Below are positions 1-64,000 of a stretch of DNA of 64,000 nt, one piece after another (the stretch's first letter is position 1; the number at the start of each line of letters is the position of its first letter). The notes under the pieces are model-generated. The model was not told where the DNA came from, did not search any database, and saw nothing but the letters and a program-made list of their open reading frames with translations. The stretch is taken from positions 124,434-188,433 of the forward strand of contig JAHDIF010000005.1 of the NCBI GenBank assembly GCA_020630915.1, read 5' to 3'. The DNA comes from Dokdonia sp. Its GTDB lineage: Bacteria; Bacteroidota; Bacteroidia; Flavobacteriales; Flavobacteriaceae. The translations under genes were made by a program, and so were the position numbers.

Positions 1-1398
1 CAAAATTACAGGGACTGGGTTGGTAGTATGTGCTGTATTAGGAGAGCCATCTGAGTTAATCATGGTTTCTGCATTCCCGTGGTCTGCTATAATTATGACT
101 GTATAGTCATTTTCTTGAGCGGTAGTCACAATATCTTTCGTGCAACTATCTACGGTTTCACACGCTTTCATTGCGGCTTCCATAACCCCAGTATGCCCCA
201 CCATATCTGGATTTGCAAAGTTAAGGCACACAAAATCTACTTCTCCTCTCTGTATTTCTGGAAGGATCTTATCTCTAATTTCAAAAGCACTCATTTCTGG
301 TTGTAAGTCGTAAGTAGCCACTTTAGGAGAAGGACATAATAATCGAGACTCACCCTTAAAAGGGCTCTCGCGACCTCCATTAAAGAAAAAGGTCACGTGC
401 GGATATTTTTCTGTTTCTGCAATTCTTATTTGCGCTTTGCCTGCTTTTGCAAGTGTTTCTCCCAGTGTATCTGTGAGATTTTCTTTATCATAGATGACAT
501 TCATACCTCTGAAGGTCTCGTCATAGTTAGTCATAGTGACGTAATAAAGGTCAAGTTTTGTAGTGTCATGCTCTGGAAAGTTCCTTTGGGAAAGCATTTC
601 CGTAAGCTCGCGACCACGGTCTGTTCTAAAATTAAAGAAGATGATCACGTCACCATCATCAACAGTAGCAATTGGTGTATTATCTTTTGTAAGAACTAAT
701 GGTTTTAAAAACTCATCGGTAACTCCATTGTCATAACTTTCTTGTATACTTTGAGAAATATCTGTAGTAGCCTGTCCCTCGCCTTTTACAATTAGATCAT
801 ACGCCATTTTCACACGTTCCCAGCGTTTGTCTCTGTCCATAGCATAGTAACGCCCTATGGCTGAAGCTAGTTGTGCGTTGTTCGCTTTCGCGAAAGCGTT
901 TATATCCTCCGCAAAACCTTTTCCAGACATTGGGTCTACATCACGACCATCTGTAAAGGCGTGAATGTAAGATTGAGGTACTCCAGCATTCTTTGCTGCA
1001 GTGATCAAACCTTTAAGATGATTGATGTGAGAGTGTACGCCTCCGTCTGAAAGTAACCCTAGAAAATGAACAGGTTTGTTATTTTTGATAGCATAGTCAA
1101 ACGCCTCACTGAGTGCCTTTTCGTCTTTGAGAGTATTGTCTTTAAGGGCTTTGTTTATTTTGGCAAAATCTTGATAGATGATACGACCAGCGCCTAGATT
1201 CATATGACCTACTTCGCTATTACCCATTTGACCTTCGGGTAGTCCCACATTTTCTCCGTGGGTAAGAAGTTGCGCGTGAGGATAGTCGTTATAAAGGCTA
1301 TCTATAAAAGGAGTTTGAGCTTGGTCTACGGCAGATACTTTCTTATCTGGAGCCATTCCCCAGCCGTCAAGTATCATTAGAATTGTTTTTTTGTTCAT
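1..1398 (-). CDS. gpmI: 2,3-bisphosphoglycerate-independent phosphoglycerate mutase (3' end cut by window edge)
   Basis: The minus-strand frame from ATG at 1398 to base 1 gives 466 codons with no stop. The protein begins MNKKTILMILDGWGMAP, the metal-binding start of the alkaline-phosphatase-fold mutases. It continues with GQMGNSEVGHMNLGAGR (nucleophile Ser region), HAFTDGRDVDP and, near the cut end, IIIADHGNAE. The enzyme interconverts 3- and 2-phosphoglycerate in cytosolic glycolysis with Mn and no bisphosphoglycerate cofactor. The family is about 505-515 residues, so roughly 40 C-terminal residues lie outside the window. An AFAKA segment here is encoded by the palindrome at 884-897. Confidence 0.95.
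   Translation of the reverse strand, partial: MNKKTILMILDGWGMAPDKKVSAVDQAQTPFIDSLYNDYPHAQLLTHGENVGLPEGQMGNSEVGHMNLGAGRIIYQDFAKINKALKDNTLKDEKALSEAFDYAIKNNKPVHFLGLLSDGGVHSHINHLKGLITAAKNAGVPQSYIHAFTDGRDVDPMSGKGFAEDINAFAKANNAQLASAIGRYYAMDRDKRWERVKMAYDLIVKGEGQATTDISQSIQESYDNGVTDEFLKPLVLTKDNTPIATVDDGDVIIFFNFRTDRGRELTEMLSQRNFPEHDTTKLDLYYVTMTNYDETFRGMNVIYDKENLTDTLGETLAKAGKAQIRIAETEKYPHVTFFFNGGRESPFKGESRLLCPSPKVATYDLQPEMSAFEIRDKILPEIQRGEVDFVCLNFANPDMVGHTGVMEAAMKACETVDSCTKDIVTTAQENDYTVIIIADHGNAETMINSDGSPNTAHTTNPVPVIL
884..897. repeat. GCTTTCGCGAAAGC palindrome in gpmI
   Basis: Exact copy; encodes the AFAKA of NAFAKANN on the minus strand. Confidence 0.95.
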
Positions 1399-1428
1399 CT
1401 ATAAAAATTGTCTTGTAAAGATAAAAAA

Positions 1429-1454
1429 CAAAACCCCGCTTACGCGAGGTTTTG
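1429..1454 (-). terminator. Rho-independent terminator downstream of the M48 peptidase gene
   Basis: Arms CAAAACCCCGC (1429-1439) and GCGAGGTTTTG (1444-1454) pair with one mismatch around a 4-base loop. On the minus strand the stem is followed by a T-rich run. It lies between the M48 stop and the gpmI start, so it ends the M48 transcript before gpmI. Confidence 0.75.
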
Positions 1455-1486
1455 AAGTGCTTTTAACGAAAAGGTTGTAGTTTGTT

Positions 1487-2263
1487 TTATCCCTGATATC
1501 CATATTTTTTTATTGAAGCCTCTATCTGCTCAATACGATTTTCTGGGTCTGGATGTGTACTAGAAAATTCTGGTTGTCGGTTAGGACCAGCAGCAGCTTT
1601 TAATATTTTCATAACTCCAATCATTTCATAAGGATTGTATCCAGAGCGTATCATAAATCGCACGCCTAAGTCGTCGCTTTCTAACTCATCATCGCGTCCA
1701 TTGCCTAAAAGAATATTTTGTCCTATAGCTCCAGCAGCACCTCCCATACCTCCACCTACTTCTGCTCCCATGGAGATGGTTTGCCACATCTCTGAGTTGG
1801 CTACACGCTCTGCACTGTGTTTACCAAGTACATGACCAATCTCGTGTCCTAAAACGCCTGCCACTTGGTCTTCATTTTCTAATTTTGAGAGTAGGGCATA
1901 GGTAATAAAAATTTGACCACCAGGTAATGCAAACGCATTAATAGTTTGATCATCTCGCAGCAAGTGGAACTCATATTGATAAGGCGTTTCACGAGCCATG
2001 CTATTATTGATAAGTTTTTCTCCTACTTGATCTACAAAAGCCTGGAGCTGTTGGTCTGGGTGCAATCCTCCGTGCTGTTCTGCCATTGCGGGAGCGTGTT
2101 GCAAGCCTATAGCAATCTCTTGTTCTGGGCTCATCGTAATAGATTGTACTTTACCTGTGTAGGGGTTTTCTTGCTTACTACTGCAATTTTTGAAAAGGGC
2201 AAATCCTACAATTACTACTCCTATGAGTAGTCTAATTTTTAAGCCACTACCGCGTCTTAACAT
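1487..2263 (-). CDS. M48 family metallopeptidase, membrane-anchored
   Basis: The 258-residue product has an N-terminal hydrophobic segment at about residues 10-25, then a periplasmic M48 peptidase domain. The zinc motif HEIGH is at residues 140-144 within GVLGHEIGHVLGKHSAER, and DDELESDDLG near residue 193 fits the downstream Glu ligand and Asp of the family. A glycine-rich stretch (165-180) lies between them. Relatives (BepA/LoiP type) act in quality control of outer-membrane proteins; that role is inferred from the family. The Cys at 27 follows a sequence that is not a good lipobox, so I read the N-terminus as a membrane anchor. Confidence 0.85.
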   Translation of the reverse strand: MLRRGSGLKIRLLIGVVIVGFALFKNCSSKQENPYTGKVQSITMSPEQEIAIGLQHAPAMAEQHGGLHPDQQLQAFVDQVGEKLINNSMARETPYQYEFHLLRDDQTINAFALPGGQIFITYALLSKLENEDQVAGVLGHEIGHVLGKHSAERVANSEMWQTISMGAEVGGGMGGAAGAIGQNILLGNGRDDELESDDLGVRFMIRSGYNPYEMIGVMKILKAAAGPNRQPEFSSTHPDPENRIEQIEASIKKYGYQG

Positions 2264-2363
2264 AATTTCTTCTGTTTAAATAGGGTAATAAGGTACGAAC
2301 TTGTAGGACTTTTCAAAAAGAAATGTTACAAGTAATTGACATCTGTAGGTGCATACCAGCCTA

Positions 2364-3410
2364 TTACTTTACCGCTTTCGTCCATCCGTGAACATCAGCT
2401 GCGCGATTGTACTGTATATCTTTAAGTGCAGTTTTAAAACGTTCTGCATAACTATTTTCTTGAGTAGGAAGCGCATAATCTTTGCCTTTATGTCCAAAAC
2501 TTTTAAAAGGCACGACAACAGCTGCGGTTCCTGCCCCAAAAATTTCTTTTAGATCGCCATTTTGTGCAGCAATAACTATTTCGGTTACACTTACTCTGCG
2601 TACTTCTACTTGTACACCTGCATCTTGAGCGAGCTGTATAATACTCTTACGAGTTACGCCATCTAGAATACGGTCATTATTTGGGGCCGTTAGTAAGGTG
2701 TCCCCTACACGAAAGAAAACATTCATCGTTCCGGCTTCTTCTAGGTATTCATGTGTGCTAGCGTCTGTCCATACAATCTGTTGATAGCCACTTTCTTTAG
2801 CTAGGTTTGTTGGGTAAAATTGAGCTGCATAGTTCCCGGCAGCTTTTGCATACCCTACGCCACCATCTGCAGCACGACTGTATTTCTCAGCAAAAAGAAC
2901 GCTTACTTCTCCCGAGTAATAGGCTTGTGCTGGAGCACAAATAATCATAAATCGATACCGATCAGAAGGAGAGGCAGAGACTCCATTTTGTGTAGCAATT
3001 ACAAACGGGCGAATATACATAGCATTCCCATCTCCTGGTTTGATCCAGTCATTGTCTAGTTTAAGTAAGGTTTCTAGACCATTAAAAAAGTATTCTTCAG
3101 GAAACTCAGGAATTGCCAGTCTAGAGGATGATTTATTGATACGAGCCCAGTTTTCTTCAGGTCTAAAAAGCCACGTTTTTCCAGCATCATCCTTAAAAGC
3201 TTTCATTCCTTCAAAAACGGCTTGTCCATAATGAAATACTTTTGCACTAGGCTCAATACTCATCGGGCCATAAGGTACAATTTCTGGCTCTTGCCAAGCA
3301 CCGTTTACAAAATCACACTGAAACATGTGGTCTGTAAAAACACTACCAAAAGTAAGATTATTGAAGTCTACTTCTTGTATTTTGCTTGATTCTCTTGTTG
3401 TTATTTTCAT
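2364..3410 (-). CDS. ilvE: Branched-chain amino acid aminotransferase
   Basis: The product is a class IV PLP aminotransferase of 348 residues when started at the ATG at 3410 (MKITTRESSK). GVGYAKAAGNYAAQFYP carries the PLP lysine. EAGTMNVFF and DGVTRKSIIQLA match the fold-type IV motifs of BCATs. It catalyses reversible transamination of Leu, Ile and Val with 2-oxoglutarate in the cytosol. An in-frame TTG at 3431 would add seven residues, but that codon lies inside a good -10 element (TAAATTTG on the minus strand), so the ATG at 3410 is preferred. Confidence 0.93.
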   Translation of the reverse strand: MKITTRESSKIQEVDFNNLTFGSVFTDHMFQCDFVNGAWQEPEIVPYGPMSIEPSAKVFHYGQAVFEGMKAFKDDAGKTWLFRPEENWARINKSSSRLAIPEFPEEYFFNGLETLLKLDNDWIKPGDGNAMYIRPFVIATQNGVSASPSDRYRFMIICAPAQAYYSGEVSVLFAEKYSRAADGGVGYAKAAGNYAAQFYPTNLAKESGYQQIVWTDASTHEYLEEAGTMNVFFRVGDTLLTAPNNDRILDGVTRKSIIQLAQDAGVQVEVRRVSVTEIVIAAQNGDLKEIFGAGTAAVVVPFKSFGHKGKDYALPTQENSYAERFKTALKDIQYNRAADVHGWTKAVK

Positions 3411-3428
3411 TATAGAATATATTCTGTG

Positions 3429-3436
3429 CAAATTTA
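3429..3436 (-). promoter_or_regulatory. Candidate -10 element of ilvE (TAAATTTG)
   Basis: The minus strand reads TAAATTTG, a perfect match to the Bacteroidetes TAnnTTTG element, about 20 bases upstream of the ilvE ATG. I see no clear TTG -33 element at the right distance. It helps exclude the upstream TTG as the start codon. Confidence 0.4.
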
Positions 3437-3506
3437 AGAATTAAACGCCCTTGGGATGTTTAATAATTCATAATTTTGTTAGATACTATTTTAACACCCT
3501 TCAAAA

Positions 3507-4025
3507 ATGAAAAAATATATTGCGATTTTTATAATAGCCGTTGTTTTTAGTGCTTGTAATCAAACAACTAAGGATGCTGCTGCTGGGGAAGATACCGCTT
3601 TCGCGAAAGCGGAAACCCAACAATCAGAATACACTTCGTATGGAGCAAAAATTTCTAAGGATGGAGCACTAGAAGTGAACCAAGCTATAGAAAAATATGC
3701 TTCTCTAAAAGAGGGAGATACTGCTGTAGTTAAATTTGAAGCACCTATTAACAGTGTGTGTTCAAAAAAGGGTTGCTGGATGAGACTGGCTACTGGTGAA
3801 GAAGAGGTTTTTGTGAAGTTTAAAGACTATGGATTTTTTGTGCCGCTAGATGCAGAAGGTGAAGCAGTGGTAGAAGGAAAAGCGTATCTAGAAGTTGTTT
3901 CTGTGGATGAGCTGCAACATATGGCAGAAGATGCTGGAAAATCTAAAGAAGAAATAGCCACGATTACGGAGCCTAAAAGGGAGATGCGCTTTATGGCAGA
4001 TGGCGTTCTTATTAAAGGGAAGTAA
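3507..4025 (+). CDS. DUF4920 domain lipoprotein
   Basis: The product is 172 residues. A signal peptide with lipobox VFSAC places the lipidated Cys at 17. A low-complexity linker follows, then a DUF4920-like domain with INSVCSKKGCWMRLATGEEEVFVKFKDYGFFVPLD. The two cysteines in the CSKKGCW motif may form a redox or metal site; the function of the family is not known to me. The linker residues 31-35 (AFAKA) are encoded by the palindrome at 3597-3610. The stop codon overlaps the mnmD start by one base, suggesting cotranscription. Confidence 0.8.
   Translation: MKKYIAIFIIAVVFSACNQTTKDAAAGEDTAFAKAETQQSEYTSYGAKISKDGALEVNQAIEKYASLKEGDTAVVKFEAPINSVCSKKGCWMRLATGEEEVFVKFKDYGFFVPLDAEGEAVVEGKAYLEVVSVDELQHMAEDAGKSKEEIATITEPKREMRFMADGVLIKGK
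3597..3610. repeat. GCTTTCGCGAAAGC palindrome in the DUF4920 gene
   Basis: Exact copy, extended to 18 bases by flanking CC/GG; encodes AFAKA in the linker after the lipobox. Confidence 0.95.
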
Positions 4026-4708
4026 TGAAAAGAGAAATCATCACAACGGGTGATGGTTCTAAAACCATACACATTCCAGAATGGAATGAACAATACCACA
4101 GTAAACATGGTGCCGTGCAAGAAGCGCGGCACGTGTTTTTAGAGACAGGTTTACAATACTATATGGATCGTCCTGATCACGATATAACCAAAACCATCCA
4201 CATTCTTGAAATGGGTTTTGGTACAGGTCTTAATGCATTACTCACTTTTTTAAAGGCTCGCGATCTTGATCTTTCTATCGCATATACGGGAGTAGAGGCA
4301 TTCCCTATATCTTCAGACGAAATTGAAGCTATGGATTATGCTAGTGTACTTCAATCTCAAGATGCGGCAACCATTTACAACACCTTACATAACACCTCTT
4401 GGGAAGAATCTAAGGAGGTTTCTAAAGAGTTTGTACTTACCAAGCGACAAGAAAAGTTTGAAGATATTACGGATTTAGATCGCTACGACCTTGTGTATTT
4501 TGATGCCTTTGGTCCGAGAGTACAGCCTACTTTATGGACAGAGCCTATATTCTCAAAGATGTATCAAGCTCTTAAAACTAATGGTGTTCTTACCACGTAT
4601 TGTGCTCAAGGAGCAGCGCGTAGGGCGATGCAAGCAGTAGGTTTTGTGGTCGAGCGATTACCTGGTCCTCCTGGGAAGAGAGAGATGTTAAGAGCTACAA
4701 AAATCTAG
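4025..4708 (+). CDS. mnmD: tRNA (mnm5s2U34) methyltransferase MnmD
   Basis: The product is 227 residues. ILEMGFGTGLNALLTFL is the SAM-binding motif I, DLVYFDAFGPRVQPTLWT matches the MnmC-type methyltransferase motif, and GVLTTYCAQGAARRAMQAVGF the C-terminal part. This is the stand-alone methyltransferase half of MnmC, without the FAD oxidase half. It completes 5-methylaminomethyl-2-thiouridine at wobble position 34. It overlaps the DUF4920 stop by one base, and its own end overlaps the end of the convergent glutaminase gene by four bases. Confidence 0.88.
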   Translation: MKREIITTGDGSKTIHIPEWNEQYHSKHGAVQEARHVFLETGLQYYMDRPDHDITKTIHILEMGFGTGLNALLTFLKARDLDLSIAYTGVEAFPISSDEIEAMDYASVLQSQDAATIYNTLHNTSWEESKEVSKEFVLTKRQEKFEDITDLDRYDLVYFDAFGPRVQPTLWTEPIFSKMYQALKTNGVLTTYCAQGAARRAMQAVGFVVERLPGPPGKREMLRATKI

Positions 4709-5619
4709 AATACGGTGTCCTGCGTAGCTGTTGTAAAAGCTTCTAGAAATTGCATACCACGATACGAATTACCGTGTTTATTGAGACTAGGACTCCAAGT
4801 TGCAATAGTATATGCATTGGGTAAAACTGCTACAATACCACCACCCACGCCACTTTTCCCTGGTAATCCTACCTTAAATGCAAATTCTCCAGCCTCATCG
4901 TAAAACCCACAAGTTTGCATAATTGCGTTGATGCGTTTTGCTTGATTAGGAGTTACAATCTCTTTTTGTGTTAGGAGCTGCTTTCCTTGATTAGATAGAA
5001 AGCCAAAGGTATAAGAAAGTTGTTCACACGTCATTTCTATAGAGCATAAATGAAAATAGAGATCGATTACTGTTTCGCAATCATTCTTAATGTTTCCAAA
5101 GGATTTTATAAAATTTACCAAGGCATAATTGCGATATCCTGTTTGTTGTTCTGATAGGGCAATATCTTTAGAATAGGTAAGATCTTTTATTCCCGAAACG
5201 AAACGTAAATATTCTAGGAGCTCATCCTTTGGATTTTCGTATAAAGAACAAATAATATCACAAACGACTATAGCACCGGCATTGATAAGGGGGTTGCGAG
5301 GAATACCATTTTCGGACTCTAATTGTACCAAGGAGTTAAAGGCGCTTCCCGAAGGTTCAAAATCCATACGTTTCCAAAGGTCGTCACCAATTTTTGACAG
5401 CACCAGACTTAATGACAATACCTTTGCCACACTTTGTATAGAAAATAATACTTGGGTATCTCCAGAACTGTGTTGCTTTCCATCTTTGGTTGTGAGACAA
5501 ACGCCAAATTGTTTCGGATCTACCTTTGCTAATTCTGGGATATAAGAAGCCACCGCACCTCTATCTTCTAATTGAACGATTTGGTCATAAATACGGTTTA
5601 CTATGTGTTGACAATCCAT
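4705..5619 (-). CDS. glsA: Glutaminase A
   Basis: The product is 304 residues, the usual length of the serine-dependent glutaminase family. FSIQSVAKV holds the Ser63-x-x-Lys66 pair. FEPSGSAFNSLVQLE, NPLINAGAIVV and GLPGKSGVGGGI are hallmark segments. It hydrolyses L-glutamine to glutamate and ammonia in the cytosol. It converges with mnmD (tail overlap) and starts at the last base of the DUF2809 gene upstream, so the three minus-strand genes 6634 to 4705 probably form one operon. Confidence 0.93.
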   Translation of the reverse strand: MDCQHIVNRIYDQIVQLEDRGAVASYIPELAKVDPKQFGVCLTTKDGKQHSSGDTQVLFSIQSVAKVLSLSLVLSKIGDDLWKRMDFEPSGSAFNSLVQLESENGIPRNPLINAGAIVVCDIICSLYENPKDELLEYLRFVSGIKDLTYSKDIALSEQQTGYRNYALVNFIKSFGNIKNDCETVIDLYFHLCSIEMTCEQLSYTFGFLSNQGKQLLTQKEIVTPNQAKRINAIMQTCGFYDEAGEFAFKVGLPGKSGVGGGIVAVLPNAYTIATWSPSLNKHGNSYRGMQFLEAFTTATQDTVF

Positions 5620-5990
5620 TACCTCCTTTTTCTATCAAATATAATGATAAGGACTGCTCCAGCAATATAGGCCAGGATATCTCCCCAACTAAAAGATGTG
5701 CCCAAAACTATTCTAGCCAGCTTAATGTCTTCAAGCCCTATACATTCAATAAAGTTAGTTGCTTGCAAAATTTCTATTAAAAAGGCGATGCATAGAGATA
5801 ATGCAGCCACCATTAGTACGCGCTCGCGTATGATAATTTTAATAAAACAGTAGACAAGGATAACCGCCAGCGTATCTCCCAAGAATGGACGAACAAACTT
5901 GTCGTTTACATAGAGAGCAATTAATACCTCAATACTAAGGATGATTACGGTAGCAACCATATAGTTTCTGGACAATTTCATCGTGCACAT
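5619..5990 (-). CDS. DUF2809 family membrane protein
   Basis: The product is 123 residues with about four transmembrane helices. FVRPFLGDTLAVILVYCFIK and the closing LGTSFSWGDILAYIAGAVL match the DUF2809 (VanZ-like) family pattern; the function is unknown. A start at Met4 (MKLSRN) is equally possible. It overlaps the DUF1361 gene upstream by 13 bases and touches glsA downstream, indicating an operon. Confidence 0.75.
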   Translation of the reverse strand: MCTMKLSRNYMVATVIILSIEVLIALYVNDKFVRPFLGDTLAVILVYCFIKIIIRERVLMVAALSLCIAFLIEILQATNFIECIGLEDIKLARIVLGTSFSWGDILAYIAGAVLIIIFDRKRR

Positions 5991-6634
5991 CTTAATTTAT
6001 TGACAATAACAATTGATATCCAGCTTAGCATTCCATAACAAATTGTAATTATCCAAGCAAATTTATGTTGCAATGGATGTATAACAATAGTGCCAATATC
6101 ACCTAGCAAACCTAAAGGGTTTTGTAAGATATCCCAACTATTCCACCGTAAGTATCTGCCTAGATATATTCCAAAACCTATGAGTATACACGTACAAATG
6201 GTAAAAAGTAATTGTTGCTTTCGCGAAAGCGTAACTAAAAACAACCGTTGCATATCTGCAATACTATAAACCATATAGAGAAGTCCTAGTAGGCCAAAAA
6301 GCCCTATAATAGAAGCGTCTAGTAATAGCATGGAAGAACTGGTCCATTGAAGATGTGTGAAGTCTGAAATAATGTAAGGTGCATTAGGAAGAAATAATAA
6401 CCAGACCAGAAAAGTTAGGGCGCGCGTACTTTTAGGGGTAAACCAAGACGGCTTGAGTTGTACCAAAAAAGTAATGGCGTATGGGATGGCAGCGAGAAAA
6501 ATATTCCATACTAGAAATAGCATAAAAAATGACTGTGTTACCTTAATTCTAAACATAAGAAGTACGCCTGCCAGCAGCGAGAGTATAAACAACAAGGCAA
6601 GTTGATTGTATTTTTGAAAGATGAGTTTTTTCAT
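5978..6634 (-). CDS. DUF1361 family membrane protein
   Basis: The product is 218 residues, with six or seven predicted transmembrane helices. FLVWLLFLPNAPYIISDFTHL is the recognisable DUF1361 core. The function is unknown. It is the first gene of the DUF1361/DUF2809/glsA series. A cytoplasmic loop reading VTLSRKQQ is encoded by the palindrome copy at 6217-6230. Confidence 0.78.
   Translation of the reverse strand: MKKLIFQKYNQLALLFILSLLAGVLLMFRIKVTQSFFMLFLVWNIFLAAIPYAITFLVQLKPSWFTPKSTRALTFLVWLLFLPNAPYIISDFTHLQWTSSSMLLLDASIIGLFGLLGLLYMVYSIADMQRLFLVTLSRKQQLLFTICTCILIGFGIYLGRYLRWNSWDILQNPLGLLGDIGTIVIHPLQHKFAWIITICYGMLSWISIVIVNKLRCAR
6217..6230. repeat. GCTTTCGCGAAAGC palindrome in the DUF1361 gene
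   Basis: Exact copy; encodes LSRK within VTLSRKQQ. Confidence 0.95.
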
Positions 6635-6669
6635 GATTTGAAGTATTTTATAAAGGAAGTATAGAAAAG

Positions 6670-6701
6670 AACTACCTCTGCTGTAATAAGCAGAAGTAGT
6701 T
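6670..6701 (-). terminator. Rho-independent terminator after creD
   Basis: Arms AACTACCTCTGCT (6670-6682) and AGCAGAAGTAGTT (6689-6701) pair at 12 of 13 positions around a six-base loop. On the minus strand the stem is followed by TTCTTTTC-like sequence. It sits just past the creD stop, upstream of DUF1361. Confidence 0.65.
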
Positions 6702-6727
6702 GAGAATTACCTAGAGTCGTGAGCCAT

Positions 6728-8071
6728 TTAGTTTTCATGATTCCAATCAATTTTACGTGATGCAAACATGATAATAGCGAGTATGATAAAAAGACCAATA
6801 CTACCGACAAGTAAGGCGTAATTCTCTAATTGAATTATCACGTAGATAAACCCATATAGCGCAGCAAGTGACGAGCAGATAAGTAATGGAAACTTAAACC
6901 CTTTGAGAATGGCGCGAGAATATATGGTGATTAACCCTAGAACTGATAGCGCAGCGATAAGATATGCTTTAAAGAAAGAACTATGTTCTGAAATAGAGAT
7001 TAACAAAGTGTAAAACATAACAAGTGCCAGACCTATCATCACATACTGAAACGGATGAATATAAATCTTGCTTACGATTTGTATAAGCAGGAAAATAAGT
7101 AAGGTGAGACCTATAACCATAAACCCATACTTGCTGCTGCGTTCACTTTTTTGGTACTCATCAACAGGAATATATAAGTCTGCTCCAAAGGCAAATTCTG
7201 TCAAGTCTGGAACCCCAGCAAAAAAGGATTGTTCAAACTGTCTGTTTATTTGAGAGATATTCCAAGAAGCTTTAAACCCATCTGCCGAAATCTTTTTGGT
7301 GGCCCCTTCCGGAAGAAACATCCCGCTAAAACTAGGGGAGTGCCAGTTAGAAGTCATAACCGTTTGAGTTTCTTTACCTATGGGGATAAATTTAAGGCGC
7401 TCACTGCCGTTTATTTTAGTACTCAAGGAAAATGTAAGTGGTTTATCGAGAGTTGAAGGGATTTTTATGTGATCGGTAATAAGTGTGCTTAAAGATTCCT
7501 TATTAAATCTAGGAGTGAGGTCATAACTTACTCCATTGAGATTAATGGCTAGTGTGTTTTTTATTCCTTTAAGATTAGAAGTCTTTACAATGATTTGAGC
7601 TTTTTCCCAGAGTATATTTTCCTCTTTGATATCTTTTTTAGAAAAATCAAATTGATTAAAATCACCTTCTATTTTTATATCAGAAGTAAAAACAATACTC
7701 TCATAAATACCCCTGTTAAGAGGCTCTGCGTGAACTCGGGAATCTATGTCTAATTTATCTGGAAAGAAGAAGGCAGAGTTTATATGTTCCGTAACCTCGG
7801 TTTCATATTTTTCTGTCTCTTTGTTAAAGGTTTTTGAGGTTGTATAGGATTTGTAAGGTATTTTAAAGTAAGGGCCTTGTAACACGACTTCTTGTCCCCA
7901 TTTTGAGTTGATCTCTTCGGTGACTTCAATTTGTCTATAGGCGCGTTCCCTAATGAGATCTTGTACAAAACTTAAAGGAATGAGAAGTATTAGTAATAAA
8001 AAGCCTACCACGAGCATACGTGCCGTGATTGAGTTGCGCATCCAATTTGAGAATCTTGATAGTTTATTCAT
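6728..8071 (-). CDS. creD: Cell envelope integrity protein CreD
   Basis: The 447-residue product matches CreD. There is one N-terminal transmembrane helix (about 18-35), a long extracytoplasmic domain with GPYFKIPY and the SGMFLPEGA and ADLYIPVDEYQKSERSSKYG segments, then six helices in the last 130 residues. CreD is an inner-membrane protein linked to envelope stress; its biochemical activity is unknown. It is the last gene of the 9110-6728 series and has its own copy of the operator-like palindrome in the 58-base gap upstream. Confidence 0.9.
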   Translation of the reverse strand: MNKLSRFSNWMRNSITARMLVVGFLLLILLIPLSFVQDLIRERAYRQIEVTEEINSKWGQEVVLQGPYFKIPYKSYTTSKTFNKETEKYETEVTEHINSAFFFPDKLDIDSRVHAEPLNRGIYESIVFTSDIKIEGDFNQFDFSKKDIKEENILWEKAQIIVKTSNLKGIKNTLAINLNGVSYDLTPRFNKESLSTLITDHIKIPSTLDKPLTFSLSTKINGSERLKFIPIGKETQTVMTSNWHSPSFSGMFLPEGATKKISADGFKASWNISQINRQFEQSFFAGVPDLTEFAFGADLYIPVDEYQKSERSSKYGFMVIGLTLLIFLLIQIVSKIYIHPFQYVMIGLALVMFYTLLISISEHSSFFKAYLIAALSVLGLITIYSRAILKGFKFPLLICSSLAALYGFIYVIIQLENYALLVGSIGLFIILAIIMFASRKIDWNHEN

Positions 8072-8086
8072 AGTTTGATATTTAAA

Positions 8087-8106
8087 AGTACTTTGAAATA
8101 CAAAGT
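8087..8106 (-). promoter_or_regulatory. Operator-like palindrome upstream of creD
   Basis: The site AGTACTTTGAAATACAAAGT has arms ACTTTG and CAAAGT around a five-base centre. It lies 16 bases upstream of the creD start. It differs at only one base in 20 from the site at 9116-9135. The minus strand carries TTACTTTG, a near -10 element, overlapping the palindrome. It is a probable binding site of the winged-helix regulator encoded next to it. Confidence 0.6.
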
Positions 8107-8129
8107 AAAATGATTAAAAAAATAGCTCA

Positions 8130-8420
8130 TTATTTTCCTAGAAGTTTTTCAATGGCTTCTATATGTTTCTTAAATGCTTTTCTCCCCGAGGTAGTTGCAC
8201 TGTAACTTGTATTAGGTTTACGGCCTATAAATGATTTTTGAACTACGATATAATTTTCTTTTTCTAGTGCTTTTGTATGACTTGCTAGATTGCCATCTGT
8301 CGCCCCCAGAAGTTCTTTTAATGTCTTAAAGTCTGCACTTTCATTCACCATAAGCACACTCATAATACCAAGACGTATACGATGATCAAAAGCTTTATTT
8401 ATGTTATTTATGATGCTCAT
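8130..8420 (-). CDS. Winged-helix transcriptional regulator
   Basis: The product is 96 residues and is one winged-helix domain: an N-terminal helix (AFDHRIRLGIMSVLM), a helix-turn-helix (DFKTLKELLGATDGNLASHTKALEKE) and a wing (VVQKSFIGRKPNTSYSAT). It resembles the HTH_34 / MarR-ArsR-like regulators that bind palindromic operators as dimers. It lies between a membrane protein gene and creD on the same strand. Near-identical palindromes in front of both neighbours suggest that it autoregulates the operon; that is inference. Confidence 0.85.
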   Translation of the reverse strand: MSIINNINKAFDHRIRLGIMSVLMVNESADFKTLKELLGATDGNLASHTKALEKENYIVVQKSFIGRKPNTSYSATTSGRKAFKKHIEAIEKLLGK

Positions 8421-8429
8421 AGGAGTTAC

Positions 8430-8443
8430 GCTTTCGCGAAAGC
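8430..8443. repeat. GCTTTCGCGAAAGC palindrome, intergenic
   Basis: Exact copy in the 27-base gap between the membrane protein stop and the winged-helix regulator start. Confidence 0.95.
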
Positions 8444-8447
8444 GAAG

Positions 8448-9110
8448 TTAATCTCTATCGTATTTAAAATACATTCTTGCTCCATAAATTATATGAAATA
8501 CCCCGAAACCTAATGCCCAGAAGTATAAGCCATAACCAATGAATTGTGTAGCTGTAAGACCTAAAACTACGTTAGCTACGCCTAAATATTTAATGTCCCC
8601 CAGGGTGAATTTACTGGCGTTAACTAAAGCTAAACCATAAAAAATTAGTGTGGCGGGAGCTATAAGTCCAATAATTCCATATTGGAATAGTACGAGGGTA
8701 AATAACCCTCCAGCAATAAGTGGAAACGCAAAATTACGTAGCAGTCGCTTTGAAGAATTATCCCATAACGGTTCTCCAGTTTTTTTGGCTTTACGTGCTG
8801 TAAAGAAGAATCCCGTAACAATAGCTAATAACAGTGTAATGACTAGAGTTAAAAATAACCTATTAGTTAGTGGGTTTGCGTAGTCTCCTAGTAAGGAACT
8901 TATGAACCCAAATAAACCTTGCTCTTCAGGTTCTCCTAATGCAATTAAAATGGCCAGTCCTGAAACCGACTTGTAAGCTATAAAAGAAGCAATAAGGGCA
9001 TAAATTCCAGCAAGTATTCCAGATAAACCACTTAAAGACATAAACCTCGAAGACTTATTCATCAAGCTCTTGATTTCCGTTAGATCGTCTATATATTTTT
9101 TTGACTCCAT
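8448..9110 (-). CDS. Conserved membrane protein, first gene of the creD operon
   Basis: The product is 220 residues: a soluble N-terminal helix (YIDDLTEIKSLMNKSSRFMSLS), then about six transmembrane helices and a charged end. No enzyme motif is visible and I do not know a function. Proteins of this type precede a winged-helix regulator and creD in related flavobacteria, to my recollection. The ATG at 9110 follows closely on an operator/promoter composite at 9116-9158. Confidence 0.75.
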   Translation of the reverse strand: MESKKYIDDLTEIKSLMNKSSRFMSLSGLSGILAGIYALIASFIAYKSVSGLAILIALGEPEEQGLFGFISSLLGDYANPLTNRLFLTLVITLLLAIVTGFFFTARKAKKTGEPLWDNSSKRLLRNFAFPLIAGGLFTLVLFQYGIIGLIAPATLIFYGLALVNASKFTLGDIKYLGVANVVLGLTATQFIGYGLYFWALGFGVFHIIYGARMYFKYDRD

Positions 9111-9115
9111 ATTAA

Positions 9116-9135
9116 AGTACTTTGAAATTCAAAGT
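9116..9135 (-). promoter_or_regulatory. Operator-like palindrome upstream of the membrane-protein/regulator/creD operon
   Basis: The site AGTACTTTGAAATTCAAAGT (arms ACTTTG and CAAAGT) lies six bases upstream of the start codon at 9110. It overlaps the -10 element at 9130-9137, so a bound dimer would block RNA polymerase. It is the twin of the site at 8087-8106. Confidence 0.62.
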
Positions 9136-9158
9136 TAAACTATTTTATGAATTGACAA
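9130..9158 (-). promoter_or_regulatory. Promoter of the creD operon (TTG-N18-TAACTTTG)
   Basis: On the minus strand TTG (9158-9156) is followed after 18 bases by TAACTTTG (9137-9130). Both the elements and the spacing fit the Bacteroidetes consensus. The -10 element overlaps the operator-like palindrome. Confidence 0.6.
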
Positions 9159-9189
9159 TGGAGTAGAGGAAATAAAGTTTTGTTAAATA

Positions 9190-9250
9190 GGGATGAGGGA
9201 TGAGGGATGAGGGATGAGGGGTGAGGGATGAGGGATGAGGGATGAGGGAT
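9190..9250. repeat. Heptamer tandem repeat (GGGATGA)
   Basis: There are eight full units plus a five-base partial unit; the fifth unit reads GGGGTGA and the rest are exact. The array begins about 30 bases upstream of the -33 element of the creD operon. An open frame through it on the minus strand (HPSSLIPHP-like) is only the translated repeat. Confidence 0.95.
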
Positions 9251-9272
9251 TTGGTGATCGAGTGTTGCGACT

Positions 9273-9343
9273 GCAAGGAGCAATGTACCGAGATTACCGC
9301 CAGCACAAACAGGGCAGCAAGGAGCAATGTACCGAGATTACCG
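9273..9343. repeat. Two 27-bp direct repeats, period 44
   Basis: The same 27 bases, starting GCAAGGAGCAATGTACCG and ending AGATTACCG, occur at 9273-9299 and 9317-9343, separated by a 17-base spacer. No coding frame is convincing here. Confidence 0.9.
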
Positions 9344-9366
9344 ACTTGTAACTTAAGACGATCGTC

Positions 9367-9436
9367 ATTCTGAACTTGTTTCAGAATCTCACGTGCTACT
9401 CACGCTAAATAATGCGACCCTGAAACGAGTTTAAGG
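9367..9436. repeat. REP-like inverted repeats in the 9111-9452 gap
   Basis: ATTCTGAA-CTTGT-TTCAGAAT (9367-9387) is a perfect eight-base inverted repeat. A second, weaker hairpin, CCTGAAAC-GAG-TTTAAGG, lies at 9419-9436. Both resemble the CTGAAACnAGTTCAG family of extragenic repeats common in Bacteroidetes. They follow the 9453-9944 gene on the minus strand and may end that operon's transcript. The rest of the 342-base gap holds only the repeats and promoter listed here. Confidence 0.7.
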
Positions 9437-9452
9437 TTGCGCTCAAAGAACA

Positions 9453-9944
9453 CTACTGATTCACAATCCTAATGGTTCTTAGGTAGGTCACATCGCCATT
9501 ATCTTCTTTTTTAAAGAGATAAGAATAACTCGTGCCATTGTAAAACTTAGGGTATTTACCGCGTTTTTTGCGTTTGTGGGTATGTATTTCGATAATAAAG
9601 TGATCCTGTACGGTTTCTGAAACATGCAAGACGTGCTTGGCACGTCGCTTCTCGCGTAACGAATGAAAAGTCTTAATTTCTATAGGTTGATAAAACTCTC
9701 CAAAATAATTATCAAAATCATAGTCAATAAAAGCTAGATCAGGATCTTCGAGATAAAAGGCATAAGCACTATTTATAAAACTAATCGACTTCTTAGAAAC
9801 CGTAAATCGCTCGACCTGCTGATTTTTAAATTCAGGACTATTCTTAATAACTTCAATCGCTTGCTCGTAGACAGCCGCACTTTCTTGTGACATTAAATTT
9901 GCGGCAAAGCATAGAAATAGGGGTACTATAAAAAGTATTCTCAT
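9453..9944 (-). CDS. Hypothetical exported protein at the end of the sugar-salvage operon
   Basis: The product is 163 residues. An N-terminal signal peptide (ILFIVPLFLCFAANLMSQ) probably ends after ANLMSQ. The mature part is rich in aromatic and basic residues (FHSLREKRRAKHVLHVSE, IEIHTHKRKKRGKYPKF). I recognise no family. It starts one base past the symporter stop, so it is cotranscribed with the transporter and sugar genes upstream. Confidence 0.7.
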   Translation of the reverse strand: MRILFIVPLFLCFAANLMSQESAAVYEQAIEVIKNSPEFKNQQVERFTVSKKSISFINSAYAFYLEDPDLAFIDYDFDNYFGEFYQPIEIKTFHSLREKRRAKHVLHVSETVQDHFIIEIHTHKRKKRGKYPKFYNGTSYSYLFKKEDNGDVTYLRTIRIVNQ

Positions 9945-9945
9945 A

Positions 9946-11757
9946 TTAGATAATCACGTTTTTCATTTTCTTCCATACACTCCTTAATAAAATACCAGAT
10001 ACAATAACCACACCAAGACCTATGAGACCTTTAGTCGTTTGTCCATAAATAAAATATCCCGTTGTAAATAAAGATCCATATACAAAGGCACACCCTAACA
10101 GCATGGCAACTATACCGCTAGGGACACTCCAAGGCTCTTCGTTGGTTACAATGGTTGTTCCTTCTGCTGTTGCTTCTGCTATAATTTTCTTCCAGCCTGG
10201 ACCTCCAGGTTGGGTTCGTTTATAAAACGATTGTAATACGTCTTTACTTTCTGGTTGTGTTAGGAAGGTAACAAGAATCCATATAATCATAGAGCTTAGT
10301 ACTACGAAAGGGAATTTCGCGAAAGCAGGAAAAATCCCAACATCTCCAAACATCGTGTCGCCCAATGGAGTAAACGTTAAGGCCATAGATATAATTCCAG
10401 AAGCAAACATCGCACTAATCTCCGTCCACGCATTGATGCGCCACCAGAACCAGCGTAAGATAAATACCAGTCCAGTACCTGCACCAAACATTATGATGAT
10501 ATCAAATAACTGTAATGCATTTTGCAATTTAAGCGCCATAATAGCACTAATTATCATCAGGACTATGGTGGTCATTCTAGCAACATTTACTTGCTGTTTT
10601 TCTGAGGCATCTTTTTTTATTTGAGCTTTGTAAAAGTCATTTACTATATAACTCGCGCCCCAGTTAAGATGGGTAGAAATGGTACTCATAAAAGCCGCAG
10701 CAAGAGAAGCAAGCACAAGGCCTAAAAGTCCGCTTGGGAGTTTCGTAAGCATCGCTGAGTAGGCAAGATCTTGCCCAAGTTTATTTTCAGAAATATATGG
10801 AAAGGCAGCTTGGATACTTTCTATATTAGGAAAGACTACTAGTGATGCCAGTGCTACGAGAATCCAAGACCAAGGACGAAGAGCAATATGCATAAAATTA
10901 AAAAAGAACGTGGCACCTATAGCGTGATTTTCATTTTTTGCTGCGAGCATACGCTGGGCTACATAACCACCACCACCAGGCTCTCCACCAGGATACCAAC
11001 TGCTCCACCATTGCACGGCAATGGGGATAATGAATATGGTAATGAGCATTTCTGTGTCAGACACTTCTGGTATAAAAGCAAGTTTATCTGCCACATTAGG
11101 ATGTGTGATCATCGCTTCTAGTCCGCCTACTTCTGGCAGTCCTACGATATACCACGCAGCACCCACAGCACCGATCATGGCTACAAAAAAGAGTATAAAA
11201 TCTGTATAAACTACACCTTTAAAACCGCCTATGGTACTAAATAGAAGTGTGATCGTTCCGGCAATAAGGATGGTAACCTCACCCTCTAGTCCTAACATGA
11301 CTTCACCTATTTTTATGGCAGCAAGCATCACACCTGCCATAGCAAACATATTAAAGAATACGCCTAAAAAAATGGCTCTAAAACCTCTAAGAAAACGGGC
11401 AGGAGCTCCTCCATATCTAAGCTCGTAAAACTCAATATCTGTTTTTACATTAGATTTGCGCCATAGTTTTGCATACACAAAAACAGTGAGTAGTCCTGTG
11501 ATTAAGAAAGCCCACCAAACCCAGTTTCCTGCCACACCATTGGTTCTTACGATATCGGTTACAAGGTTGGGCGTATCCGTAGAGAAGGTGGTTGCGACCA
11601 TACTTAAACCTAATAGCCACCAAGGCATATTACGTCCAGAAAGAAAATACTGTCCAGTGTTTTTTCCAGCACTACGACCTACATAGAGCCCTACTCCAAG
11701 TATTACTACAAAAAGTCCAACAATTATTGCGAGGTCTAATGTCGACAAATCTATCAT
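9946..11757 (-). CDS. Sodium:solute symporter (SSS family), probable sugar transporter
   Basis: The product is 603 residues with about 13-14 transmembrane helices. The SSS family core is clear: DYFLSGR-like GQYFLSGRNMPWWLLGLSMVATTFSTDTP near the N-terminus, FSTIGGFKGVVYTDFILF, and SLAAAFMSTISTHLNWGASYIVNDFY (helix 8 sodium-site region). It cotransports a solute with Na+ across the inner membrane. It sits 10 bases after the nucleotidyltransferase gene in an operon with a GH109-like glycosidase and a GHMP kinase, so an amino sugar or galactose-type sugar is the likely cargo (inference). Confidence 0.88.
   Translation of the reverse strand: MIDLSTLDLAIIVGLFVVILGVGLYVGRSAGKNTGQYFLSGRNMPWWLLGLSMVATTFSTDTPNLVTDIVRTNGVAGNWVWWAFLITGLLTVFVYAKLWRKSNVKTDIEFYELRYGGAPARFLRGFRAIFLGVFFNMFAMAGVMLAAIKIGEVMLGLEGEVTILIAGTITLLFSTIGGFKGVVYTDFILFFVAMIGAVGAAWYIVGLPEVGGLEAMITHPNVADKLAFIPEVSDTEMLITIFIIPIAVQWWSSWYPGGEPGGGGYVAQRMLAAKNENHAIGATFFFNFMHIALRPWSWILVALASLVVFPNIESIQAAFPYISENKLGQDLAYSAMLTKLPSGLLGLVLASLAAAFMSTISTHLNWGASYIVNDFYKAQIKKDASEKQQVNVARMTTIVLMIISAIMALKLQNALQLFDIIIMFGAGTGLVFILRWFWWRINAWTEISAMFASGIISMALTFTPLGDTMFGDVGIFPAFAKFPFVVLSSMIIWILVTFLTQPESKDVLQSFYKRTQPGGPGWKKIIAEATAEGTTIVTNEEPWSVPSGIVAMLLGCAFVYGSLFTTGYFIYGQTTKGLIGLGVVIVSGILLRSVWKKMKNVII
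10313..10326. repeat. Degraded palindrome copy in the symporter gene
   Basis: AATTTCGCGAAAGC, two mismatches; encodes FAKF-type residues (PAFAKFPF). Confidence 0.6.
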
Positions 11758-11767
11758 ACAAGCGTTT

Positions 11768-12631
11768 TTAGTTCCAATTTAAAGTAGTAAAGTGAGTGGT
11801 AAGATACTCATTCATTGTAAAAATATCTTCTTTAGAGGTAAGATCTGGTACGTGCTCTGAGAATGGTATCGCCAGCATACAATCTGGATCATCTGCGACC
11901 ATATGTAATAAGGCCGTAGGTAGCTCTTTTTCATTACGTTCAGGATGTAGCGGGCAGTTTTGCAAATAGGTATAAAACTGAGCTCCATCAAATTTAAAAA
12001 TATTCATGCTTACGCGAAAACGACCATCCTCCCCTCTATAACCTTCCATTTGTTGTTCAGACGGTTTTTCAATAATCGCTTCTAGATAGTTGTGTGGAGT
12101 TACTTTAGTTAAGGCAAAACGTGCTATTCGTTCCATAGGATATTGCAAGGCGTCCCGGTCATAATTGAGCAGCGCATTGGGAGTGTCGGTCTCTCTTAAT
12201 GTCTTAAAGGCTTTAGCACTATATAGGTTATCACAATTACAGACTAAAAACGCTTCTTCTTGGAGTATTGGGTATTGTTGCAATGCTTGCAATACGGCAT
12301 CTGCCGTTCCTAAAGGTTTTACGCGCTTCTCTGGAACGTGCTGTATCACATAAGAAATGCTGAGTCCATGAAAGCTATTACATTTGTCCTTAGTACCGTA
12401 ATAACTTTTAAATAAGGATCCTTGAGGACTAATAACTAAGTATATATGTTCCAGACCTGCTTGTTTTGCATTGTATAATACATAATCTAGCATAGGTCTT
12501 TCATTTACAAGAATAAGCGCCTTGCTTCGTGTATTGGCCTGGGCAATAGCTTCTTTTGATACGTCCTTTGTATGGGAATTCTTCATTCTAGAAGAAGCAC
12601 CTCCAGCTAATATGATGAGATTTTTTGTCAT
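11768..12631 (-). CDS. Sugar-1-phosphate nucleotidyltransferase
   Basis: From the ATG at 12631 the product is 287 residues and begins MTKNLIILAGGASSRMK, the nucleotide-binding loop of NTP_transferase proteins. EAFLVCNCDNLYSAKAF carries the metal-binding Asp, and later ALLNYDRDALQYPMERIARF and IIEKPSEQQ fit the family. It should activate a sugar-1-phosphate to an NDP-sugar. The frame stays open to 12919, but those codons read antisense-like sequence across the kinase gene. The ATG at 12631 overlaps the kinase stop in the ATGA form, which favours the shorter protein. Confidence 0.82.
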   Translation of the reverse strand: MTKNLIILAGGASSRMKNSHTKDVSKEAIAQANTRSKALILVNERPMLDYVLYNAKQAGLEHIYLVISPQGSLFKSYYGTKDKCNSFHGLSISYVIQHVPEKRVKPLGTADAVLQALQQYPILQEEAFLVCNCDNLYSAKAFKTLRETDTPNALLNYDRDALQYPMERIARFALTKVTPHNYLEAIIEKPSEQQMEGYRGEDGRFRVSMNIFKFDGAQFYTYLQNCPLHPERNEKELPTALLHMVADDPDCMLAIPFSEHVPDLTSKEDIFTMNEYLTTHFTTLNWN

Positions 12632-13725
12632 AGGGTTTGTACTCCTTGTGATACATTTACTTTGTAGGCTGCAATAGCACCTGCATTGGTAAGAGCCTTT
12701 ATAATTTCTGGCTCTTTTCCTTTGGGAGCTAGGGCGCAAATACTGCCACCACCGCCAGAGCCTACTATTTTGGCTCCAAGTGCGCCAGCATTCAACGCTG
12801 CGTGAATCATAGCATCTATACGAGGAACTGTTATTTTTAAGGAATCTCTCAATACTTTGTGATGGGCAGTCATAAGATGTCCTATCTTTTTGTAGTCGAG
12901 TACGCTTTCGCGAAAGCATACCAATGCCTCCTTAGTAATTAAGTGGTTTTGAATGGCAGCATAAAAGAACGGCAATTCACTTGCGTTAATAATATCCTTG
13001 TACAACTCATAGTCTCGAAGTGTAGCTGTAGAGAGCATAAAATCTGAATATGTTGATTTTACTTTTTCTATAGCGCGAAGTGCATTCCCACGTAGGTCTC
13101 CCAAAAGGCCAATGGTATCTTTTGGTATACCAGAAACACCTATGATAAGACCCTCTAATTGTGTTCCTAAATTTTTAAAGTTGGATTGTTCATCTGTTTC
13201 TAGATACAAGATGTTTCCGAGCGCACTTGTATATTGATCCATTTTCCCTCCAGGAGAATTTTGCTCAAGCACTTCTGCCTCGTAAGCAATATGCGCCACA
13301 AGTTTTGGTGTAATAGGCGAAGTACATCCAAAAGTAGCAAGCAGCCACTGTGTCCAAGCTACCACCACGGCAGAGCTACTAGAAAGCCCTGCATTAATGG
13401 GGATATCACCAGTAATTGTTATCGAATATCCTTTGTCTATCCTGCAACCATATCTACGCACAACATTGAGGGTGTCCGTAAGATGGTTATTGTTTTGCGG
13501 ATTGTGTATGCTTCCCGATAAATCGGGACAGGTCTCGCGAAAGCTTAGGCCTTTTCCATTTCTAAGGTTTGGTAGATGAAAGTTCAAGTAATCTTCACCA
13601 TTCGTCACACCAGAAATAGTGATGTACCGGTCTATAGCACAGGCAATAATAGGAAGTTCTAAATAATCTTGATGATCACCAAAAAGGCAAATGCGCCCTG
13701 GAGCTTTTACAGTAATGGCTGACAT
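12628..13725 (-). CDS. GHMP family sugar kinase, galactokinase-like
   Basis: The product is 365 residues. APGRICLFGDHQDYLELPIIACAID is the GHMP motif 1 in galactokinase form, INAGLSSSSAVVVAWTQWL the ATP loop (motif 2), and GAKIVGSGGGGSICAL motif 3. It should phosphorylate the anomeric hydroxyl of a sugar, feeding the nucleotidyltransferase downstream. The start overlaps the GH109 stop by one base. Two palindromic insertions, at 12904-12917 and 13513-13544, lie inside this frame without breaking it. Confidence 0.85.
   Translation of the reverse strand: MSAITVKAPGRICLFGDHQDYLELPIIACAIDRYITISGVTNGEDYLNFHLPNLRNGKGLSFRETCPDLSGSIHNPQNNNHLTDTLNVVRRYGCRIDKGYSITITGDIPINAGLSSSSAVVVAWTQWLLATFGCTSPITPKLVAHIAYEAEVLEQNSPGGKMDQYTSALGNILYLETDEQSNFKNLGTQLEGLIIGVSGIPKDTIGLLGDLRGNALRAIEKVKSTYSDFMLSTATLRDYELYKDIINASELPFFYAAIQNHLITKEALVCFRESVLDYKKIGHLMTAHHKVLRDSLKITVPRIDAMIHAALNAGALGAKIVGSGGGGSICALAPKGKEPEIIKALTNAGAIAAYKVNVSQGVQTL
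12904..12917. repeat. GCTTTCGCGAAAGC palindrome in the GHMP kinase gene
   Basis: Exact copy; encodes FRES within VCFRESVLD. Confidence 0.95.
13513..13528. repeat. TCCCGATAAATCGGGA inverted repeat inside the kinase gene
   Basis: Arms TCCCGAT and ATCGGGA meet almost without a loop. Three bases on, 13531-13544 is a degraded GCTTTCGCGAAAGC copy. The pair encodes roughly SFRETCPDLSGS, a stretch without obvious family conservation. Confidence 0.8.
13531..13544. repeat. Degraded palindrome copy in the GHMP kinase gene
   Basis: GGTCTCGCGAAAGC, two mismatches, right after the TCCCGATAAATCGGGA repeat. Confidence 0.55.
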
Positions 13726-15080
13726 TAATACGTGTCTTTTATCCAGTTGTATGGTTTTCTATGTATCCAAAGGCCTCTTGTAAAATCTGGAAAGTCCTGA
13801 GGCTCGCCGTTATTTGCTATAGACGTTTCAGAAAGCGGAGTGATAGCACTCCAAGCCGCAGCATCATATGCGTCTAGTGGTGGAGCAATGTTTTGCTTAG
13901 CGCTTTCTACAAAAGCATTGAGAACAAAAAAGTCCATACCGCCATGACCAGATCCTGCAGCATATTCGCCATATTTTTTCCAAAGAGGATGGTCATATTT
14001 GTCCAGCCATGGTTGTGCCTCGTCCCAGCGATGAGGTTGTGATATTCCTTCTATATAAATTCTGCTTCCGTCCACTTCCCACAGTCCTTGTGAGCCTTGC
14101 ACTCTAAACCCTAAGGAGTAGGGACGCGGAGAGTTGCAATCGTGGGTAACTATAATGGTTTCGCCTTGAGCGGTATCAATTGTTGAGGTAATAACATCGC
14201 CTTGTTTCCATTTGAGTTTTGCATTGGGATGATTTTTACCGCCATTCTCTACGATATATTTATTGAGACCTAAAGATTTTGTGGCGTGAGAAGTCATAGA
14301 GACAAAACGATTACCACGATTTACATTGCACATAGTCGCTATAGGCCCAACACCGTGTGTGGGATAGACATCACCATTTCTATATAAGGAATGTTGGGTA
14401 CGCCATTTAGACTCTGAGATACCTTTATCGCCAAACTCTACGCCTTTGCCATAGGCTGTTTTCCCATCGTTGAGCTTCACAAAACGCAAATCATGTTGAT
14501 ACCCACATCTAAAGTGTATGAGTTCTCCAAAAACGTTTTGTTTTACCATATTAAGTACGGCCAGTACATCACGCCTATAATTTACATTTTCAAGAATCAT
14601 AAGATGAGAACCAGTTTGCTCATGGGTGTTTACAAGATCCCAACATTCTTCTAGCGTGTTTGCTGCAGATACTTCTACACCTGTATATTTTCCGGCCTTC
14701 ATACTATCCACGGCCATACGCGTATGCCATAACCAAGGCGTAGAGATAATTACAGCGTCTATATCTTTTTCTTCAAGAAGGTTGCGGTAATCATAATCGT
14801 CTTTACCGTAAACCTTAGGTTGCTTCTGTCCTGCTTTGGAGAGATGTTCTTTGGCAATAGAAATTCGGTTAGGGTCGATATCACATATGGCTGTAATAGT
14901 AACATCATCTCGTTGGAGCAAATTAGTAAGATGGTTTGTGCCTCTAAGTCCTACACCTATTAATCCTATGTTGAGTTTACTTGAAAAGCGACTAGATTGA
15001 CTAAAGGACAAACTAGGTGCAATGGTAATACCTGCAGTGGCAACAGCCGTTTGTTTTATAAATGTTCTACGAGAACTCAT
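13725..15080 (-). CDS. Gfo/Idh/MocA-type glycosidase, GH109-like (alpha-N-acetylgalactosaminidase family)
   Basis: The product is 451 residues. SSRRTFIKQ is a Tat signal motif. NIGLIGVGLRGTNHL is the NAD-binding loop. EVSAANTLEECWDLVNTHEQTG, RCGYQHDLRFVKLNDGK, RNGDVYPTHGVGP (putative catalytic Tyr and His) and YDHPLWKKY follow GH109 enzymes closely. GH109 cleaves glycosidic bonds by an NAD-assisted redox and elimination mechanism. Export is predicted to the periplasm. It is the promoter-proximal gene of an operon with kinase, nucleotidyltransferase and symporter. Substrate GalNAc is a family-based guess. Confidence 0.85.
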   Translation of the reverse strand: MSSRRTFIKQTAVATAGITIAPSLSFSQSSRFSSKLNIGLIGVGLRGTNHLTNLLQRDDVTITAICDIDPNRISIAKEHLSKAGQKQPKVYGKDDYDYRNLLEEKDIDAVIISTPWLWHTRMAVDSMKAGKYTGVEVSAANTLEECWDLVNTHEQTGSHLMILENVNYRRDVLAVLNMVKQNVFGELIHFRCGYQHDLRFVKLNDGKTAYGKGVEFGDKGISESKWRTQHSLYRNGDVYPTHGVGPIATMCNVNRGNRFVSMTSHATKSLGLNKYIVENGGKNHPNAKLKWKQGDVITSTIDTAQGETIIVTHDCNSPRPYSLGFRVQGSQGLWEVDGSRIYIEGISQPHRWDEAQPWLDKYDHPLWKKYGEYAAGSGHGGMDFFVLNAFVESAKQNIAPPLDAYDAAAWSAITPLSETSIANNGEPQDFPDFTRGLWIHRKPYNWIKDTY

Positions 15081-15144
15081 AAGGTTTAAGGTTTAGAAGT
15101 TGTTTAAAAATAAGTAATTTTAAGGGTATATCAAGAAGTATTAA

Positions 15145-15498
15145 ATGAACCCAGCAGAAGACTATATACTTTCTAAACCAGAGCCTTGGCGATCTATGCT
15201 TATAGAATTACAGGCTATTATCAAACATACCATACCAGAGGTAGAAGAAGCCTTTAAGTGGAACTTACCTTTTTACTCTCTAAATGGAAAAATGTTTTGT
15301 TTCCTCAATTTTAGAAAAACATTTGTAGATGTAGGTATTCCATGGGGTGTGCGTTTGGAAAATTATACTTCCTGGATGGTGGCAGGAGAAAAACGCAAGA
15401 ACTTAAGATCAGTACGTTATTATTCTCAAGAGGAGATTGATGTAGAACTGTTGCAAGAAATACTACTGGAGACCGCTCGACTAAACAATCGTTATTAA
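15145..15498 (+). CDS. DUF1801 domain protein
   Basis: The product is 117 residues. It opens with MNPAEDYILSKPEPWRSML and contains EAFKWNLPFYSLNGKMFCFLNFRKTFVDVGIPWG, the core of the DUF1801 (YdhG-like) fold. The function is unknown. It is a single gene, divergent from the GH109 operon with 64 bases between. Confidence 0.8.
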   Translation: MNPAEDYILSKPEPWRSMLIELQAIIKHTIPEVEEAFKWNLPFYSLNGKMFCFLNFRKTFVDVGIPWGVRLENYTSWMVAGEKRKNLRSVRYYSQEEIDVELLQEILLETARLNNRY

Positions 15499-15599
15499 TT
15501 TTTAAATGAAATAAGGGTATTTGCCCCTTTTTAAGACGCTTTGTGCAACGTACTTTTGAGGTCAACAACTTGCTTTGCAAATGTAATGTTGATAACAAT

Positions 15600-15613
15600 T
15601 GGTTGTACAACCA
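15600..15613. repeat. TGGTTGTACAACCA palindrome
   Basis: A perfect 14-base palindrome in the 160-base gap between the DUF1801 gene and kdsA, 14 bases before the terminator stem. Its role is unknown; it may be structure in the DUF1801 transcript's 3' end. Confidence 0.7.
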
Positions 15614-15627
15614 CATTTATAGCAAGC

Positions 15628-15660
15628 GGGGGACTTTTGGGGGAAAGTCCCCCTTTTTTT
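15628..15660 (+). terminator. Strong Rho-independent terminator after DUF1801
   Basis: Arms GGGGGACTTT (15628-15637) and AAAGTCCCCC (15644-15653) pair perfectly around a six-base loop and are followed by seven T. The last two T overlap the stop codon of the convergent kdsA gene. Confidence 0.85.
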
Positions 15661-16477
15661 ATAAAGAATTTATTGTCTTTCTAATCTCCACAAGATTTGA
15701 AAGTAATTTTTCAAGATGGGCTAGGTCTAACATATTCGCTCCATCGCTTTTTGCATTTGCTGGATCAAAATGAGTTTCGATAAATAAGCCATCTACATTA
15801 TTTACAACGCCTGCTCTAGCAATCGTTTCTATCATATCTGGCCTTCCTCCTGTTACGCCACTAGATTGATTAGGTTGCTGTAAAGAGTGTGTTACATCTA
15901 GAACGGTAGGTGCAAACGCTCGCATTGTAGGAATACCTCTAAAATCTACAATCATATCCTGATACCCAAACATTGTCCCACGATCTGTAATCCAAGCTTT
16001 GTTATTTCCTGTATCGTGCACTTTTTTTACAGCGTGTTGCATAGCTTCTGGAGACATAAACTGTCCTTTTTTAAGGTTTACTACCTTACCTGTTTGAGCA
16101 GCTGCTACCACGAGTGCCGTCTGTCGCACTAGAAATGCGGGAATTTGCAATACATCAACATACTGGGCCGCTAGCGCTGCGTCAGATGTTTCATGAATAT
16201 CGGTTACGGTGGGCACGTCAAATTTCTCAGAAACTTTTGCTAGAATTTCCAGTGCTTTCTCATCACCTATGCCTGTAAAACTATCTACTCTACTGCGATT
16301 TGCTTTTCTAAAACTTCCTTTAAAAACATAAGGAATTTCTAATTTTTCGGTAATTGCTATCACTTTTTCTGCAATACGCATCGCCATGTCTTCTCCTTCA
16401 ATAGCGCAAGGCCCTGCAAGAAGGAAAAAGTTATTACTAGCGGTATGTTTAAGCTTTGGGATGTCTGAGAGTTGCAT
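15659..16477 (-). CDS. kdsA: 3-deoxy-8-phosphooctulonate (KDO-8-P) synthase
   Basis: The product is 272 residues. FLLAGPCAIEGEDMAMRIAEK, FKGSFRKANRSRVDSFTGIG, VTDIHE and ITDRGTMFGYQDMIVDFR are conserved KdsA segments. It condenses phosphoenolpyruvate with arabinose-5-phosphate in the cytosol, the entry step to KDO for lipopolysaccharide. The 56 bases upstream hold a GCTTTCGCGAAAGC palindrome (16487-16500). LpxK, another lipid A gene, lies about 4 kb away on the other strand. Confidence 0.95.
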   Translation of the reverse strand: MQLSDIPKLKHTASNNFFLLAGPCAIEGEDMAMRIAEKVIAITEKLEIPYVFKGSFRKANRSRVDSFTGIGDEKALEILAKVSEKFDVPTVTDIHETSDAALAAQYVDVLQIPAFLVRQTALVVAAAQTGKVVNLKKGQFMSPEAMQHAVKKVHDTGNNKAWITDRGTMFGYQDMIVDFRGIPTMRAFAPTVLDVTHSLQQPNQSSGVTGGRPDMIETIARAGVVNNVDGLFIETHFDPANAKSDGANMLDLAHLEKLLSNLVEIRKTINSL

Positions 16478-16486
16478 TGTAAGTAC

Positions 16487-16500
16487 GCTTTCGCGAAAGC
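16487..16500. repeat. GCTTTCGCGAAAGC palindrome, intergenic
   Basis: Exact copy 10 bases upstream of the kdsA start codon, in the gap to the flavin reductase gene. Confidence 0.95.
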
Positions 16501-16533
16501 ATAACCTCCGCTATTAATATGAGTGCAAAGATA

Positions 16534-17187
16534 CTATTCCTTCTTTAGAATAGATTGTACTGTTTTATCAGGTTTTGCATACGAAAAACGATCTAATAGG
16601 TCGGGAGCAGAGTAGGAGTCTAGACCATTAATAGTGACACCTCGCGTACGATTAAGATCGATCCAGCCATCATTTGTGTAAGAAGTTTCAGGTAGATAGA
16701 TGTCTGTAATGGCGGCTACGATTAAAAGGGTACCATTCTCTATAATGGGATATTCATTTACATACTCACAGGCGATTTTTACAAAGGCTTCTTTTACAAA
16801 AGGTGCGTGGTGATTGTCTAGATATTCTTCTGTGAGGCCTGTTTTTTCGAATTCTGATTCGTCCTTATCATAGCTAGCGGCTGTTTGGTGTGCTTTGTCA
16901 ATAATCTTGCTATGGATATGATTAACAGTAAAGAATTTGTTTTCCTTAATGTTTGCATAGGTGTGTCTAGGCACAGTAGTGGGTCTGGTAATAAAACCTA
17001 ACATGGCAGGATTACTCCCAAGATGGGTGACCGAACTAAAAATAGCCACGTTAGTTGCACCCTCATTAGATTTTGTGGCTATAAGATTTGCAGATTTGTA
17101 ACCCGTAACGCTATTAATAAAGTTGGCCCTAAATCTCTTTTCCATCGCAAGGATGGCAGCATTGTCAAAATGCACTATCTTTTCCAT
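16534..17187 (-). CDS. Flavin reductase family protein
   Basis: The product is 217 residues. NSVTGYKSANLIATKSNEGATNVAIFSSVTHLGSNPAMLGFITRP is the FMN-binding split-barrel start, and KFFTVNHI follows. It probably binds FMN and acts as a small flavin reductase or oxidoreductase; the substrate is not evident. It diverges from the methyltransferase gene with a 24-base gap. Confidence 0.82.
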   Translation of the reverse strand: MEKIVHFDNAAILAMEKRFRANFINSVTGYKSANLIATKSNEGATNVAIFSSVTHLGSNPAMLGFITRPTTVPRHTYANIKENKFFTVNHIHSKIIDKAHQTAASYDKDESEFEKTGLTEEYLDNHHAPFVKEAFVKIACEYVNEYPIIENGTLLIVAAITDIYLPETSYTNDGWIDLNRTRGVTINGLDSYSAPDLLDRFSYAKPDKTVQSILKKE

Positions 17188-17211
17188 AGTTTTTTATCAA
17201 AAATACAAATT

Positions 17212-18015
17212 ATGAGGGAGGCAAAACCAGAATATTTTGAAACTAACCGCACTACCTGGAATGAGAAAGTAAAGGTGCATACGCAGAGTGATTTTTATAG
17301 GCTAGAACAGTTTAAAAAAGGCGAGACTTCGCTTAATAGTTATGAACTCGAAGCTCTAGGCGACGTAAGTGGGAAATCATTATTGCACCTGCAATGTCAT
17401 TTTGGGCAAGATACCCTTAGCTGGACTCGTATGGGAGCGCAATGTACAGGTGTAGACATTAGTGATGCGGGGATAGCTTTCGCGAAAGCGCTATCCAAAG
17501 AACTTGCACTACCCGCAGATTTTGTGTGTTGCAACGTATTAGATACTTCCAAGCATATTACTAAGACTTTTGATATCGTATTTACGAGCTACGGAACCAT
17601 CGGGTGGCTACCAGACTTAAAACCTTGGGGAGCTATGATCGCCGAACGATTGAAACCTGGCGGAACTTTTTATATGGTAGAGTTTCACCCCATAGTCTGG
17701 ATGTTTGATTATGTAGATGGCGAGCCAAAAATGCGATATGGCTACAATCAAACTGAAGCTATTTATGAAGAATATCAAGGTACCTACGCAGACACTTCTT
17801 CAAAAATGATGAGCAAAGAATATGGATGGAATCACGGGCTAGGTGAAGTTGTAAGTGCACTTACCCAAGCTGGATTACGAGTTGAATTTCTGAGAGAACA
17901 CGATGCTAGTCCCTATAATGTGCTGCCGGATTTGATCCAACAAGAAAACGGCCTTTTTGTTACTAAAGACCGCTTATATCCTTTATTATTTGAACTTAGG
18001 GTTACGAAAGATTAA
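17212..18015 (+). CDS. Class I SAM-dependent methyltransferase
   Basis: The product is 267 residues from the ATG at 17212 (MREAKPEYFETNRTTWNEK). SLLHLQCHFGQDTLSWTRMGAQCTGVDISDAG is SAM motif I and its acidic loop, and FDIVFTSYGTIGWLPDLKPWG motif II. The substrate is unknown. An upstream start at 17023 would read 63 residues antisense to the flavin reductase and is rejected. AFAKA in the helix after the acidic loop is encoded by the palindrome at 17476-17489. The stop codon lies inside the arm of a long hairpin element. Confidence 0.82.
   Translation: MREAKPEYFETNRTTWNEKVKVHTQSDFYRLEQFKKGETSLNSYELEALGDVSGKSLLHLQCHFGQDTLSWTRMGAQCTGVDISDAGIAFAKALSKELALPADFVCCNVLDTSKHITKTFDIVFTSYGTIGWLPDLKPWGAMIAERLKPGGTFYMVEFHPIVWMFDYVDGEPKMRYGYNQTEAIYEEYQGTYADTSSKMMSKEYGWNHGLGEVVSALTQAGLRVEFLREHDASPYNVLPDLIQQENGLFVTKDRLYPLLFELRVTKD
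17476..17489. repeat. GCTTTCGCGAAAGC palindrome in the methyltransferase gene
   Basis: Exact copy; encodes AFAKA within GIAFAKALSK. Confidence 0.95.
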
Positions 18016-18188
18016 ACCTAGATTATGCAATAGAAAATCTATTCCGTCTTGAAATAGCTTCAAAATAGACCGCTTCGCTATATTTTTGAGTTTCACCATA
18101 GCGATGCTATGCTAAAACTAAGAAAACATCCTATTTTATTGCTGTTTCAAAACTCATCACGAAGTTCTATTGCATAATCTGGGTTAAT
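18011..18188. repeat. Long imperfect hairpin element between convergent genes
   Basis: Outer arms AGATTATGCAATAGAA (18020-18035) and TTCTATTGCATAATCT (18165-18180) are perfectly complementary, and pairing extends outward to ATTAA/TTAAT. Inner stems pair TTGAAATAGC with GCTGTTTCAA and AAAATAG with CTATTTT. The apex is CATAGC-GAT-GCTATG (18097-18111). The element is symmetrical about 18,100-18,104. Both outer ends carry the stop codons of the flanking genes (TAA at 18013-18015; TTA at 18184-18186). It may act as a two-way terminator or be a small mobile (MITE/REP-like) element. Confidence 0.8.
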
Positions 18189-18846
18189 GTGCATTTTTTT
18201 TAAGTAATTCTGGAAATTTTTGCTGGAAGCGTCGTAGTCTAGGGATAGATACGTTTTGGATGTATGGATTGCTAGGGTTGCGAGCTTCGTAGTTTTGATG
18301 ATAGTTTTCTCCTACCCAGAATTTTTGAAAAGGCATCACCTCTGCCGCAACTTTGCCTTCTCCATAAATGGCTTCCTGTTCTTTAATTTTTGAAGCTATA
18401 ATTTTCTTTTCTTGATCATTTTGATAAAAGATGATAGAACGATATTGCGACCCTCTGTCTGGCCCTTGGCCGTATTTTTGGGTTACATTTTGTGATCCAA
18501 AATAAACATCTACTAGCTGGCTAAAGCTTATAACTTTAGGATCATAATAAATCTCCACAGCCTCTGCGTGTCCAGTGCGACCCGTATTGCTAGATTGATA
18601 TGTAGGGTTTTCTGTATGACCACCACTATATCCAGATATAGATTCTTGAACGCCTTTAACACTTTCATAAACGGCTTCTACACACCAGAAGCATCCACTG
18701 GAAAAATAGGCTTTATGTAAACCGCCTTCTGGAGTTGTTTGTACGGGTGCTAGGGTAGTAAGTTCTTTTTGCTTATCTGTTTGTGATGGGGCGTTTGTGC
18801 AACTAATGACAAGCAGGAGCGATGTTAAGATTATCGATAGTTTCAT
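18184..18846 (-). CDS. msrA: Peptide-methionine (S)-S-oxide reductase, lipoprotein form
   Basis: The product is 220 residues. The signal peptide ends in lipobox VISC, so the enzyme is probably a lipoprotein on the periplasmic side. The MsrA domain begins at KAYFSSGCFWCVEAVYESVKG with the catalytic Cys in GCFWC. GYSGGHTENPTY, TGHAEAVEIYYDP and GQGPDRGSQYRSIIFY follow. It repairs oxidised methionine in exported proteins. The last codons fall in the right arm of the 18011-18188 hairpin. Confidence 0.93.
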   Translation of the reverse strand: MKLSIILTSLLLVISCTNAPSQTDKQKELTTLAPVQTTPEGGLHKAYFSSGCFWCVEAVYESVKGVQESISGYSGGHTENPTYQSSNTGRTGHAEAVEIYYDPKVISFSQLVDVYFGSQNVTQKYGQGPDRGSQYRSIIFYQNDQEKKIIASKIKEQEAIYGEGKVAAEVMPFQKFWVGENYHQNYEARNPSNPYIQNVSIPRLRRFQQKFPELLKKNAH

Positions 18847-18932
18847 TATAAATGATTTCTTTTATAGTCTATAAAATTACGAGATTCTTACAGCTTTTGT
18901 AGCTAATGGTTTGTTAAGGTTCGAACATAAAA

Positions 18933-18956
18933 AAAGCCACGTACGTACGTGGCTTT
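18933..18956 (-). terminator. Perfectly palindromic terminator downstream of the COG1579 gene
   Basis: The half-site AAAGCCACGTAC is mirrored to give a 24-base perfect palindrome. On the minus strand it is followed by a run of seven T. It closes the Nif3/COG1579 transcript before msrA. Confidence 0.78.
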
Positions 18957-18976
18957 CTATATTGTTGAGGTGCTAC

Positions 18977-19756
18977 TTAGAGTTTACTAAAAATAGCACT
19001 CATCTTTTCTTGTTCTTCTGTCGCTAGTTCTGCATCTACAAGGATACGACCACTATGCTCATCGATAATAATTTTCTTACGACCTGCAATCTCTACTTGA
19101 ACTTGCGGTGGTATTGTAAAATAAGATCCTCCAGAAGCTCCACGCTCTACAGGTACGACAGCGAGACCGTTTCTCACATTATTACGAATACGCTTGTACG
19201 CTTTTACAAGACGCTCTTCGATATCTTTTTCGAAATCTGCACTTTTCTTAAGAAGTGCTTTTTCTTCTTTTTCTGTTTCAGAAAGGATAGCGTCTAGTTC
19301 ACTTTTCTTGTGTTTAAGATGAGTCTCTCTTTCTCCTAAGCGCTCTTTGGTGGTATTGATTACTTCAGTCTTCTGCTCGATTTGTGCTTTGTATTCTTTA
19401 ATGTTTTTATCAGCTAGTTGTATTTCTAATTCTTGAAATTCAACTTCTTTACTCAATGCATTAAACTCACGGTTGTTACGTACGTTCTTTTGTTGCTCAG
19501 AGTATTTTTTGATCGCTGCCTTTGAGTCTTCTATCTGAATTTTCTTAGCCTTAATTTGATCTTCTACAAGAGAGAGATCATTTTCTAACTTTTCAATTCT
19601 TTTATTAAGACCAGCTACTTCATCTTCTAGATCTTCTACCTCTAAAGGAAGTTCTCCTCGTACATTACGAATTTGATCTACACGAGCGTCTATGAGTTGT
19701 AAATCATATAGAGCGCGTAATTTTTCTTCTACTGTAGCCTCTTTTTTCTTAGCCAT
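18977..19756 (-). CDS. COG1579-type coiled-coil protein with zinc-ribbon region lacking cysteines
   Basis: The product is 259 residues from the ATG at 19756 (MAKKKEATVEEKLRALYDLQ). Residues 30-185 are one long coiled coil. The C-terminus aligns with the zinc ribbon of COG1579 proteins, but the usual Cys pairs are replaced: GASGGSYFTIPPQ and DEHSGRIL. Such proteins are thought to act in nucleic-acid or assembly roles, unproven. It starts four bases after the Nif3 stop, so the two are cotranscribed. In-frame codons up to 19810 are not needed. Confidence 0.82.
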   Translation of the reverse strand: MAKKKEATVEEKLRALYDLQLIDARVDQIRNVRGELPLEVEDLEDEVAGLNKRIEKLENDLSLVEDQIKAKKIQIEDSKAAIKKYSEQQKNVRNNREFNALSKEVEFQELEIQLADKNIKEYKAQIEQKTEVINTTKERLGERETHLKHKKSELDAILSETEKEEKALLKKSADFEKDIEERLVKAYKRIRNNVRNGLAVVPVERGASGGSYFTIPPQVQVEIAGRKKIIIDEHSGRILVDAELATEEQEKMSAIFSKL

Positions 19757-19760
19757 ACTT

Positions 19761-20855
19761 TTAAAAATAATTGATAGGATTGGTGTTTTCCTCTGATAAA
19801 AGGACTGCAAAACTACGAATTTTTTCTGTAAGATAATCGGCTATGAGGTTTTTTGTAAATCGCTCACTTTCATAGTGCCCCACATCTGCCAAAAGTAGCT
19901 GCCCTTCTGCCTTATAGTAGTCGTGATATTTCAGGTCTGCTGTGACATATGCATCTGCCTTATGTGCCTTTGCTGCTGCTATAGCAAAGGCACCGCTACC
20001 GCCTAATACAGCTACTTTCTTTATTTTTTTGCCTAACAGTTGAGAGTGTCTCACTCCACCACTTTTAAAAGTTGTCTTGATAAGGCTAAGAAAATCATTT
20101 TCTAATATTGGATTTTTTAAGGTGCCTATCATTCCCATACCCACGTTTTTATTTTCATTTTCTAGAGATACGAGTTCATAGGCGACCTCTTCATATGGAT
20201 GGTTCTCAATAAGTGCTTGAACTACATTTTTCTTTAAATGTTTATGGAAGGTGATATGGAGTTGCGTTTCTCCTTCTTGATGTTGTTTGTGTTTCTTACC
20301 TACAAACGGGTTTGTATTTTCTCCAGCTCTAAAGGTGCCCTCTCCTTCAGTAGAAAAACTACATTGATCGTACTTCCCTATATGTCCTGCTCCTGCCTGG
20401 AATAATGATTCTTTTAACGCTTTCGCGAAAGCGTGAGGAACATACGTAGTAAGTTTATACAAACTCTCTCTTTTAGGAAGTAATATTTTGCAATCTTCGA
20501 GTTGTAAAGCTTGTGCCATTCCATAATTAACACCGTGAGCCATATTGTCGAGTGCTGTATGAATGGCGTAGATTGCAATATCGTTCTTGATGGCTGTAAG
20601 AATTGCTTTTTCTACATAATTACTGCCATTAAGTCTTTTTAAACCAGAGAAGAGTATGGGGTGAAAACATACGATTAGGTTGCAGTTTTTTAAAATGGCT
20701 TCCTGAACGACGTTTTCTAAGGCATCGTGTGCGACTAGAATATTGGTAATTGTATTTTTTTTATCCCCTACTAGGAGGCCTACATTGTCAAAATCTTCTG
20801 CCTGTGCGAGAGGAGCCCATTGATCTAATAAGTTGCCTACATCTGCTATTGTCAT
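19761..20855 (-). CDS. Nif3-like dinuclear metal centre protein (GTP cyclohydrolase I type 2 family)
   Basis: The product is 364 residues from the ATG at 20855 (MTIADVGNLLDQWAPL). EDFDNVGLLVGD, VAHDALENVV, CFHPILFSGLKRL, AIHTALDNMAHGVN and the C-terminal VTADLKYHDYYKAEGQLLLADVGHYESER give the metal-binding His/Asp/Glu residues. The middle third is the CutA-like insert found in the longer Nif3 proteins. The family forms hexameric toroids; its cellular role is uncertain. AFAKALK in the insert comes from the palindrome at 20419-20432. Confidence 0.88.
   Translation of the reverse strand: MTIADVGNLLDQWAPLAQAEDFDNVGLLVGDKKNTITNILVAHDALENVVQEAILKNCNLIVCFHPILFSGLKRLNGSNYVEKAILTAIKNDIAIYAIHTALDNMAHGVNYGMAQALQLEDCKILLPKRESLYKLTTYVPHAFAKALKESLFQAGAGHIGKYDQCSFSTEGEGTFRAGENTNPFVGKKHKQHQEGETQLHITFHKHLKKNVVQALIENHPYEEVAYELVSLENENKNVGMGMIGTLKNPILENDFLSLIKTTFKSGGVRHSQLLGKKIKKVAVLGGSGAFAIAAAKAHKADAYVTADLKYHDYYKAEGQLLLADVGHYESERFTKNLIADYLTEKIRSFAVLLSEENTNPINYF
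20419..20432. repeat. GCTTTCGCGAAAGC palindrome in the Nif3-like gene
   Basis: Exact copy; encodes AFAKA within HAFAKALKE. Confidence 0.95.
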
Positions 20856-20903
20856 AAAATTGTGTGTTATTAGGTAAAGATAAATATTATACCTTCGTCT
20901 TTG

Positions 20904-21917
20904 ATGAAGCACTTACGTAAATTATTATTTCCTTTTTCGGCAATTTACTATGTAGTAACTTGGATACGCAATTATCTTTTTGATTCTGGTATATGGAAAT
21001 CTCAGGAGTATGATTTTCCAGTAATATGTGTAGGTAATTTAAGTGTAGGTGGCACGGGCAAAACACCTATGACGGAATATCTTATAAAGTTCCTTAAAGA
21101 TCTAACATCTCTAGGTGTTTTGAGCAGAGGTTATGGAAGGAGCACTTCTGGATATCTATTTGTGGAGCATAGTCATACTGCAGATCAAGTAGGGGATGAA
21201 CCCTTACAATACAAAACAAAGTTTGAAAATATTAGTGTTGCTGTTTGTGAAGATAGAAGAAAGGGAATTAAATTATTGACGGAGGAAGCGCTAGAGCCAA
21301 AGATTCTTGTGCTAGATGATGCCTATCAACATAGAAGCGTGAAGGCGGGCTTTTCAATACTTTTAACTCCATATGATGATCTTTTTTATAACGATAATGT
21401 ATTACCAGCGGGCAACCTTCGAGAAAGTCGAAGAGGAGCAAAGAGGGCGCAGGTTATCATTGTGAGTAAATGCCCAGTAGGGCTTAGTGTAAATGCCCAG
21501 TCAGTTGTGCGTAAAAAAATAAGCCAGTATACTCATGGCAACGTTTACTTTACGACTATAGACTACAGCAATAATATTTATGGGGAACAAGGTAGAATGG
21601 AACTATCTGATATTCCTAATACCGGAGTAACACTTGTTACTGGGATTGCAAACCCTAAGCCTTTGCTAAAGTTTATAGAAAGTAAGAATATTACTTTTGA
21701 TCATAAGCAATATAAAGATCATCACAATTTTTCGGCTAGTGAGCTAGAGAGTCTGGAGAAATGTTCATTTATTCTTACTACAGAAAAGGATTATATGCGT
21801 TTAAAATCGCGCTTAAAGAATAAAAATCTCTTTTATCTACCTATAGAAGTTAGATTTTTAAGTGGGGAGCATAATGCATTTAAGAAAGAGGTGCTTGATT
21901 TTGCAGGACTTAGCTAA
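20904..21917 (+). CDS. lpxK: Tetraacyldisaccharide 4'-kinase
   Basis: The product is 337 residues from the ATG at 20904. VICVGNLSVGGTGKTPMTEYL is the Walker A region typical of LpxK, and ILVLDDAYQHRSVKAGFSILL the DDGxQH-like motif with the catalytic Asp. NLRESRRGAKRAQVIIVSKC follows. It phosphorylates the 4' position of the lipid A precursor at the inner membrane. A TTG just upstream (20901) is in frame but unneeded. Its 3' end overlaps that of the convergent histidine kinase by eight bases. Confidence 0.92.
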   Translation: MKHLRKLLFPFSAIYYVVTWIRNYLFDSGIWKSQEYDFPVICVGNLSVGGTGKTPMTEYLIKFLKDLTSLGVLSRGYGRSTSGYLFVEHSHTADQVGDEPLQYKTKFENISVAVCEDRRKGIKLLTEEALEPKILVLDDAYQHRSVKAGFSILLTPYDDLFYNDNVLPAGNLRESRRGAKRAQVIIVSKCPVGLSVNAQSVVRKKISQYTHGNVYFTTIDYSNNIYGEQGRMELSDIPNTGVTLVTGIANPKPLLKFIESKNITFDHKQYKDHHNFSASELESLEKCSFILTTEKDYMRLKSRLKNKNLFYLPIEVRFLSGEHNAFKKEVLDFAGLS

Positions 21918-24132
21918 GTGCGTTTGCTTTTTTTAGACCGTTATGTATTTTTTGGAAAAACTCCTCGACTTTATAGGGCTTAGGTATAATGTCATTTAGT
22001 CCAGCCTCGTGAAAACTATCTATATTTTCATCAATTGTTACAGCGGTAAGTGCTAGAATAGGGATCTCTTTATTAAAGAGTCTAATTTGTTCGGTAGCTT
22101 CAATACCGCTTATCCCTGGCATATGAATATCCATAAGCACGAGGTCAAAGTGTCCTGTTCTTACCTTTTCCACCGCAATTTCTCCATTGTCTGCAACATC
22201 ACATATCATTTTGTTTTTCTCCAGGATTTTACGTGTAATCATCTGGTTAATCTTATTGTCTTCTACAACAAGTATTTTTCTGTTTTCTAGAGCTACGTAA
22301 TCTACATCGTAGATAATATTATGTGGATTTTTTTCTTCGGCCGAAAGTTGTGATAAATTGTACTCAATGTCAAAAGAAAACTTTGATCCTTTTCCTAGGG
22401 TACTTTCTAGTGTGATTTTACTATTAAGAAGATCAAGCAAATTCTTAACAATAGATAGTCCTAGGCCTGTTCCTCCAAATTTTCTATTAATAGCGACAGA
22501 TCCTTGTGTAAAATTCTGGAAGATATTTTTTTGTTTCTTTTTTGATATTCCTTCTCCACTATCTTCTATTTCAAAATGCAATGCTATATTTTGATTTGTC
22601 TCTTTTATTTTCTGGACACGAACAAATACATTTCCATCTCTGGTAAACTTGACAGCGTTTCCTACCAAATTTATGAGAATTTGAGAGATCATTAACGGGT
22701 CTCCGAGTAACTCTGAAGGGATGTCTGGGTCAAATTCAAAGTTTAGATTATTCCCTTTGTCCTTTGCAGATTTTTCTAATGCAAACAATACATCTTCAAT
22801 ACGTTTTTTAAGATTAAAGGCCGTTTGTTCTACTTCTACTTTATTAGCTTCTAATTTATTTAAATCGAGAATATTGTTAATGAGAGATAGCAGGTATTCT
22901 CCAGAAAACTTAAGAGAGTCCAGATGTTTTTTCTGCTCTTCTGTAGGATTCTCACTTAATAAAAGATGAGTAAGACCAGTAACCGCATACATAGGTGTTC
23001 GCAGCTCGTGGGTTATGGTAGATAAAAATTGAGCTTTGACCATAGAGGCTTTCTCAGCGTTATCTTTTGCAATAATAAGTTCTGTATTTTTTGCTTGGAG
23101 TAGCTCATTTGCCTTAGCTCGTAAATTATTGTTCTTGTATAATGATAGAATGAGTAGTGAAAGAATTGTTACCATGGAAATGATAAGAACCTTTCCTAGC
23201 ATTTTACCTTGCATTCTACCTTGTTGTTCTCTTGTAATATCTTTTGTTAAATTTTGAGAGATAAGAGCTTCTTCTGCTTTGTTGTTTTCAATAGGTAAAA
23301 TTTTAACTAGCTGCGTGGGCGAGAGCTCTTTTTGAAGGTCTTGATATAACATCATTTGCTTCGCTGCTTCCTCGTCATTGTTTTGCTTTTGAGCTATTTC
23401 ACTTGCAGTTTTATAGGTTTCTTGAAGTATCTCAGGAAAATTCTCCTGGGCACTTATTTCTTGAGCTTCTTTTATCGTAAGATCTGCTTCTTTCAAGTTG
23501 TCTAAGAGGAGTAATGTTTTTCCTTTTTGACTGAGATTAGTTGCGAGTAGGTAATTGTTTTTTGAGAATCGAGACTGATTGATGGCTAAGTCGTATTGGT
23601 CTATGGCCTTTTGATATTCTTTTTGGGAGTGTAGGATGACTCCTTTGTTACTATATAATTTTGCAAGTAGTTGAGGTCTATTCTTATTAGTGAGTTGATC
23701 ACTTGCAAGTGTGACGTATTCTTCTGCTTTAGCATAATCACCTTTGCGTAATGCAATATCTGATGAGGTAATATAACTTTGTCCTAAGCCCTCAGTATCT
23801 GTTGTTGTTTTTTGAATGCTAATAGCTTTTTCATTTTCTCGGCTTGCATTAACCAGATCGTCTGCTTGTAAATAAATTTTTGACAATGTATGTGAGGTAA
23901 TACCTATATACTTATTATTATTTACTGTGGTTGCAAGGTCTCTAGCTCTATTTAATAATGCGACAGAGGAGCTGTAGTCTGATGTAGATATGGTCTTTAC
24001 TGCTACATTAAGAAGGGAATCAATTTTTTTGTTAGTGATGTCAAGTGCCGCTTCGTCTACTTCTTGCGCTTGAAACATGCTAACAAAAAAAACAAAAAAT
24101 GGAAGAATAAAACGAGACAAAGTATGAGTCAT
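21910..24132 (-). CDS. Hybrid sensor histidine kinase/response regulator with periplasmic TPR domain
   Basis: The product is 740 residues: a signal peptide (1-22), TPR-like helical repeats (about 30-290), a transmembrane helix (about 314-332), a short coiled coil, HisKA with FLSTITHELRTP (His375), a HATPase domain (N box NLVGNAVKF, G boxes DSGEGIS and GGTGLGLSIV) and a receiver domain (VVEDNKINQ, phospho-Asp in LVLMDIHMPG at 668). It should sense a signal across the inner membrane. The last 26 codons complete the receiver. There is no DNA-binding output domain, so phosphotransfer to another protein is expected. It follows gap by 29 bases. Confidence 0.93.
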   Translation of the reverse strand: MTHTLSRFILPFFVFFVSMFQAQEVDEAALDITNKKIDSLLNVAVKTISTSDYSSSVALLNRARDLATTVNNNKYIGITSHTLSKIYLQADDLVNASRENEKAISIQKTTTDTEGLGQSYITSSDIALRKGDYAKAEEYVTLASDQLTNKNRPQLLAKLYSNKGVILHSQKEYQKAIDQYDLAINQSRFSKNNYLLATNLSQKGKTLLLLDNLKEADLTIKEAQEISAQENFPEILQETYKTASEIAQKQNNDEEAAKQMMLYQDLQKELSPTQLVKILPIENNKAEEALISQNLTKDITREQQGRMQGKMLGKVLIISMVTILSLLILSLYKNNNLRAKANELLQAKNTELIIAKDNAEKASMVKAQFLSTITHELRTPMYAVTGLTHLLLSENPTEEQKKHLDSLKFSGEYLLSLINNILDLNKLEANKVEVEQTAFNLKKRIEDVLFALEKSAKDKGNNLNFEFDPDIPSELLGDPLMISQILINLVGNAVKFTRDGNVFVRVQKIKETNQNIALHFEIEDSGEGISKKKQKNIFQNFTQGSVAINRKFGGTGLGLSIVKNLLDLLNSKITLESTLGKGSKFSFDIEYNLSQLSAEEKNPHNIIYDVDYVALENRKILVVEDNKINQMITRKILEKNKMICDVADNGEIAVEKVRTGHFDLVLMDIHMPGISGIEATEQIRLFNKEIPILALTAVTIDENIDSFHEAGLNDIIPKPYKVEEFFQKIHNGLKKANALS

Positions 24133-24161
24133 GTTTGCAGGTTGTTCGGTCTAAATATATG

Positions 24162-25175
24162 CTATTTATTAGAAACCTTCATTATTAGATCTATTAATCT
24201 ACTAGAGTAGCCAGTTTCATTATCATACCAACCAATTATTTTGATCATTTTCCCAATTACCGATGTCATTTGTGAGTCGTAAATACAGGAATGTTTGTTT
24301 CCTATAATGTCAACAGATACTAGGGGTTTGTCTGTATATTCAATAATTCCAGATAACTCATTTGAAGCGGCATTTTTTATAGCAGCATTTACCGAATCAG
24401 CCGTTACTTGTTTGGTGACATTAAAGGTTATATCAGACAAGGAGCCATTAGGTACTGGCACTCTTATGCCACAACCTCCAATAACATCTTTTAAGTGTGG
24501 GAATATTTTGGTTAAAGCTTTAGCTGCTCCGGTAGTTGTAGGGACTATGCTTTGTCCTGCCGCTCGAGCACGTCTTAAGTCTCTATGTGGTTGGTCATGT
24601 AAACTTTGGTCAGTGGTATAGGAGTGAACCGTGGTTATATAGGCTTGCTCAATCGTACAAATTTCATCAATTATTTTAACAAGAGGTGCTGTGTTGTTAG
24701 TAGTGCAAGAGGCATTAGATATAATCTTTTCCGTTCCATCTAATGTGTGTTCATTTACGCCCATTACAATCATCTTGATGGAATTGTCTAGTGGTGGGAC
24801 AGACAGAATCACTTTGCGAGCACCAGCGCTTATATGATGCAACAGATCTTCTTTAATTTTAAACTTTCCAGTACTCTCAAGAACCACATCTGGAGCTACT
24901 TGTGACCAAGGTATTTGAGCTATGTGTGATGTATTAAATAGCGGTATTTCTTTATCATTTACTAAGATGAAATTCCCTTTTACGCTTTCGCGAAAGCGTA
25001 CGTCTTCCCCATATATGCCGTGAATACTGTCATACTTGAGGAGATGACTCAAGGTAGCAGCATCTGCTAGGTCGTTTATTCCTACAATCTCAAAATTAGG
25101 ATGATCAAAAGCGAGCCTAAAGAAAGTGCGACCTATTCTTCCAAAACCATTAATAGCGACTCTAATTTTACTCAT
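24162..25175 (-). CDS. gap: Glyceraldehyde-3-phosphate dehydrogenase
   Basis: The product is 337 residues. INGFGRIGR (8-16) is the NAD loop, NASCTTNNTAPL carries the catalytic Cys157, and TTVHSYTTDQ the catalytic His. The enzyme oxidises glyceraldehyde-3-phosphate in glycolysis. Residues 60-64 (RFRES), a surface-type segment, are encoded by the 20-base palindrome at 24981-25000. It lies five bases after lipA and 29 bases before the histidine kinase, on the same strand. Confidence 0.95.
   Translation of the reverse strand: MSKIRVAINGFGRIGRTFFRLAFDHPNFEIVGINDLADAATLSHLLKYDSIHGIYGEDVRFRESVKGNFILVNDKEIPLFNTSHIAQIPWSQVAPDVVLESTGKFKIKEDLLHHISAGARKVILSVPPLDNSIKMIVMGVNEHTLDGTEKIISNASCTTNNTAPLVKIIDEICTIEQAYITTVHSYTTDQSLHDQPHRDLRRARAAGQSIVPTTTGAAKALTKIFPHLKDVIGGCGIRVPVPNGSLSDITFNVTKQVTADSVNAAIKNAASNELSGIIEYTDKPLVSVDIIGNKHSCIYDSQMTSVIGKMIKIIGWYDNETGYSSRLIDLIMKVSNK
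24984..24997. repeat. GCTTTCGCGAAAGC palindrome in gap
   Basis: Exact copy, part of a 20-base perfect palindrome TACGCTTTCGCGAAAGCGTA (24981-25000); encodes RFRES. Confidence 0.95.
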
Positions 25176-25180
25176 GTGTG

Positions 25181-26050
25181 CTACAAGAGGTGTTTTTGAG
25201 CTTTGTAAGAAGATCTTACTAAGGCACCACTCTCCACATGTCTAAACCCCATCTCCAAGCCTATGGTCTCATATTTTTTAAATTGATCTGGTGTTATGAA
25301 TTGCTTTACGGGTAAGTGCTTTTTTGATGGTTGCAAATACTGTCCTATAGTCACAATATCTACTTTTGCTTCTTTGAGATCTTTGAGCGTTTGTATCACT
25401 TCTTCTTCGGTTTCACCTAGTCCTAACATGATACCCGTTTTAGTTCTTTCTATACCTTGCTCTTTTAAGTATTTCAGTACTGCTAGGCTGCGCTCATATT
25501 TTGCTTGGATACGTACTTCTCTTGTGAGACGCTTTACGGTTTCCATATTGTGAGAAACTACCTCTGGGTTAACGGTGACAATGCGGTCAAGTAGATCTTC
25601 TCTGCCTTGAAAATCTGGAATAAGGGTCTCTAGAGTTGTGTCAGTATTCATTCTCCGTATCGCTTTTACTGTTTCTCCCCAGATGATAGTTCCCATATCT
25701 TTAAGGTCATCTCGATCTACAGAAGTGATAACGGCGTGCTTAATATTCATAATCTTAATGGAACGAGCCACCTTCTCAGGTTCTTCCCAGTCCACTGTTT
25801 CTGGTCTCCCAGTTTTAACACCGCAGAAGCCACAAGATCTTGTGCAAATATTTCCAAGGATCATAAAGGTAGCGGTTCCTTCACTCCAACATTCTCCCAT
25901 GTTAGGACAACTTCCAGATGTGCATATGGTATGTAGGTCATATTTATCTACAAGACCTCTAAGTTCGGTGTATTTTTTTCCGGTTGGAAGCTTTACACGT
26001 AGCCACTTGGGTTTAGGGACACGTGCGGTGGGAGTGCTTACTTCTTGCAT
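25181..26050 (-). CDS. lipA: Lipoyl synthase
   Basis: The product is 289 residues. CTSGSCPNMGEC (Cys43, 48, 54) binds the auxiliary 4Fe-4S cluster that donates sulfur, and CTRSCGFC (Cys69, 73, 76) the radical-SAM cluster. The C-terminal SGALVRSSY holds the conserved Ser ligand. It inserts two sulfur atoms into octanoyl groups of the pyruvate and 2-oxoglutarate dehydrogenase and glycine cleavage H proteins. It is the first gene of a lipA/gap/kinase series. Confidence 0.96.
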   Translation of the reverse strand: MQEVSTPTARVPKPKWLRVKLPTGKKYTELRGLVDKYDLHTICTSGSCPNMGECWSEGTATFMILGNICTRSCGFCGVKTGRPETVDWEEPEKVARSIKIMNIKHAVITSVDRDDLKDMGTIIWGETVKAIRRMNTDTTLETLIPDFQGREDLLDRIVTVNPEVVSHNMETVKRLTREVRIQAKYERSLAVLKYLKEQGIERTKTGIMLGLGETEEEVIQTLKDLKEAKVDIVTIGQYLQPSKKHLPVKQFITPDQFKKYETIGLEMGFRHVESGALVRSSYKAQKHLL

Positions 26051-26109
26051 AGCTTTTTTATGAGTTACAAAGATACAAAATGAAGTATGTAAAAATCCTC
26101 AATTAATTA

Positions 26110-26847
26110 TTAAAATAACAGTTGTATTTCTTTAAGAGAATACTCATTGAGTACTTCATCTTCTTCTAATACAATGAGCTTGCCTAGGTCTGTTACTCCT
26201 TGAATTATGCCTGTAAATAAGGAATTGTCTTTTTTCTTAAAAGTCGAGGGTTTTCCATTCCTGAAAAGATGATTTTCATAATCTTTTTTAATGGTGCTAA
26301 AATCTTTTTGTAAGAGCAAGTCTACATAGTAATGAAATTGCTCGAGCAACAATCTTAAAATTTCCTCCAGTTCAAAATGAATGCCTGTTTCGTTTTTTAT
26401 GGATGTAACCCCTTCAAGACCATTCCATTCTGTCTGATTTACATTGAGGCCTACTCCTATTATCATTGCATGGAGTTGACTTTTTTTTATGACATTTTCT
26501 ATCAGAATACCACAAATCTTTTTCTTGTCTGACAATATGTCGTTAGGCCATTTAACACGTACATTTTTAATGAGGAGTTTGTCTAGAACATCTTTTACAG
26601 CCAGTGAAGCGGCCATAAGTGCATAAAACTGCTCATTTATGGATAGGTTCTTAACCTTTCTAAATACACTGAATGTGAGGTTTTTACCGCTATCTGCAGC
26701 CCAAGATGTACCCATCTGACCTCTTCCTTTAGTTTGTTCCAGTGCCCATACAACCTTGTCATTTTGCAAGTCATCTTTCTTAATTAATAACTTTAAATAG
26801 TCATTGGTAGAATCAATGGTACGAAGTTTGTCAATTTCTAATTTCAA
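26110..26847 (-). CDS. birA: Biotin-[acetyl-CoA-carboxylase] ligase
   Basis: The product is 245 residues. ALEQTKGRGQMGTSWAADSGKNLTFS is the biotinyl-AMP loop and VRVKWPNDILSDKKKICGILIEN the central lysine motif. There is no N-terminal helix-turn-helix domain, so it is a monofunctional ligase and not a repressor. It biotinylates the carboxyl carrier protein of acetyl-CoA carboxylase; accA lies about 19 kb downstream. It diverges from rsfS. Confidence 0.93.
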   Translation of the reverse strand: MKLEIDKLRTIDSTNDYLKLLIKKDDLQNDKVVWALEQTKGRGQMGTSWAADSGKNLTFSVFRKVKNLSINEQFYALMAASLAVKDVLDKLLIKNVRVKWPNDILSDKKKICGILIENVIKKSQLHAMIIGVGLNVNQTEWNGLEGVTSIKNETGIHFELEEILRLLLEQFHYYVDLLLQKDFSTIKKDYENHLFRNGKPSTFKKKDNSLFTGIIQGVTDLGKLIVLEEDEVLNEYSLKEIQLLF

Positions 26848-26900
26848 CAGGCAAGTGGTTTAAACTTATGTTAAGATGGATGATAACCATAAATTTGTGA

Positions 26901-26908
26901 TAACTTTG
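26901..26908 (+). promoter_or_regulatory. Candidate -10 element of the rsfS-ftsH operon (TAACTTTG)
   Basis: TAACTTTG fits TAnnTTTG exactly and lies 18 bases upstream of the rsfS ATG. No clear TTG -33 element was found at the expected spacing. Confidence 0.45.
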
Positions 26909-26926
26909 TGTAAATAAAAGGATTTA

Positions 26927-27298
26927 ATGGCAAAAAAAGAAGAAAGCATAGACCAATTAATTGCAAAAATAATCGAAGGGATTGAAGATGTGAAGGGTCA
27001 GAATATTGATATTCTGGATCTTAGAGATATTGAAAATACGGTCTGTGACTATTTTATTATATGCAATGGTACTTCTAATACTCAAGTTGCCGCTATCGTA
27101 AATTCAGTGCAAAAAGTGGTGAGTAAAAGTCTCCAGGAAAAGCCTTGGCACGTTGAAGGAATGGAAAACCAAGAATGGGTACTAATGGATTACATTAACG
27201 TCGTTGTTCATGTTTTTCAAAAACAAATAAGAGAGTTTTACGATATAGAAAGCCTTTGGGGCGATGCAAAAATCACAACAATAGCCTCAAGCTATTAA
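26927..27298 (+). CDS. rsfS: Ribosome silencing factor
   Basis: The product is 123 residues. NIDILDLRDIENTVCDYFIICNGTSNTQVAAIV and VEGMENQEWVLMDYINVVVHVFQKQIREFYDIESLWGDA are the RsfS/Iojap signature. It binds ribosomal protein uL14 and blocks subunit joining when nutrients are short. It is the first gene of a series with ftsH (11-base gap). Confidence 0.95.
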   Translation: MAKKEESIDQLIAKIIEGIEDVKGQNIDILDLRDIENTVCDYFIICNGTSNTQVAAIVNSVQKVVSKSLQEKPWHVEGMENQEWVLMDYINVVVHVFQKQIREFYDIESLWGDAKITTIASSY

Positions 27299-27309
27299 AA
27301 AGAAATTAA

Positions 27310-29256
27310 ATGTCTAAAGAGAAGAAAAATACACCACAACCCAGTAAACCTAAATTTAGTAACTGGTGGATATATGGACTTATTGCAGTATTATTTATTA
27401 CGATAAGTTTATTTAATGGGGGCAGTGGTCTAAATGAACCTAAAAAAACATCTCTATACCAGTTTAAGGAATACCTTAAAGATGGTGATGTAGCTAACAT
27501 AGAGATTGTTAATAAACGAATAGCAAAAGTATACCTTACTGCAGAGGCAGAGACTAAAGAGGTGCATAAGAAAGGAAAGAATTCTTCTTTTTTAGCGCCA
27601 GCCGCTGCTGCACCTGATTATAAGTTTGAGTTTGGAGATTTACAAAACTTTGAGAATGACATTAACACAGTTATTGCAGATAATAGTTTAGATACTAGAG
27701 TTACCTACGACACAGAGGGAGATTTGTGGGGTATGATAGCTAGCTTCTTGCCGTTTATACTCATTATTGGAATCTGGATATTTATCATGCGTCGTATGTC
27801 TTCTGGAGGAGGAGGAGGACCAGGAGGGCAAATCTTTAATATTGGTAAATCAAAAGCAAAACTTTTTGATGAAAAGACAGACATCAAGACTTCTTTTAAA
27901 GATGTCGCTGGTTTAGAAGGTGCCAAAGAAGAAATACAAGAAATCGTTGATTTTTTGAAAAACCCTGAAAAATATACAAGCTTAGGCGGAAAAATCCCTA
28001 AAGGAGCTTTACTTGTAGGGCAGCCTGGGACAGGAAAAACACTTCTTGCAAAAGCCGTCGCTGGCGAAGCAAAAGTACCTTTCTTCTCTTTGTCAGGATC
28101 AGACTTTGTTGAAATGTTTGTAGGTGTAGGAGCCTCTAGAGTGCGAGATCTTTTTAAACAAGCTAAGGAAAAATCACCTTCCATTATTTTTATTGATGAG
28201 ATTGATGCAATTGGAAGGGCAAGAGGAAAAAATAATTTCTCAGGTTCTAATGACGAAAGGGAGAATACGCTCAATCAACTTCTAACTGAAATGGATGGGT
28301 TTGGGACGAATACAAATGTAATCGTACTCGCCGCAACAAATCGTGCAGACGTTTTAGATAAGGCGTTAATGAGAGCTGGTCGTTTTGATAGACAGATTTA
28401 TGTAGACCTGCCTGATGTAAGAGAAAGAAAAGAAATATTTGAAGTGCATCTAAGACCTCTTAAAAAAATAGAAGACGAATTAGATGTGGACTTTTTAGCT
28501 AAACAAACACCTGGGTTTTCGGGAGCAGATATTGCAAATATGTGTAACGAAGCGGCTTTAATTGCTGCTCGTAAGGGGAATAAAGTAGTAGGAAAGCAAG
28601 ATTTTCTTGATGCAGTAGATCGCATAGTTGGTGGTTTGGAAAAGAAAAACAAAATAATCACACCAGATGAGAAACGTGCGATTGCTTTTCACGAAGCTGG
28701 ACATGCCACTGTAAGTTGGATGCTAGAGCATGCAGCTCCATTAGTTAAGGTTACGATTGTACCTAGAGGTCAATCTCTGGGAGCAGCTTGGTATCTTCCA
28801 GAAGAACGTCTTATTGTCAGACCAGAACAAATGTTAGACGAAATGTGTGCTGCTCTAGGGGGTAGAGCTGCAGAGAAAGTTATTTTTAATAAAATCTCAA
28901 CAGGAGCGTTGAGTGATTTAGAAAAAGTAACGAAACAAGCAAGAATGATGGTGACAGTGTACGGACTTAATGACAAAGTAGGTAACCTCACTTATTATGA
29001 CTCTACTGGGCAGGCAGACAATAGTTTTAATAAGCCTTATAGCGAGAAGACTGCGGAAATTATAGATAAGGAGATATCACAAATTATCGAGAAGCAATAT
29101 CAGAGAGCTATAGATTTATTAGAAAAAAACAAAGACAAACTTACAGAGCTTGCAGAATATCTTCTTGACAAGGAAGTTATTTTTAAAGATAACCTTGAAG
29201 ATATTTTTGGCGAACGTCCGTTTGGAAAAAAAGAAGCGCCAGAAGTAATAGCTTAA
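27310..29256 (+). CDS. ftsH: ATP-dependent zinc metalloprotease FtsH
   Basis: The product is 648 residues. Transmembrane helices lie at about 19-36 and 142-160, with a periplasmic domain between. The AAA+ module has Walker A GQPGTGKT (237-244), Walker B IIFIDE and the second region of homology [21 protein letters not shown]. The zinc motif HEAGH is at 461-465. It degrades membrane and short-lived soluble proteins at the inner membrane. The glycine-rich linker (165-173) is typical of Bacteroidetes FtsH. Confidence 0.97.
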
Positions 29257-29280
29257 ATTTTTCACAAAGAAAAGAAAATC

Positions 29281-29318
29281 AAAACTTGATGTAGCCTATG
29301 GTTATTTCAAGTTTTTTT
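29281..29318 (+). terminator. Terminator after ftsH
   Basis: Arms AAAACTTGA (29281-29289) and TCAAGTTTT (29307-29315) pair perfectly around a 17-base loop, with the T run continuing. The long loop makes it weaker than most, so read-through into the LUD gene is possible. Confidence 0.5.
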
Positions 29319-29358
29319 ATATTTGATAAAATGTATTTGCAATAAGCAAATCTGCACT

Positions 29359-29970
29359 ATGAGTCTTTTTGGTAAATTATTTAAAAAGTCCAGCTCAAAA
29401 GCCCCTCCAGAAGCAGGGGAAGAAATGGAGCGCAGTAAATATATGCCAGATATAGATACTCCTGCAGATGAGCGATTTACAAAAAATTTTATTTACAATG
29501 GAGGTAAGTTTCTCTACGGTTTAAACGTAGATGAGGTACATAGTAATTTTGATAATATCTTACTTGAGAATGATTGGTATGAGAAGGAAGTATTATGCCT
29601 TGATGAGAATCTTATGGATGTTTTTAAAGGGTATAATCTTCAATTTGGAAAAAAAAGAACCTCATCCTTCTTTTTGACTACCTGTGAGAGTTTAGTGGCA
29701 GATAATGGATCTCTTTTAGTTTGCTCCAAGCAACTTAAGGAAATGAAATTAAAGGATTTCCCTAGAGATATGGTAGTTTATGCTACAACGAGTCAAATTG
29801 TAAATAGTATAGGAGAAGGTTTACGGATTATAAAAAATGGAAATAAGGGAAGCATACCCACAAATATTACGACCATAAAGCATTTTGAAGCGTTAAAGGA
29901 TGATAAGAATTTTATGACGTATGGAAGTAGTGCTAAAAATCTTTACCTATTACTACTAGAGGATTTATAA
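29359..29970 (+). CDS. LUD domain protein (LutC/YkgG-like)
   Basis: The product is 203 residues from the ATG at 29359 (MSLFGKLFKKSSSK). Its C-terminal half carries the LUD pattern: FFLTTCESLVADNGSLLVCS, VVYATTSQIVNSIGEGLRIIK. LUD proteins occur in lactate-utilisation and related iron-sulfur systems; no partners LutA/LutB are nearby, so the role here is open. It ends one base before cdsA. Confidence 0.78.
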   Translation: MSLFGKLFKKSSSKAPPEAGEEMERSKYMPDIDTPADERFTKNFIYNGGKFLYGLNVDEVHSNFDNILLENDWYEKEVLCLDENLMDVFKGYNLQFGKKRTSSFFLTTCESLVADNGSLLVCSKQLKEMKLKDFPRDMVVYATTSQIVNSIGEGLRIIKNGNKGSIPTNITTIKHFEALKDDKNFMTYGSSAKNLYLLLLEDL

Positions 29971-29971
29971 T

Positions 29972-30775
29972 ATGCGCGAAATAATTATTAGAGGACTATC
30001 TGGTCTACTTTATGTTGCGTTATTATTATTGGCAATTTTCTCATATGAGACCAGTTTTTTAATTCTTTTTCTGATTTTTGGAGGGATTACATCCTACGAG
30101 TTTTTAAAACTTGTAAATGTTAAATCATATCTTCCCTATATTGTATTATTAACATTAGTTTGGATACTGTGCTTTTATAGGCTGGGTGACTGGGCGATAC
30201 TTTTTTATTTGGCCTTAGTCATTTGTGTCAACCTTTTCCTAATTAAGAAATTGATTAAACCAGGCGACTCTCGTATTAATATTGTTCAAAAGTATGCTTA
30301 CAGCACTTTTTATATATCAGGAGGTGTAGTTTTTACCATATTACTTCCTTCTTATAGAGGAGAGTATACGTCTTATTTAGTAGCCGGAGTGTTTGCACTG
30401 ATTTGGATAAATGATACGTTTGCTTTTATCGTAGGTAAGAGTATAGGAAAGCATAAATTACTAGAGCGGATCTCACCTAAAAAAACCATTGAAGGGTTTG
30501 TAGGAGGAGCAGTGTTTTCTTGCATCGCTAGTATATTTATTTATAATTTTACTGGACTGCTGTCCATCTCTTTATGGATTACGGTAGCCGTAGTTACTTC
30601 AATTTTTGGGACTTTAGGAGATCTTATTCAATCTCAATTAAAACGTCAGGCTGGAGTAAAGGACAGTGGTCAACTAATGCCTGGACATGGTGGTATATTT
30701 GATAGATTAGATAGTATCATTTTTGCAAGCCCTTTTATTTATTTGTTTTTAATTGTATTAGAATATGTTTCATAA
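29972..30775 (+). CDS. cdsA: Phosphatidate cytidylyltransferase (CDP-diglyceride synthase)
   Basis: The product is 267 residues with about seven transmembrane helices. The CDP-DAG synthase signature is complete: SQLKRQAGVKDSGQLMPGHGGIFDRLDS. It makes CDP-diacylglycerol from phosphatidate and CTP at the inner membrane. It overlaps the phosphatidylserine decarboxylase gene by 11 bases, so the two phospholipid steps are cotranscribed. Confidence 0.94.
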   Translation: MREIIIRGLSGLLYVALLLLAIFSYETSFLILFLIFGGITSYEFLKLVNVKSYLPYIVLLTLVWILCFYRLGDWAILFYLALVICVNLFLIKKLIKPGDSRINIVQKYAYSTFYISGGVVFTILLPSYRGEYTSYLVAGVFALIWINDTFAFIVGKSIGKHKLLERISPKKTIEGFVGGAVFSCIASIFIYNFTGLLSISLWITVAVVTSIFGTLGDLIQSQLKRQAGVKDSGQLMPGHGGIFDRLDSIIFASPFIYLFLIVLEYVS

Positions 30776-31415
30776 AGAAGGAAGTAAAATAATAGCTATC
30801 GCTTTAGGTCTTTTTACCGTAGGATTGCTAAGCGCAAATAGATTTATAGAACAACAATGGTTGTTTTATGCAATAGCGGCTGTTTTGATAACATTATTAG
30901 TTCTTATACTTCAGTTTTTTAGAAACCCAGCCCGTATAGCTCCTAATGACCCTTCAAAAATCGTCTCTCCTGTAGATGGCAAGGTAGTAGTAATAGAAGA
31001 GGTTTATGAGCCAGAATATTTTAAAGATAAGCGCTTGCAAGTATCTGTATTTATGTCTCCTCTTAATGTCCATGTCACGAGATATCCAGGTGGTGGTAAT
31101 GTAACGTATAGTAAGTACCATCCAGGAAAGTACTTAGTGGCTTGGCACCCCAAAGCAAGTACAGAGAACGAACGCTCTACGGTTGTTGTAAAGACAGAGA
31201 AGTTTGGAGAGATAATGCATAGACAAATTGCTGGGGCACTTGCAAAACGTATTGTAAATTATGCAGATGTGGGCCAGGAAGTAGGACAAGGAAGTGAGAG
31301 TGGATTTATAAAATTTGGGTCTCGAGTGGATATCTATTTACCAATAGGAACTAAAATAGATGTGGCTCTCAATCAGAAAGTAAAAGGTGCATCTTCAATA
31401 ATAGCAAGCATGTAA
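30765..31415 (+). CDS. psd: Phosphatidylserine decarboxylase
   Basis: The product is 216 residues, the short Psd type. Two N-terminal membrane helices are followed by FRNPARIAPNDPSKIVSPVDGKVVVIEEV, FMSPLNVHVTRYPGGGNV and the self-cleavage site in FIKFGSRVDIYLP (Gly-Ser), which yields the pyruvoyl group. It makes phosphatidylethanolamine at the inner membrane. The stop overlaps the start of the ACBP gene by one base. Confidence 0.92.
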   Translation: MFHKEGSKIIAIALGLFTVGLLSANRFIEQQWLFYAIAAVLITLLVLILQFFRNPARIAPNDPSKIVSPVDGKVVVIEEVYEPEYFKDKRLQVSVFMSPLNVHVTRYPGGGNVTYSKYHPGKYLVAWHPKASTENERSTVVVKTEKFGEIMHRQIAGALAKRIVNYADVGQEVGQGSESGFIKFGSRVDIYLPIGTKIDVALNQKVKGASSIIASM

Positions 31416-31678
31416 TGAAGGATGAAGCACTCCATAAATCGTTTGAGGAGGCTTATAAAATGGCAGGTGAATCGCGTCAAGAGTTCCCGCCAGATGTGTT
31501 GCTCAAATTTTATGCCTTGTATAAGCAAGCTACGCAAGAACAACGACTGACATCTCAAGATGGGGAACATGAATTGGTTAGCGCTTTTAAAATGAATGCA
31601 ATGTTACAAGTAAAGCATTTAAGCTCTAATGAGGCAAAAGAAGCCTACATAGAACTCGCTCGAAAGCACGTAAAATAA
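31415..31678 (+). CDS. Acyl-CoA-binding protein
   Basis: The product is 87 residues, a whole ACBP domain: LHKSFEEAYKMAGESRQEFPPDVLLKFYALYKQAT, with Tyr and Lys ligand positions, and AKEAYIELARKH at the end. It binds medium- and long-chain acyl-CoA in the cytosol. Coupling to cdsA and psd by overlapping stop and start fits a lipid role. The motif DGEHELVSAFKMNAMLQVKH replaces the usual GKAKWDAW segment, so affinity may differ. Confidence 0.85.
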   Translation: MKDEALHKSFEEAYKMAGESRQEFPPDVLLKFYALYKQATQEQRLTSQDGEHELVSAFKMNAMLQVKHLSSNEAKEAYIELARKHVK

Positions 31679-31724
31679 CAATGACTTTCTAGAAAAAACG
31701 CCATTGTTGCCCATATGTATTTAT

Positions 31725-34358
31725 CTATTTTAAACTACTAAGTCTTTTTTCTAAAGCTTCTATCTTCGCTTCGGCGTCTGCCATTTTTTGGCGTTCTATA
31801 GAAACTACATTCTCTGGAGCATTGTTTACAAAGCGTTCGTTTGATAGCTTTTTAGAAACAGACATCAAGAAACCTTTCGTGTATTTGAGCTCTTCTTCAA
31901 TTTTGGCTACTTCTGCTTCCACATCTATAGCTCCCGCGAGAGGGATAAAGTATTCATTAGATTTTACTCTAAAAGAAAGGGCACCTTCTAAGGGCGCTTT
32001 CGCGAAAGCGATCTCACTCACATTACCTAATTTTGCAATTATCGTGTCAAAATCAGAAGAAGCATTCTCGTTACTTACAACGTGCAATTCTATCTGATCT
32101 TTAAATGCAATGTTTTTACTTTTACGAATAGTCCTAATTCCTGAAACTACCTGAGAAGCATAGTCAAAGTCTGCAATAATTTGTGCGTTTACAACTCCTT
32201 GCTCCGGCCAGCGATTTATGATTAAAGCCTCTTCTGGTGTTCGATCTGCAATGGTTTGCCAAATTTCTTCAGTGGCAAACGGGGCAAACGGATGTAAAAT
32301 ACGTAAGTTATTTTCTAACGCTTCGATTATAGCGTTATAAGTAGTACGATCCATAGGTTGCTGGTAGGCTGGTTTTGCAATCTCTAATAGCCAACTACAG
32401 AAATCATCCCATATAAGCTTATAGGTCGCCATAAGGGCATCACTTATACGATATTTTGAGAAATGATCTTCTATTTCTATAAGCGTTTGCTGGAATCTGG
32501 CATTGTACCATTCAAGCCCTTTTTTGCTGGATTCAGGTTGCTTTATAGTATCACTTACGTCCCATCCTTTTATCAACCTAAAGGCATTCCATATCTTATT
32601 AACAAACCCTTTTCCTTGGTTACAAAGGTCTTCGTCAAACATTAGGTCATTACCTGCAGCACTACTTAAAAGCAACCCTACACGCACACCATCTGCTCCG
32701 TAAGCTTCTATAAGTTTTAAAGCATCTGGAGAGTTCCCTAATGATTTAGACATCTTACGACGCTGCTTGTCACGTACAAGCCCAGTAAGATATACATTCT
32801 CAAAAGGACGCTTATCTGTATACTCATATCCTGCAATGATCATACGGGCAACCCAGAAAAATAAAATATCTGGCCCTGTTACAAGATCATTGGTAGGATA
32901 ATAGTACTTAAATTCTTCATTCTCTGGATTGCGCACTCCGTCAAAAACACTCATAGGCCATAACCACGAAGAAAACCAAGTGTCTAGTGCGTCTTCGTCT
33001 TGGCGTAAATCTGCGGCAGTAAGAGTTTCGTTGCCAGTACGCTTTCGCGAAAGCGTAACAGCATCTTCTATTGTCTCTGCTACTACAAAATCTTCTTTTC
33101 CATCACCAAAATAGTAGGCAGGAATTTGCTGTCCCCACCATAGTTGGCGCGAAATATTCCAATCACGGATATTTTCCATCCAGTGGCGGTAGGTGTTTTC
33201 AAACTTTTTTGGGAAGAGTTTTACATCACCTGTTTCTAGCACCGAAGTGATAGCAGGTTTTACAAGATCTTCCATTTTGAGGAACCATTGGTCAGAAAGA
33301 CGTGGCTCTATAACTGCCTTGGTGCGTTCTGAAGTCCCTACTTTGTTAATGTGGTTTTCAGTTTTGATAAGAACACCACTTTCTTCTAGTTCTGTTTTAA
33401 TGTTCTTGCGGCATTCAAAACGATCTTGCCCTTCATAATGCAGTCCAAAACTATTGAGAGAGGCATCTTCATTAAAGATGTCAATCACTTCTAGGTTGTG
33501 CTTGTCACCTAAAACTTTGTCATTTTCATCGTGAGCAGGAGTCACTTTAAGGCATCCAGTTCCAAACTCAACATCTACATAGTCATCTTCTATAATAGGA
33601 ATTACTCGTCCAGAGATAGGAACAATGGCCTTCTTGCCTTTTAAATGTGTAAAACGCTCATCGTTAGGGTTAATACAGATTGCTGTATCTCCAAAGATGG
33701 TCTCTGGCCTTGTAGTTGCAATCGTTAAGGTGTCCTCAGATCCCTCTATTTTATAGTTTATGTAGTAAAGAAGCCCCTGTTTTTCTATGTGTATTACCTC
33801 TTCATCAGACAAGGTGGTTTTTGCTTCAGGATCCCAGTTTACCATTCGATAGCCTCTATAGATAAGACCTTTATTGTATAAATCTACAAAGGTTTTTATT
33901 ACAGACTCATTCATATGTGGGTCCATCGTAAAGGCCGTACGATCCCAATCACAAGAAGCTCCTAGTTTTTTGAGTTGTTCTAGAATAACACCTCCATACT
34001 CATCCTTCCACTCATACGCGTGCTTTAAAAATTCTTCCCTTGTGAGGTCTGACTTCTTTATGCCTTGATCTGCTAGTTTTGCAACTACTTTTGCCTCTGT
34101 GGCGATAGATGCGTGATCAGTTCCAGGAACCCAACAAGCATTTTTACCCAGTAAACGAGCACGTCTTATCAAGACATCTTGAATAGTATTGTTAAGCATA
34201 TGCCCCATGTGTAGCACACCAGTGACATTAGGAGGCGGTATAACAATTGTATACGGCTCTCTATTATCAGGTGTAGAATGGAAAAAATTATGTTCCATCC
34301 AGTAGCGATACCACTTGTCTTCTACCTGTGATGCATCATATTTTGAAGCTATGCTCAT
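31725..34358 (-). CDS. valS: Valyl-tRNA synthetase
   Basis: The product is 877 residues. [17 protein letters not shown] holds the HIGH motif (50-53) and [15 protein letters not shown] the KMSKS motif. The editing domain has [13 protein letters not shown], and the C-terminal coiled coil ends [10 protein letters not shown]. It charges tRNA-Val in the cytosol. Two palindrome copies lie in frame: 33041-33054 (VTLSRKRTG, in the catalytic half) and 31996-32009 (IAFAKAPLE, in the C-terminal arm). Confidence 0.97.
31996..32009. repeat. GCTTTCGCGAAAGC palindrome in valS (C-terminal arm)
   Basis: Exact copy; encodes AFAKA within [11 protein letters not shown]. Confidence 0.95.
33041..33054. repeat. 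GCTTTCGCGAAAGC palindrome in valS (catalytic half)
   Basis: Exact copy; encodes LSRK within VTLSRKRTG. Confidence 0.95.
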
Positions 34359-34390
34359 AGTTTGGTCTGATTATTGTCTTAATAAGTTTA

Positions 34391-34398
34391 CAAAAGTA
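34391..34398 (-). promoter_or_regulatory. Candidate -10 element of valS (TACTTTTG)
   Basis: The minus strand reads TACTTTTG, matching TAnnTTTG, about 33 bases upstream of the valS ATG. No convincing TTG -33 element accompanies it. Confidence 0.35.
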
Positions 34399-34539
34399 AA
34401 GATAACAGTAGGATTTAGAAATTAAGACGGTGTGTTTTTCAAGTTTATCGATGAACAACGTTAAGTGAGCAATGTTAATATCATTATTTGGTCACAGAAA
34501 CAATTCTGACTATTTTTATAGTCCTCAAATATTTGAATT

Positions 34540-34935
34540 ATGAAAAAAATAATAGTATTACTTATCGCTGGCCTAATGTCAATGGGTATGTTAGCCCAAG
34601 AAAAGAAAGCAGCTATTCTATTTGAAAGTGATGTAGTAGATTACGGCGAAGTTGCATATGGAGATGATGGTGTGCGTAAGTTTAAGTTTACAAATACAGG
34701 AGATGATATTTTAATCATTTCCCGTGTATATTCAACTTGTGGATGTACGATTCCTAAAAAGCCCGAGGCCCCTGTACAACCAGGAGAGACAGGAGAAATT
34801 GAGGTGAAGTATGATACAAAGCGCCCTGGCCCTATACGAAAGACGATTACAGTATATTCTAATGCATCTCAAATACCACATACTTTAAAAATAAAAGGAA
34901 AAGTATTACCAGAAGCTTCTGTAGAAGGTAAATAA
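34540..34935 (+). CDS. DUF1573 family exported protein
   Basis: The product is 131 residues. A signal peptide (to about residue 19, MLAQ) precedes an Ig-like DUF1573 domain: VVDYGEVAYGDDGVRKFKFTNTGDDILIISRVYSTCGCTIPKKP, with the family's CGCT motif. It is likely periplasmic or outer-membrane associated; no activity is known. It is a single gene, divergent from valS, with its own terminator. Confidence 0.85.
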   Translation: MKKIIVLLIAGLMSMGMLAQEKKAAILFESDVVDYGEVAYGDDGVRKFKFTNTGDDILIISRVYSTCGCTIPKKPEAPVQPGETGEIEVKYDTKRPGPIRKTITVYSNASQIPHTLKIKGKVLPEASVEGK

Positions 34936-34960
34936 TTGTAGCTTTTAAAACAATTTATAG

Positions 34961-34988
34961 AAAGTCGCTTACAAGCGACTTTTTTTTG
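34961..34988 (+). terminator. Terminator after DUF1573
   Basis: Arms AAAGTCGCT and AGCGACTTT pair perfectly around TACA and are followed by a run of T (through 34987). Confidence 0.85.
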
Positions 34989-35012
34989 TGATTAACCTCA
35001 GGGTTTTTTATG

Positions 35013-35045
35013 TTGAGATACAAAAGAAATGCCAATATAAATTTG
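35013..35045 (+). promoter_or_regulatory. Promoter of the aminotransferase-murB pair (TTG-N22-TAAATTTG)
   Basis: TTG (35013-35015) and TAAATTTG (35038-35045) are 22 bases apart, within the accepted range for Bacteroidetes promoters. The -10 element ends 30 bases before the aminotransferase ATG. Confidence 0.5.
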
Positions 35046-35075
35046 CATTTTTGCAACGGAATAAAATAGAAAACT

Positions 35076-36266
35076 ATGCCGTCTATATCACAAAAAGGGC
35101 AATTAATGCCTCAATCTCCTATTCGTAAATTGGTCCCTTTTGCAGAGGCTGCAAAAACTAGAGGGGTAGAAATACATCACCTCAACATAGGGCAACCAGA
35201 TATTAAAACTCCAGAAGGAGCATTAAATGCAGTAAGAAATACAAATATCGAAGTACTTGCTTATTCTCATAGTGCTGGATTTGCTTCTTACAGAAATAAA
35301 CTAGCGTCTTATTATAAAAGAAATGGTATAGAAGTAGATACTTCAGATATTATCGTGAGCACCGGAGGATCTGAGGCTTTATTATTTGCGATGGGTAGTA
35401 TTACAGATCCAGGTGATGAAATTATTATCCCAGAACCTTTTTATGCAAATTATAATGGTTTTGCTACCGCTAGCGGAGTGCAAGTAGTCCCTGTAATATC
35501 AACTTTAGAAGAAGGTTTTGCTTTGCCTCCTATTGCAGATTTCGAAAAACTTATAAGTGATAAGACCAAAGCAATAGTAATTTGTAATCCTGGTAACCCT
35601 ACTGGATATCTTTATTCCAAAGAAGAAATTGAACAGCTTGCAATCTTAGTAAAAAAGCACGATCTCTTTTTAATAGCAGATGAGGTGTATAGAGAGTTTG
35701 CATATGATGGTTTACAACACCACTCTGTAATGTCACAAAGAGACATAGACGATCATACGATTATGATTGATTCTGTTTCAAAAAGATACTCTATGTGTGG
35801 TGCGCGTATAGGTTGTATTGTGAGTAGGAATAAAGAAGTAATCGCAACGGCAATGAAGTTTGCACAGGCTCGTTTGAGTCCGCCTACTTTTGCACAGCTA
35901 GCGGCAGAGGCTGCTTTAGATACGCCAGATAGTTATTTCACGCAAGTGATAGAAGAATATGTAGCACGAAGAGATACGCTAGTCCAAGGTTTAGAAAGTA
36001 TTCCAGGAGTAAAAGTAGCAAAACCTAAAGGTGCTTTTTATTGTATTGCAGAGCTGCCCGTAAAAAATGCAGATCACTTTGCGCAGTGGCTTCTAGAGTC
36101 TTTTGATCTTAATGGTAAGACAGCGATGGTAGCCCCAGCAGCTGGATTTTATTCCAGTAATGGCGTAGGGCTTAATCAAGTGCGCATCGCTTATGTTTTA
36201 GAAGAAAGCGCTCTCAAAGAGGCGGTAGAGATCTTAAGAGAAGCGCTTAAAGTATATCAAGATTAA
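35076..36266 (+). CDS. Class I/II pyridoxal-phosphate aminotransferase
   Basis: The product is 396 residues. IVSTGGSEALLFAMGSI, CNPGNPTGYLYSKEEIEQLA, ADEVYREFAYDG and SVSKRYSMCGARIGC (PLP Lys) are the aspartate-aminotransferase (class I) motifs. The likely role is an aspartate or related amino-acid aminotransferase in the cytosol. Exact substrate cannot be read from sequence. MurB begins one base after its stop. Confidence 0.88.
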   Translation: MPSISQKGQLMPQSPIRKLVPFAEAAKTRGVEIHHLNIGQPDIKTPEGALNAVRNTNIEVLAYSHSAGFASYRNKLASYYKRNGIEVDTSDIIVSTGGSEALLFAMGSITDPGDEIIIPEPFYANYNGFATASGVQVVPVISTLEEGFALPPIADFEKLISDKTKAIVICNPGNPTGYLYSKEEIEQLAILVKKHDLFLIADEVYREFAYDGLQHHSVMSQRDIDDHTIMIDSVSKRYSMCGARIGCIVSRNKEVIATAMKFAQARLSPPTFAQLAAEAALDTPDSYFTQVIEEYVARRDTLVQGLESIPGVKVAKPKGAFYCIAELPVKNADHFAQWLLESFDLNGKTAMVAPAAGFYSSNGVGLNQVRIAYVLEESALKEAVEILREALKVYQD

Positions 36267-36267
36267 G

Positions 36268-37281
36268 ATGAGACAGAAAGTCTCTCTGCAGCCATATAAT
36301 ACCTTTGGGATAGATGTAAATGCCTTTCAATTTCAATCAGTTACATCTATTGAGGATGTTCAAGAACTTCTTAGAGAGACTCCTGAGGAAAATGTTTTTG
36401 TTTTGGGCGGAGGAAGTAATATGTTGCTTACAAAGGATATTGAGAAAACCGTAATGCATATCGCTCTTAAAGGATATGAAGTAGTTGATGCGAATTTTGA
36501 AGAGAATGAACTGCTTCTCAAGGTCGCTGGTGGTGAGAATTGGCATGATTTTATATTGTATTGTATAGAGCGCAATTATGGCGGTGTGGAGAATTTATCT
36601 CTCATACCAGGAAATGTAGGGACTTCACCCATACAAAATATAGGAGCTTATGGAGTAGAGCTTAAAGACGTCTTTTATTCCTGCCAAGCGGTTTCTAGAA
36701 GGACTGGAGAATTGAAGGTTTTTACGTTAGAAGATTGTGGTTTTGGGTATCGAGATTCAGTATTTAAAAATGAATTGAAAGATCAATTTATCATAACGTC
36801 AGTCACCTTTAGGCTTACTAAAAAGGATCATAAAATAAATACAGATTACGGCGCTATTTACGATACGCTTAAAGCGAAAGGAATCACCGAGCCAACTATT
36901 AAAGATGTATCTGATGCTGTTATTGCGATTAGACAATCTAAACTTCCGGACCCAAAGAAATTAGGCAATAGCGGAAGTTTCTTTAAAAACCCTACGATTA
37001 ATCAAGCAACATTTACAGCGTTACGCTCGAAGTTTCCAGATGTGCCCTACTATCCTGTGGGTTCTGACAGCATTAAAGTGCCAGCAGGATGGCTTATAGA
37101 AAAGGCTGGTTTTAAAGGAAGGAGATATGGAGATGCAGGTGTGCATGACAAGCAAGCACTTGTACTTGTTAATCACGGCAATGCATCTGGCCAAGAGATA
37201 TGGTCACTGGCTTTGCGCATACAAAATAAAGTTCAAGACTTGTTTGGATTGAAAATTATTCCAGAGGTGAATGTTTTTTGA
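36268..37281 (+). CDS. murB: UDP-N-acetylenolpyruvoylglucosamine reductase
   Basis: The product is 337 residues. VLGGGSNMLLTKD is the FAD loop, SLIPGNVGTSPIQNIGAYGVEL, DCGFGYRDSVFK and GNSGSFFKNP (catalytic Ser) follow, and PEVNVF ends the protein with the catalytic Glu. Its length and the YRDSxFK motif fit the type I MurB seen in E. coli. It reduces the enolpyruvyl group to give UDP-MurNAc for peptidoglycan. Confidence 0.95.
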   Translation: MRQKVSLQPYNTFGIDVNAFQFQSVTSIEDVQELLRETPEENVFVLGGGSNMLLTKDIEKTVMHIALKGYEVVDANFEENELLLKVAGGENWHDFILYCIERNYGGVENLSLIPGNVGTSPIQNIGAYGVELKDVFYSCQAVSRRTGELKVFTLEDCGFGYRDSVFKNELKDQFIITSVTFRLTKKDHKINTDYGAIYDTLKAKGITEPTIKDVSDAVIAIRQSKLPDPKKLGNSGSFFKNPTINQATFTALRSKFPDVPYYPVGSDSIKVPAGWLIEKAGFKGRRYGDAGVHDKQALVLVNHGNASGQEIWSLALRIQNKVQDLFGLKIIPEVNVF

Positions 37282-37288
37282 ATATTGT

Positions 37289-37302
37289 GTTTTCGCGAAA
37301 GC
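37289..37302. repeat. Near-copy of the 14-bp palindrome, intergenic
   Basis: GTTTTCGCGAAAGC differs at one base from the consensus; it lies just after the murB stop in the gap to the convergent fasciclin gene. Confidence 0.8.
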
Positions 37303-37365
37303 GTAAAAAAAGAAAAACCCCAACTAAAATAGCTGAGGTCCTCTAGAGCAATTTTTTATTCCCTC

Positions 37366-37875
37366 TTAATTAGGCAGTACAACAGCGTCAATCACGTGTA
37401 TTACTCCATTAGAAGCTTTAAGGTCGGTAGCAGTTACAGTGGCATTGTTTCCATTTGCATCCGTAAGAATTACGTTGCCATCTTTTAGGGAGGCTGTAAG
37501 AATGGCTCCACTTACCGTTTTGACAGTAAATTTACCTCCACCTTTCTTAATAGCTGCAAGCACATCTGTTGCTTGAAAATTTCCAGCGACTACATGATAT
37601 GTTAGTATGTTAGAAAGTGTTCCTTTACTTTCGGGCTTAAGTAAACTCTCTACTGTACCCTCTGGTAATGCGTCAAAGGCGCTATTGGTAGGAGCAAATA
37701 TGGTAAATGGCCCTTCACCTTTAAGTGTATTTACTAAATCTGCAGCTTTTACGGCTGCCACTAAGGTTGTGTGATCTTTAGAAGATACGGCCACATCTAC
37801 AACATCAGACTGTGCCATAGTCGTTGCAGAAAAGGAAATAATAAAGGCGCTAAAAATTAATGCAATCTTTTTCAT
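37366..37875 (-). CDS. Fasciclin domain exported protein
   Basis: The product is 169 residues. A signal peptide ends about residue 21 (ATTMA). One fasciclin (FAS1) domain follows: HTTLVAAVKAADLVNTLKGEGPFTIFAPTNSAFDALPEGTVESLLKPE, ILTYHVVAGNF and NGVIHVIDAVVLP. FAS1 domains mediate adhesion or matrix interactions. It diverges from an ECF sigma/anti-sigma pair with 122 bases between and is a candidate target of that sigma factor. Confidence 0.9.
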   Translation of the reverse strand: MKKIALIFSAFIISFSATTMAQSDVVDVAVSSKDHTTLVAAVKAADLVNTLKGEGPFTIFAPTNSAFDALPEGTVESLLKPESKGTLSNILTYHVVAGNFQATDVLAAIKKGGGKFTVKTVSGAILTASLKDGNVILTDANGNNATVTATDLKASNGVIHVIDAVVLPN

Positions 37876-37997
37876 AATAATAATTAATTTGTTGAGTTAA
37901 TATTAAAAGTTTTTCAATTGTAATAGATACGCCGTAACTTGAAAGAGCAGATTACGCGGGTCTCACAAACTTTTGTTAATTAAACAACTAACCAAAC

Positions 37998-38549
37998 TTG
38001 AAGCCTTTTATTGAGAAACATATCGTTCAATTGCTTGCAGCAAGAGACGAGCGCGCTATAAGTCTGCTATATGATCATTATGCAGATGCCTTGTATGGAG
38101 TTGCAATTAAAGTAACTAAAGATGAGGATCTAGCTAAAGATGTTTTGCAAAATGCATTTGTAAAAATCTGGAAAAAAGCAGATAATTACGATCCATCTAA
38201 AGCTAGATTGTTTACGTGGCTTTTTCGGGTTGTACAAAATACTGCCATTGATGCTGTACGCAGTAGGCAAAGAAAACAATCTAAAGAAGTCCAGACGAAT
38301 GATTCTAACGTATATCATATACCGACTACACAGTTGGCAATAGACCATATAGACTTAAAAAATCATACAGATGGTCTAGAAGAGAAGTATAAAGTAGTAA
38401 TAGACGCGTTGTTTTTTCAAGGAATGACGCAACAAGAAGCGAGTGATGAGCTTAACATTCCTTTAGGAACCGTAAAGTCTAGATTAAAAATAGGTTTACG
38501 AGAGTTGCGCAAACTTTTTGGGGTAGTGATTGTATTTTTGACACTATGA
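37998..38549 (+). CDS. ECF RNA polymerase sigma factor
   Basis: The product is 183 residues, with region 2 (LYDHYADALYGVAIKVTKDEDLAKDVLQNAFVKIWKK) and region 4 (VIDALFFQGMTQQEASDELNIPLGTVKSRLKIGLRELRKLF). The only start in reach is TTG at 37998. The stop overlaps the anti-sigma start in the ATGA form, the classic arrangement for a sigma factor held by its cotranscribed anti-sigma. Confidence 0.88.
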   Translation: MKPFIEKHIVQLLAARDERAISLLYDHYADALYGVAIKVTKDEDLAKDVLQNAFVKIWKKADNYDPSKARLFTWLFRVVQNTAIDAVRSRQRKQSKEVQTNDSNVYHIPTTQLAIDHIDLKNHTDGLEEKYKVVIDALFFQGMTQQEASDELNIPLGTVKSRLKIGLRELRKLFGVVIVFLTL

Positions 38550-39310
38550 ATGAAAGAGTTAAAATATTTTTAGAAGGCGATATGCTAGAGCGCTACCTTA
38601 TGGGAAGAACATCTCCTATGGAGACCCAAGAGGTAGAGCATTATATTGATACCTATCCTAAGGTTAAGGATACCTACATAGAATTACAAGAAAATCTAGA
38701 GGAGTATGCCAGTAGCTATGCAATTCCAGTACCAGAAGGTTTAAAAGAAGAGATTTTAAAAGAAGTCAGAACTAAACCGTCTAAAGCGTTACCTGTTCTA
38801 GCTATTACGGCCTGCGCTGCAGCGATGTTTTTTGGTGTTATGACGTTTATGATTTTCAGACAAAATCAAGAATTACTAGAGGATAGGCAGCTTACGAGTA
38901 CCTTAATAGAACAGCTTAACGATGACATTGTTTCTAATAGAGAGTCTTTACAATCGGTGGAAGAGCAGTTTATGATTTTGAATAGTGCTGCTACAGAAAA
39001 ATATGTACTACGAGGAAACAGACGTGCCCGTAAGTTAGAAACAGTAGCTTATGTAAATGCTCTGGAGAAAAAATCTTATGTAAATGTTGTGTCATTACCT
39101 GAACTTCCGGAAGAGCAAGTGTATCAAATATGGGCAGATGTGGATGGCCATATGGTACCATTAGATATTCTTAAAATCACTAAAGAAAATCTAGTAGAAA
39201 TTCCTTATGAGGAACGTATGGCTAGTCTTAATATCACTATTGAGCCTAAGGGAGGTAGTGAAGAAGCGACGGTGGATAATCTCGTAGCAAACATAAGTTT
39301 CAATCAGTAA
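38546..39310 (+). CDS. Anti-sigma factor, RskA-like
   Basis: The product is 254 residues: an N-terminal cytoplasmic anti-sigma domain (LEGDMLERYLMGRTSPMETQEVEHYI), one membrane helix at about 94-112 (LPVLAITACAAAMFFGVMTF), a coiled stretch, and a periplasmic RskA domain with VVSLPELPEEQVYQIWADVDGHMVPLDILK. Proteins of this type bind the sigma factor and release it after regulated proteolysis at the membrane. Confidence 0.88.
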   Translation: MNERVKIFLEGDMLERYLMGRTSPMETQEVEHYIDTYPKVKDTYIELQENLEEYASSYAIPVPEGLKEEILKEVRTKPSKALPVLAITACAAAMFFGVMTFMIFRQNQELLEDRQLTSTLIEQLNDDIVSNRESLQSVEEQFMILNSAATEKYVLRGNRRARKLETVAYVNALEKKSYVNVVSLPELPEEQVYQIWADVDGHMVPLDILKITKENLVEIPYEERMASLNITIEPKGGSEEATVDNLVANISFNQ

Positions 39311-39384
39311 CCACCCTTATTTTCTATTTTTATTAGCTTTTGTAAAAAGAGATTCTTCGTATCTTCGTAAAAATTTTACAAGGG

Positions 39385-39582
39385 ATGAAATTACTACTTC
39401 TTACACTCGCATTATTAGGTCTTGCCGTTGCGGGGATTGCAATTAAAATATGGGCAAAAAAGGACGGTAAATTTGCGGGTACTTGTGCAAGCCAGAGTCC
39501 TTTCTTAAACAAAGAAGGTGAAGCCTGCGGGATGTGTGGTAAGTTGCCATCTGAGATGGGAGATTGTACGAACGATCAATAA
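39385..39582 (+). CDS. Small membrane or secreted protein with Cys motif
   Basis: The product is 65 residues. One hydrophobic helix (2-22) precedes a short cysteine-bearing tail with CASQSPFLNKEGEACGMCG and a final Cys, four in all. The pattern suggests a disulfide or metal site outside the membrane. I recognise no named family but recall similar short proteins in flavobacteria. It lies between the anti-sigma gene and a glycosyltransferase on the same strand. Confidence 0.65.
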   Translation: MKLLLLTLALLGLAVAGIAIKIWAKKDGKFAGTCASQSPFLNKEGEACGMCGKLPSEMGDCTNDQ

Positions 39583-39591
39583 GCTTCACAT

Positions 39592-40749
39592 TTGGAGTTA
39601 TCTTTATCTTATTTGTTTTATGTTTTTGTTGGAATAACAGCGATTAATATTTGTTATTACCTTTTTTATATGCGTTTTGCTTTCGCGAAAGCGAGTAGGC
39701 AAGATTCACGCCCAAAGGGAGAGCCAAAGGGTAAAGCAAAAAGTACAAAATCGAGCTATCAACCTGTTTCTGTTATTGTATGTGCAAAGAATGAAGCCCA
39801 AAACCTTCGCAATAATATTCCAAAATGGCTTGATCAAGAGCACCCTAACTTTCAATTAGTGCTCATTAATGATGCCTCTATTGATCAGACAAAGGAGGTT
39901 ATGGAAGAATTTGCGGTAAAGGACAGTCGTATTACTATAGTAAACGTAGAAAATAATGAGGCCTTTTGGGCTAATAAAAAATATGCATTGACTCTAGGTA
40001 TTAAGAGGGCAGAGCATGATATATTACTTTTTACAGATGCAGATTGTGAGCCAGCCTCTCGAAATTGGATTGCGGCAATGACAGCGGGTATTTCTAGGGA
40101 GAAGCAGCTCGTTATAGGATATGGGGGCTATCTCAAAATAAAAGGATCTTTACTCAATATTCTTATACGTTTTGAGACCGTTTTTACAGCGCTACAATAT
40201 TTAGGTCACGCTATATGGGGTAGGTCATATATGGGGGTAGGTCGTAATCTTGCATATACTTCAAATCTTTACTACGATCAAAGTGGTTTTATGAACCATA
40301 TGCAAATACCCAGTGGAGATGATGACTTATTTGTAAATGGGGCATCTACTAGTAAAAACACAACGCTAGCTTTTCAATATGATTCATTTACGCTATCAGA
40401 GCCTAAGAGAAGTTTCAAAAATTGGATCACTCAGAAAAGACGCCACGTAAATGTAGCTCACCTATATAAATGGAGAGATAGATTTAAACTTGGTCTTTTC
40501 TATAGTAGCCAGTTAATGTTTGTGGTTATTTCTGTTGTCTTACTTTGTATGCAGTTTAATTGGGAACTTGTTACTTTAGCAATAGGCATACGGTATGTAG
40601 TCTCTTGGACGGTCATCACATCTGTTGCAACAAAATTAAAAGAGAAGGACACAGCCTTATTATACCCTTTTCTCGAGATATTTCTTATCATTTTTCAATT
40701 AAGTATCTTTATATCAAACTTGATTGCAAAACCTAATCGTTGGAAATAA
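39592..40749 (+). CDS. Family 2 glycosyltransferase, membrane-bound
   Basis: The product is 385 residues. The TTG at 39592 is the likely start, because the N-terminal membrane helix lies before the first ATG. PVSVIVCAKNEAQNLRNNIPKWLDQ opens the GT-A domain, FTDADCEPAS is the DxD metal motif, and two helices close the chain. It probably adds a sugar to a lipid-linked acceptor; the acceptor is unknown. The palindrome at 39679-39692 encodes FAKAS directly after the first helix. It overlaps the next gene by 10 bases. Confidence 0.82.
   Translation: MELSLSYLFYVFVGITAINICYYLFYMRFAFAKASRQDSRPKGEPKGKAKSTKSSYQPVSVIVCAKNEAQNLRNNIPKWLDQEHPNFQLVLINDASIDQTKEVMEEFAVKDSRITIVNVENNEAFWANKKYALTLGIKRAEHDILLFTDADCEPASRNWIAAMTAGISREKQLVIGYGGYLKIKGSLLNILIRFETVFTALQYLGHAIWGRSYMGVGRNLAYTSNLYYDQSGFMNHMQIPSGDDDLFVNGASTSKNTTLAFQYDSFTLSEPKRSFKNWITQKRRHVNVAHLYKWRDRFKLGLFYSSQLMFVVISVVLLCMQFNWELVTLAIGIRYVVSWTVITSVATKLKEKDTALLYPFLEIFLIIFQLSIFISNLIAKPNRWK
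39679..39692. repeat. GCTTTCGCGAAAGC palindrome in the glycosyltransferase gene
   Basis: Exact copy; encodes AFAKA within FAFAKASRQ, after the first membrane helix. Confidence 0.95.
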
Positions 40750-41309
40750 CAAAAGACACTATACTTTCCCAAATAAATGAAGCAAGAAAAGGTAACCAGA
40801 GTGCCTATAATTTTTTGCTCAATACATATTGGAATGAAGTCTATAATTTTCAATTGAAGAGAACTAAAGACGAGTATGATGCAGAAGAAATCACTATTCA
40901 AACTTTCTCTAAAGCCTTCGATAAATTAAATACTTACAAAGAAGCCTATAAATTTAGCACTTGGCTAATTACAATTTCTAAAAACATTCATATTGATATT
41001 CTTAGAAAACGAGCATCTTCTATAAGATCACAGATAACTAAAAAGGACGAAGATCGTGTCTACAAAGTGCCAGATGAAGGTCCAACCCCAGAAGATGCAT
41101 TGATTAAAAAACAAAATCTTGCAGAATTGTTGCGATTTATAAAACTGCTCAAACCACATTACCAAGAAATGATCAACTTGAGATATTTTCAAGAGATGAG
41201 CTATAAAGAAATGGAAGAAGAGCTAGGCGAACCTATGAGTAATGTAAAGGTAAAGTTGCTCAGAGCAAGACGCCTGCTTGCAGATATTATTCAAAAAGCT
41301 AAGCAATGA
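40740..41309 (+). CDS. RNA polymerase sigma factor, ECF-like
   Basis: The product is 189 residues with region 2 (FLLNTYWNEVYNFQLKRTKDEYDAEEITIQTFSKAFDKL), region 4 (LKPHYQEMINLRYFQEMSYKEMEEELGEPMSNVKVKLLRARRLL). The start is TTG at 40740, inside the end of the glycosyltransferase gene; no ATG is near. No anti-sigma gene follows: the next gene, overlapping by four bases, is a transporter. Confidence 0.85.
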   Translation: MEITKDTILSQINEARKGNQSAYNFLLNTYWNEVYNFQLKRTKDEYDAEEITIQTFSKAFDKLNTYKEAYKFSTWLITISKNIHIDILRKRASSIRSQITKKDEDRVYKVPDEGPTPEDALIKKQNLAELLRFIKLLKPHYQEMINLRYFQEMSYKEMEEELGEPMSNVKVKLLRARRLLADIIQKAKQ

Positions 41310-42544
41310 CACTCTTTTCATTAAAACGCCTAGGTCCTGGATTATTATTTGCTGGAGCAGCTATAGGTGTTTCCCATCTCGTGCAATCTACCCGAGCTGG
41401 AGCAGATTTTGGACTGGGGTTACTTTGGGCTCTACTTTTAGTGAATCTTATCAAATATCCATTTTTTCAATTTGGTCCTAGATATGCTGCTGCCACAGGG
41501 AGGAGTCTGTTAGAAGGGTACTTGCGATTGGGAAAGCCACTTCTCGTAATTTACTGTATTCTAACACTGCTTACGATGTTTACGATACAGACCGCGGTAA
41601 CTATTGTTACAGCTGGACTTGCAGTGCATATATTTGGTATTACTGATAGTGCTGCAATATGGAGTGTTATTATTACTATGGTTTGTGCTACGATACTTAT
41701 TTTGGGTAGATATAAACTATTAGATAGGTTAATGAAAGTGGTTGTTATTACCTTGACTTTAAGTACTATAATAGCAGTTTTTTTTGCCTTTCGCGAAAGC
41801 ATAACTACATCTTCTTCTAATACTATTGTGAGCTTAAGCCAGGTTGTACCTGACAGCGGGGCAGGCATAGCATTTCTTATTGCTTTTATGGGGTGGATGC
41901 CAGCCCCACTGGACATTTCTATCTGGCACTCGTTATGGACTTTAGAGAAAAAAAAGAATACCTCCGGGACGACGTTAAGTACGGCTCTTTTTGATTTTAA
42001 TATTGGATATACAGGTACCGTAGTTTTAGGGATTGGTTTTGTGTTATTGGGAGCCCTCGTTATGTATGGTTCTGGGGAGACTTTTTCTAACAAAGGAGGA
42101 GAGTTTGCCCAACAACTTATAGCTATGTATACCTCTAGTCTAGGGCAATGGGCAACAGCTTTTATTGGTATAGCTGCCCTTACCACGATGTTTAGTACTA
42201 CCCTAACCACTCTGGATGCTTCACCAAGAGCTATGGCTCATACCTTAAAGCTCCTTAAGGTCAATGATCACCTGAGTAGTTATATATTATGGCTTGTTAT
42301 TTTAATACTGGGAACGTGTAGTATACTTTTCTTCTTTGTAAGCGAGATGGGGACCCTTGTAAAAGTAGCAACCATTTTATCATTTCTTACCGCTCCATTT
42401 TATGCGATTTGTAACTATCTGGTCTTTAGAGACCCATCTATTCCAGCAAGTGCAAAACTTTCTAAGTCCCTGGAGATATTAAGTCTCTTGAGTATAGTTT
42501 GTCTACTAGGCTTTAGTTTATGGTATGTAAGTACATTATTTTAG
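41306..42544 (+). CDS. Nramp-family transporter lacking canonical metal-site residues
   Basis: The product is 412 residues with about 11 transmembrane helices. GPGLLFAGAAIGVSHLVQSTRAGADFGLGLLWALLLVNL follows the Nramp helix 1-2 pattern, but GVSH stands where DPGN normally binds metal. In helix 6 WMPAPLDISIW replaces the MPHN motif. The overall fold and length fit Nramp, yet the cargo may not be Mn or Fe. It overlaps the sigma factor gene by four bases. A near-palindrome at 41787-41800 encodes AFRES. Confidence 0.85.
   Translation: MTLFSLKRLGPGLLFAGAAIGVSHLVQSTRAGADFGLGLLWALLLVNLIKYPFFQFGPRYAAATGRSLLEGYLRLGKPLLVIYCILTLLTMFTIQTAVTIVTAGLAVHIFGITDSAAIWSVIITMVCATILILGRYKLLDRLMKVVVITLTLSTIIAVFFAFRESITTSSSNTIVSLSQVVPDSGAGIAFLIAFMGWMPAPLDISIWHSLWTLEKKKNTSGTTLSTALFDFNIGYTGTVVLGIGFVLLGALVMYGSGETFSNKGGEFAQQLIAMYTSSLGQWATAFIGIAALTTMFSTTLTTLDASPRAMAHTLKLLKVNDHLSSYILWLVILILGTCSILFFFVSEMGTLVKVATILSFLTAPFYAICNYLVFRDPSIPASAKLSKSLEILSLLSIVCLLGFSLWYVSTLF
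41787..41800. repeat. Near-copy of the palindrome in the Nramp-like gene
   Basis: CCTTTCGCGAAAGC, one mismatch; encodes FRES within FAFRESITT. Confidence 0.8.
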
Positions 42545-42614
42545 AGTAGGTTTTAAGATCATTTTATAAATTCATAATAGTAAGAGCTATTATTAAAAAC
42601 TATCTTTGCTGTCT

Positions 42615-43745
42615 ATGCAATTTGACCTTCTTACGACTGATGCTGCTACAAAAGCACGAGCAGGAAAACTTACAACGGATCATGGAGTTATTGAAACCCC
42701 TATTTTTATGCCAGTGGGTACGGTGGCTTCTGTTAAGGGAGTACACCAGAGAGAACTTAAAGAAGATATCAATCCAGATATTATCTTAGGGAACACCTAT
42801 CATTTATACTTAAGACCAGGAACACAAACGCTCCAAAAAGCAGGGGGACTCCATAAGTTTATGAATTGGGATCGTCCTATCCTAACCGATAGTGGAGGAT
42901 ATCAAGTGTACTCTTTGTCTAATAGGAGAAAAATTAAGGAAGAAGGTGTAAAGTTTAAATCTCACGTAAATGGATCAATGCATCTTTTTACACCAGAAAA
43001 TGTAATGGAAATCCAGCGTCAGATAGGGGCAGACATTATTATGGCCTTTGACGAATGTACACCTTACCCTTGTGATTATAGATATGCAAAGCGATCTATG
43101 CATATGACTCATAGATGGCTTGACAGATGTATCAAACACTTTGCAAATACGCCTCCGGTATATGATTATGAGCAAACGCTTTTTCCAATTGTACAAGGTA
43201 GTACGTATAAAGATTTAAGAGCACAGTCTGCAGAGTATATTGCAAATACAAACGCTTTTGGGAATGCCATAGGAGGTCTTTCTGTAGGAGAGCCTGCAGA
43301 GGAGTTGTATGCTATGACGGAGGTAGTTACTGCAATCCTTCCAAAAGAAAAACCTCGATATTTAATGGGTGTGGGTACGCCTATAAATATCCTAGAGAAT
43401 ATTGCTTTAGGAATCGATATGTTTGATTGTGTGATGCCTACTCGTAACGCCAGAAACGGAATGCTATTTACCGCACACGGTACCATAAATATTAGGAATA
43501 AAAAATGGGAAGAAGATTTTTCTCCCATAGACGAGATGGGAATTACTTGGGTAGATACGGAGTATAGTAAAGCGTATTTAAGACATCTGTTTAGATGCCA
43601 TGAATTGCTAGGAATGCAGATTGCGACCATTCATAACCTTGGTTTTTATTTATGGTTAGTGCGTGAAGCGCGCAAGCAAATAGTAGCAGGAACCTTTGCC
43701 ACTTGGAAAGAAATGATGGTAAAACAAATGGATAAACGTCTTTAG
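42615..43745 (+). CDS. tgt: Queuine/preQ1 tRNA-guanine transglycosylase
   Basis: The product is 376 residues from the ATG at 42615 (MQFDLLTTDAATKARAG). LTDSGGYQVYSL holds the catalytic Asp, IVQGSTYKDLR, GGLSVGEPAEELY and DCVMPTRNARNG (nucleophile Asp) follow. It exchanges G34 for preQ1 in GUN-anticodon tRNAs. The usual CxCxxC zinc site is absent: the aligned stretch is ITWVDTEYSKAYLRHLF. The stop codon overlaps the GTG of the LptF/G gene. A TTG at 42606 is in frame but unneeded. Confidence 0.92.
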   Translation: MQFDLLTTDAATKARAGKLTTDHGVIETPIFMPVGTVASVKGVHQRELKEDINPDIILGNTYHLYLRPGTQTLQKAGGLHKFMNWDRPILTDSGGYQVYSLSNRRKIKEEGVKFKSHVNGSMHLFTPENVMEIQRQIGADIIMAFDECTPYPCDYRYAKRSMHMTHRWLDRCIKHFANTPPVYDYEQTLFPIVQGSTYKDLRAQSAEYIANTNAFGNAIGGLSVGEPAEELYAMTEVVTAILPKEKPRYLMGVGTPINILENIALGIDMFDCVMPTRNARNGMLFTAHGTINIRNKKWEEDFSPIDEMGITWVDTEYSKAYLRHLFRCHELLGMQIATIHNLGFYLWLVREARKQIVAGTFATWKEMMVKQMDKRL

Positions 43746-44821
43746 TGAAAATTCTAGATTGGTATATCGTAAAAAGATACATAGGGACATTTGTCACTAT
43801 GCTTTTACTATTTATACCTATTGGGATTACCGTGAACCTAGCAGAGAAGATTGATAAGATACTGGCAAACCAAGTTCCATTTACAGAAGTTGCGATGTAC
43901 TATCTCAATTTTACTATCTACTTTGCAAATCTTCTGTTTCCTCTTTTTCTATTTTTATCTGTAATCTGGTTTACTTCAAAACTTGCAAACAATACAGAGG
44001 TGATTGCTTTTTTAAGTAGTGGAGTTTCTTTCTGGAGGTTTTTAAGACCGTATATGATTGGAGCAACCGTAGTTTGTGCTGGAGCTTTTATTTTAGGTAC
44101 CTATCTCGCACCAAGAGCGAGTAAAGGATTTAATGAGTTCAAATATGAATATCTAAGCAAGAATAAGAAGGACCGAGAGACGCAAGAGGTGTACAGGCAA
44201 ATAGATGATAACGACTACATATATGTAAGCAGTTTTAGTCCTTCTTCTAAAACAGGGAGAAACTTTACGTGGGAGCATTTTGAAGATAACATACTGAAGT
44301 ATAAGATAAGCGCCGCTCGAATTACTTTTAATGAAAAAGATACCACCTACTCTTTATTTAATTACAAAAAGAGAATAGTGGGCATTGATAATGATATTTT
44401 AGAAAGTAGGTCTAAGGTAGATACTACTTTTGCCTTTGATCTTGATGATCTCACGCCGGTAGAGTATATTGCAGAGACTCTTAATACACCAGAATTGAAT
44501 GAATTTATTGCCAAAGAAAAAGCAAGAGGCTCCTCCTATATTAGTAGGTATGAGGTCACACTCCAGAAGAGATATAGTTTACCTGTTGCTGCATATATAC
44601 TTACGATTATAGCCGTAGCAGTAAGTGCTATGAAAAGGCGCGGTGGTATGGGTATTAACCTTGCTTTTGGTATCCTGCTAGCTTTTGTCTTTATCTTTTT
44701 TGATAAAGTTTTTGGCACACTTGCAGAGCAATCTGACTTTCCTCCTCTGGTTGCCGTATGGACACCTAATATTCTCTTTGCTATATTAGCAGTATACCTG
44801 TTACAAAATGCAAAACGCTAA
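43745..44821 (+). CDS. LptF/LptG family permease
   Basis: The product is 358 residues, starting at a GTG that shares its G with the tgt stop. MKILDWYIVKRYIGTF is the typical LptG N-terminus; six helices flank a periplasmic beta domain (about 100-255). YSLPVAAYILTIIAVAVSAMKRRGGMGINLAFGI is the conserved helix-4 stretch. It is part of the LptB2FG transporter that extracts lipopolysaccharide from the inner membrane. LptF versus LptG cannot be settled here. Confidence 0.88.
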   Translation: MKILDWYIVKRYIGTFVTMLLLFIPIGITVNLAEKIDKILANQVPFTEVAMYYLNFTIYFANLLFPLFLFLSVIWFTSKLANNTEVIAFLSSGVSFWRFLRPYMIGATVVCAGAFILGTYLAPRASKGFNEFKYEYLSKNKKDRETQEVYRQIDDNDYIYVSSFSPSSKTGRNFTWEHFEDNILKYKISAARITFNEKDTTYSLFNYKKRIVGIDNDILESRSKVDTTFAFDLDDLTPVEYIAETLNTPELNEFIAKEKARGSSYISRYEVTLQKRYSLPVAAYILTIIAVAVSAMKRRGGMGINLAFGILLAFVFIFFDKVFGTLAEQSDFPPLVAVWTPNILFAILAVYLLQNAKR

Positions 44822-45722
44822 GCTCGCCAGTTACCTCCATTTTCACATTATAGTTTTTATATGGGGTTTTACGGCCGTATTAGGAGCACTCATTTCTATA
44901 GACTCTGTGCCTTTAGTATTTTTTAGAATGGGGCTAGCCTCTGTAGTTATCTATGCCTACATTAAGATAAAAAAAATAGATCTTTCTATACAGACAAAAA
45001 CCCTGGGAGGATTTGCACTAGCGGGATTGATTATTGCCTTGCACTGGCTTACGTTTTTTGGAGCTATTAAAGTGGCAAATGTATCTGTTACATTAGCGTG
45101 TATGAGTACAGGCGCTTTTTTTACAGCCTTGTTAGAGCCTTTGTTTTATAAGCGAAAGTTCATTTGGTACGAATTACTATTTGGCCTAATAGTCGTGGGC
45201 GCATTGTACGTTATTTTTGAAGTTCAGCCAGAATACCAATTGGGTATAGGACTGGCACTAACATCTGCTTTCTTGTCTGCAATTTTCACATTAATCAATG
45301 GAAGATTTGTTCATACGCATAATCCTACGAAAATTTCCTTTTACGAACTTAGTATTGGCACAGCCTGTATTATGGTTTATCTCGCTTTCGCGAAAGCAGA
45401 TACTTTCTTCTCAAAAGATTTTTTCTTCCTATCTAGTTCAGATTGGATATACATCATCATACTCGCAACAATATGTACTGCCTACGCTTTCATTGCATCT
45501 GTAAAGGTAATGCAGTATTTGAGCCCTTATACGATTATGCTTACCATTAATCTCGAGCCTGTTTATGGGATTTTACTAGCATTTCTAGTATTAGGTAATC
45601 GTGAAAAAATGGAGCCAACCTTTTATTATGGAGCCATTGTCATTTTACTAGTTGTACTCGCAAACGGAATATTGAAAAACAAGGATGCTTTTGTGCTCAA
45701 AAAATCAAAAAAAATAGAGTAG
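44808..45722 (+). CDS. EamA family transporter
   Basis: The product is 304 residues with ten predicted helices in two EamA repeats (about 8-135 and 150-290). IWGFTAVLGALISIDSVPLVFFRMGLASV and LSPYTIMLTINLEPVYGILLAFLVLG are typical. It is an inner-membrane drug/metabolite exporter of unknown substrate. It overlaps the LptF/G gene by 14 bases. AFAKA in the loop before DTFFSKD comes from the palindrome at 45384-45397. Confidence 0.85.
   Translation: MQNAKLASYLHFHIIVFIWGFTAVLGALISIDSVPLVFFRMGLASVVIYAYIKIKKIDLSIQTKTLGGFALAGLIIALHWLTFFGAIKVANVSVTLACMSTGAFFTALLEPLFYKRKFIWYELLFGLIVVGALYVIFEVQPEYQLGIGLALTSAFLSAIFTLINGRFVHTHNPTKISFYELSIGTACIMVYLAFAKADTFFSKDFFFLSSSDWIYIIILATICTAYAFIASVKVMQYLSPYTIMLTINLEPVYGILLAFLVLGNREKMEPTFYYGAIVILLVVLANGILKNKDAFVLKKSKKIE
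45384..45397. repeat. GCTTTCGCGAAAGC palindrome in the EamA gene
   Basis: Exact copy; encodes AFAKA within LAFAKADTF. Confidence 0.95.
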
Positions 45723-45782
45723 AAATCCCTTATATTTGTCAAACCTAACACACCTTTTTTTTAAAAAGGTAACAACTTTACA

Positions 45783-46736
45783 ATGGAATATTTAGATTTT
45801 GAATTACCCATTAAAGATCTTGAAGAGCAATTAGAAAAATGTACTCTTATAGGAGAAGAAAGTGATGTAGACGTAAGTCAGACTTGTAAAAAGCTCGAAA
45901 AGAAGCTCGCACAGACAAAGAAAGATATATATAAGAATCTTACTGCCTGGCAACGTGTGCAATTATCTCGTCATCCCAATAGACCTTATACACTAGATTA
46001 TATTAATGCCATTTGTGGAAACACTTTTTTAGAGTTACACGGTGATCGTAATGTAAAAGACGATAAGGCAATGATAGGAGGCCTTGGAAAAATAGGTGAC
46101 CAGAGTTATATGTTTGTGGGTCAACAAAAAGGTTTCAATACCAAGACACGCCAGTACCGTAATTTTGGGATGGCAAACCCAGAAGGATATCGAAAGGCTT
46201 TACGACTTATGAAGAGTGCCGAAAAGTTTGGAGTGCCTGTAGTAACTGTAATTGACACTCCTGGTGCATACCCGGGCCTAGAAGCAGAAGAGAGAGGTCA
46301 GGGTGAAGCAATTGCTCGTAATATTCTAGAAATGACCCGTCTTAAAGTCCCTATTATAGTTGTCATCATTGGAGAAGGCGCTAGTGGAGGGGCATTAGGT
46401 ATTGGTGTAGGAGATAAAGTATTGATGCTTGAGAATACGTGGTATTCTGTCATATCTCCAGAGTCATGTTCATCTATCTTATGGAGAAGTTGGGAGTTTA
46501 AGGAGCAGGCAGCAGAAGCATTAAAGCTCACTGCTACAGATATGAAAAAGCAAAAGCTCATTGACGAAATTGTAAGAGAGCCAGTAGGTGGAGCACACTC
46601 AAATCGAGAAGAAACCTTTACTATTGTAAAAAATGCTATTGAAGAGGCATATAGCGAGTTTAAAAACTTATCACCAGAAGAATTGGTAGAAAAAAGAATG
46701 AATAAATATTCTGAGATGGGCGTATTTAAAGGTTAA
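45783..46736 (+). CDS. accA: Acetyl-CoA carboxylase carboxyltransferase, alpha subunit
   Basis: The product is 317 residues. [19 protein letters not shown] opens the chain, and [38 protein letters not shown]-like [22 protein letters not shown], and [32 protein letters not shown] follow. With AccD it transfers carboxyl from biotin to acetyl-CoA, the committed step of fatty acid synthesis. Confidence 0.96.
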
Positions 46737-46760
46737 CTAGGCATTTTACACTTGATACAG

Positions 46761-46791
46761 AAATCCGAAGTTTTGCGCTTCGGATTTTTTT
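46761..46791 (+). terminator. Terminator after accA
   Basis: Arms AAATCCGAAG (46761-46770) and CTTCGGATTT (46778-46787) pair perfectly around a seven-base loop and run into further T. Confidence 0.85.
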
Positions 46792-46903
46792 ACACTTATG
46801 AACAATATTTCTTAGTTATTAAAGATTTATAAACGAAAGGTTGTTAGAAAGATGCTTTCACTAAAGCATACCACCACTTATCAATTTGTTTACATTCGTA
46901 ACC

Positions 46904-48430
46904 ATGGAAAAAATTAAACCTACACCAGCATACAATACCTCAAAAGGGCAAGTAATACCTTTGGAAAGAGGGAAGATACCACCACAAGCACTTGATCTTG
47001 AGTTAGTTGTGCTTGGAGCCTTGATGATTGATAAGAAAGGTGTAGATGAGGTGATAGACATACTCGCGCCAGAAGTTTTCTATAAAGAACAACATCAACA
47101 CATCTTTGAAGCCATACGAATTCTCTTTGAAGAAGGACAGCCAGTAGACTTATTAACTGTATCTGAGCAGCTTAAGAAAATGGCAAAGTTAGAAGCGGCC
47201 GGAGGTGATTATTATCTCATACAGCTTACTCAAAAAGTGGCTTCTTCTGCTCACATAGAATATCACGCTCGTATCATATTACAAAAGCATATTCAACGCT
47301 CGCTCATTAAAATTTCTAACGAGATTATAGAAGATGCATATGATGAGACTACAGACGTTTTTGATCTCTTAGATACCGCAGAGACAAAACTGTACGAGGT
47401 AACACAAGGTAATGTAAAGCGTAGTTCAGAAAGTGCCCAAAATCTCGTAATCCAAGCAAAGAAAAAGATTGAAGAGATTGCAAATCAAGACGGGCTTTCT
47501 GGTATCCCAACAGGCTTTCATAAAGTAGACGCCCTTACCTCAGGATGGCAACCGTCTGATTTAATAATTGTGGCGGCTAGACCTGGTATGGGTAAAACCG
47601 CAATGACCCTCACAATGGCACGTAACATGGCGGTAGATCAAAATGTGCCTGTAGCCTTTTTCTCTTTAGAGATGAGCTCCGTGCAATTGATCACACGTTT
47701 GATCTCTTCTGAGACTGGGTTATCATCTGAAAAGTTACGTACAGGTAAGTTGGAAAAGCACGAATGGGAACAGCTTAACGTAAAGGTTAAAAGTCTAGAA
47801 AAGGCACCTTTGTATATAGATGATACTCCATCGTTATCCATTTTTGATTTACGTGCAAAAGCAAGACGTCTTGCTTCACAGCACGGCATAAAGATTATAA
47901 TGATTGATTATTTGCAGTTAATGACGGGAGGTTCTTCTCAAAAAGGAGGAAACCGTGAGCAAGAAATCTCTATGATCTCTCGTAACCTTAAAGCACTCGC
48001 AAAGGAGCTTAATGTTCCCGTGATTGCCTTATCTCAGTTATCACGTGCGGTAGAGACACGTGGAGGTAGTAAGCGCCCTATACTTTCTGACCTTCGTGAG
48101 TCTGGAGCCATCGAGCAAGATGCAGATATTGTATCATTTATTTACCGCCCAGAGTATTATAAGATAGAGGAGTGGGATGATGAAGAACGCAGTCCTACAG
48201 AAGGTCAAGGAGAGTTTATTGTCGCAAAGCACCGTAATGGTGGACTAGATAATATACGTTTGAAGTTTATTGGACATCTAGGTAAGTTTGACAATCTAGA
48301 TGATTTTAGCACCCCATATGAGTTTGCTAGTAGTATGAATGCCGCTGCAAATGATGATACCTTTAAACCAGATAATTTACCTTCTCCAGATGAGGCTTTT
48401 GGAGGAGAGGATGATGGAGTTCCTTTTTAA
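46904..48430 (+). CDS. dnaB: Replicative DNA helicase DnaB
   Basis: The product is 508 residues from the ATG at 46904. The N-terminal domain (APEVFYKEQHQHIFEAIRILF) is followed by a RecA-type domain with Walker A ARPGMGKTAM, VAFFSLEMSSVQL, IIMIDYLQLMTG and VIALSQLSRAVETR. It unwinds DNA at the fork as a hexamer. An in-frame TTG at 46886 gives six extra residues and is not needed. Confidence 0.96.
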   Translation: MEKIKPTPAYNTSKGQVIPLERGKIPPQALDLELVVLGALMIDKKGVDEVIDILAPEVFYKEQHQHIFEAIRILFEEGQPVDLLTVSEQLKKMAKLEAAGGDYYLIQLTQKVASSAHIEYHARIILQKHIQRSLIKISNEIIEDAYDETTDVFDLLDTAETKLYEVTQGNVKRSSESAQNLVIQAKKKIEEIANQDGLSGIPTGFHKVDALTSGWQPSDLIIVAARPGMGKTAMTLTMARNMAVDQNVPVAFFSLEMSSVQLITRLISSETGLSSEKLRTGKLEKHEWEQLNVKVKSLEKAPLYIDDTPSLSIFDLRAKARRLASQHGIKIIMIDYLQLMTGGSSQKGGNREQEISMISRNLKALAKELNVPVIALSQLSRAVETRGGSKRPILSDLRESGAIEQDADIVSFIYRPEYYKIEEWDDEERSPTEGQGEFIVAKHRNGGLDNIRLKFIGHLGKFDNLDDFSTPYEFASSMNAAANDDTFKPDNLPSPDEAFGGEDDGVPF

Positions 48431-48478
48431 GAATGGCATCACTTTTGTCATAAGAAAAACGTATTTTGTACGTTATAT

Positions 48479-49744
48479 ATGATAATGAAGAAACACTTAA
48501 TTATTGCATTTTTTTTATTGAGTTGCGCTTTCGCGAAAGCATCCTACATCTTAGTACCCATGGATGCCGAAACCCAAAGAGAGCATCTCAAAGCCTATGG
48601 GATTACCTACTGGGCACTTGACCAAAATTTAAAAGTTAAGTGGCTGCTCAATTATAGAGGAGGCTCTTTCTTACTTCCTGATACAGAAGATATTCGCAAA
48701 GAATGTACCATAAGAGGGGTGGTGTACGAAGTTCTCTCAGATAGCGCGACAGATCAAATTCTTACTGAAATAGGAAGTCCATCACAAAATATGGAAGCTG
48801 TTATTCTAGAAAAAGCTCCTAAAATTGCAGTATATACTCCTGACAGCAAAGTGCCTTGGGATGATGCAGTAACGATGGTGCTTACCTATGCAGAGATTCC
48901 CTATAAAACAATTTACGACAAAGAGGTGTTGAGCGATCAATTGATATTGTATGATTGGTTACACCTACATCACGAAGATTTTACTGGGCAATATGGCAAG
49001 TTCTATAGAGCCTACAGATCTGCTCCTTGGTATATCGAAGAAAAAAAAGCGGCAGAAGCTCTTGCAACAGAGCTAGGATATTCTAAAGTATCTGAAGAAA
49101 AAAGAGATGTAGCCCTAAAAATACGTGACTACGTAGTAGGTGGGGGATTTATGTTTGCCATGTGCAGTGCGACAGATAGTTTTGATATAGCACTCTCAGC
49201 AGAAGGGGTAGATATATGTGAGCCTATGTTTGATGGAGATGCTTCAGATGCAGGCTATCAGAGTAAAATAGATTTTAAGAAAACTTTTGCCTTTAAGGAC
49301 TTTTTGTTAGAGAGGTCTCCTTTAGTTTATGAGTTTTCATCTATTGATATGACCCGTAAACGAAAGGTTAATTTTAAGACAGACTATTTTACCCTCAAAG
49401 ATTATAGCGCAAAGTGGGATCCTATTCCAACTATGCTATGTCAGAATCACACAGCATTAGTCAAAGGATTTATGGGACAAACAACTTCGTATGATGCCCA
49501 GACGATTAAGTCTAATGTGCTTGTGATGGGAGAGAATAAAACTAACGGAGAAGCAAGATATATTCACGGTATAAAAGGCAAAGGATTTTTTACTTTTTAT
49601 GGAGGTCACGATCCAGAAGATTATCAACATAGGGTAGGAGATCCCAAGACAGAACTAGAATTGCATCCCAATTCACCTGGATATAGATTAATTTTAAATA
49701 ATGTGCTTTTTCCGGCCGCCCGAAAGAAAAAGCAAAAAACCTAA
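48479..49744 (+). CDS. Exported conserved protein of unknown function
   Basis: The product is 421 residues. A signal peptide (to about 16-22) reads FFLLSCAFAKASY; either a lipobox LLSC or cleavage in the AFAKA segment is possible. The mature part (ILVPMDAETQREHLKAYGITYWALD, VGGGFMFAMCSATDSFDIALSAEG, FYGGHDPEDYQH) suggests a large globular protein with a glutamine-amidotransferase-like fold, unproven. Databases sometimes label such proteins asparagine synthetase B, but it shares nothing with AsnB motifs; real AsnB is at 51135. AFAKA is from the palindrome at 48527-48540. The DUF922 gene overlaps by one base. Confidence 0.7.
   Translation: MIMKKHLIIAFFLLSCAFAKASYILVPMDAETQREHLKAYGITYWALDQNLKVKWLLNYRGGSFLLPDTEDIRKECTIRGVVYEVLSDSATDQILTEIGSPSQNMEAVILEKAPKIAVYTPDSKVPWDDAVTMVLTYAEIPYKTIYDKEVLSDQLILYDWLHLHHEDFTGQYGKFYRAYRSAPWYIEEKKAAEALATELGYSKVSEEKRDVALKIRDYVVGGGFMFAMCSATDSFDIALSAEGVDICEPMFDGDASDAGYQSKIDFKKTFAFKDFLLERSPLVYEFSSIDMTRKRKVNFKTDYFTLKDYSAKWDPIPTMLCQNHTALVKGFMGQTTSYDAQTIKSNVLVMGENKTNGEARYIHGIKGKGFFTFYGGHDPEDYQHRVGDPKTELELHPNSPGYRLILNNVLFPAARKKKQKT
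48527..48540. repeat. GCTTTCGCGAAAGC palindrome in the 421-residue exported protein gene
   Basis: Exact copy; encodes AFAKA at residues 17-21, the signal-peptide cleavage region. Confidence 0.95.
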
Positions 49745-50283
49745 TGGACCCTAAAACTATATTATTTAGTTTCCTAATATGTCTTTTTATAAAACCCTTG
49801 CCACCAGAACGCATCGTTTGGGAAGAAGATAGGCCACTTATTTGGGCAGATTTTAAGGGTAATCCAGATTACTTGCTATCTTTTGTAGCAACTACTAATA
49901 GTGGTATGAGTCATTCATACAGTATAAATAGTAACGGATTTTTAGACAAATCCAGTTCAACTGTACTGGCACATTTTTATCCTACCTTTTCTTGGTATAA
50001 ACCAGCAGATACTACTGCGGCTATATTGCGACACGAACAGAGCCATTTTGATATTACCGAGATGTACGCTCGTAAACTTAGAAAACGCATAGAGGACTAT
50101 AATTTTACCTCAAACGCTAAGGAGGAGATCAAATACCTCTACAGGCTCACCGAAGAGGAAAGAAGAGAAACTCAACGTCTATTTGACCAAGAAACAGATC
50201 ATTCTAGGATTCAGAAAGAAGAGCGGCAATGGGAAGAACGCATTAAAGATTCTTTAGAAAAGTACTGGATATACACACCATAA
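49744..50283 (+). CDS. DUF922 family exported putative zinc protease
   Basis: The product is 179 residues. A hydrophobic N-terminus (5-19) precedes VWEEDRPLIWADFKGNPDY and a zinc-protease-like motif HEQSHFDITEMYARKLR (His97, Glu98, His101). The family DUF922 is predicted, not shown, to be a secreted protease. Charged helices end the chain. It overlaps the upstream exported protein gene by one base, so the two likely work together. Confidence 0.75.
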   Translation: MDPKTILFSFLICLFIKPLPPERIVWEEDRPLIWADFKGNPDYLLSFVATTNSGMSHSYSINSNGFLDKSSSTVLAHFYPTFSWYKPADTTAAILRHEQSHFDITEMYARKLRKRIEDYNFTSNAKEEIKYLYRLTEEERRETQRLFDQETDHSRIQKEERQWEERIKDSLEKYWIYTP

Positions 50284-50312
50284 AAAAACGCCTTTAGAAG
50301 GCGCTTTTTTTT
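50282..50312. terminator. Two-way terminator between DUF922 and DUF2911
   Basis: Arms CGCCTT (50289-50294) and AAGGCG (50298-50303) around TAG are flanked by A7 on the left and a T run on the right, so it can serve both convergent genes. Confidence 0.8.
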
Positions 50313-50330
50313 CTGGTGTAACAATATCTT

Positions 50331-50876
50331 TTAATTGTAAAAAGGTATTTGTATTCTCATCGTGTCCCATCCCATATGAAGATGCGCACCTTTATCTACC
50401 TCAGTAAATTCCATTCCAAAATATTCTAGTGAATCCTCTGATGTTTCTACAGGGACGTTAATTCTAGCGACATCATTCTCTTCCTTATAAAAGTAGGATC
50501 CCCATACGTTAAGATCTTTGTTTAGGATAACCGTCCATTCTTTATCTCCTGGTATTGTGTATAACGTGTAGGTTCCTGCTTTTACAGGTGTTGTCCCTAG
50601 CTTCATATCTTTATACAGTGTTACTTCTACCGCTTCATTTGCTCCTGTACGCCATACTTCTCCGTTAGGAGCTAGTTTGTCTAAACTACGCCCTTTCAAT
50701 TGGGGACGGCTGTAGGTGACCTTAATGTCTTTGTTTGCTTCTCTATAACTTGTAGGAAAAGCAGTTTGATCCATAGGACTTTTATCAACTTTAAATTCTT
50801 GTGCATTTGCTGCAGGTGCTGCTATAAAAGCAAGAGCGACAACAGCTAGGGTAACTAATTTTTTCATTGTGTTCAT
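50331..50876 (-). CDS. DUF2911 family exported protein
   Basis: The product is 181 residues. A signal peptide (to about 25, ANA) precedes a DUF2911 domain: DIKVTYSRPQLKGRSLDKLAPNGEVWRTGANEAVEVTLYKDMKLGTTPVKAGTYTLYTIPGDKEWTVILNKDLNVWGSYFY. The fold is a beta sandwich of unknown function. It is a single gene convergent with DUF922. Confidence 0.87.
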   Translation of the reverse strand: MNTMKKLVTLAVVALAFIAAPAANAQEFKVDKSPMDQTAFPTSYREANKDIKVTYSRPQLKGRSLDKLAPNGEVWRTGANEAVEVTLYKDMKLGTTPVKAGTYTLYTIPGDKEWTVILNKDLNVWGSYFYKEENDVARINVPVETSEDSLEYFGMEFTEVDKGAHLHMGWDTMRIQIPFYN

Positions 50877-50991
50877 TTATTTTCGTTAAAGATACGTTTG
50901 GCATTTAAGTTTGCTTGTTAAATAAAACCTAAAGCTTCATAGCCTTGTTGGTCGATAATTATACGGTTCCTTTCATATTCTATATAAATTT

Positions 50992-51005
50992 GCTTTCGCG
51001 AAAGA
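50992..51005. repeat. Near-copy of the 14-bp palindrome, intergenic
   Basis: GCTTTCGCGAAAGA differs from the consensus at the last base. It lies in the 258-base gap between the divergent DUF2911 and asnB genes, where I see no other clear signal. Confidence 0.8.
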
Positions 51006-51134
51006 ATAAAGCTAACATACTTGTTAAATGGTAAGTTATTAGGTTACGATTTAAAACCATATTACTTATGTAGGTTTATTTAATGAAACTATAAATCGAT
51101 ATTTGGCTTATTAATTATTAAAAATAAAGAAGTC

Positions 51135-52823
51135 ATGTGTGGAATTGTATGTGCTTTTGATCTAAAGCAAGAAGTAACAGAACTACGCCCCCAGTTATTA
51201 GAAATGTCAAAAAAGATACGTCATCGCGGGCCAGATTGGAATGGCGTGTTCAATAATGAAAAGGCAATTCTCACGCACGAACGCTTATCCATTGTCGATC
51301 CAGCATCAGGAAAGCAACCACTCTTTAGTAAAGATGGAAAGCTAGTTTTAGCGGCAAATGGGGAAATTTATAACCATAAAGAATTAAGAGCCGAATTAAA
51401 GAGCGATTATGAGTTCCAGACGGCCTCAGATTGTGAAATAATTTTAGCCTTATATCAAGAGCACGGTGTAGATTTTATTGACAAGCTTAATGGGATTTTT
51501 GGTTTTGCATTGTACGATACTGAGAAGGATGCTTATTTTATTTCTAGAGACCATATGGGAATAATACCCTTATATATGGGGTGGGACCAACACGGTACTT
51601 TCTATGTAGGATCTGAGCTTAAAGCGCTAGAGGGGGTGTGTACTAAGATTGAGCTCTTTCCCCCAGGACACTATCTTTCTAGTATAGACGGAGAACTCGT
51701 GAGGTGGTACCAGCGAGATTGGATGGAATACGAAGCTGTTGAGGGTAATGAGACAAGTATAGAGGAGTTGCACGATGCGCTAGCGGCCTCAGTAAAGAGA
51801 CAGCTAATGAGTGATGTTCCTTACGGGGTCCTTTTATCAGGTGGGTTAGACTCGTCTATTACAAGTGCCGTGGCAAAATTATATTCAGAAAAGCGAGTAG
51901 AATCTGGAGATGAGCAGGCTGCTTGGTGGCCGCAGCTACATTCATTTAGTATAGGTCTTAAAGGATCTCCAGATCTTGCGGCAGCACAAGTAGTCGCAGA
52001 TCATATTGGTACGGTACACCATCCTGTAGAGTTTACAATTCAAGAAGGATTGGATGCCATAAGAGATGTTATCTATCACTTAGAAACGTATGATATTACG
52101 ACCATACGCGCCAGTACTCCTATGTATCTTATGGCGAGAGTTATTAAATCTATGGGTGTTAAAATGGTACTTTCTGGTGAGGGGGCAGATGAGATTTTTG
52201 GAGGGTATTTATATTTTCATAAAGCCCCTAGCGCTCGAGATTTTCACGAAGAAACGGTGCGCAAGCTAGATAAATTACATATGTACGACTGTCTGAGGGC
52301 TAATAAGTCTCTTGCGGCTTGGGGAATAGAAGGGCGTGTTCCTTTTTTAGATAAAGAATTTATGGATGTTGCAATGCGACTTAATCCTAAAGATAAGATG
52401 ATTACTAAAGAGCAGTCTATGGAGAAATGGGTGCTCCGTAAAGCATTCGAAAAATACTTACCTGAGAGCGTTGCTTGGAGACAAAAAGAGCAGTTTTCTG
52501 ACGGAGTAGGCTATTCTTGGATAGATACACTTAAGGAAGTAGTGGGTCAAGCTGTAACCGATGCTCAAATGGAAAATGTGCATCACCGCTTCCCGCTTCA
52601 CACACCACAAAACAAGGAAGAGTTTTATTATCGCTCTATTTTTGAGGAGCATTTTCCAAGTGATGCCGCCGCTCTATGTGTGCCTTCTGTACCTAGTGTA
52701 GCTTGTAGTACACCTGTAGCCCTAGAATGGGATGAGGCGTTTAAAAATATGAATGATCCATCAGGGAGAGCAGTCGCAAAAGTACATGATGATGCTTATG
52801 AAAAAGAAGAGGTTTCGGCTTGA
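51135..52823 (+). CDS. asnB: Asparagine synthase B (glutamine-hydrolysing)
   Basis: The product is 562 residues. MCGIVCAFD supplies Cys2, the glutaminase nucleophile, and RGPDWNG and ANGEIYNHKELR follow. The synthetase domain has the PP-loop LSGGLDSSI and GEGADEIFGGY. It makes asparagine from aspartate, glutamine and ATP in the cytosol. A short hydrophilic tail (last 25 residues) follows the domain. The neighbouring glutamine-related gene glsA is far upstream, so no operon link is seen. Confidence 0.96.
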   Translation: MCGIVCAFDLKQEVTELRPQLLEMSKKIRHRGPDWNGVFNNEKAILTHERLSIVDPASGKQPLFSKDGKLVLAANGEIYNHKELRAELKSDYEFQTASDCEIILALYQEHGVDFIDKLNGIFGFALYDTEKDAYFISRDHMGIIPLYMGWDQHGTFYVGSELKALEGVCTKIELFPPGHYLSSIDGELVRWYQRDWMEYEAVEGNETSIEELHDALAASVKRQLMSDVPYGVLLSGGLDSSITSAVAKLYSEKRVESGDEQAAWWPQLHSFSIGLKGSPDLAAAQVVADHIGTVHHPVEFTIQEGLDAIRDVIYHLETYDITTIRASTPMYLMARVIKSMGVKMVLSGEGADEIFGGYLYFHKAPSARDFHEETVRKLDKLHMYDCLRANKSLAAWGIEGRVPFLDKEFMDVAMRLNPKDKMITKEQSMEKWVLRKAFEKYLPESVAWRQKEQFSDGVGYSWIDTLKEVVGQAVTDAQMENVHHRFPLHTPQNKEEFYYRSIFEEHFPSDAAALCVPSVPSVACSTPVALEWDEAFKNMNDPSGRAVAKVHDDAYEKEEVSA

Positions 52824-52849
52824 GAAATTTGCATACTAAATGGTTTAAG

Positions 52850-52876
52850 AAACGCTGGCATATTTGCTGGCGTTTT
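52850..52876 (+). terminator. Terminator after asnB
   Basis: Arms AACGCTGGCA and TGCTGGCGTT pair with two central mismatches and are followed by six T. Confidence 0.75.
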
Positions 52877-52924
52877 TTATGTTCTTGAAGGTAATAAATA
52901 AAGGATTGATTTTGTGACGAGTAC

Positions 52925-52938
52925 GCTTTCGCGAAAGC
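52925..52938. repeat. GCTTTCGCGAAAGC palindrome, intergenic
   Basis: Exact copy between the asnB terminator and the gyrB promoter region. Confidence 0.95.
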
Positions 52939-53038
52939 TTATAAATACTGATCATTCACCTCATTTGTTTATTCACATTTTGTTGATAACTTCAAGGGTT
53001 TTGAGGCCCTTTTTAACACGTCTAGGGAAGCCTTTTTT

Positions 53039-53046
53039 TATATTTG
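53039..53046 (+). promoter_or_regulatory. Candidate -10 element of gyrB (TATATTTG)
   Basis: TATATTTG matches TAnnTTTG and lies 40 bases upstream of the gyrB ATG. No TTG is present at 17-23 bases upstream, so the promoter is tentative. Confidence 0.4.
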
Positions 53047-53080
53047 TTAATCAGTGAATTTTTAAGCGAATTTTAAGTAA

Positions 53081-55030
<1,950 letters not shown>

Positions 55031-55054
55031 ATAGATAAACATATTAATTTGGTA

Positions 55055-55080
55055 CAAAAGACACTCTAAAGTGTCTTTTG
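55055..55080 (+). terminator. Terminator after gyrB
   Basis: Arms CAAAAGACACT and AGTGTCTTTTG pair perfectly around CTAA and are followed by T-rich DNA. Confidence 0.8.
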
Positions 55081-55230
55081 TCGTTTAATTGAGTCACTTT
55101 ATCTTAATGGGCTGCTTGTAAGCAACTACTAAATAGGGTTTTAAGTAGTTCTACCTAATTTTATAGTGTATTAATGAATTAGATAAATAATCTAATCAAT
55201 TATTAAGTGCAGAATTAGATTACAATTAAA

Positions 55231-55521
55231 ATGGATCAAATTATAGAAGTAGCGATCGTAAAGTTCAATTTGTCTTCTTTAGAAGATTATTACTTTGATG
55301 AGGAGCATCGTCTTAGGGCTCGTGGGTTTATATACGACGAAGACACTGGTGTTTTTCTAAACAAATATGGTTTATTAGAGATTGAAGAGCCACGCATAGA
55401 AGAAAATAAAGAGAAGGTAAGAGAGATTTTTAACTTCAAAGCAGAAAGACCTATACTAGAATTAGCTTCAGAATTATACAGTACGGTTGAGTCTAATTTA
55501 TTGGAAGAAGCTGTAGCATAA
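55231..55521 (+). CDS. Hypothetical acidic protein
   Basis: The product is 96 residues, rich in Glu and Asp, with no signal peptide or membrane helix. It begins MDQIIEVAIVKFNLSSLEDYYFDEEHRLRARGFIYDEDTGVFLNKYGLLEI and ends in an amphipathic helix. I do not recognise a family. It has its own terminator and lies between gyrB and mdh, with a 200-base gap upstream that shows no clear signal beyond the gyrB terminator. Confidence 0.65.
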   Translation: MDQIIEVAIVKFNLSSLEDYYFDEEHRLRARGFIYDEDTGVFLNKYGLLEIEEPRIEENKEKVREIFNFKAERPILELASELYSTVESNLLEEAVA

Positions 55522-55554
55522 TATAAAATAATAGAATTGGTTGATTGATGTTAA

Positions 55555-55592
55555 GGAAGTCACTTTATACTTATAAGGTGGCTTCTTTTTTT
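55555..55592 (+). terminator. Terminator after the acidic hypothetical gene
   Basis: Arms GAAGTCACTTT (55556-55566) and AAGGTGGCTTC (55575-55585) pair with two G-T pairs around an eight-base loop and run into seven T. Confidence 0.8.
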
Positions 55593-55599
55593 ATGATTT

Positions 55600-55994
55600 T
55601 TCATTTGTATTCTTACAATAAATATCGATAAAATGCAATATACATTCGTTTATAAGTAAAATTAGATAATTATTACTAGTATTTTTATGATATTTAAAAT
55701 GAATTTGTAAGAATTATTATTTTTAGCTAACAAAAGGTAGTTAATGTTTGATTTTGAGTTCGGCCTTTTGAAGCATTCGTCTTGTAGTTGGGTATTAATG
55801 ACAATGCAATTATTGAAAGATATACATAATATAACTTTCTTATCATGTAAACCTCGCGATATTAATATGGCGAGGTTTTTTGATTTATAGGAAAGACACT
55901 TTAATCTGCTTTTAACGGTGAGATATCTCTGCAAAATAGGATGATATATCGTATTTTTGTAGTACAATAAAATTATAAACTTAAACTTATTTAT
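55600..55994. other. Long AT-rich gap with an unassigned terminator; possible small RNA
   Basis: About 395 bases hold no convincing gene. A frame on the minus strand (55662-55967, 101 codons) has a low-complexity, Lys/Ile/Asn-rich product and crosses the terminator at 55849-55883, so I reject it. Because the upstream gene already has its own terminator at 55555-55592, the second terminator suggests a separate short transcript starting in the region. A TATTTTTG (55952-55959) may be the -10 element of mdh. Confidence 0.4.
55849..55883 (+). terminator. Orphan Rho-independent terminator upstream of mdh
   Basis: Arms AAACCTCGC (55849-55857) and GCGAGGTTT (55870-55878) pair perfectly around a 12-base loop, with six T following the arms. 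No recognised gene ends here. Confidence 0.75.
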
Positions 55995-56921
55995 ATGAAA
56001 GTTACTGTAGTTGGAGCAGGAGCCGTAGGGGCGAGCTGTGCAGAGTATATAGCAATTAAGAATTTTGCTAGTGAAGTAGTATTGTTAGATATTAAAGAAG
56101 GATATGCAGAGGGTAAGGCAATGGATTTAATGCAAACAGCTTCTCTTAATGGGTTTGACACTAAACTTACTGGTTCAACGAGTGATTATTCAAAAACGGC
56201 CAATAGTGACATTGCTGTTATTACCTCTGGAATTCCTAGAAAGCCTGGAATGACACGAGAAGAACTCATAGGAATAAATGCAGGGATTGTAAAATCTGTT
56301 GCAACGAGTCTTGTAGAACACTCTCCAAATGTAATTTTAATTGTAGTATCTAATCCTATGGATACAATGACTTATTTAACACATAAAGTTACGGGATTAC
56401 CGAAGCATAGAATTATAGGTATGGGAGGAGCTTTAGATAGTGCACGCTTTAAGTATAGACTTGCACAAGCTTTAGAAGCACCTATATCAGATGTAGATGG
56501 TATGGTAATAGGAGGGCACTCAGATAAAGGTATGGTGCCATTGACCCGTTTGGCTACTAGAAACTCTGTTCCAGTATCAGAATTTATTAGTGAAGAAAGA
56601 CTGAATCAAGTAAAAGAAGATACCAAGGTAGGAGGTGCTACACTTACAAAATTATTGGGAACTTCAGCTTGGTATGCACCAGGAGCTGCGGTAAGTGGTT
56701 TAGTGCAAGCAATCGCTTGTGACCAGAAGAAAATTTACCCTTGTTCAACTCTTCTAGATGGAGAATACGGTTTAAATGACTTATGTATTGGAGTGCCCGT
56801 AGTTTTAGGAAGAAACGGCATTGAGAAAATAGTAGAAATAGATCTTTCAGAAGCAGAGAAGACCCACTTGAAAGAAAGTGCAGAAGGAGTACAAAAAACA
56901 AATGGATTGTTAGAAATCTAA
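55995..56921 (+). CDS. mdh: Malate dehydrogenase
   Basis: The product is 308 residues. VTVVGAGAVGASCAEYIA is the NAD loop, TSGIPRKPGMTREELI has the substrate-binding Arg pair, and VIGGHSDKGMVPLTRLA the catalytic His. The GIPRKPGMTR sequence marks malate, not lactate, specificity. It is the oxaloacetate-forming step of the TCA cycle. Confidence 0.96.
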   Translation: MKVTVVGAGAVGASCAEYIAIKNFASEVVLLDIKEGYAEGKAMDLMQTASLNGFDTKLTGSTSDYSKTANSDIAVITSGIPRKPGMTREELIGINAGIVKSVATSLVEHSPNVILIVVSNPMDTMTYLTHKVTGLPKHRIIGMGGALDSARFKYRLAQALEAPISDVDGMVIGGHSDKGMVPLTRLATRNSVPVSEFISEERLNQVKEDTKVGGATLTKLLGTSAWYAPGAAVSGLVQAIACDQKKIYPCSTLLDGEYGLNDLCIGVPVVLGRNGIEKIVEIDLSEAEKTHLKESAEGVQKTNGLLEI

Positions 56922-56933
56922 TAAGCCTATTAC

Positions 56934-56947
56934 GCTTTCGCGAAAGC
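56934..56947. repeat. GCTTTCGCGAAAGC palindrome, intergenic
   Basis: Exact copy directly after the mdh stop and before its terminator stem. Confidence 0.95.
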
Positions 56948-56952
56948 AAAAC

Positions 56953-56991
56953 AAAAAGGTCATTCTGTAAAGAGTGGCCTTTTTGTTTTTT
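56953..56991 (+). terminator. Terminator after mdh
   Basis: Arms AAAAAGGTCATTCT and AGAGTGGCCTTTTT pair with two G-T pairs around GTAA; further T follow. Confidence 0.8.
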
Positions 56992-57138
56992 TAAGTCTGA
57001 AAATAATTAAACACTTTTGTTAAAAAGGTGACTTTTTTGACTAGGATTGTTAATTTTTAGTGTTGCCCGTCGATCTTTAACTTTTTTTTTACTTTATCTT
57101 ATTACATTAGAGGTATTCAATTAACTAATAACTTTATT

Positions 57139-60100
57139 ATGAACAAAACTACATTTCAAGACTTACGAAAATTCTTCGGCGTATTTGTGTTGACTGCATT
57201 ATTTTCTTTAGCTCTTAGCGCGCAGAATAATCCTTATGCGATTCAGTTTCAAAATGATTATGTATCTCTCGATGAAAATATTGATACTTTTCAATGGAAC
57301 GACTTGAGTCAAGAACTTAAAATATCTAATGGTTTTTACACCTGGGTACAATTTTATCAAACACCCGCTCAAACTATTCAAGATGGACTAAAGACAATGG
57401 GAGTCGAGATTATTGAATACGTTGGTTCAAAAACGTATCTCTTATTTATTCCTACCAGTGTATCACCTTCTTATTTACAAAGTAAAGGTGTTAGAGCGGT
57501 TACGAATGTCGAAGGTGCCTATAAATTATCTGAAGATTTACGTCTCGGGATAATAGGGGATTGGGCTGTTCAAGGAGATCAAATTTTAGTAACACTCCAG
57601 TATCATGATAAGGTAAGTTCTGACTATGTGATTCAGGACCTTGCAGCAAAACAAATTAGTGTAAAGCAAGAATATAAAGGATTCAACAACATAGATTTAT
57701 ACATTCCTAGTAACTGTCTTGATGCTTTAGTAGAGTTACCTTATGTAAAATATGTTGAGGTCATTGCCGCGCCAGCCGTAAAAGAAGATACTCCAGCAAG
57801 GGTATTACATAGAGCTGCTGGATTAGACACACAAACAGATGCTGGAAGAAATTATACGGGTGATGGTATTGGTGTTTTGGTAAGAGACGATGGGATTGTA
57901 GGACCGCATATAGATTTCCAAGGAAGGATAGATAATTCACAAGCATCAGGAAGTGGTCAAACACATGGTGATGGTGTAGCAGGAATACTTGCAGGTGCAG
58001 GAAATCTAAATCCTAATAATAGAGGTATGGCAGCGGGCGCAAATGTGTTTGTTTCTAATTATGCGGCAAATTTTCAAGATACGGCAACAGTAAACTGGAT
58101 CAATGATGGAAGTGTTCAGATCACAAACTCATCATATGGAGATGGATGTAATGGAGGGTACACTACAGGAACTCAAACGGTAGATCAGCAAATAGAAGAC
58201 ACTCCAAGTTTATTGCACGTTTTCTCTTGTGGAAACTCAGGAGGAAATAACTGTAATTATGGTGCTGGCACAGGATGGGGGACAATCACAGGAGGACACA
58301 AGCAAGGGAAAAATGTTATAGCAACAGCTAATGTGTTTTTTGATGGTTCTTTAGTTGGATCAAGTAGTTGGGGCCCTGCGACAGATGGCCGTATTAAGCC
58401 AGATATTGCTGCAAACGGACAAAACCAGATTTCTACAAATGAGAATAATGGGTATCTTTCTTTTGGAGGTACATCAGGAGCGTCTCCAGGAATCGCTGGT
58501 GTTTCAGCACAACTATATGAATTATACGGTGAGTTTAATGGAGGAGAATTGCCAGAATCTGCTCTAATTAAGGCAGCCTTATTAAATACCGCAAACGATG
58601 CCGGTAATGTAGGACCAGATTTTAAATTTGGATGGGGTATTGTAAACGGGCTAAGAGCTGGAAAACTTCTCGAGGACGGACGTTTCCTTAGTGGTGGTGC
58701 TACACAGGGATCAACAAATACTCATACTATTAATGTGCCGGCAGGAACTACACAAGTTCGTTTTATGGCATATTGGGCAGACACACCAGCAGCTGCAGGA
58801 GCAACAACAGCTTTGGTAAACGACTTAGACTTGGTAGTAACGAGTCCTTCTTCTACAGATCTATTACCTTGGGTATTGGATCCTACTCCTAACCCTACAA
58901 ATTTAAATACACCTGCCACTACAGGTGTAGACCACTTAAATAATATGGAGCAAGTATTAATAAATACTCCAGAAGCTGGAGACTATACGATTACGATAAC
59001 TGGTTTTGACGTTCCCGTAGGTCCTCAAAAATATTATGTTGTTTACGAAATTATTACTGACCAGCTTGCCGTAACTCATCCTAACGATGGAGAAAGCATG
59101 GTACCAGGAACCAACGAAGTAATACATTGGGATGCCGTGAATACAACAGAAGATTTTGTTGTAGATTATTCATTAGATGGAGGTGCCACTTACACAAATA
59201 TTACAACTGTTGCCTCTGGTACGGATTTTTTTGTATGGAACGTTCCTGCAGAAGTATCAGGTCAGGCAAAAGTTAGGGTGACTAGTGGCGCAGTGTCAGA
59301 TGTGTCTGATGGTTTGTTCTCTATAGCAGACCAAGTAACCGGACTGGCTATAGAATCTGCTTGTCCTACAGAAGCAACATTTACGTGGGATGCCCTAGAT
59401 GGAGCAGAGAGTTATGATTTATATATTTTAGGTGATGAGTATATGGAAGTGGTTGGAACATCTACTACAAATAGTGTAACAGTTCCTATCAGTAGTTTAG
59501 ATGCTGAAATATGGTATGCGATTACGGCGAGTAATGCAACCTTGGGATGGACTAACGAGCGTACCATCGCTACTTTTTATGAAGGAGGATTACTTAATTG
59601 TACTCTCAATAACGATCTTACGGTTACACAAATTTTAAGTGATACAAATAATTTCTCTGGAGCGTGCGGCAATGCAGATGGGATTGTAAGTGCAACCATA
59701 GAGAATAACGGAATTGGAGATCAAACGGATTTTACTGTATCGTATCAACTGTCAGGTCAGAGTGCAGTTGAGGAAACTTTTACAGGGACATTGGCGCCAG
59801 GAGCATCTGTTGACTATGATTTTGCAACAATTTTGGACATCCCAACTTCTGGTGCTTATACCCTTGAGGTAAGTGTTAGTGCTGCTGGAGATGAATATTT
59901 AGAAAATGATTCTTTAAGTACGGACTTTTACGTACAGACATCTGTTACATCCACACCGTTTGTAGAAGACTTTGAAACTGCAGGATTCCCGGCAGATGGG
60001 TGGAATATTCTTAACCCAGATGGAGAAGATACTTGGCAACAAGAAAGCGTGACAGGAAGTGATGGAACTTTTACTACCACTGGATTTATAGATAACTTTT

Positions 60101-60738
60101 CATATAATGGGGGTGGATCTGAGGATATTATTGAGACCGTAGTTTTTGATCTGAGTTCAGGTCAAGACCCGATACTAAAATTTGACTTGGCCAAAGCACA
60201 ATATTCGGCTGGCTTTAGTGATGGAATGCGAGTAGAAGTATCTGTAGATTGTGGCGGTACCTACACAACAATCTATGAGAAAGATGGTTTAGACTTGTCT
60301 ACCTTAGATAATTATACAACTGCAAATTGGTCACCTACATCTGCCAATGATTGGAGAACGGAGGAAATCGATCTAACGCCTTATCAAGGAGGCACTGCTA
60401 TATTTAGAATTATAAATATTTCTGGTTTTGGAAATGGTACTTTCATAGATAATGTGAATGTAGAGAACGTACTTTCTGTAGAAGAAAATGAGCTTACAGG
60501 AATTGCTGTATTTCCTAATCCGGCGAGTAATCTTGTAAGCGTTGCGTTACCTAACACAATGACAGGTATTACTTCGTTTGAGATTACTAACAATTTGGGT
60601 CAGGTAGTATCTAGAAAAGAGAGCTCGGTTGTAGGGGGCGCAGTAAGTATAGATATTTCTAGCCTTTCTAGAGGTTTATATTTTATCGCTATAGAGAATG
60701 CGGGTAGTCGTGCTGTAAAGAAACTTATTGTAAGATAG
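57139..60738 (+). CDS. S8 family serine peptidase with type IX secretion sorting domain
   Basis: The product is 1199 residues. A signal peptide (to about 29, LSAQ) and an N-terminal prodomain lead to a subtilase domain with Asp250 (VRDDG), His276 (THGDGVAGILAG), Asn366 and Ser446 (GGTSGASPG). A beta-rich module follows, then two fibronectin/CARDB-like regions (about 640-930) and a MAM/jelly-roll-like domain (940-1110). The end (IAVFPNPASNLVSVALP ... SRGLYFIAIENAGSRAVKKLIVR) is the T9SS type A sorting domain. It is exported across the outer membrane, probably to degrade proteins outside the cell. Confidence 0.93.
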   Translation: MNKTTFQDLRKFFGVFVLTALFSLALSAQNNPYAIQFQNDYVSLDENIDTFQWNDLSQELKISNGFYTWVQFYQTPAQTIQDGLKTMGVEIIEYVGSKTYLLFIPTSVSPSYLQSKGVRAVTNVEGAYKLSEDLRLGIIGDWAVQGDQILVTLQYHDKVSSDYVIQDLAAKQISVKQEYKGFNNIDLYIPSNCLDALVELPYVKYVEVIAAPAVKEDTPARVLHRAAGLDTQTDAGRNYTGDGIGVLVRDDGIVGPHIDFQGRIDNSQASGSGQTHGDGVAGILAGAGNLNPNNRGMAAGANVFVSNYAANFQDTATVNWINDGSVQITNSSYGDGCNGGYTTGTQTVDQQIEDTPSLLHVFSCGNSGGNNCNYGAGTGWGTITGGHKQGKNVIATANVFFDGSLVGSSSWGPATDGRIKPDIAANGQNQISTNENNGYLSFGGTSGASPGIAGVSAQLYELYGEFNGGELPESALIKAALLNTANDAGNVGPDFKFGWGIVNGLRAGKLLEDGRFLSGGATQGSTNTHTINVPAGTTQVRFMAYWADTPAAAGATTALVNDLDLVVTSPSSTDLLPWVLDPTPNPTNLNTPATTGVDHLNNMEQVLINTPEAGDYTITITGFDVPVGPQKYYVVYEIITDQLAVTHPNDGESMVPGTNEVIHWDAVNTTEDFVVDYSLDGGATYTNITTVASGTDFFVWNVPAEVSGQAKVRVTSGAVSDVSDGLFSIADQVTGLAIESACPTEATFTWDALDGAESYDLYILGDEYMEVVGTSTTNSVTVPISSLDAEIWYAITASNATLGWTNERTIATFYEGGLLNCTLNNDLTVTQILSDTNNFSGACGNADGIVSATIENNGIGDQTDFTVSYQLSGQSAVEETFTGTLAPGASVDYDFATILDIPTSGAYTLEVSVSAAGDEYLENDSLSTDFYVQTSVTSTPFVEDFETAGFPADGWNILNPDGEDTWQQESVTGSDGTFTTTGFIDNFSYNGGGSEDIIETVVFDLSSGQDPILKFDLAKAQYSAGFSDGMRVEVSVDCGGTYTTIYEKDGLDLSTLDNYTTANWSPTSANDWRTEEIDLTPYQGGTAIFRIINISGFGNGTFIDNVNVENVLSVEENELTGIAVFPNPASNLVSVALPNTMTGITSFEITNNLGQVVSRKESSVVGGAVSIDISSLSRGLYFIAIENAGSRAVKKLIVR

Positions 60739-60751
60739 ATGATGTAATAAC

Positions 60752-60765
60752 GCTTTCGCGAAAGC
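60752..60765. repeat. GCTTTCGCGAAAGC palindrome, intergenic
   Basis: Exact copy 13 bases after the subtilase stop, before its terminator stem. Confidence 0.95.
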
Positions 60766-60779
60766 GTAACCAGATTAAT

Positions 60780-60810
60780 AAAGGCAAGCTCAACAGCTTG
60801 CCTTTTTAAT
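60780..60810 (+). terminator. Terminator after the subtilase gene
   Basis: Arms AAAGGCAAGCT and AGCTTGCCTTT pair perfectly around CAAC and continue into T. Confidence 0.85.
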
Positions 60811-60954
60811 TTTAAACTACGAGAAATCACAATGACTGCGGGTAGGTGGTTATATGTAAAAAAGATTGGGCGAATCCTTATTGATCAACTATATTTGCAC
60901 GTTTTATAGGACCAAAATTTGGTAATTGATAAAACCTCCCTTTCTTTTAGGTAT

Positions 60955-61563
60955 ATGAAGAACACGTGGTTTGTAAGTTTATTAGTAATTGCACTGGCTG
61001 TCCTTGGTGTTAGTCTAGACACGTCTTCTATTGCCAATCAAGAAATCGTTTTAAAGTTTAATAACCTTGATATTCCTGAAAATGAAAGCCAGGAAGTTAT
61101 TGAATTTGTAAAGAGTCAGTTGAAAAATATTGCGGTAAGCAATATTAAAATCTCCAAAGGAGATGATGGTGTTTTGAAGATCACATATCATAGTGATTTA
61201 GATATCAAAATTATCAAAGAAGCTCTGTCTAAAAAAAATAGGCTAGTTGTAGAGAATGATGCATCGGGTTCGGATAAAGAATATCCATTTTCTAATGAAG
61301 AAAGCCCTGCAGGGTATGAATTAGATGTCTTTGAAATACAATCAGTAAAAAATGGTATAGATGCCTCAGGTACTGTAGTTGAGGTAAAGAGTGAAATTAT
61401 ACGATTTTTTACTCCGGACGCTTTTCCAGTGCTAGAAACATTAGAAGAGAAACACTCTTCAATTGTCCAAACATTACATATTGTTTGTAACGCAAGAACA
61501 CAAGCAATACAAGTAGGTTTTTGTAATGTTCCTGAAGCGAGGGCAGGACCTAAGAATGCATAG
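60955..61563 (+). CDS. Hypothetical exported or membrane-anchored protein
   Basis: The product is 202 residues from the ATG at 60955. A hydrophobic N-terminal segment (WFVSLLVIALAVLGVSL) is followed by VLKFNNLDIPENESQEVIEFVKSQLKNIAVSNIKISKGDDGVLKITYHSDLDIKIIKEALSKKN, which alternates strands and helices as in small domains of envelope proteins. No family is recognised. It lies 106 bases upstream of secDF on the same strand. A TTG at 60919 is in frame but less likely than the ATG. Confidence 0.65.
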   Translation: MKNTWFVSLLVIALAVLGVSLDTSSIANQEIVLKFNNLDIPENESQEVIEFVKSQLKNIAVSNIKISKGDDGVLKITYHSDLDIKIIKEALSKKNRLVVENDASGSDKEYPFSNEESPAGYELDVFEIQSVKNGIDASGTVVEVKSEIIRFFTPDAFPVLETLEEKHSSIVQTLHIVCNARTQAIQVGFCNVPEARAGPKNA

Positions 61564-61669
61564 ACGTTCTAGTCTATAACCCTAAAAATTACTTTTTAAA
61601 TTATTAAATAACGATCAAGACGTTACACATTCAAGTTGATTTGGGTAACAGATCACAAAATCAATTACA

Positions 61670-64000
61670 ATGCAAAATAAAGGACTCATAAGAGTATTTG
61701 CGATTATTTTCGGACTGGTGTGTTTGTACACACTATCCTATTCTTATTTTACAAATAAGACAGAAGCAGAAGCAAAAGCCTATGCGATCTCAAAAGCTGG
61801 AGAAGATTCAGATTTAAGAGATGTTGTAGAAAGAGCCTATATAGATAGTATAGGAAATACACCCATCTTTGCAGGAATCACTTACAATGACGCAAAAGAA
61901 AAAGAACTTAAAAAAGGATTAGACCTTAAAGGAGGGATCAATGTAATACTTCAAGTAAGTATTCGAGATATTTTAGGAGGATTATCTAATGAGAGTAATG
62001 ACCCTGCATTTATTGCGGCCTTAAATGCGACAGATGAGTTGCAAAAAAATAGCCAGAACACTTATTTTGAAGATTTTGTTACTTCTTTTGAAGCACAAGG
62101 TGGAGATGCGCGACTTGCATCACCAGATATCTTTTCTAATGTTATTCTTGCAGATAAGGTAGACTCTTCTATGAGTAATGATGAGGTGTCTTCTGTTCTA
62201 GAAAAAGAGATTAAAGAGACGATCATCTCAGCTTTCGAAACATTACGTAACCGTATTGATAAGTTTGGTACAACGCAACCTAACATCCAGAGTTTAGGAG
62301 ACAATGGACGTATATTAATAGAGCTTCCTGGAGCAAAGGATATGGAGCGCGTGGTTTCATTAGTGTCTAAAAAGGCACAATTAGAGTTTTATGAGACGCA
62401 CTACGCAGGAGATGCTTTTAATTATTTAGGTCTTGCAAATCAAACATTAAAAAGTCTTGAAGTAGAGGATGAAAAAGAAGAAACAACAGAGGTAAAAGAC
62501 TCAACACTAGATGATACAGTAACTGATCTTTTAAAAGATGCAGATGAAGAGGTAGAAGAAGAAGAGCAAGATTTTGGACCGATATTTAATATTTTCCAAC
62601 CTAATCAGAGAGTTGCTCAATTTCCACAAGAGCCAACCGTAGGATATGCTTCCATTGCAGATACGGCAAAAATTAATGAATACTTAAGAAATCCAGCGGT
62701 AGTAAGACTACGTCCAGCTAACTTGCGTTATGCTAAATTTGCATGGGGAGTGCCGCAAGCTGAAGGTAGTGAAGTAGTACCACTATATGCATTAGAATCC
62801 AATAGATCTGGCGCGCCAGCGATGGATGGCGATGTGGTAAATGATTCAAGACAGCAGTTTACACAAACACAACAGCCTTCAGTAGGTCTTGATTTTGAAG
62901 GTCAAGGAGTAGGCCAGTGGGCAAAGTTAACAAGAACAGTAGCCCAAAAAGGAAACGCGATTGCTATAGCTCTGGATAACACTGTTTATTCTGCGGCCAC
63001 AGCACGTGCTGAAATTAAAGGGGGTAGCACAGAGATTTCCGGAAACTTTACGGTAGCAGAAGCACAAGATCTTGCGACAGTCCTTAAAGCAGGTAAACTT
63101 CCAGCTTCTGCAGAAGTGATCGAAGCAGAAGAAATTGGAGCTACGCTAGGACAAGAAGCCATTAATAGTGGTATTTTATCTTTCTTAATTGCATTAGCAC
63201 TTGTTCTTATATGGATGGTTTTCTATTATGGAAGAGCAGGAGTATATGCAGATATTGCTTTGGTTGTAAATATCTTATTCATTTTTGGAGTGCTAGCTGG
63301 TTTAGGAGCGGTACTTACCCTTCCTGGAGTTGCGGGTATCGTACTAACCATTGGTATGGCAGTAGATGCAAACGTACTTATCTTTGAACGTATACGTGAG
63401 GAGATACGCAAAGGGAAAGCACAAAAAGACGCTATTAAAGATGGATTTAATAATGCATTGTCTTCTATTCTGGATGCAAACATTACGACTTTCCTTACAG
63501 CACTCATCCTCTTCTTATTCGGTACTGGACCCGTAAAAGGTTTTGCAGTAACCTTAATGGTAGGTATTGCAACCTCTTTATTCTGTGCGATCTTTATCAC
63601 ACGTCTCTTTATAGATGGATATGGTAAAAATGGAAAATCACTTGCATTCTCTACTGGAATGACTAAAAACCTATTTACGGATACAAAAATAGATTTCTTA
63701 GGAAAGCGTAAGATTGCTTACGCCATCTCAGGAGTATTGGTGGCTATAGGAATTTTCTCTTTAGTATCTGGAGGATTAGATGCTGGTGTAGATTTTGTGG
63801 GAGGTCGTTCGTATACCGTACGTTTTGATCAACCAATGAATGCTCAAGAGGTAGGTGATAAATTGACTACAACTTTTGGTAGTGCTATCGTAAAGACCTA
63901 CGGAGCAGATAATCAATTGAAGATTACAACAAAGCATCGTATTCAAGAAACAGGTGTTGAGGTAGATACTCAGGTGGAGAAACAACTTTTTGATGCGCTT
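61670..64000 (+). CDS. secDF: Protein translocase SecDF fusion (3' end cut by window edge)
   Basis: 777 codons are open to the right edge. One N-terminal helix (8-28) is followed by the periplasmic P1 domain, the SecD motif GLDLKGGINVILQV, an acidic insert (about 264-304, Glu/Asp-rich), then IALALVLIWMVFYYGRAGVYADIALVVNILFIFGVLAGLGAVLTLPGVAGIVLTIGMAVDANVLIFERIREE with the conserved Asp of the proton channel. SecF starts after it (FLGKRKIAYAISGVLV) and is incomplete. It uses the proton gradient to pull proteins across the inner membrane. Confidence 0.95.
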   Translation, partial: MQNKGLIRVFAIIFGLVCLYTLSYSYFTNKTEAEAKAYAISKAGEDSDLRDVVERAYIDSIGNTPIFAGITYNDAKEKELKKGLDLKGGINVILQVSIRDILGGLSNESNDPAFIAALNATDELQKNSQNTYFEDFVTSFEAQGGDARLASPDIFSNVILADKVDSSMSNDEVSSVLEKEIKETIISAFETLRNRIDKFGTTQPNIQSLGDNGRILIELPGAKDMERVVSLVSKKAQLEFYETHYAGDAFNYLGLANQTLKSLEVEDEKEETTEVKDSTLDDTVTDLLKDADEEVEEEEQDFGPIFNIFQPNQRVAQFPQEPTVGYASIADTAKINEYLRNPAVVRLRPANLRYAKFAWGVPQAEGSEVVPLYALESNRSGAPAMDGDVVNDSRQQFTQTQQPSVGLDFEGQGVGQWAKLTRTVAQKGNAIAIALDNTVYSAATARAEIKGGSTEISGNFTVAEAQDLATVLKAGKLPASAEVIEAEEIGATLGQEAINSGILSFLIALALVLIWMVFYYGRAGVYADIALVVNILFIFGVLAGLGAVLTLPGVAGIVLTIGMAVDANVLIFERIREEIRKGKAQKDAIKDGFNNALSSILDANITTFLTALILFLFGTGPVKGFAVTLMVGIATSLFCAIFITRLFIDGYGKNGKSLAFSTGMTKNLFTDTKIDFLGKRKIAYAISGVLVAIGIFSLVSGGLDAGVDFVGGRSYTVRFDQPMNAQEVGDKLTTTFGSAIVKTYGADNQLKITTKHRIQETGVEVDTQVEKQLFDAL

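Follow-up and report, generated by a model that had tools for sequence, protein, structure and literature searches.

Highly iterated palindromes have been puzzling since HIP1, because methylation and function are hard to separate. HIP1 and the alternate HIPs of cyanobacteria (GCGATCGC), as described in excerpts of PMC4390886, are perfect palindromes of 5-10 bp that are iterated genome-wide (HIP1 about every 1 kb), have palindromic extensions and show sporadic motif replacement between lineages. The 14-mer palindrome GCTTTCGCGAAAGC studied here shares these three properties, but its site is 14-22 bp long, and it occurs once per 3.6-7.8 kb among its carriers. Its symmetric G-poor flanks of 25 bp may be a further difference. 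It also offers the case of an iterated palindrome with no methyltransferase, of three families searched, common to its carriers. The DUS and USS of Neisseria and Pasteurellaceae likewise recur exactly, in the hundreds, at permissive places, where they are conserved although their flanks diverge. Noc-binding sites and matS, the dyad sites of chromosome-organising proteins, are also palindromes of about 14 bp that recur on the chromosome, and GCTTTCGCGAAAGC is present in many more copies than these. Chi sites, which are short (5-8 nt) and directional, have a similar density and composition-skewed surroundings, but GCTTTCGCGAAAGC is palindromic and much longer. In open-access papers neither GCTTTCGCGAAAGC nor any description of the motif was found; TTTCGCGAAA does occur in 10 of them, one of which, by its excerpt, deals with human absent words.

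Abundance and exactness of the motif

The window, i.e., the whole stretch of 64,000 nucleotides that was analysed, comes from a genus that is probably Dokdonia. A sequence-only reading of it had listed 17 exact copies of GCTTTCGCGAAAGC and three copies with one mismatch, all of which are re-found where it had placed them (Table 1); both of its two-mismatch copies are re-found as well, and two more had been overlooked. Their claimed rarity by chance is confirmed by 100 dinucleotide-preserving shuffles of the window, which contain on average 0.15 copies with at most two mismatches (maximum 2). Simple ORF calling also reproduces the split of the exact copies, 12 inside ORFs and 5 between them.

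Table 1. Copies of the palindrome and its variants in the 64,000-nt window.
Feature	Position	Strand	Context
Exact 14-mer palindrome	884..897	.	inside ORF
Exact 14-mer palindrome	3597..3610	.	inside ORF
Exact 14-mer palindrome	6217..6230	.	inside ORF
Exact 14-mer palindrome	8430..8443	.	intergenic; directly beyond end of minus-strand ORF 8448-9110
Exact 14-mer palindrome	12904..12917	.	in minus-strand ORF 12628-13725 (presumably galactokinase-like), read as CFRES; second ORF overlaps site
Exact 14-mer palindrome	16487..16500	.	intergenic; directly upstream of minus-strand ORF 15659-16477
Exact 14-mer palindrome	17476..17489	.	genic, AFAKA frame
Exact 14-mer palindrome	20419..20432	.	genic
Exact 14-mer palindrome	24984..24997	.	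genic; ORF presumably GAPDH-like
Exact 14-mer palindrome	31996..32009	.	in valS; site kept in 10/13 full-length valS of the genus
Exact 14-mer palindrome	33041..33054	.	in valS; site kept in 13/13 full-length valS of the genus and 3/3 of Nonlabens
Exact 14-mer palindrome	39679..39692	.	genic
Exact 14-mer palindrome	45384..45397	.	genic; orthologous place exact in 4/6 aligned relatives
Exact 14-mer palindrome	48527..48540	.	genic; exact in 1/3 aligned relatives
Exact 14-mer palindrome	52925..52938	.	intergenic; exact in 5/5 aligned relatives
Exact 14-mer palindrome	56934..56947	.	intergenic; stop of ORF 55995-56921 lies 12 bp before
Exact 14-mer palindrome	60752..60765	.	intergenic; stop of ORF 57139-60738 lies 13 bp before; exact in 1/1 aligned relative
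1-mismatch copy GTTTTCGCGAAAGC	37289..37302	.	
1-mismatch copy CCTTTCGCGAAAGC	41787..41800	.	
1-mismatch copy GCTTTCGCGAAAGA	50992..51005	.	
2-mismatch copy nnTTTCGCGAAAGC	10313..10326	.	recurrent class without outer GC on one side
2-mismatch copy	start 13531		
2-mismatch copy	start 12008		overlooked by the sequence-only reading
2-mismatch copy	start 46854		overlooked by the sequence-only reading

The motif extends well outside the window. In the complete assembly (2,967,236 bases in 18 contigs) there are 685 copies, one per 4.3 kb and far from expectation, and none of the reversed control pattern, so that the likeness to HIP1 proposed earlier, a perfect palindrome iterated genome-wide, holds. 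All 17 congeners searched have between 369 and 905 copies each. In a sample of 397 genomes from the family, hundreds of copies are found only in the window's genus, Nonlabens and one further genus. When 80 loci near gyrB (about 4-22 kb per locus) were screened for other iterated palindromes, the only locus passing the thresholds, L031, itself has the GCTTTCGCGAAAGC motif. Seven other gyrB loci show non-palindromic 12-mers in 4-7 spaced copies.

Copies of the motif stay exact while their flanks diverge. The window and genome G017 together (464 kb) contain 146 exact copies and 9, 22 and 17 copies with one, two and three mismatches, respectively, compared with means of 0, 0.08, 1.1 and 14.9 (maxima 0, 1, 12 and 220) for 60 permuted palindromes. 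Among ortholog pairs with 75-100% flank identity, which partly overlap, the site is exact in 184 of 190, and the neutral expectation for an exact site in the 80-85% bin is 0.07. Between G017 and G009, 30 of 33 sites are exact (shared sites being counted from both sides), compared with 20 of 126 control 14-mers. Many orthologous sites are thus retained, and the absence from relatives that the earlier reading had considered did not occur. Conservation at permissive core-genome places was found in the gyrB region and in valS. In valS, the amino acids are overridden at the palindrome site, and these accompanying changes suggest selection. In genome G230, valS carries an exact site offset by 2 nt from the place of the 33041 copy, in a different frame. 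Local exchange between Nonlabens and the window's genus at their common valS site was rejected, as identity is not raised in the adjoining intervals.

Orthologs without the site that align without indels carry substitution alleles, e.g., GCTTTTGCAAAAGC, and site gain and loss in well-aligned orthologs looks like substitution rather than insertion. Alignments are gapped at the site in 31 of 314 cases, none of which has a flank identity of at least 76%. The motif is less exact in G230 (55 exact and 18 one-mismatch copies) and in Nonlabens (89 and 24). One-base deviations lie at positions 1-2 or their mirror in 10 of 17 cases in genus g1, 11 of 24 in Nonlabens and 6 of 18 in G230, where position 5 leads with 10 of 18.

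Extended site, flank zone and spacing

The logo of intergenic sites reaches TTAC/GTAA beyond the core. Where it is unconstrained by coding, the site is a palindrome of about 22 bp, TTACGCTTTCGCGAAAGCGTAA, inside a symmetric zone of about 64 bp whose outward strand is G-poor: G makes up 6.6-12% of this strand at 2-25 bp, 16-17% at 26-50 bp and 19-20% past 150 bp. Similar values are seen in Nonlabens (7-9% at 5-25 bp), and the signature is weaker in G230 (15-22% at 2-25 bp vs. 23-25% further out). Genic sites have G-poor flanks on both sides, whatever the direction of transcription, and on both sides the strand entering the site is G/T-richer and C-poor over 25 nt. Flank identity is 0.80-0.85 at 5-25 bp, 0.81-0.83 at 26-40 bp and 0.84-0.88 past 40 bp, and copies share no flanking sequence beyond a few bases. 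The zone is thus kept in composition and not in sequence, a pattern that protein contacts do not usually leave and that may reflect a mutational signature. An extended hairpin was rejected, because pairing between the two flanks shows no excess over shuffles and falls below them at 5-10 bp. A helical 10-bp periodicity of the flanks, strong before detrending, is not significant after it (fraction of shuffles 0.12). A 3-bp flank signal is significant in the detrended test with coding sites included, and it is significant in strictly intergenic flanks with no detrending (0.005).

Gaps shorter than 1 kb are about three- to sixfold depleted or absent: 6 are observed against 31.9 expected in G017, 7 against 20.4 in G009, 2 against 12.9 in Nonlabens and 0 against 6.0 in G230. 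Twenty evenly placed stretches of G017 contain 3-9 sites each (dispersion index 0.30). No large site-free region was found among these stretches, which may set the motif apart from Noc sites and matS. Counts are not significantly even in G009 (P = 0.07) and G230 (P = 0.13), nor are 19 consecutive gaps in G000 (P = 0.11, KS test).

Candidate readers and competing explanations

We consider it the best explanation, with a probability of about 0.45, that the palindrome forms the centre of a landing site, two-fold symmetric and repeated genome-wide, for a putative dimeric, sequence-specific DNA-binding protein in the window's genus, Nonlabens and one further genus. From these patterns we infer that a protein may read the site and that its job would be architectural or maintenance work on chromosome-resident DNA, i.e., compaction, segregation or repair. 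The chromosome-organising or repair protein suggested earlier thus stays the best guess, as a candidate reader only. Sites would arise in tolerant places via point substitution, and selection or biased repair would then keep them exact. Within about 1 kb of one site another would contribute little, so that sites would become spaced out, and phages and mobile elements living in the chromosome would gain sites too. Temperate phage records and one probable mobile element do carry several copies with host-like flanks. New in this case are the exactness, the override of protein sequence, the substitution-like gain and loss, the depletion of short gaps, the dyad with its bounded symmetric flank zone and the marked temperate phages. 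The carrier genera include culturable marine strains, and the dyad, flank zone, spacing, natural gain and loss comparisons and marked phages make the question directly testable in them. It is rather doubtful that the site is a sequence-only residency mark without DNA methylation, in which a dimeric protein would read the dyad of about 22 bp in the 64-bp strand-skewed zone every 4 kb or so, and all chromosome-dwelling DNA, including Mu-like or integrating phages and mobile elements, would have to acquire the mark.

Gene families were searched in 16 carriers, counting matches over the cut-off. The earlier idea of a methylation target found no support in three methyltransferase families: PF00145 is found in 7 carriers, PF01555 in 2 and PF02086 in 10, none is common to all 16, and G006, G009 and G281 have no match to any of the three. 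ParB (PF02195) has a single match in 14 of the 16, which sets the motif further apart from Noc sites; the second match in G011 and G016 lies within a frame of 616 aa whose type occurs in non-carriers as well. A ParB/Noc duplication was therefore rejected, there being no second paralog carrier-wide. Pilus machinery was likewise rejected as carrier-wide partner, since the pilus/T2S ATPase PF00437 is found in 6 and absent from 10 of the carriers. Among the genes tested (the three methyltransferase families, ParB and the pilus ATPase), none is both common to carriers and absent elsewhere. Reading the motif as an SOS box was also dropped, as the published Bacteroidetes boxes excerpted in PMC8565304 differ.

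The first rival, which we consider unlikely, is a DNA uptake signal spread by molecular drive, where competent cells would favour site-bearing fragments and sites would settle about one fragment-length apart in permissive places, as in Neisseria and Haemophilus, via a Flavobacteriaceae uptake route. The sites are regularly spaced, and the flank divergence seen here matches DUS, which by the excerpts of PMC2397512 are conserved in permissive core-genome places amid more diverged surroundings. Also in its favour, by excerpted accounts, transformation of Riemerella anatipestifer requires ComEC, DprA, ComF, RecA and a further four proteins that have no homology to the well-known machinery for transformation (PMC8459023), and R. 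columbina favours its own DNA (PMC7965970). However, DUS are missing from recently acquired genes (PMC2397512, excerpt), whereas our motif, with similar flanks, is present in the temperate phages and the probable mobile element. The motif is also palindromic and sparser than the USS/DUS spacing of about 1-1.5 kb. The uptake idea of the sequence-only reading is weakened by the phage and mobile-element copies and by the ten carriers without pilus-type ATPases, although the latter have no bearing on a pilus-independent route.

Chi-like recombination control seems improbable. Here the palindrome would be a bidirectional signal that makes an end-processing nuclease give up degradation in favour of repair, and keto-rich strands 5′ of the site would aid RecA loading, an argument based on the strand preference of RecA. 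The density resembles that of Chi in E. coli, the G/T-richer entering strand on both sides would fit, and so would the motif in mobile DNA, but a 14-22-bp dyad fits a dimer binding double-stranded DNA better than a short directional Chi.

Similarly improbable is a HIP1-type by-product, in which a mutational ratchet, such as biased mismatch repair, would make and protect the sequence with no function of its own. Substitution alleles such as that above, a symmetric composition zone without sequence conservation and sites in mobile DNA are all consistent with it, as is the spacing saturation predicted by Elhai's HIP1 model (excerpts of PMC4390886). That model, however, needs a methyltransferase, and no tested family is common to the carriers, 3 of 16 having none over the cut-off. 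Furthermore, 14-22 bp is a long specificity for repair bias, and the amino-acid changes in valS argue for selection.

The host-like copies in temperate phages and the probable mobile element could also reflect mimicry of a self mark, defined by sequence only, that a defence or degradation system would read. We judge this very improbable, as no copy occurs in the 35.7 kb of either of two phages that were isolated on a Nonlabens-type host. The mark would thus probably not be needed for infecting that host, unless these phages have counter-measures.

An RNA-level element (terminator, rut-like site or hairpin) or a mobile REP/MITE repeat is hardly credible, despite the short hairpin that the core can form and the many intergenic copies close to stop codons, because in genes the flank signature shows mirror symmetry whichever way transcription runs, the flanks show no pairing excess, well-aligned orthologs show substitution and not insertion, and the window has no Rfam match. 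The flanks have no more than a few bases in common, which, together with the substitution alleles, likewise separates GCTTTCGCGAAAGC from REP, BIME and MITE sequences.

The earlier statement that the motif is neither a terminator nor a REP element stands for REP, but not in full for terminators: sites are intergenic in 63 of 129 cases in G017 and 43 of 101 in G009, and 32 of 56 and 14 of 40 gene-end distances, respectively, place the site within 30 bp of a stop codon. Given this closeness to stop codons, some copies may double as terminators.

Abundance and distribution of the palindrome

The 17 exact copies of the palindrome that the sequence-only reading had placed in the window are all at their positions and its three one-mismatch copies are confirmed, while the two-mismatch copies do exist but number four rather than the two it had counted. 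A AGGGATGAGGGATGAGG-like repeat is also among the commonest 10- to 14-mers of the window. The proposed genome-wide excess holds, as the 2.97-Mb genome, in which the window spans positions 124434-188433 of contig C3, contains 685 exact copies (1 per 4.3 kb) and none of the reversed pattern used as a control. All 17 other genomes searched in the same genus, which is probably Dokdonia, carry 369-905 copies, and copy number shows no significant relation to genome size among the 13 genomes of 90% completeness or more (r = 0.34, P = 0.25). Of 397 genomes drawn evenly from the family, 80 contain the palindrome and only six have hundreds of copies: two from the window's genus (685 and 857), three Nonlabens (578, 664 and 609) and G230 from a further genus (408). 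The next counts are 19, 17 and 16. Among 395 genomes drawn from the phylum, none except the window's own exceeds 6 copies. The Nonlabens assignment comes from the GyrB of one genome (G281), which is 96% identical to that of N. dokdonensis, whose locus L031 carries 4 copies of the palindrome over 21 kb. In a GyrB and ValRS tree of 25 genomes, G230 adjoins the window's genus and Nonlabens lies among other genera, with supports of 0.82-0.99 on the branches that separate them. Since the carriers (genomes with hundreds of copies) are scattered in this tree, the motif must have arisen repeatedly, been widely lost, or been transferred.

The likeness to HIP1 noticed from the sequence is borne out, HIP1 being the nearest known kind (PMC4390886). 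The palindrome differs from HIP1 in length and density, and its carriers have no common methyltransferase in the three families examined. No published description of this motif was found in the open-access papers searched.

Exactness of the 14-mer and composition of its flanks

In 464 kb, comprising the window and 20 even stretches of the congeneric genome G017 (3 to 9 copies per stretch), there are 146 exact, 9 one-mismatch, 22 two-mismatch and 17 three-mismatch copies, against means of 0, 0.08, 1.1 and 14.9 (maxima 0, 1, 12 and 220) for 60 permuted palindromes. The two-mismatch copies are not random decay. Both outer bases of one side are missing in 17 of 32 and, in a second set, 24 of 38 of them, and at least one outer GC is kept in all 162 TTTCGCGAAA cores of the 464-kb set. 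The ratio of exact to one-mismatch copies is lower in Nonlabens (89:24) and G230 (55:18), indicating less strictness. In the gyrB region, where the flanks of orthologous pairs are 75-100% identical, 184 of 190 sites are exact (the pairs overlap and are non-independent), and 55 of 124 are exact below 75%, where alignments are less reliable. Between samples of G017 and its congener G009, sites are exact in 30 of 33 cases versus 20 of 126 for nearby control 14-mers. Alleles that are not sites, among them GCTTTTGCAAAAGC and GCTTTAGCAAAAGC, point to substitution.

In intergenic copies the core lengthens symmetrically to TTACGCTTTCGCGAAAGCGTAA. Beyond it, as far as 25 bp in either direction, the strand leaving the core contains 6.6-12% G versus 19-20%, with A and C in excess, and the bias is mostly lost at 26-30 bp (16% G). 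Nonlabens flanks are alike (7-9% G at 5-25 bp, 15% at 26-40), those of G230 are more weakly biased (15-22% versus 23-25%), and 31 copies that lack the outer bases of one arm have little G in either flank (11% and 13%). Over 237 pairs, identity is 99.6% in the 14-mer, 90-92% in the next 4 bp, 80-85% at positions 5-40, 84-85% at positions 41-100 and 87-88% beyond 100. The flanking zone is one of composition, not of conserved sequence. Five control palindromes show no G-poor flanks of this kind, and arm pairing, tested as a source of the bias, is not the explanation. At genic sites the bias is mirror-symmetric for either gene direction and extends to codon positions 1 and 2; this symmetry regardless of gene direction means that the bias acts on DNA, not RNA.

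Placement, spacing and the valS sites

With ORFs called by a simple length rule, intergenic palindromes are over-represented in the window's genus (G017 has 63 among 129 sites and G009 has 43 among 101, with 8-9% of their DNA non-coding); they make up 26 of 89 in Nonlabens (9% non-coding) and, not significantly, 9 of 55 in G230. Of the distances to gene ends, 32 of the 56 in G017 and 14 of the 40 in G009 are at most 30 bp. Gaps below 1 kb are scarce: 6 of 109 in G017 (31.9 expected), 7 of 81 in G009 (20.4), 0 of 35 in G230 (6.0) and 2 of 62 in Nonlabens (12.9). The number of copies in 20-kb pieces varies less than a Poisson process would give, both in G017 (index 0.30, P = 0.0015) and in Nonlabens (0.33, P = 0.004), a tendency that G009 (0.57, P = 0.07) and G230 (0.65, P = 0.13) show less plainly. 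Consecutive listed gaps deviate from exponential in G017 (66 gaps, KS P = 0.001), with no significant deviation among the only 19 gaps of the window's own genome (P = 0.11).

One valS site, read as LSRKR, is exact in all 13 full-length genes of the window's genus (those of G001, G007 and G016, being split or partial, were excluded) and in 3 of 3 Nonlabens genes. G230 has an exact palindrome at the same codons, shifted by 2 nucleotides and read as AFAKA. Neither site occurs in ten non-carrier genes, which have LAKEK (4), LAREK (1) or variable residues; the palindrome thus accompanies altered amino acids. Independent gain is the simplest explanation of the two frames, and the spot would be a hot spot of site gain within a tolerant protein segment. 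A second valS site is found in 10 of the 13 genes and in no other genomes compared.

Mobile DNA and the putative binding protein

A scan of viral contigs found at least 120 stretches with the motif, 39 of the 120 listed with GC below 0.42 or several copies. Full records were searched for 30 of these 39 (26 records), and 16 of the 26 have 2-7 copies in 12-40 kb among the matches listed. For twenty proteins from motif-bearing records, the families matched include Mu-like transposase and DNA-transposition proteins, integrase, portal, major head, terminase and tape measure, whereas six of the twenty are uninformative (three without a match, three with unknown-function matches only). The matches show that the records include temperate phages, and site spacings shared by near-related records (4,480 or 1,760 bp) mean that the lineages are fewer than 16. 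The motif could help to assign phages to hosts, which for these records we infer. At 27 distinct phage sites, the outer G is present in 78% and the flanks are G-poor (11% and 14%). There are 0 copies in two phages that had a Persicivirga strain as their host of isolation (recorded as Nonlabens phage, with no annotated integrase), and 0 in two relatives, one Mu-like from Winogradskyella and the other from Cellulophaga.

A probable mobile element, which at locus L386 carries RteC and heavy-metal efflux genes (P-type ATPases, AcrB/CusB-like efflux), has homologous blocks in several genomes that do not belong to the carrier genera. The element contains the palindrome, in part at positions that match, and the flanks are similar (9% G at 5-15 bp, 17% at 16-25).

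Profiles of three methyltransferase families, ParB and the pilus/T2S ATPase do not separate 16 carriers from 14 non-carriers (0-16 copies), and G006, G009 and G281 have no match over the cut-off in any of the three methyltransferase families. Accumulation driven by DNA uptake is a live alternative because Riemerella, of the same family, is described in two reports as naturally transformable through several proteins that do not resemble the classical machinery (PMC8459023, PMC7965970). Genes of recent acquisition are reported to lack uptake sequences (PMC2397512), unlike the palindrome, which phages and a probable mobile element carry. Chi-like or mutational accumulation is possible. A putative dimeric DNA-binding protein, which would act along the chromosome via the palindrome, fits best, because the long dyad lies in a symmetric bounded zone, spacing is regular, the pattern is independent of transcription, and the motif is present in mobile DNA able to reside in chromosomes.

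Locations of individual features
Feature	Location	Observation
valS spot	window 33041-33054; G230 valS (L330)	palindrome at the same codons but in two frames, depending on the genus
gyrB	G010 (L107)	one in-frame TGA in assembly
Virus records with portal, head or integrase genes	G815, G818, G819, G822, G827	common 4,480-bp site spacing; 2-7 copies each among matches listed
Mu-like or related virus records	G816, G817, G824; G811	1,760-bp spacing in G816 and G824; 2-7 copies each among matches listed
Related probable mobile element	L386-L391 (G127, G254, G141, G118, G200, G376); L392 (G029)	two palindromes at a distance of exactly 933 bp in each of G118, G127, G141, G254 and G200
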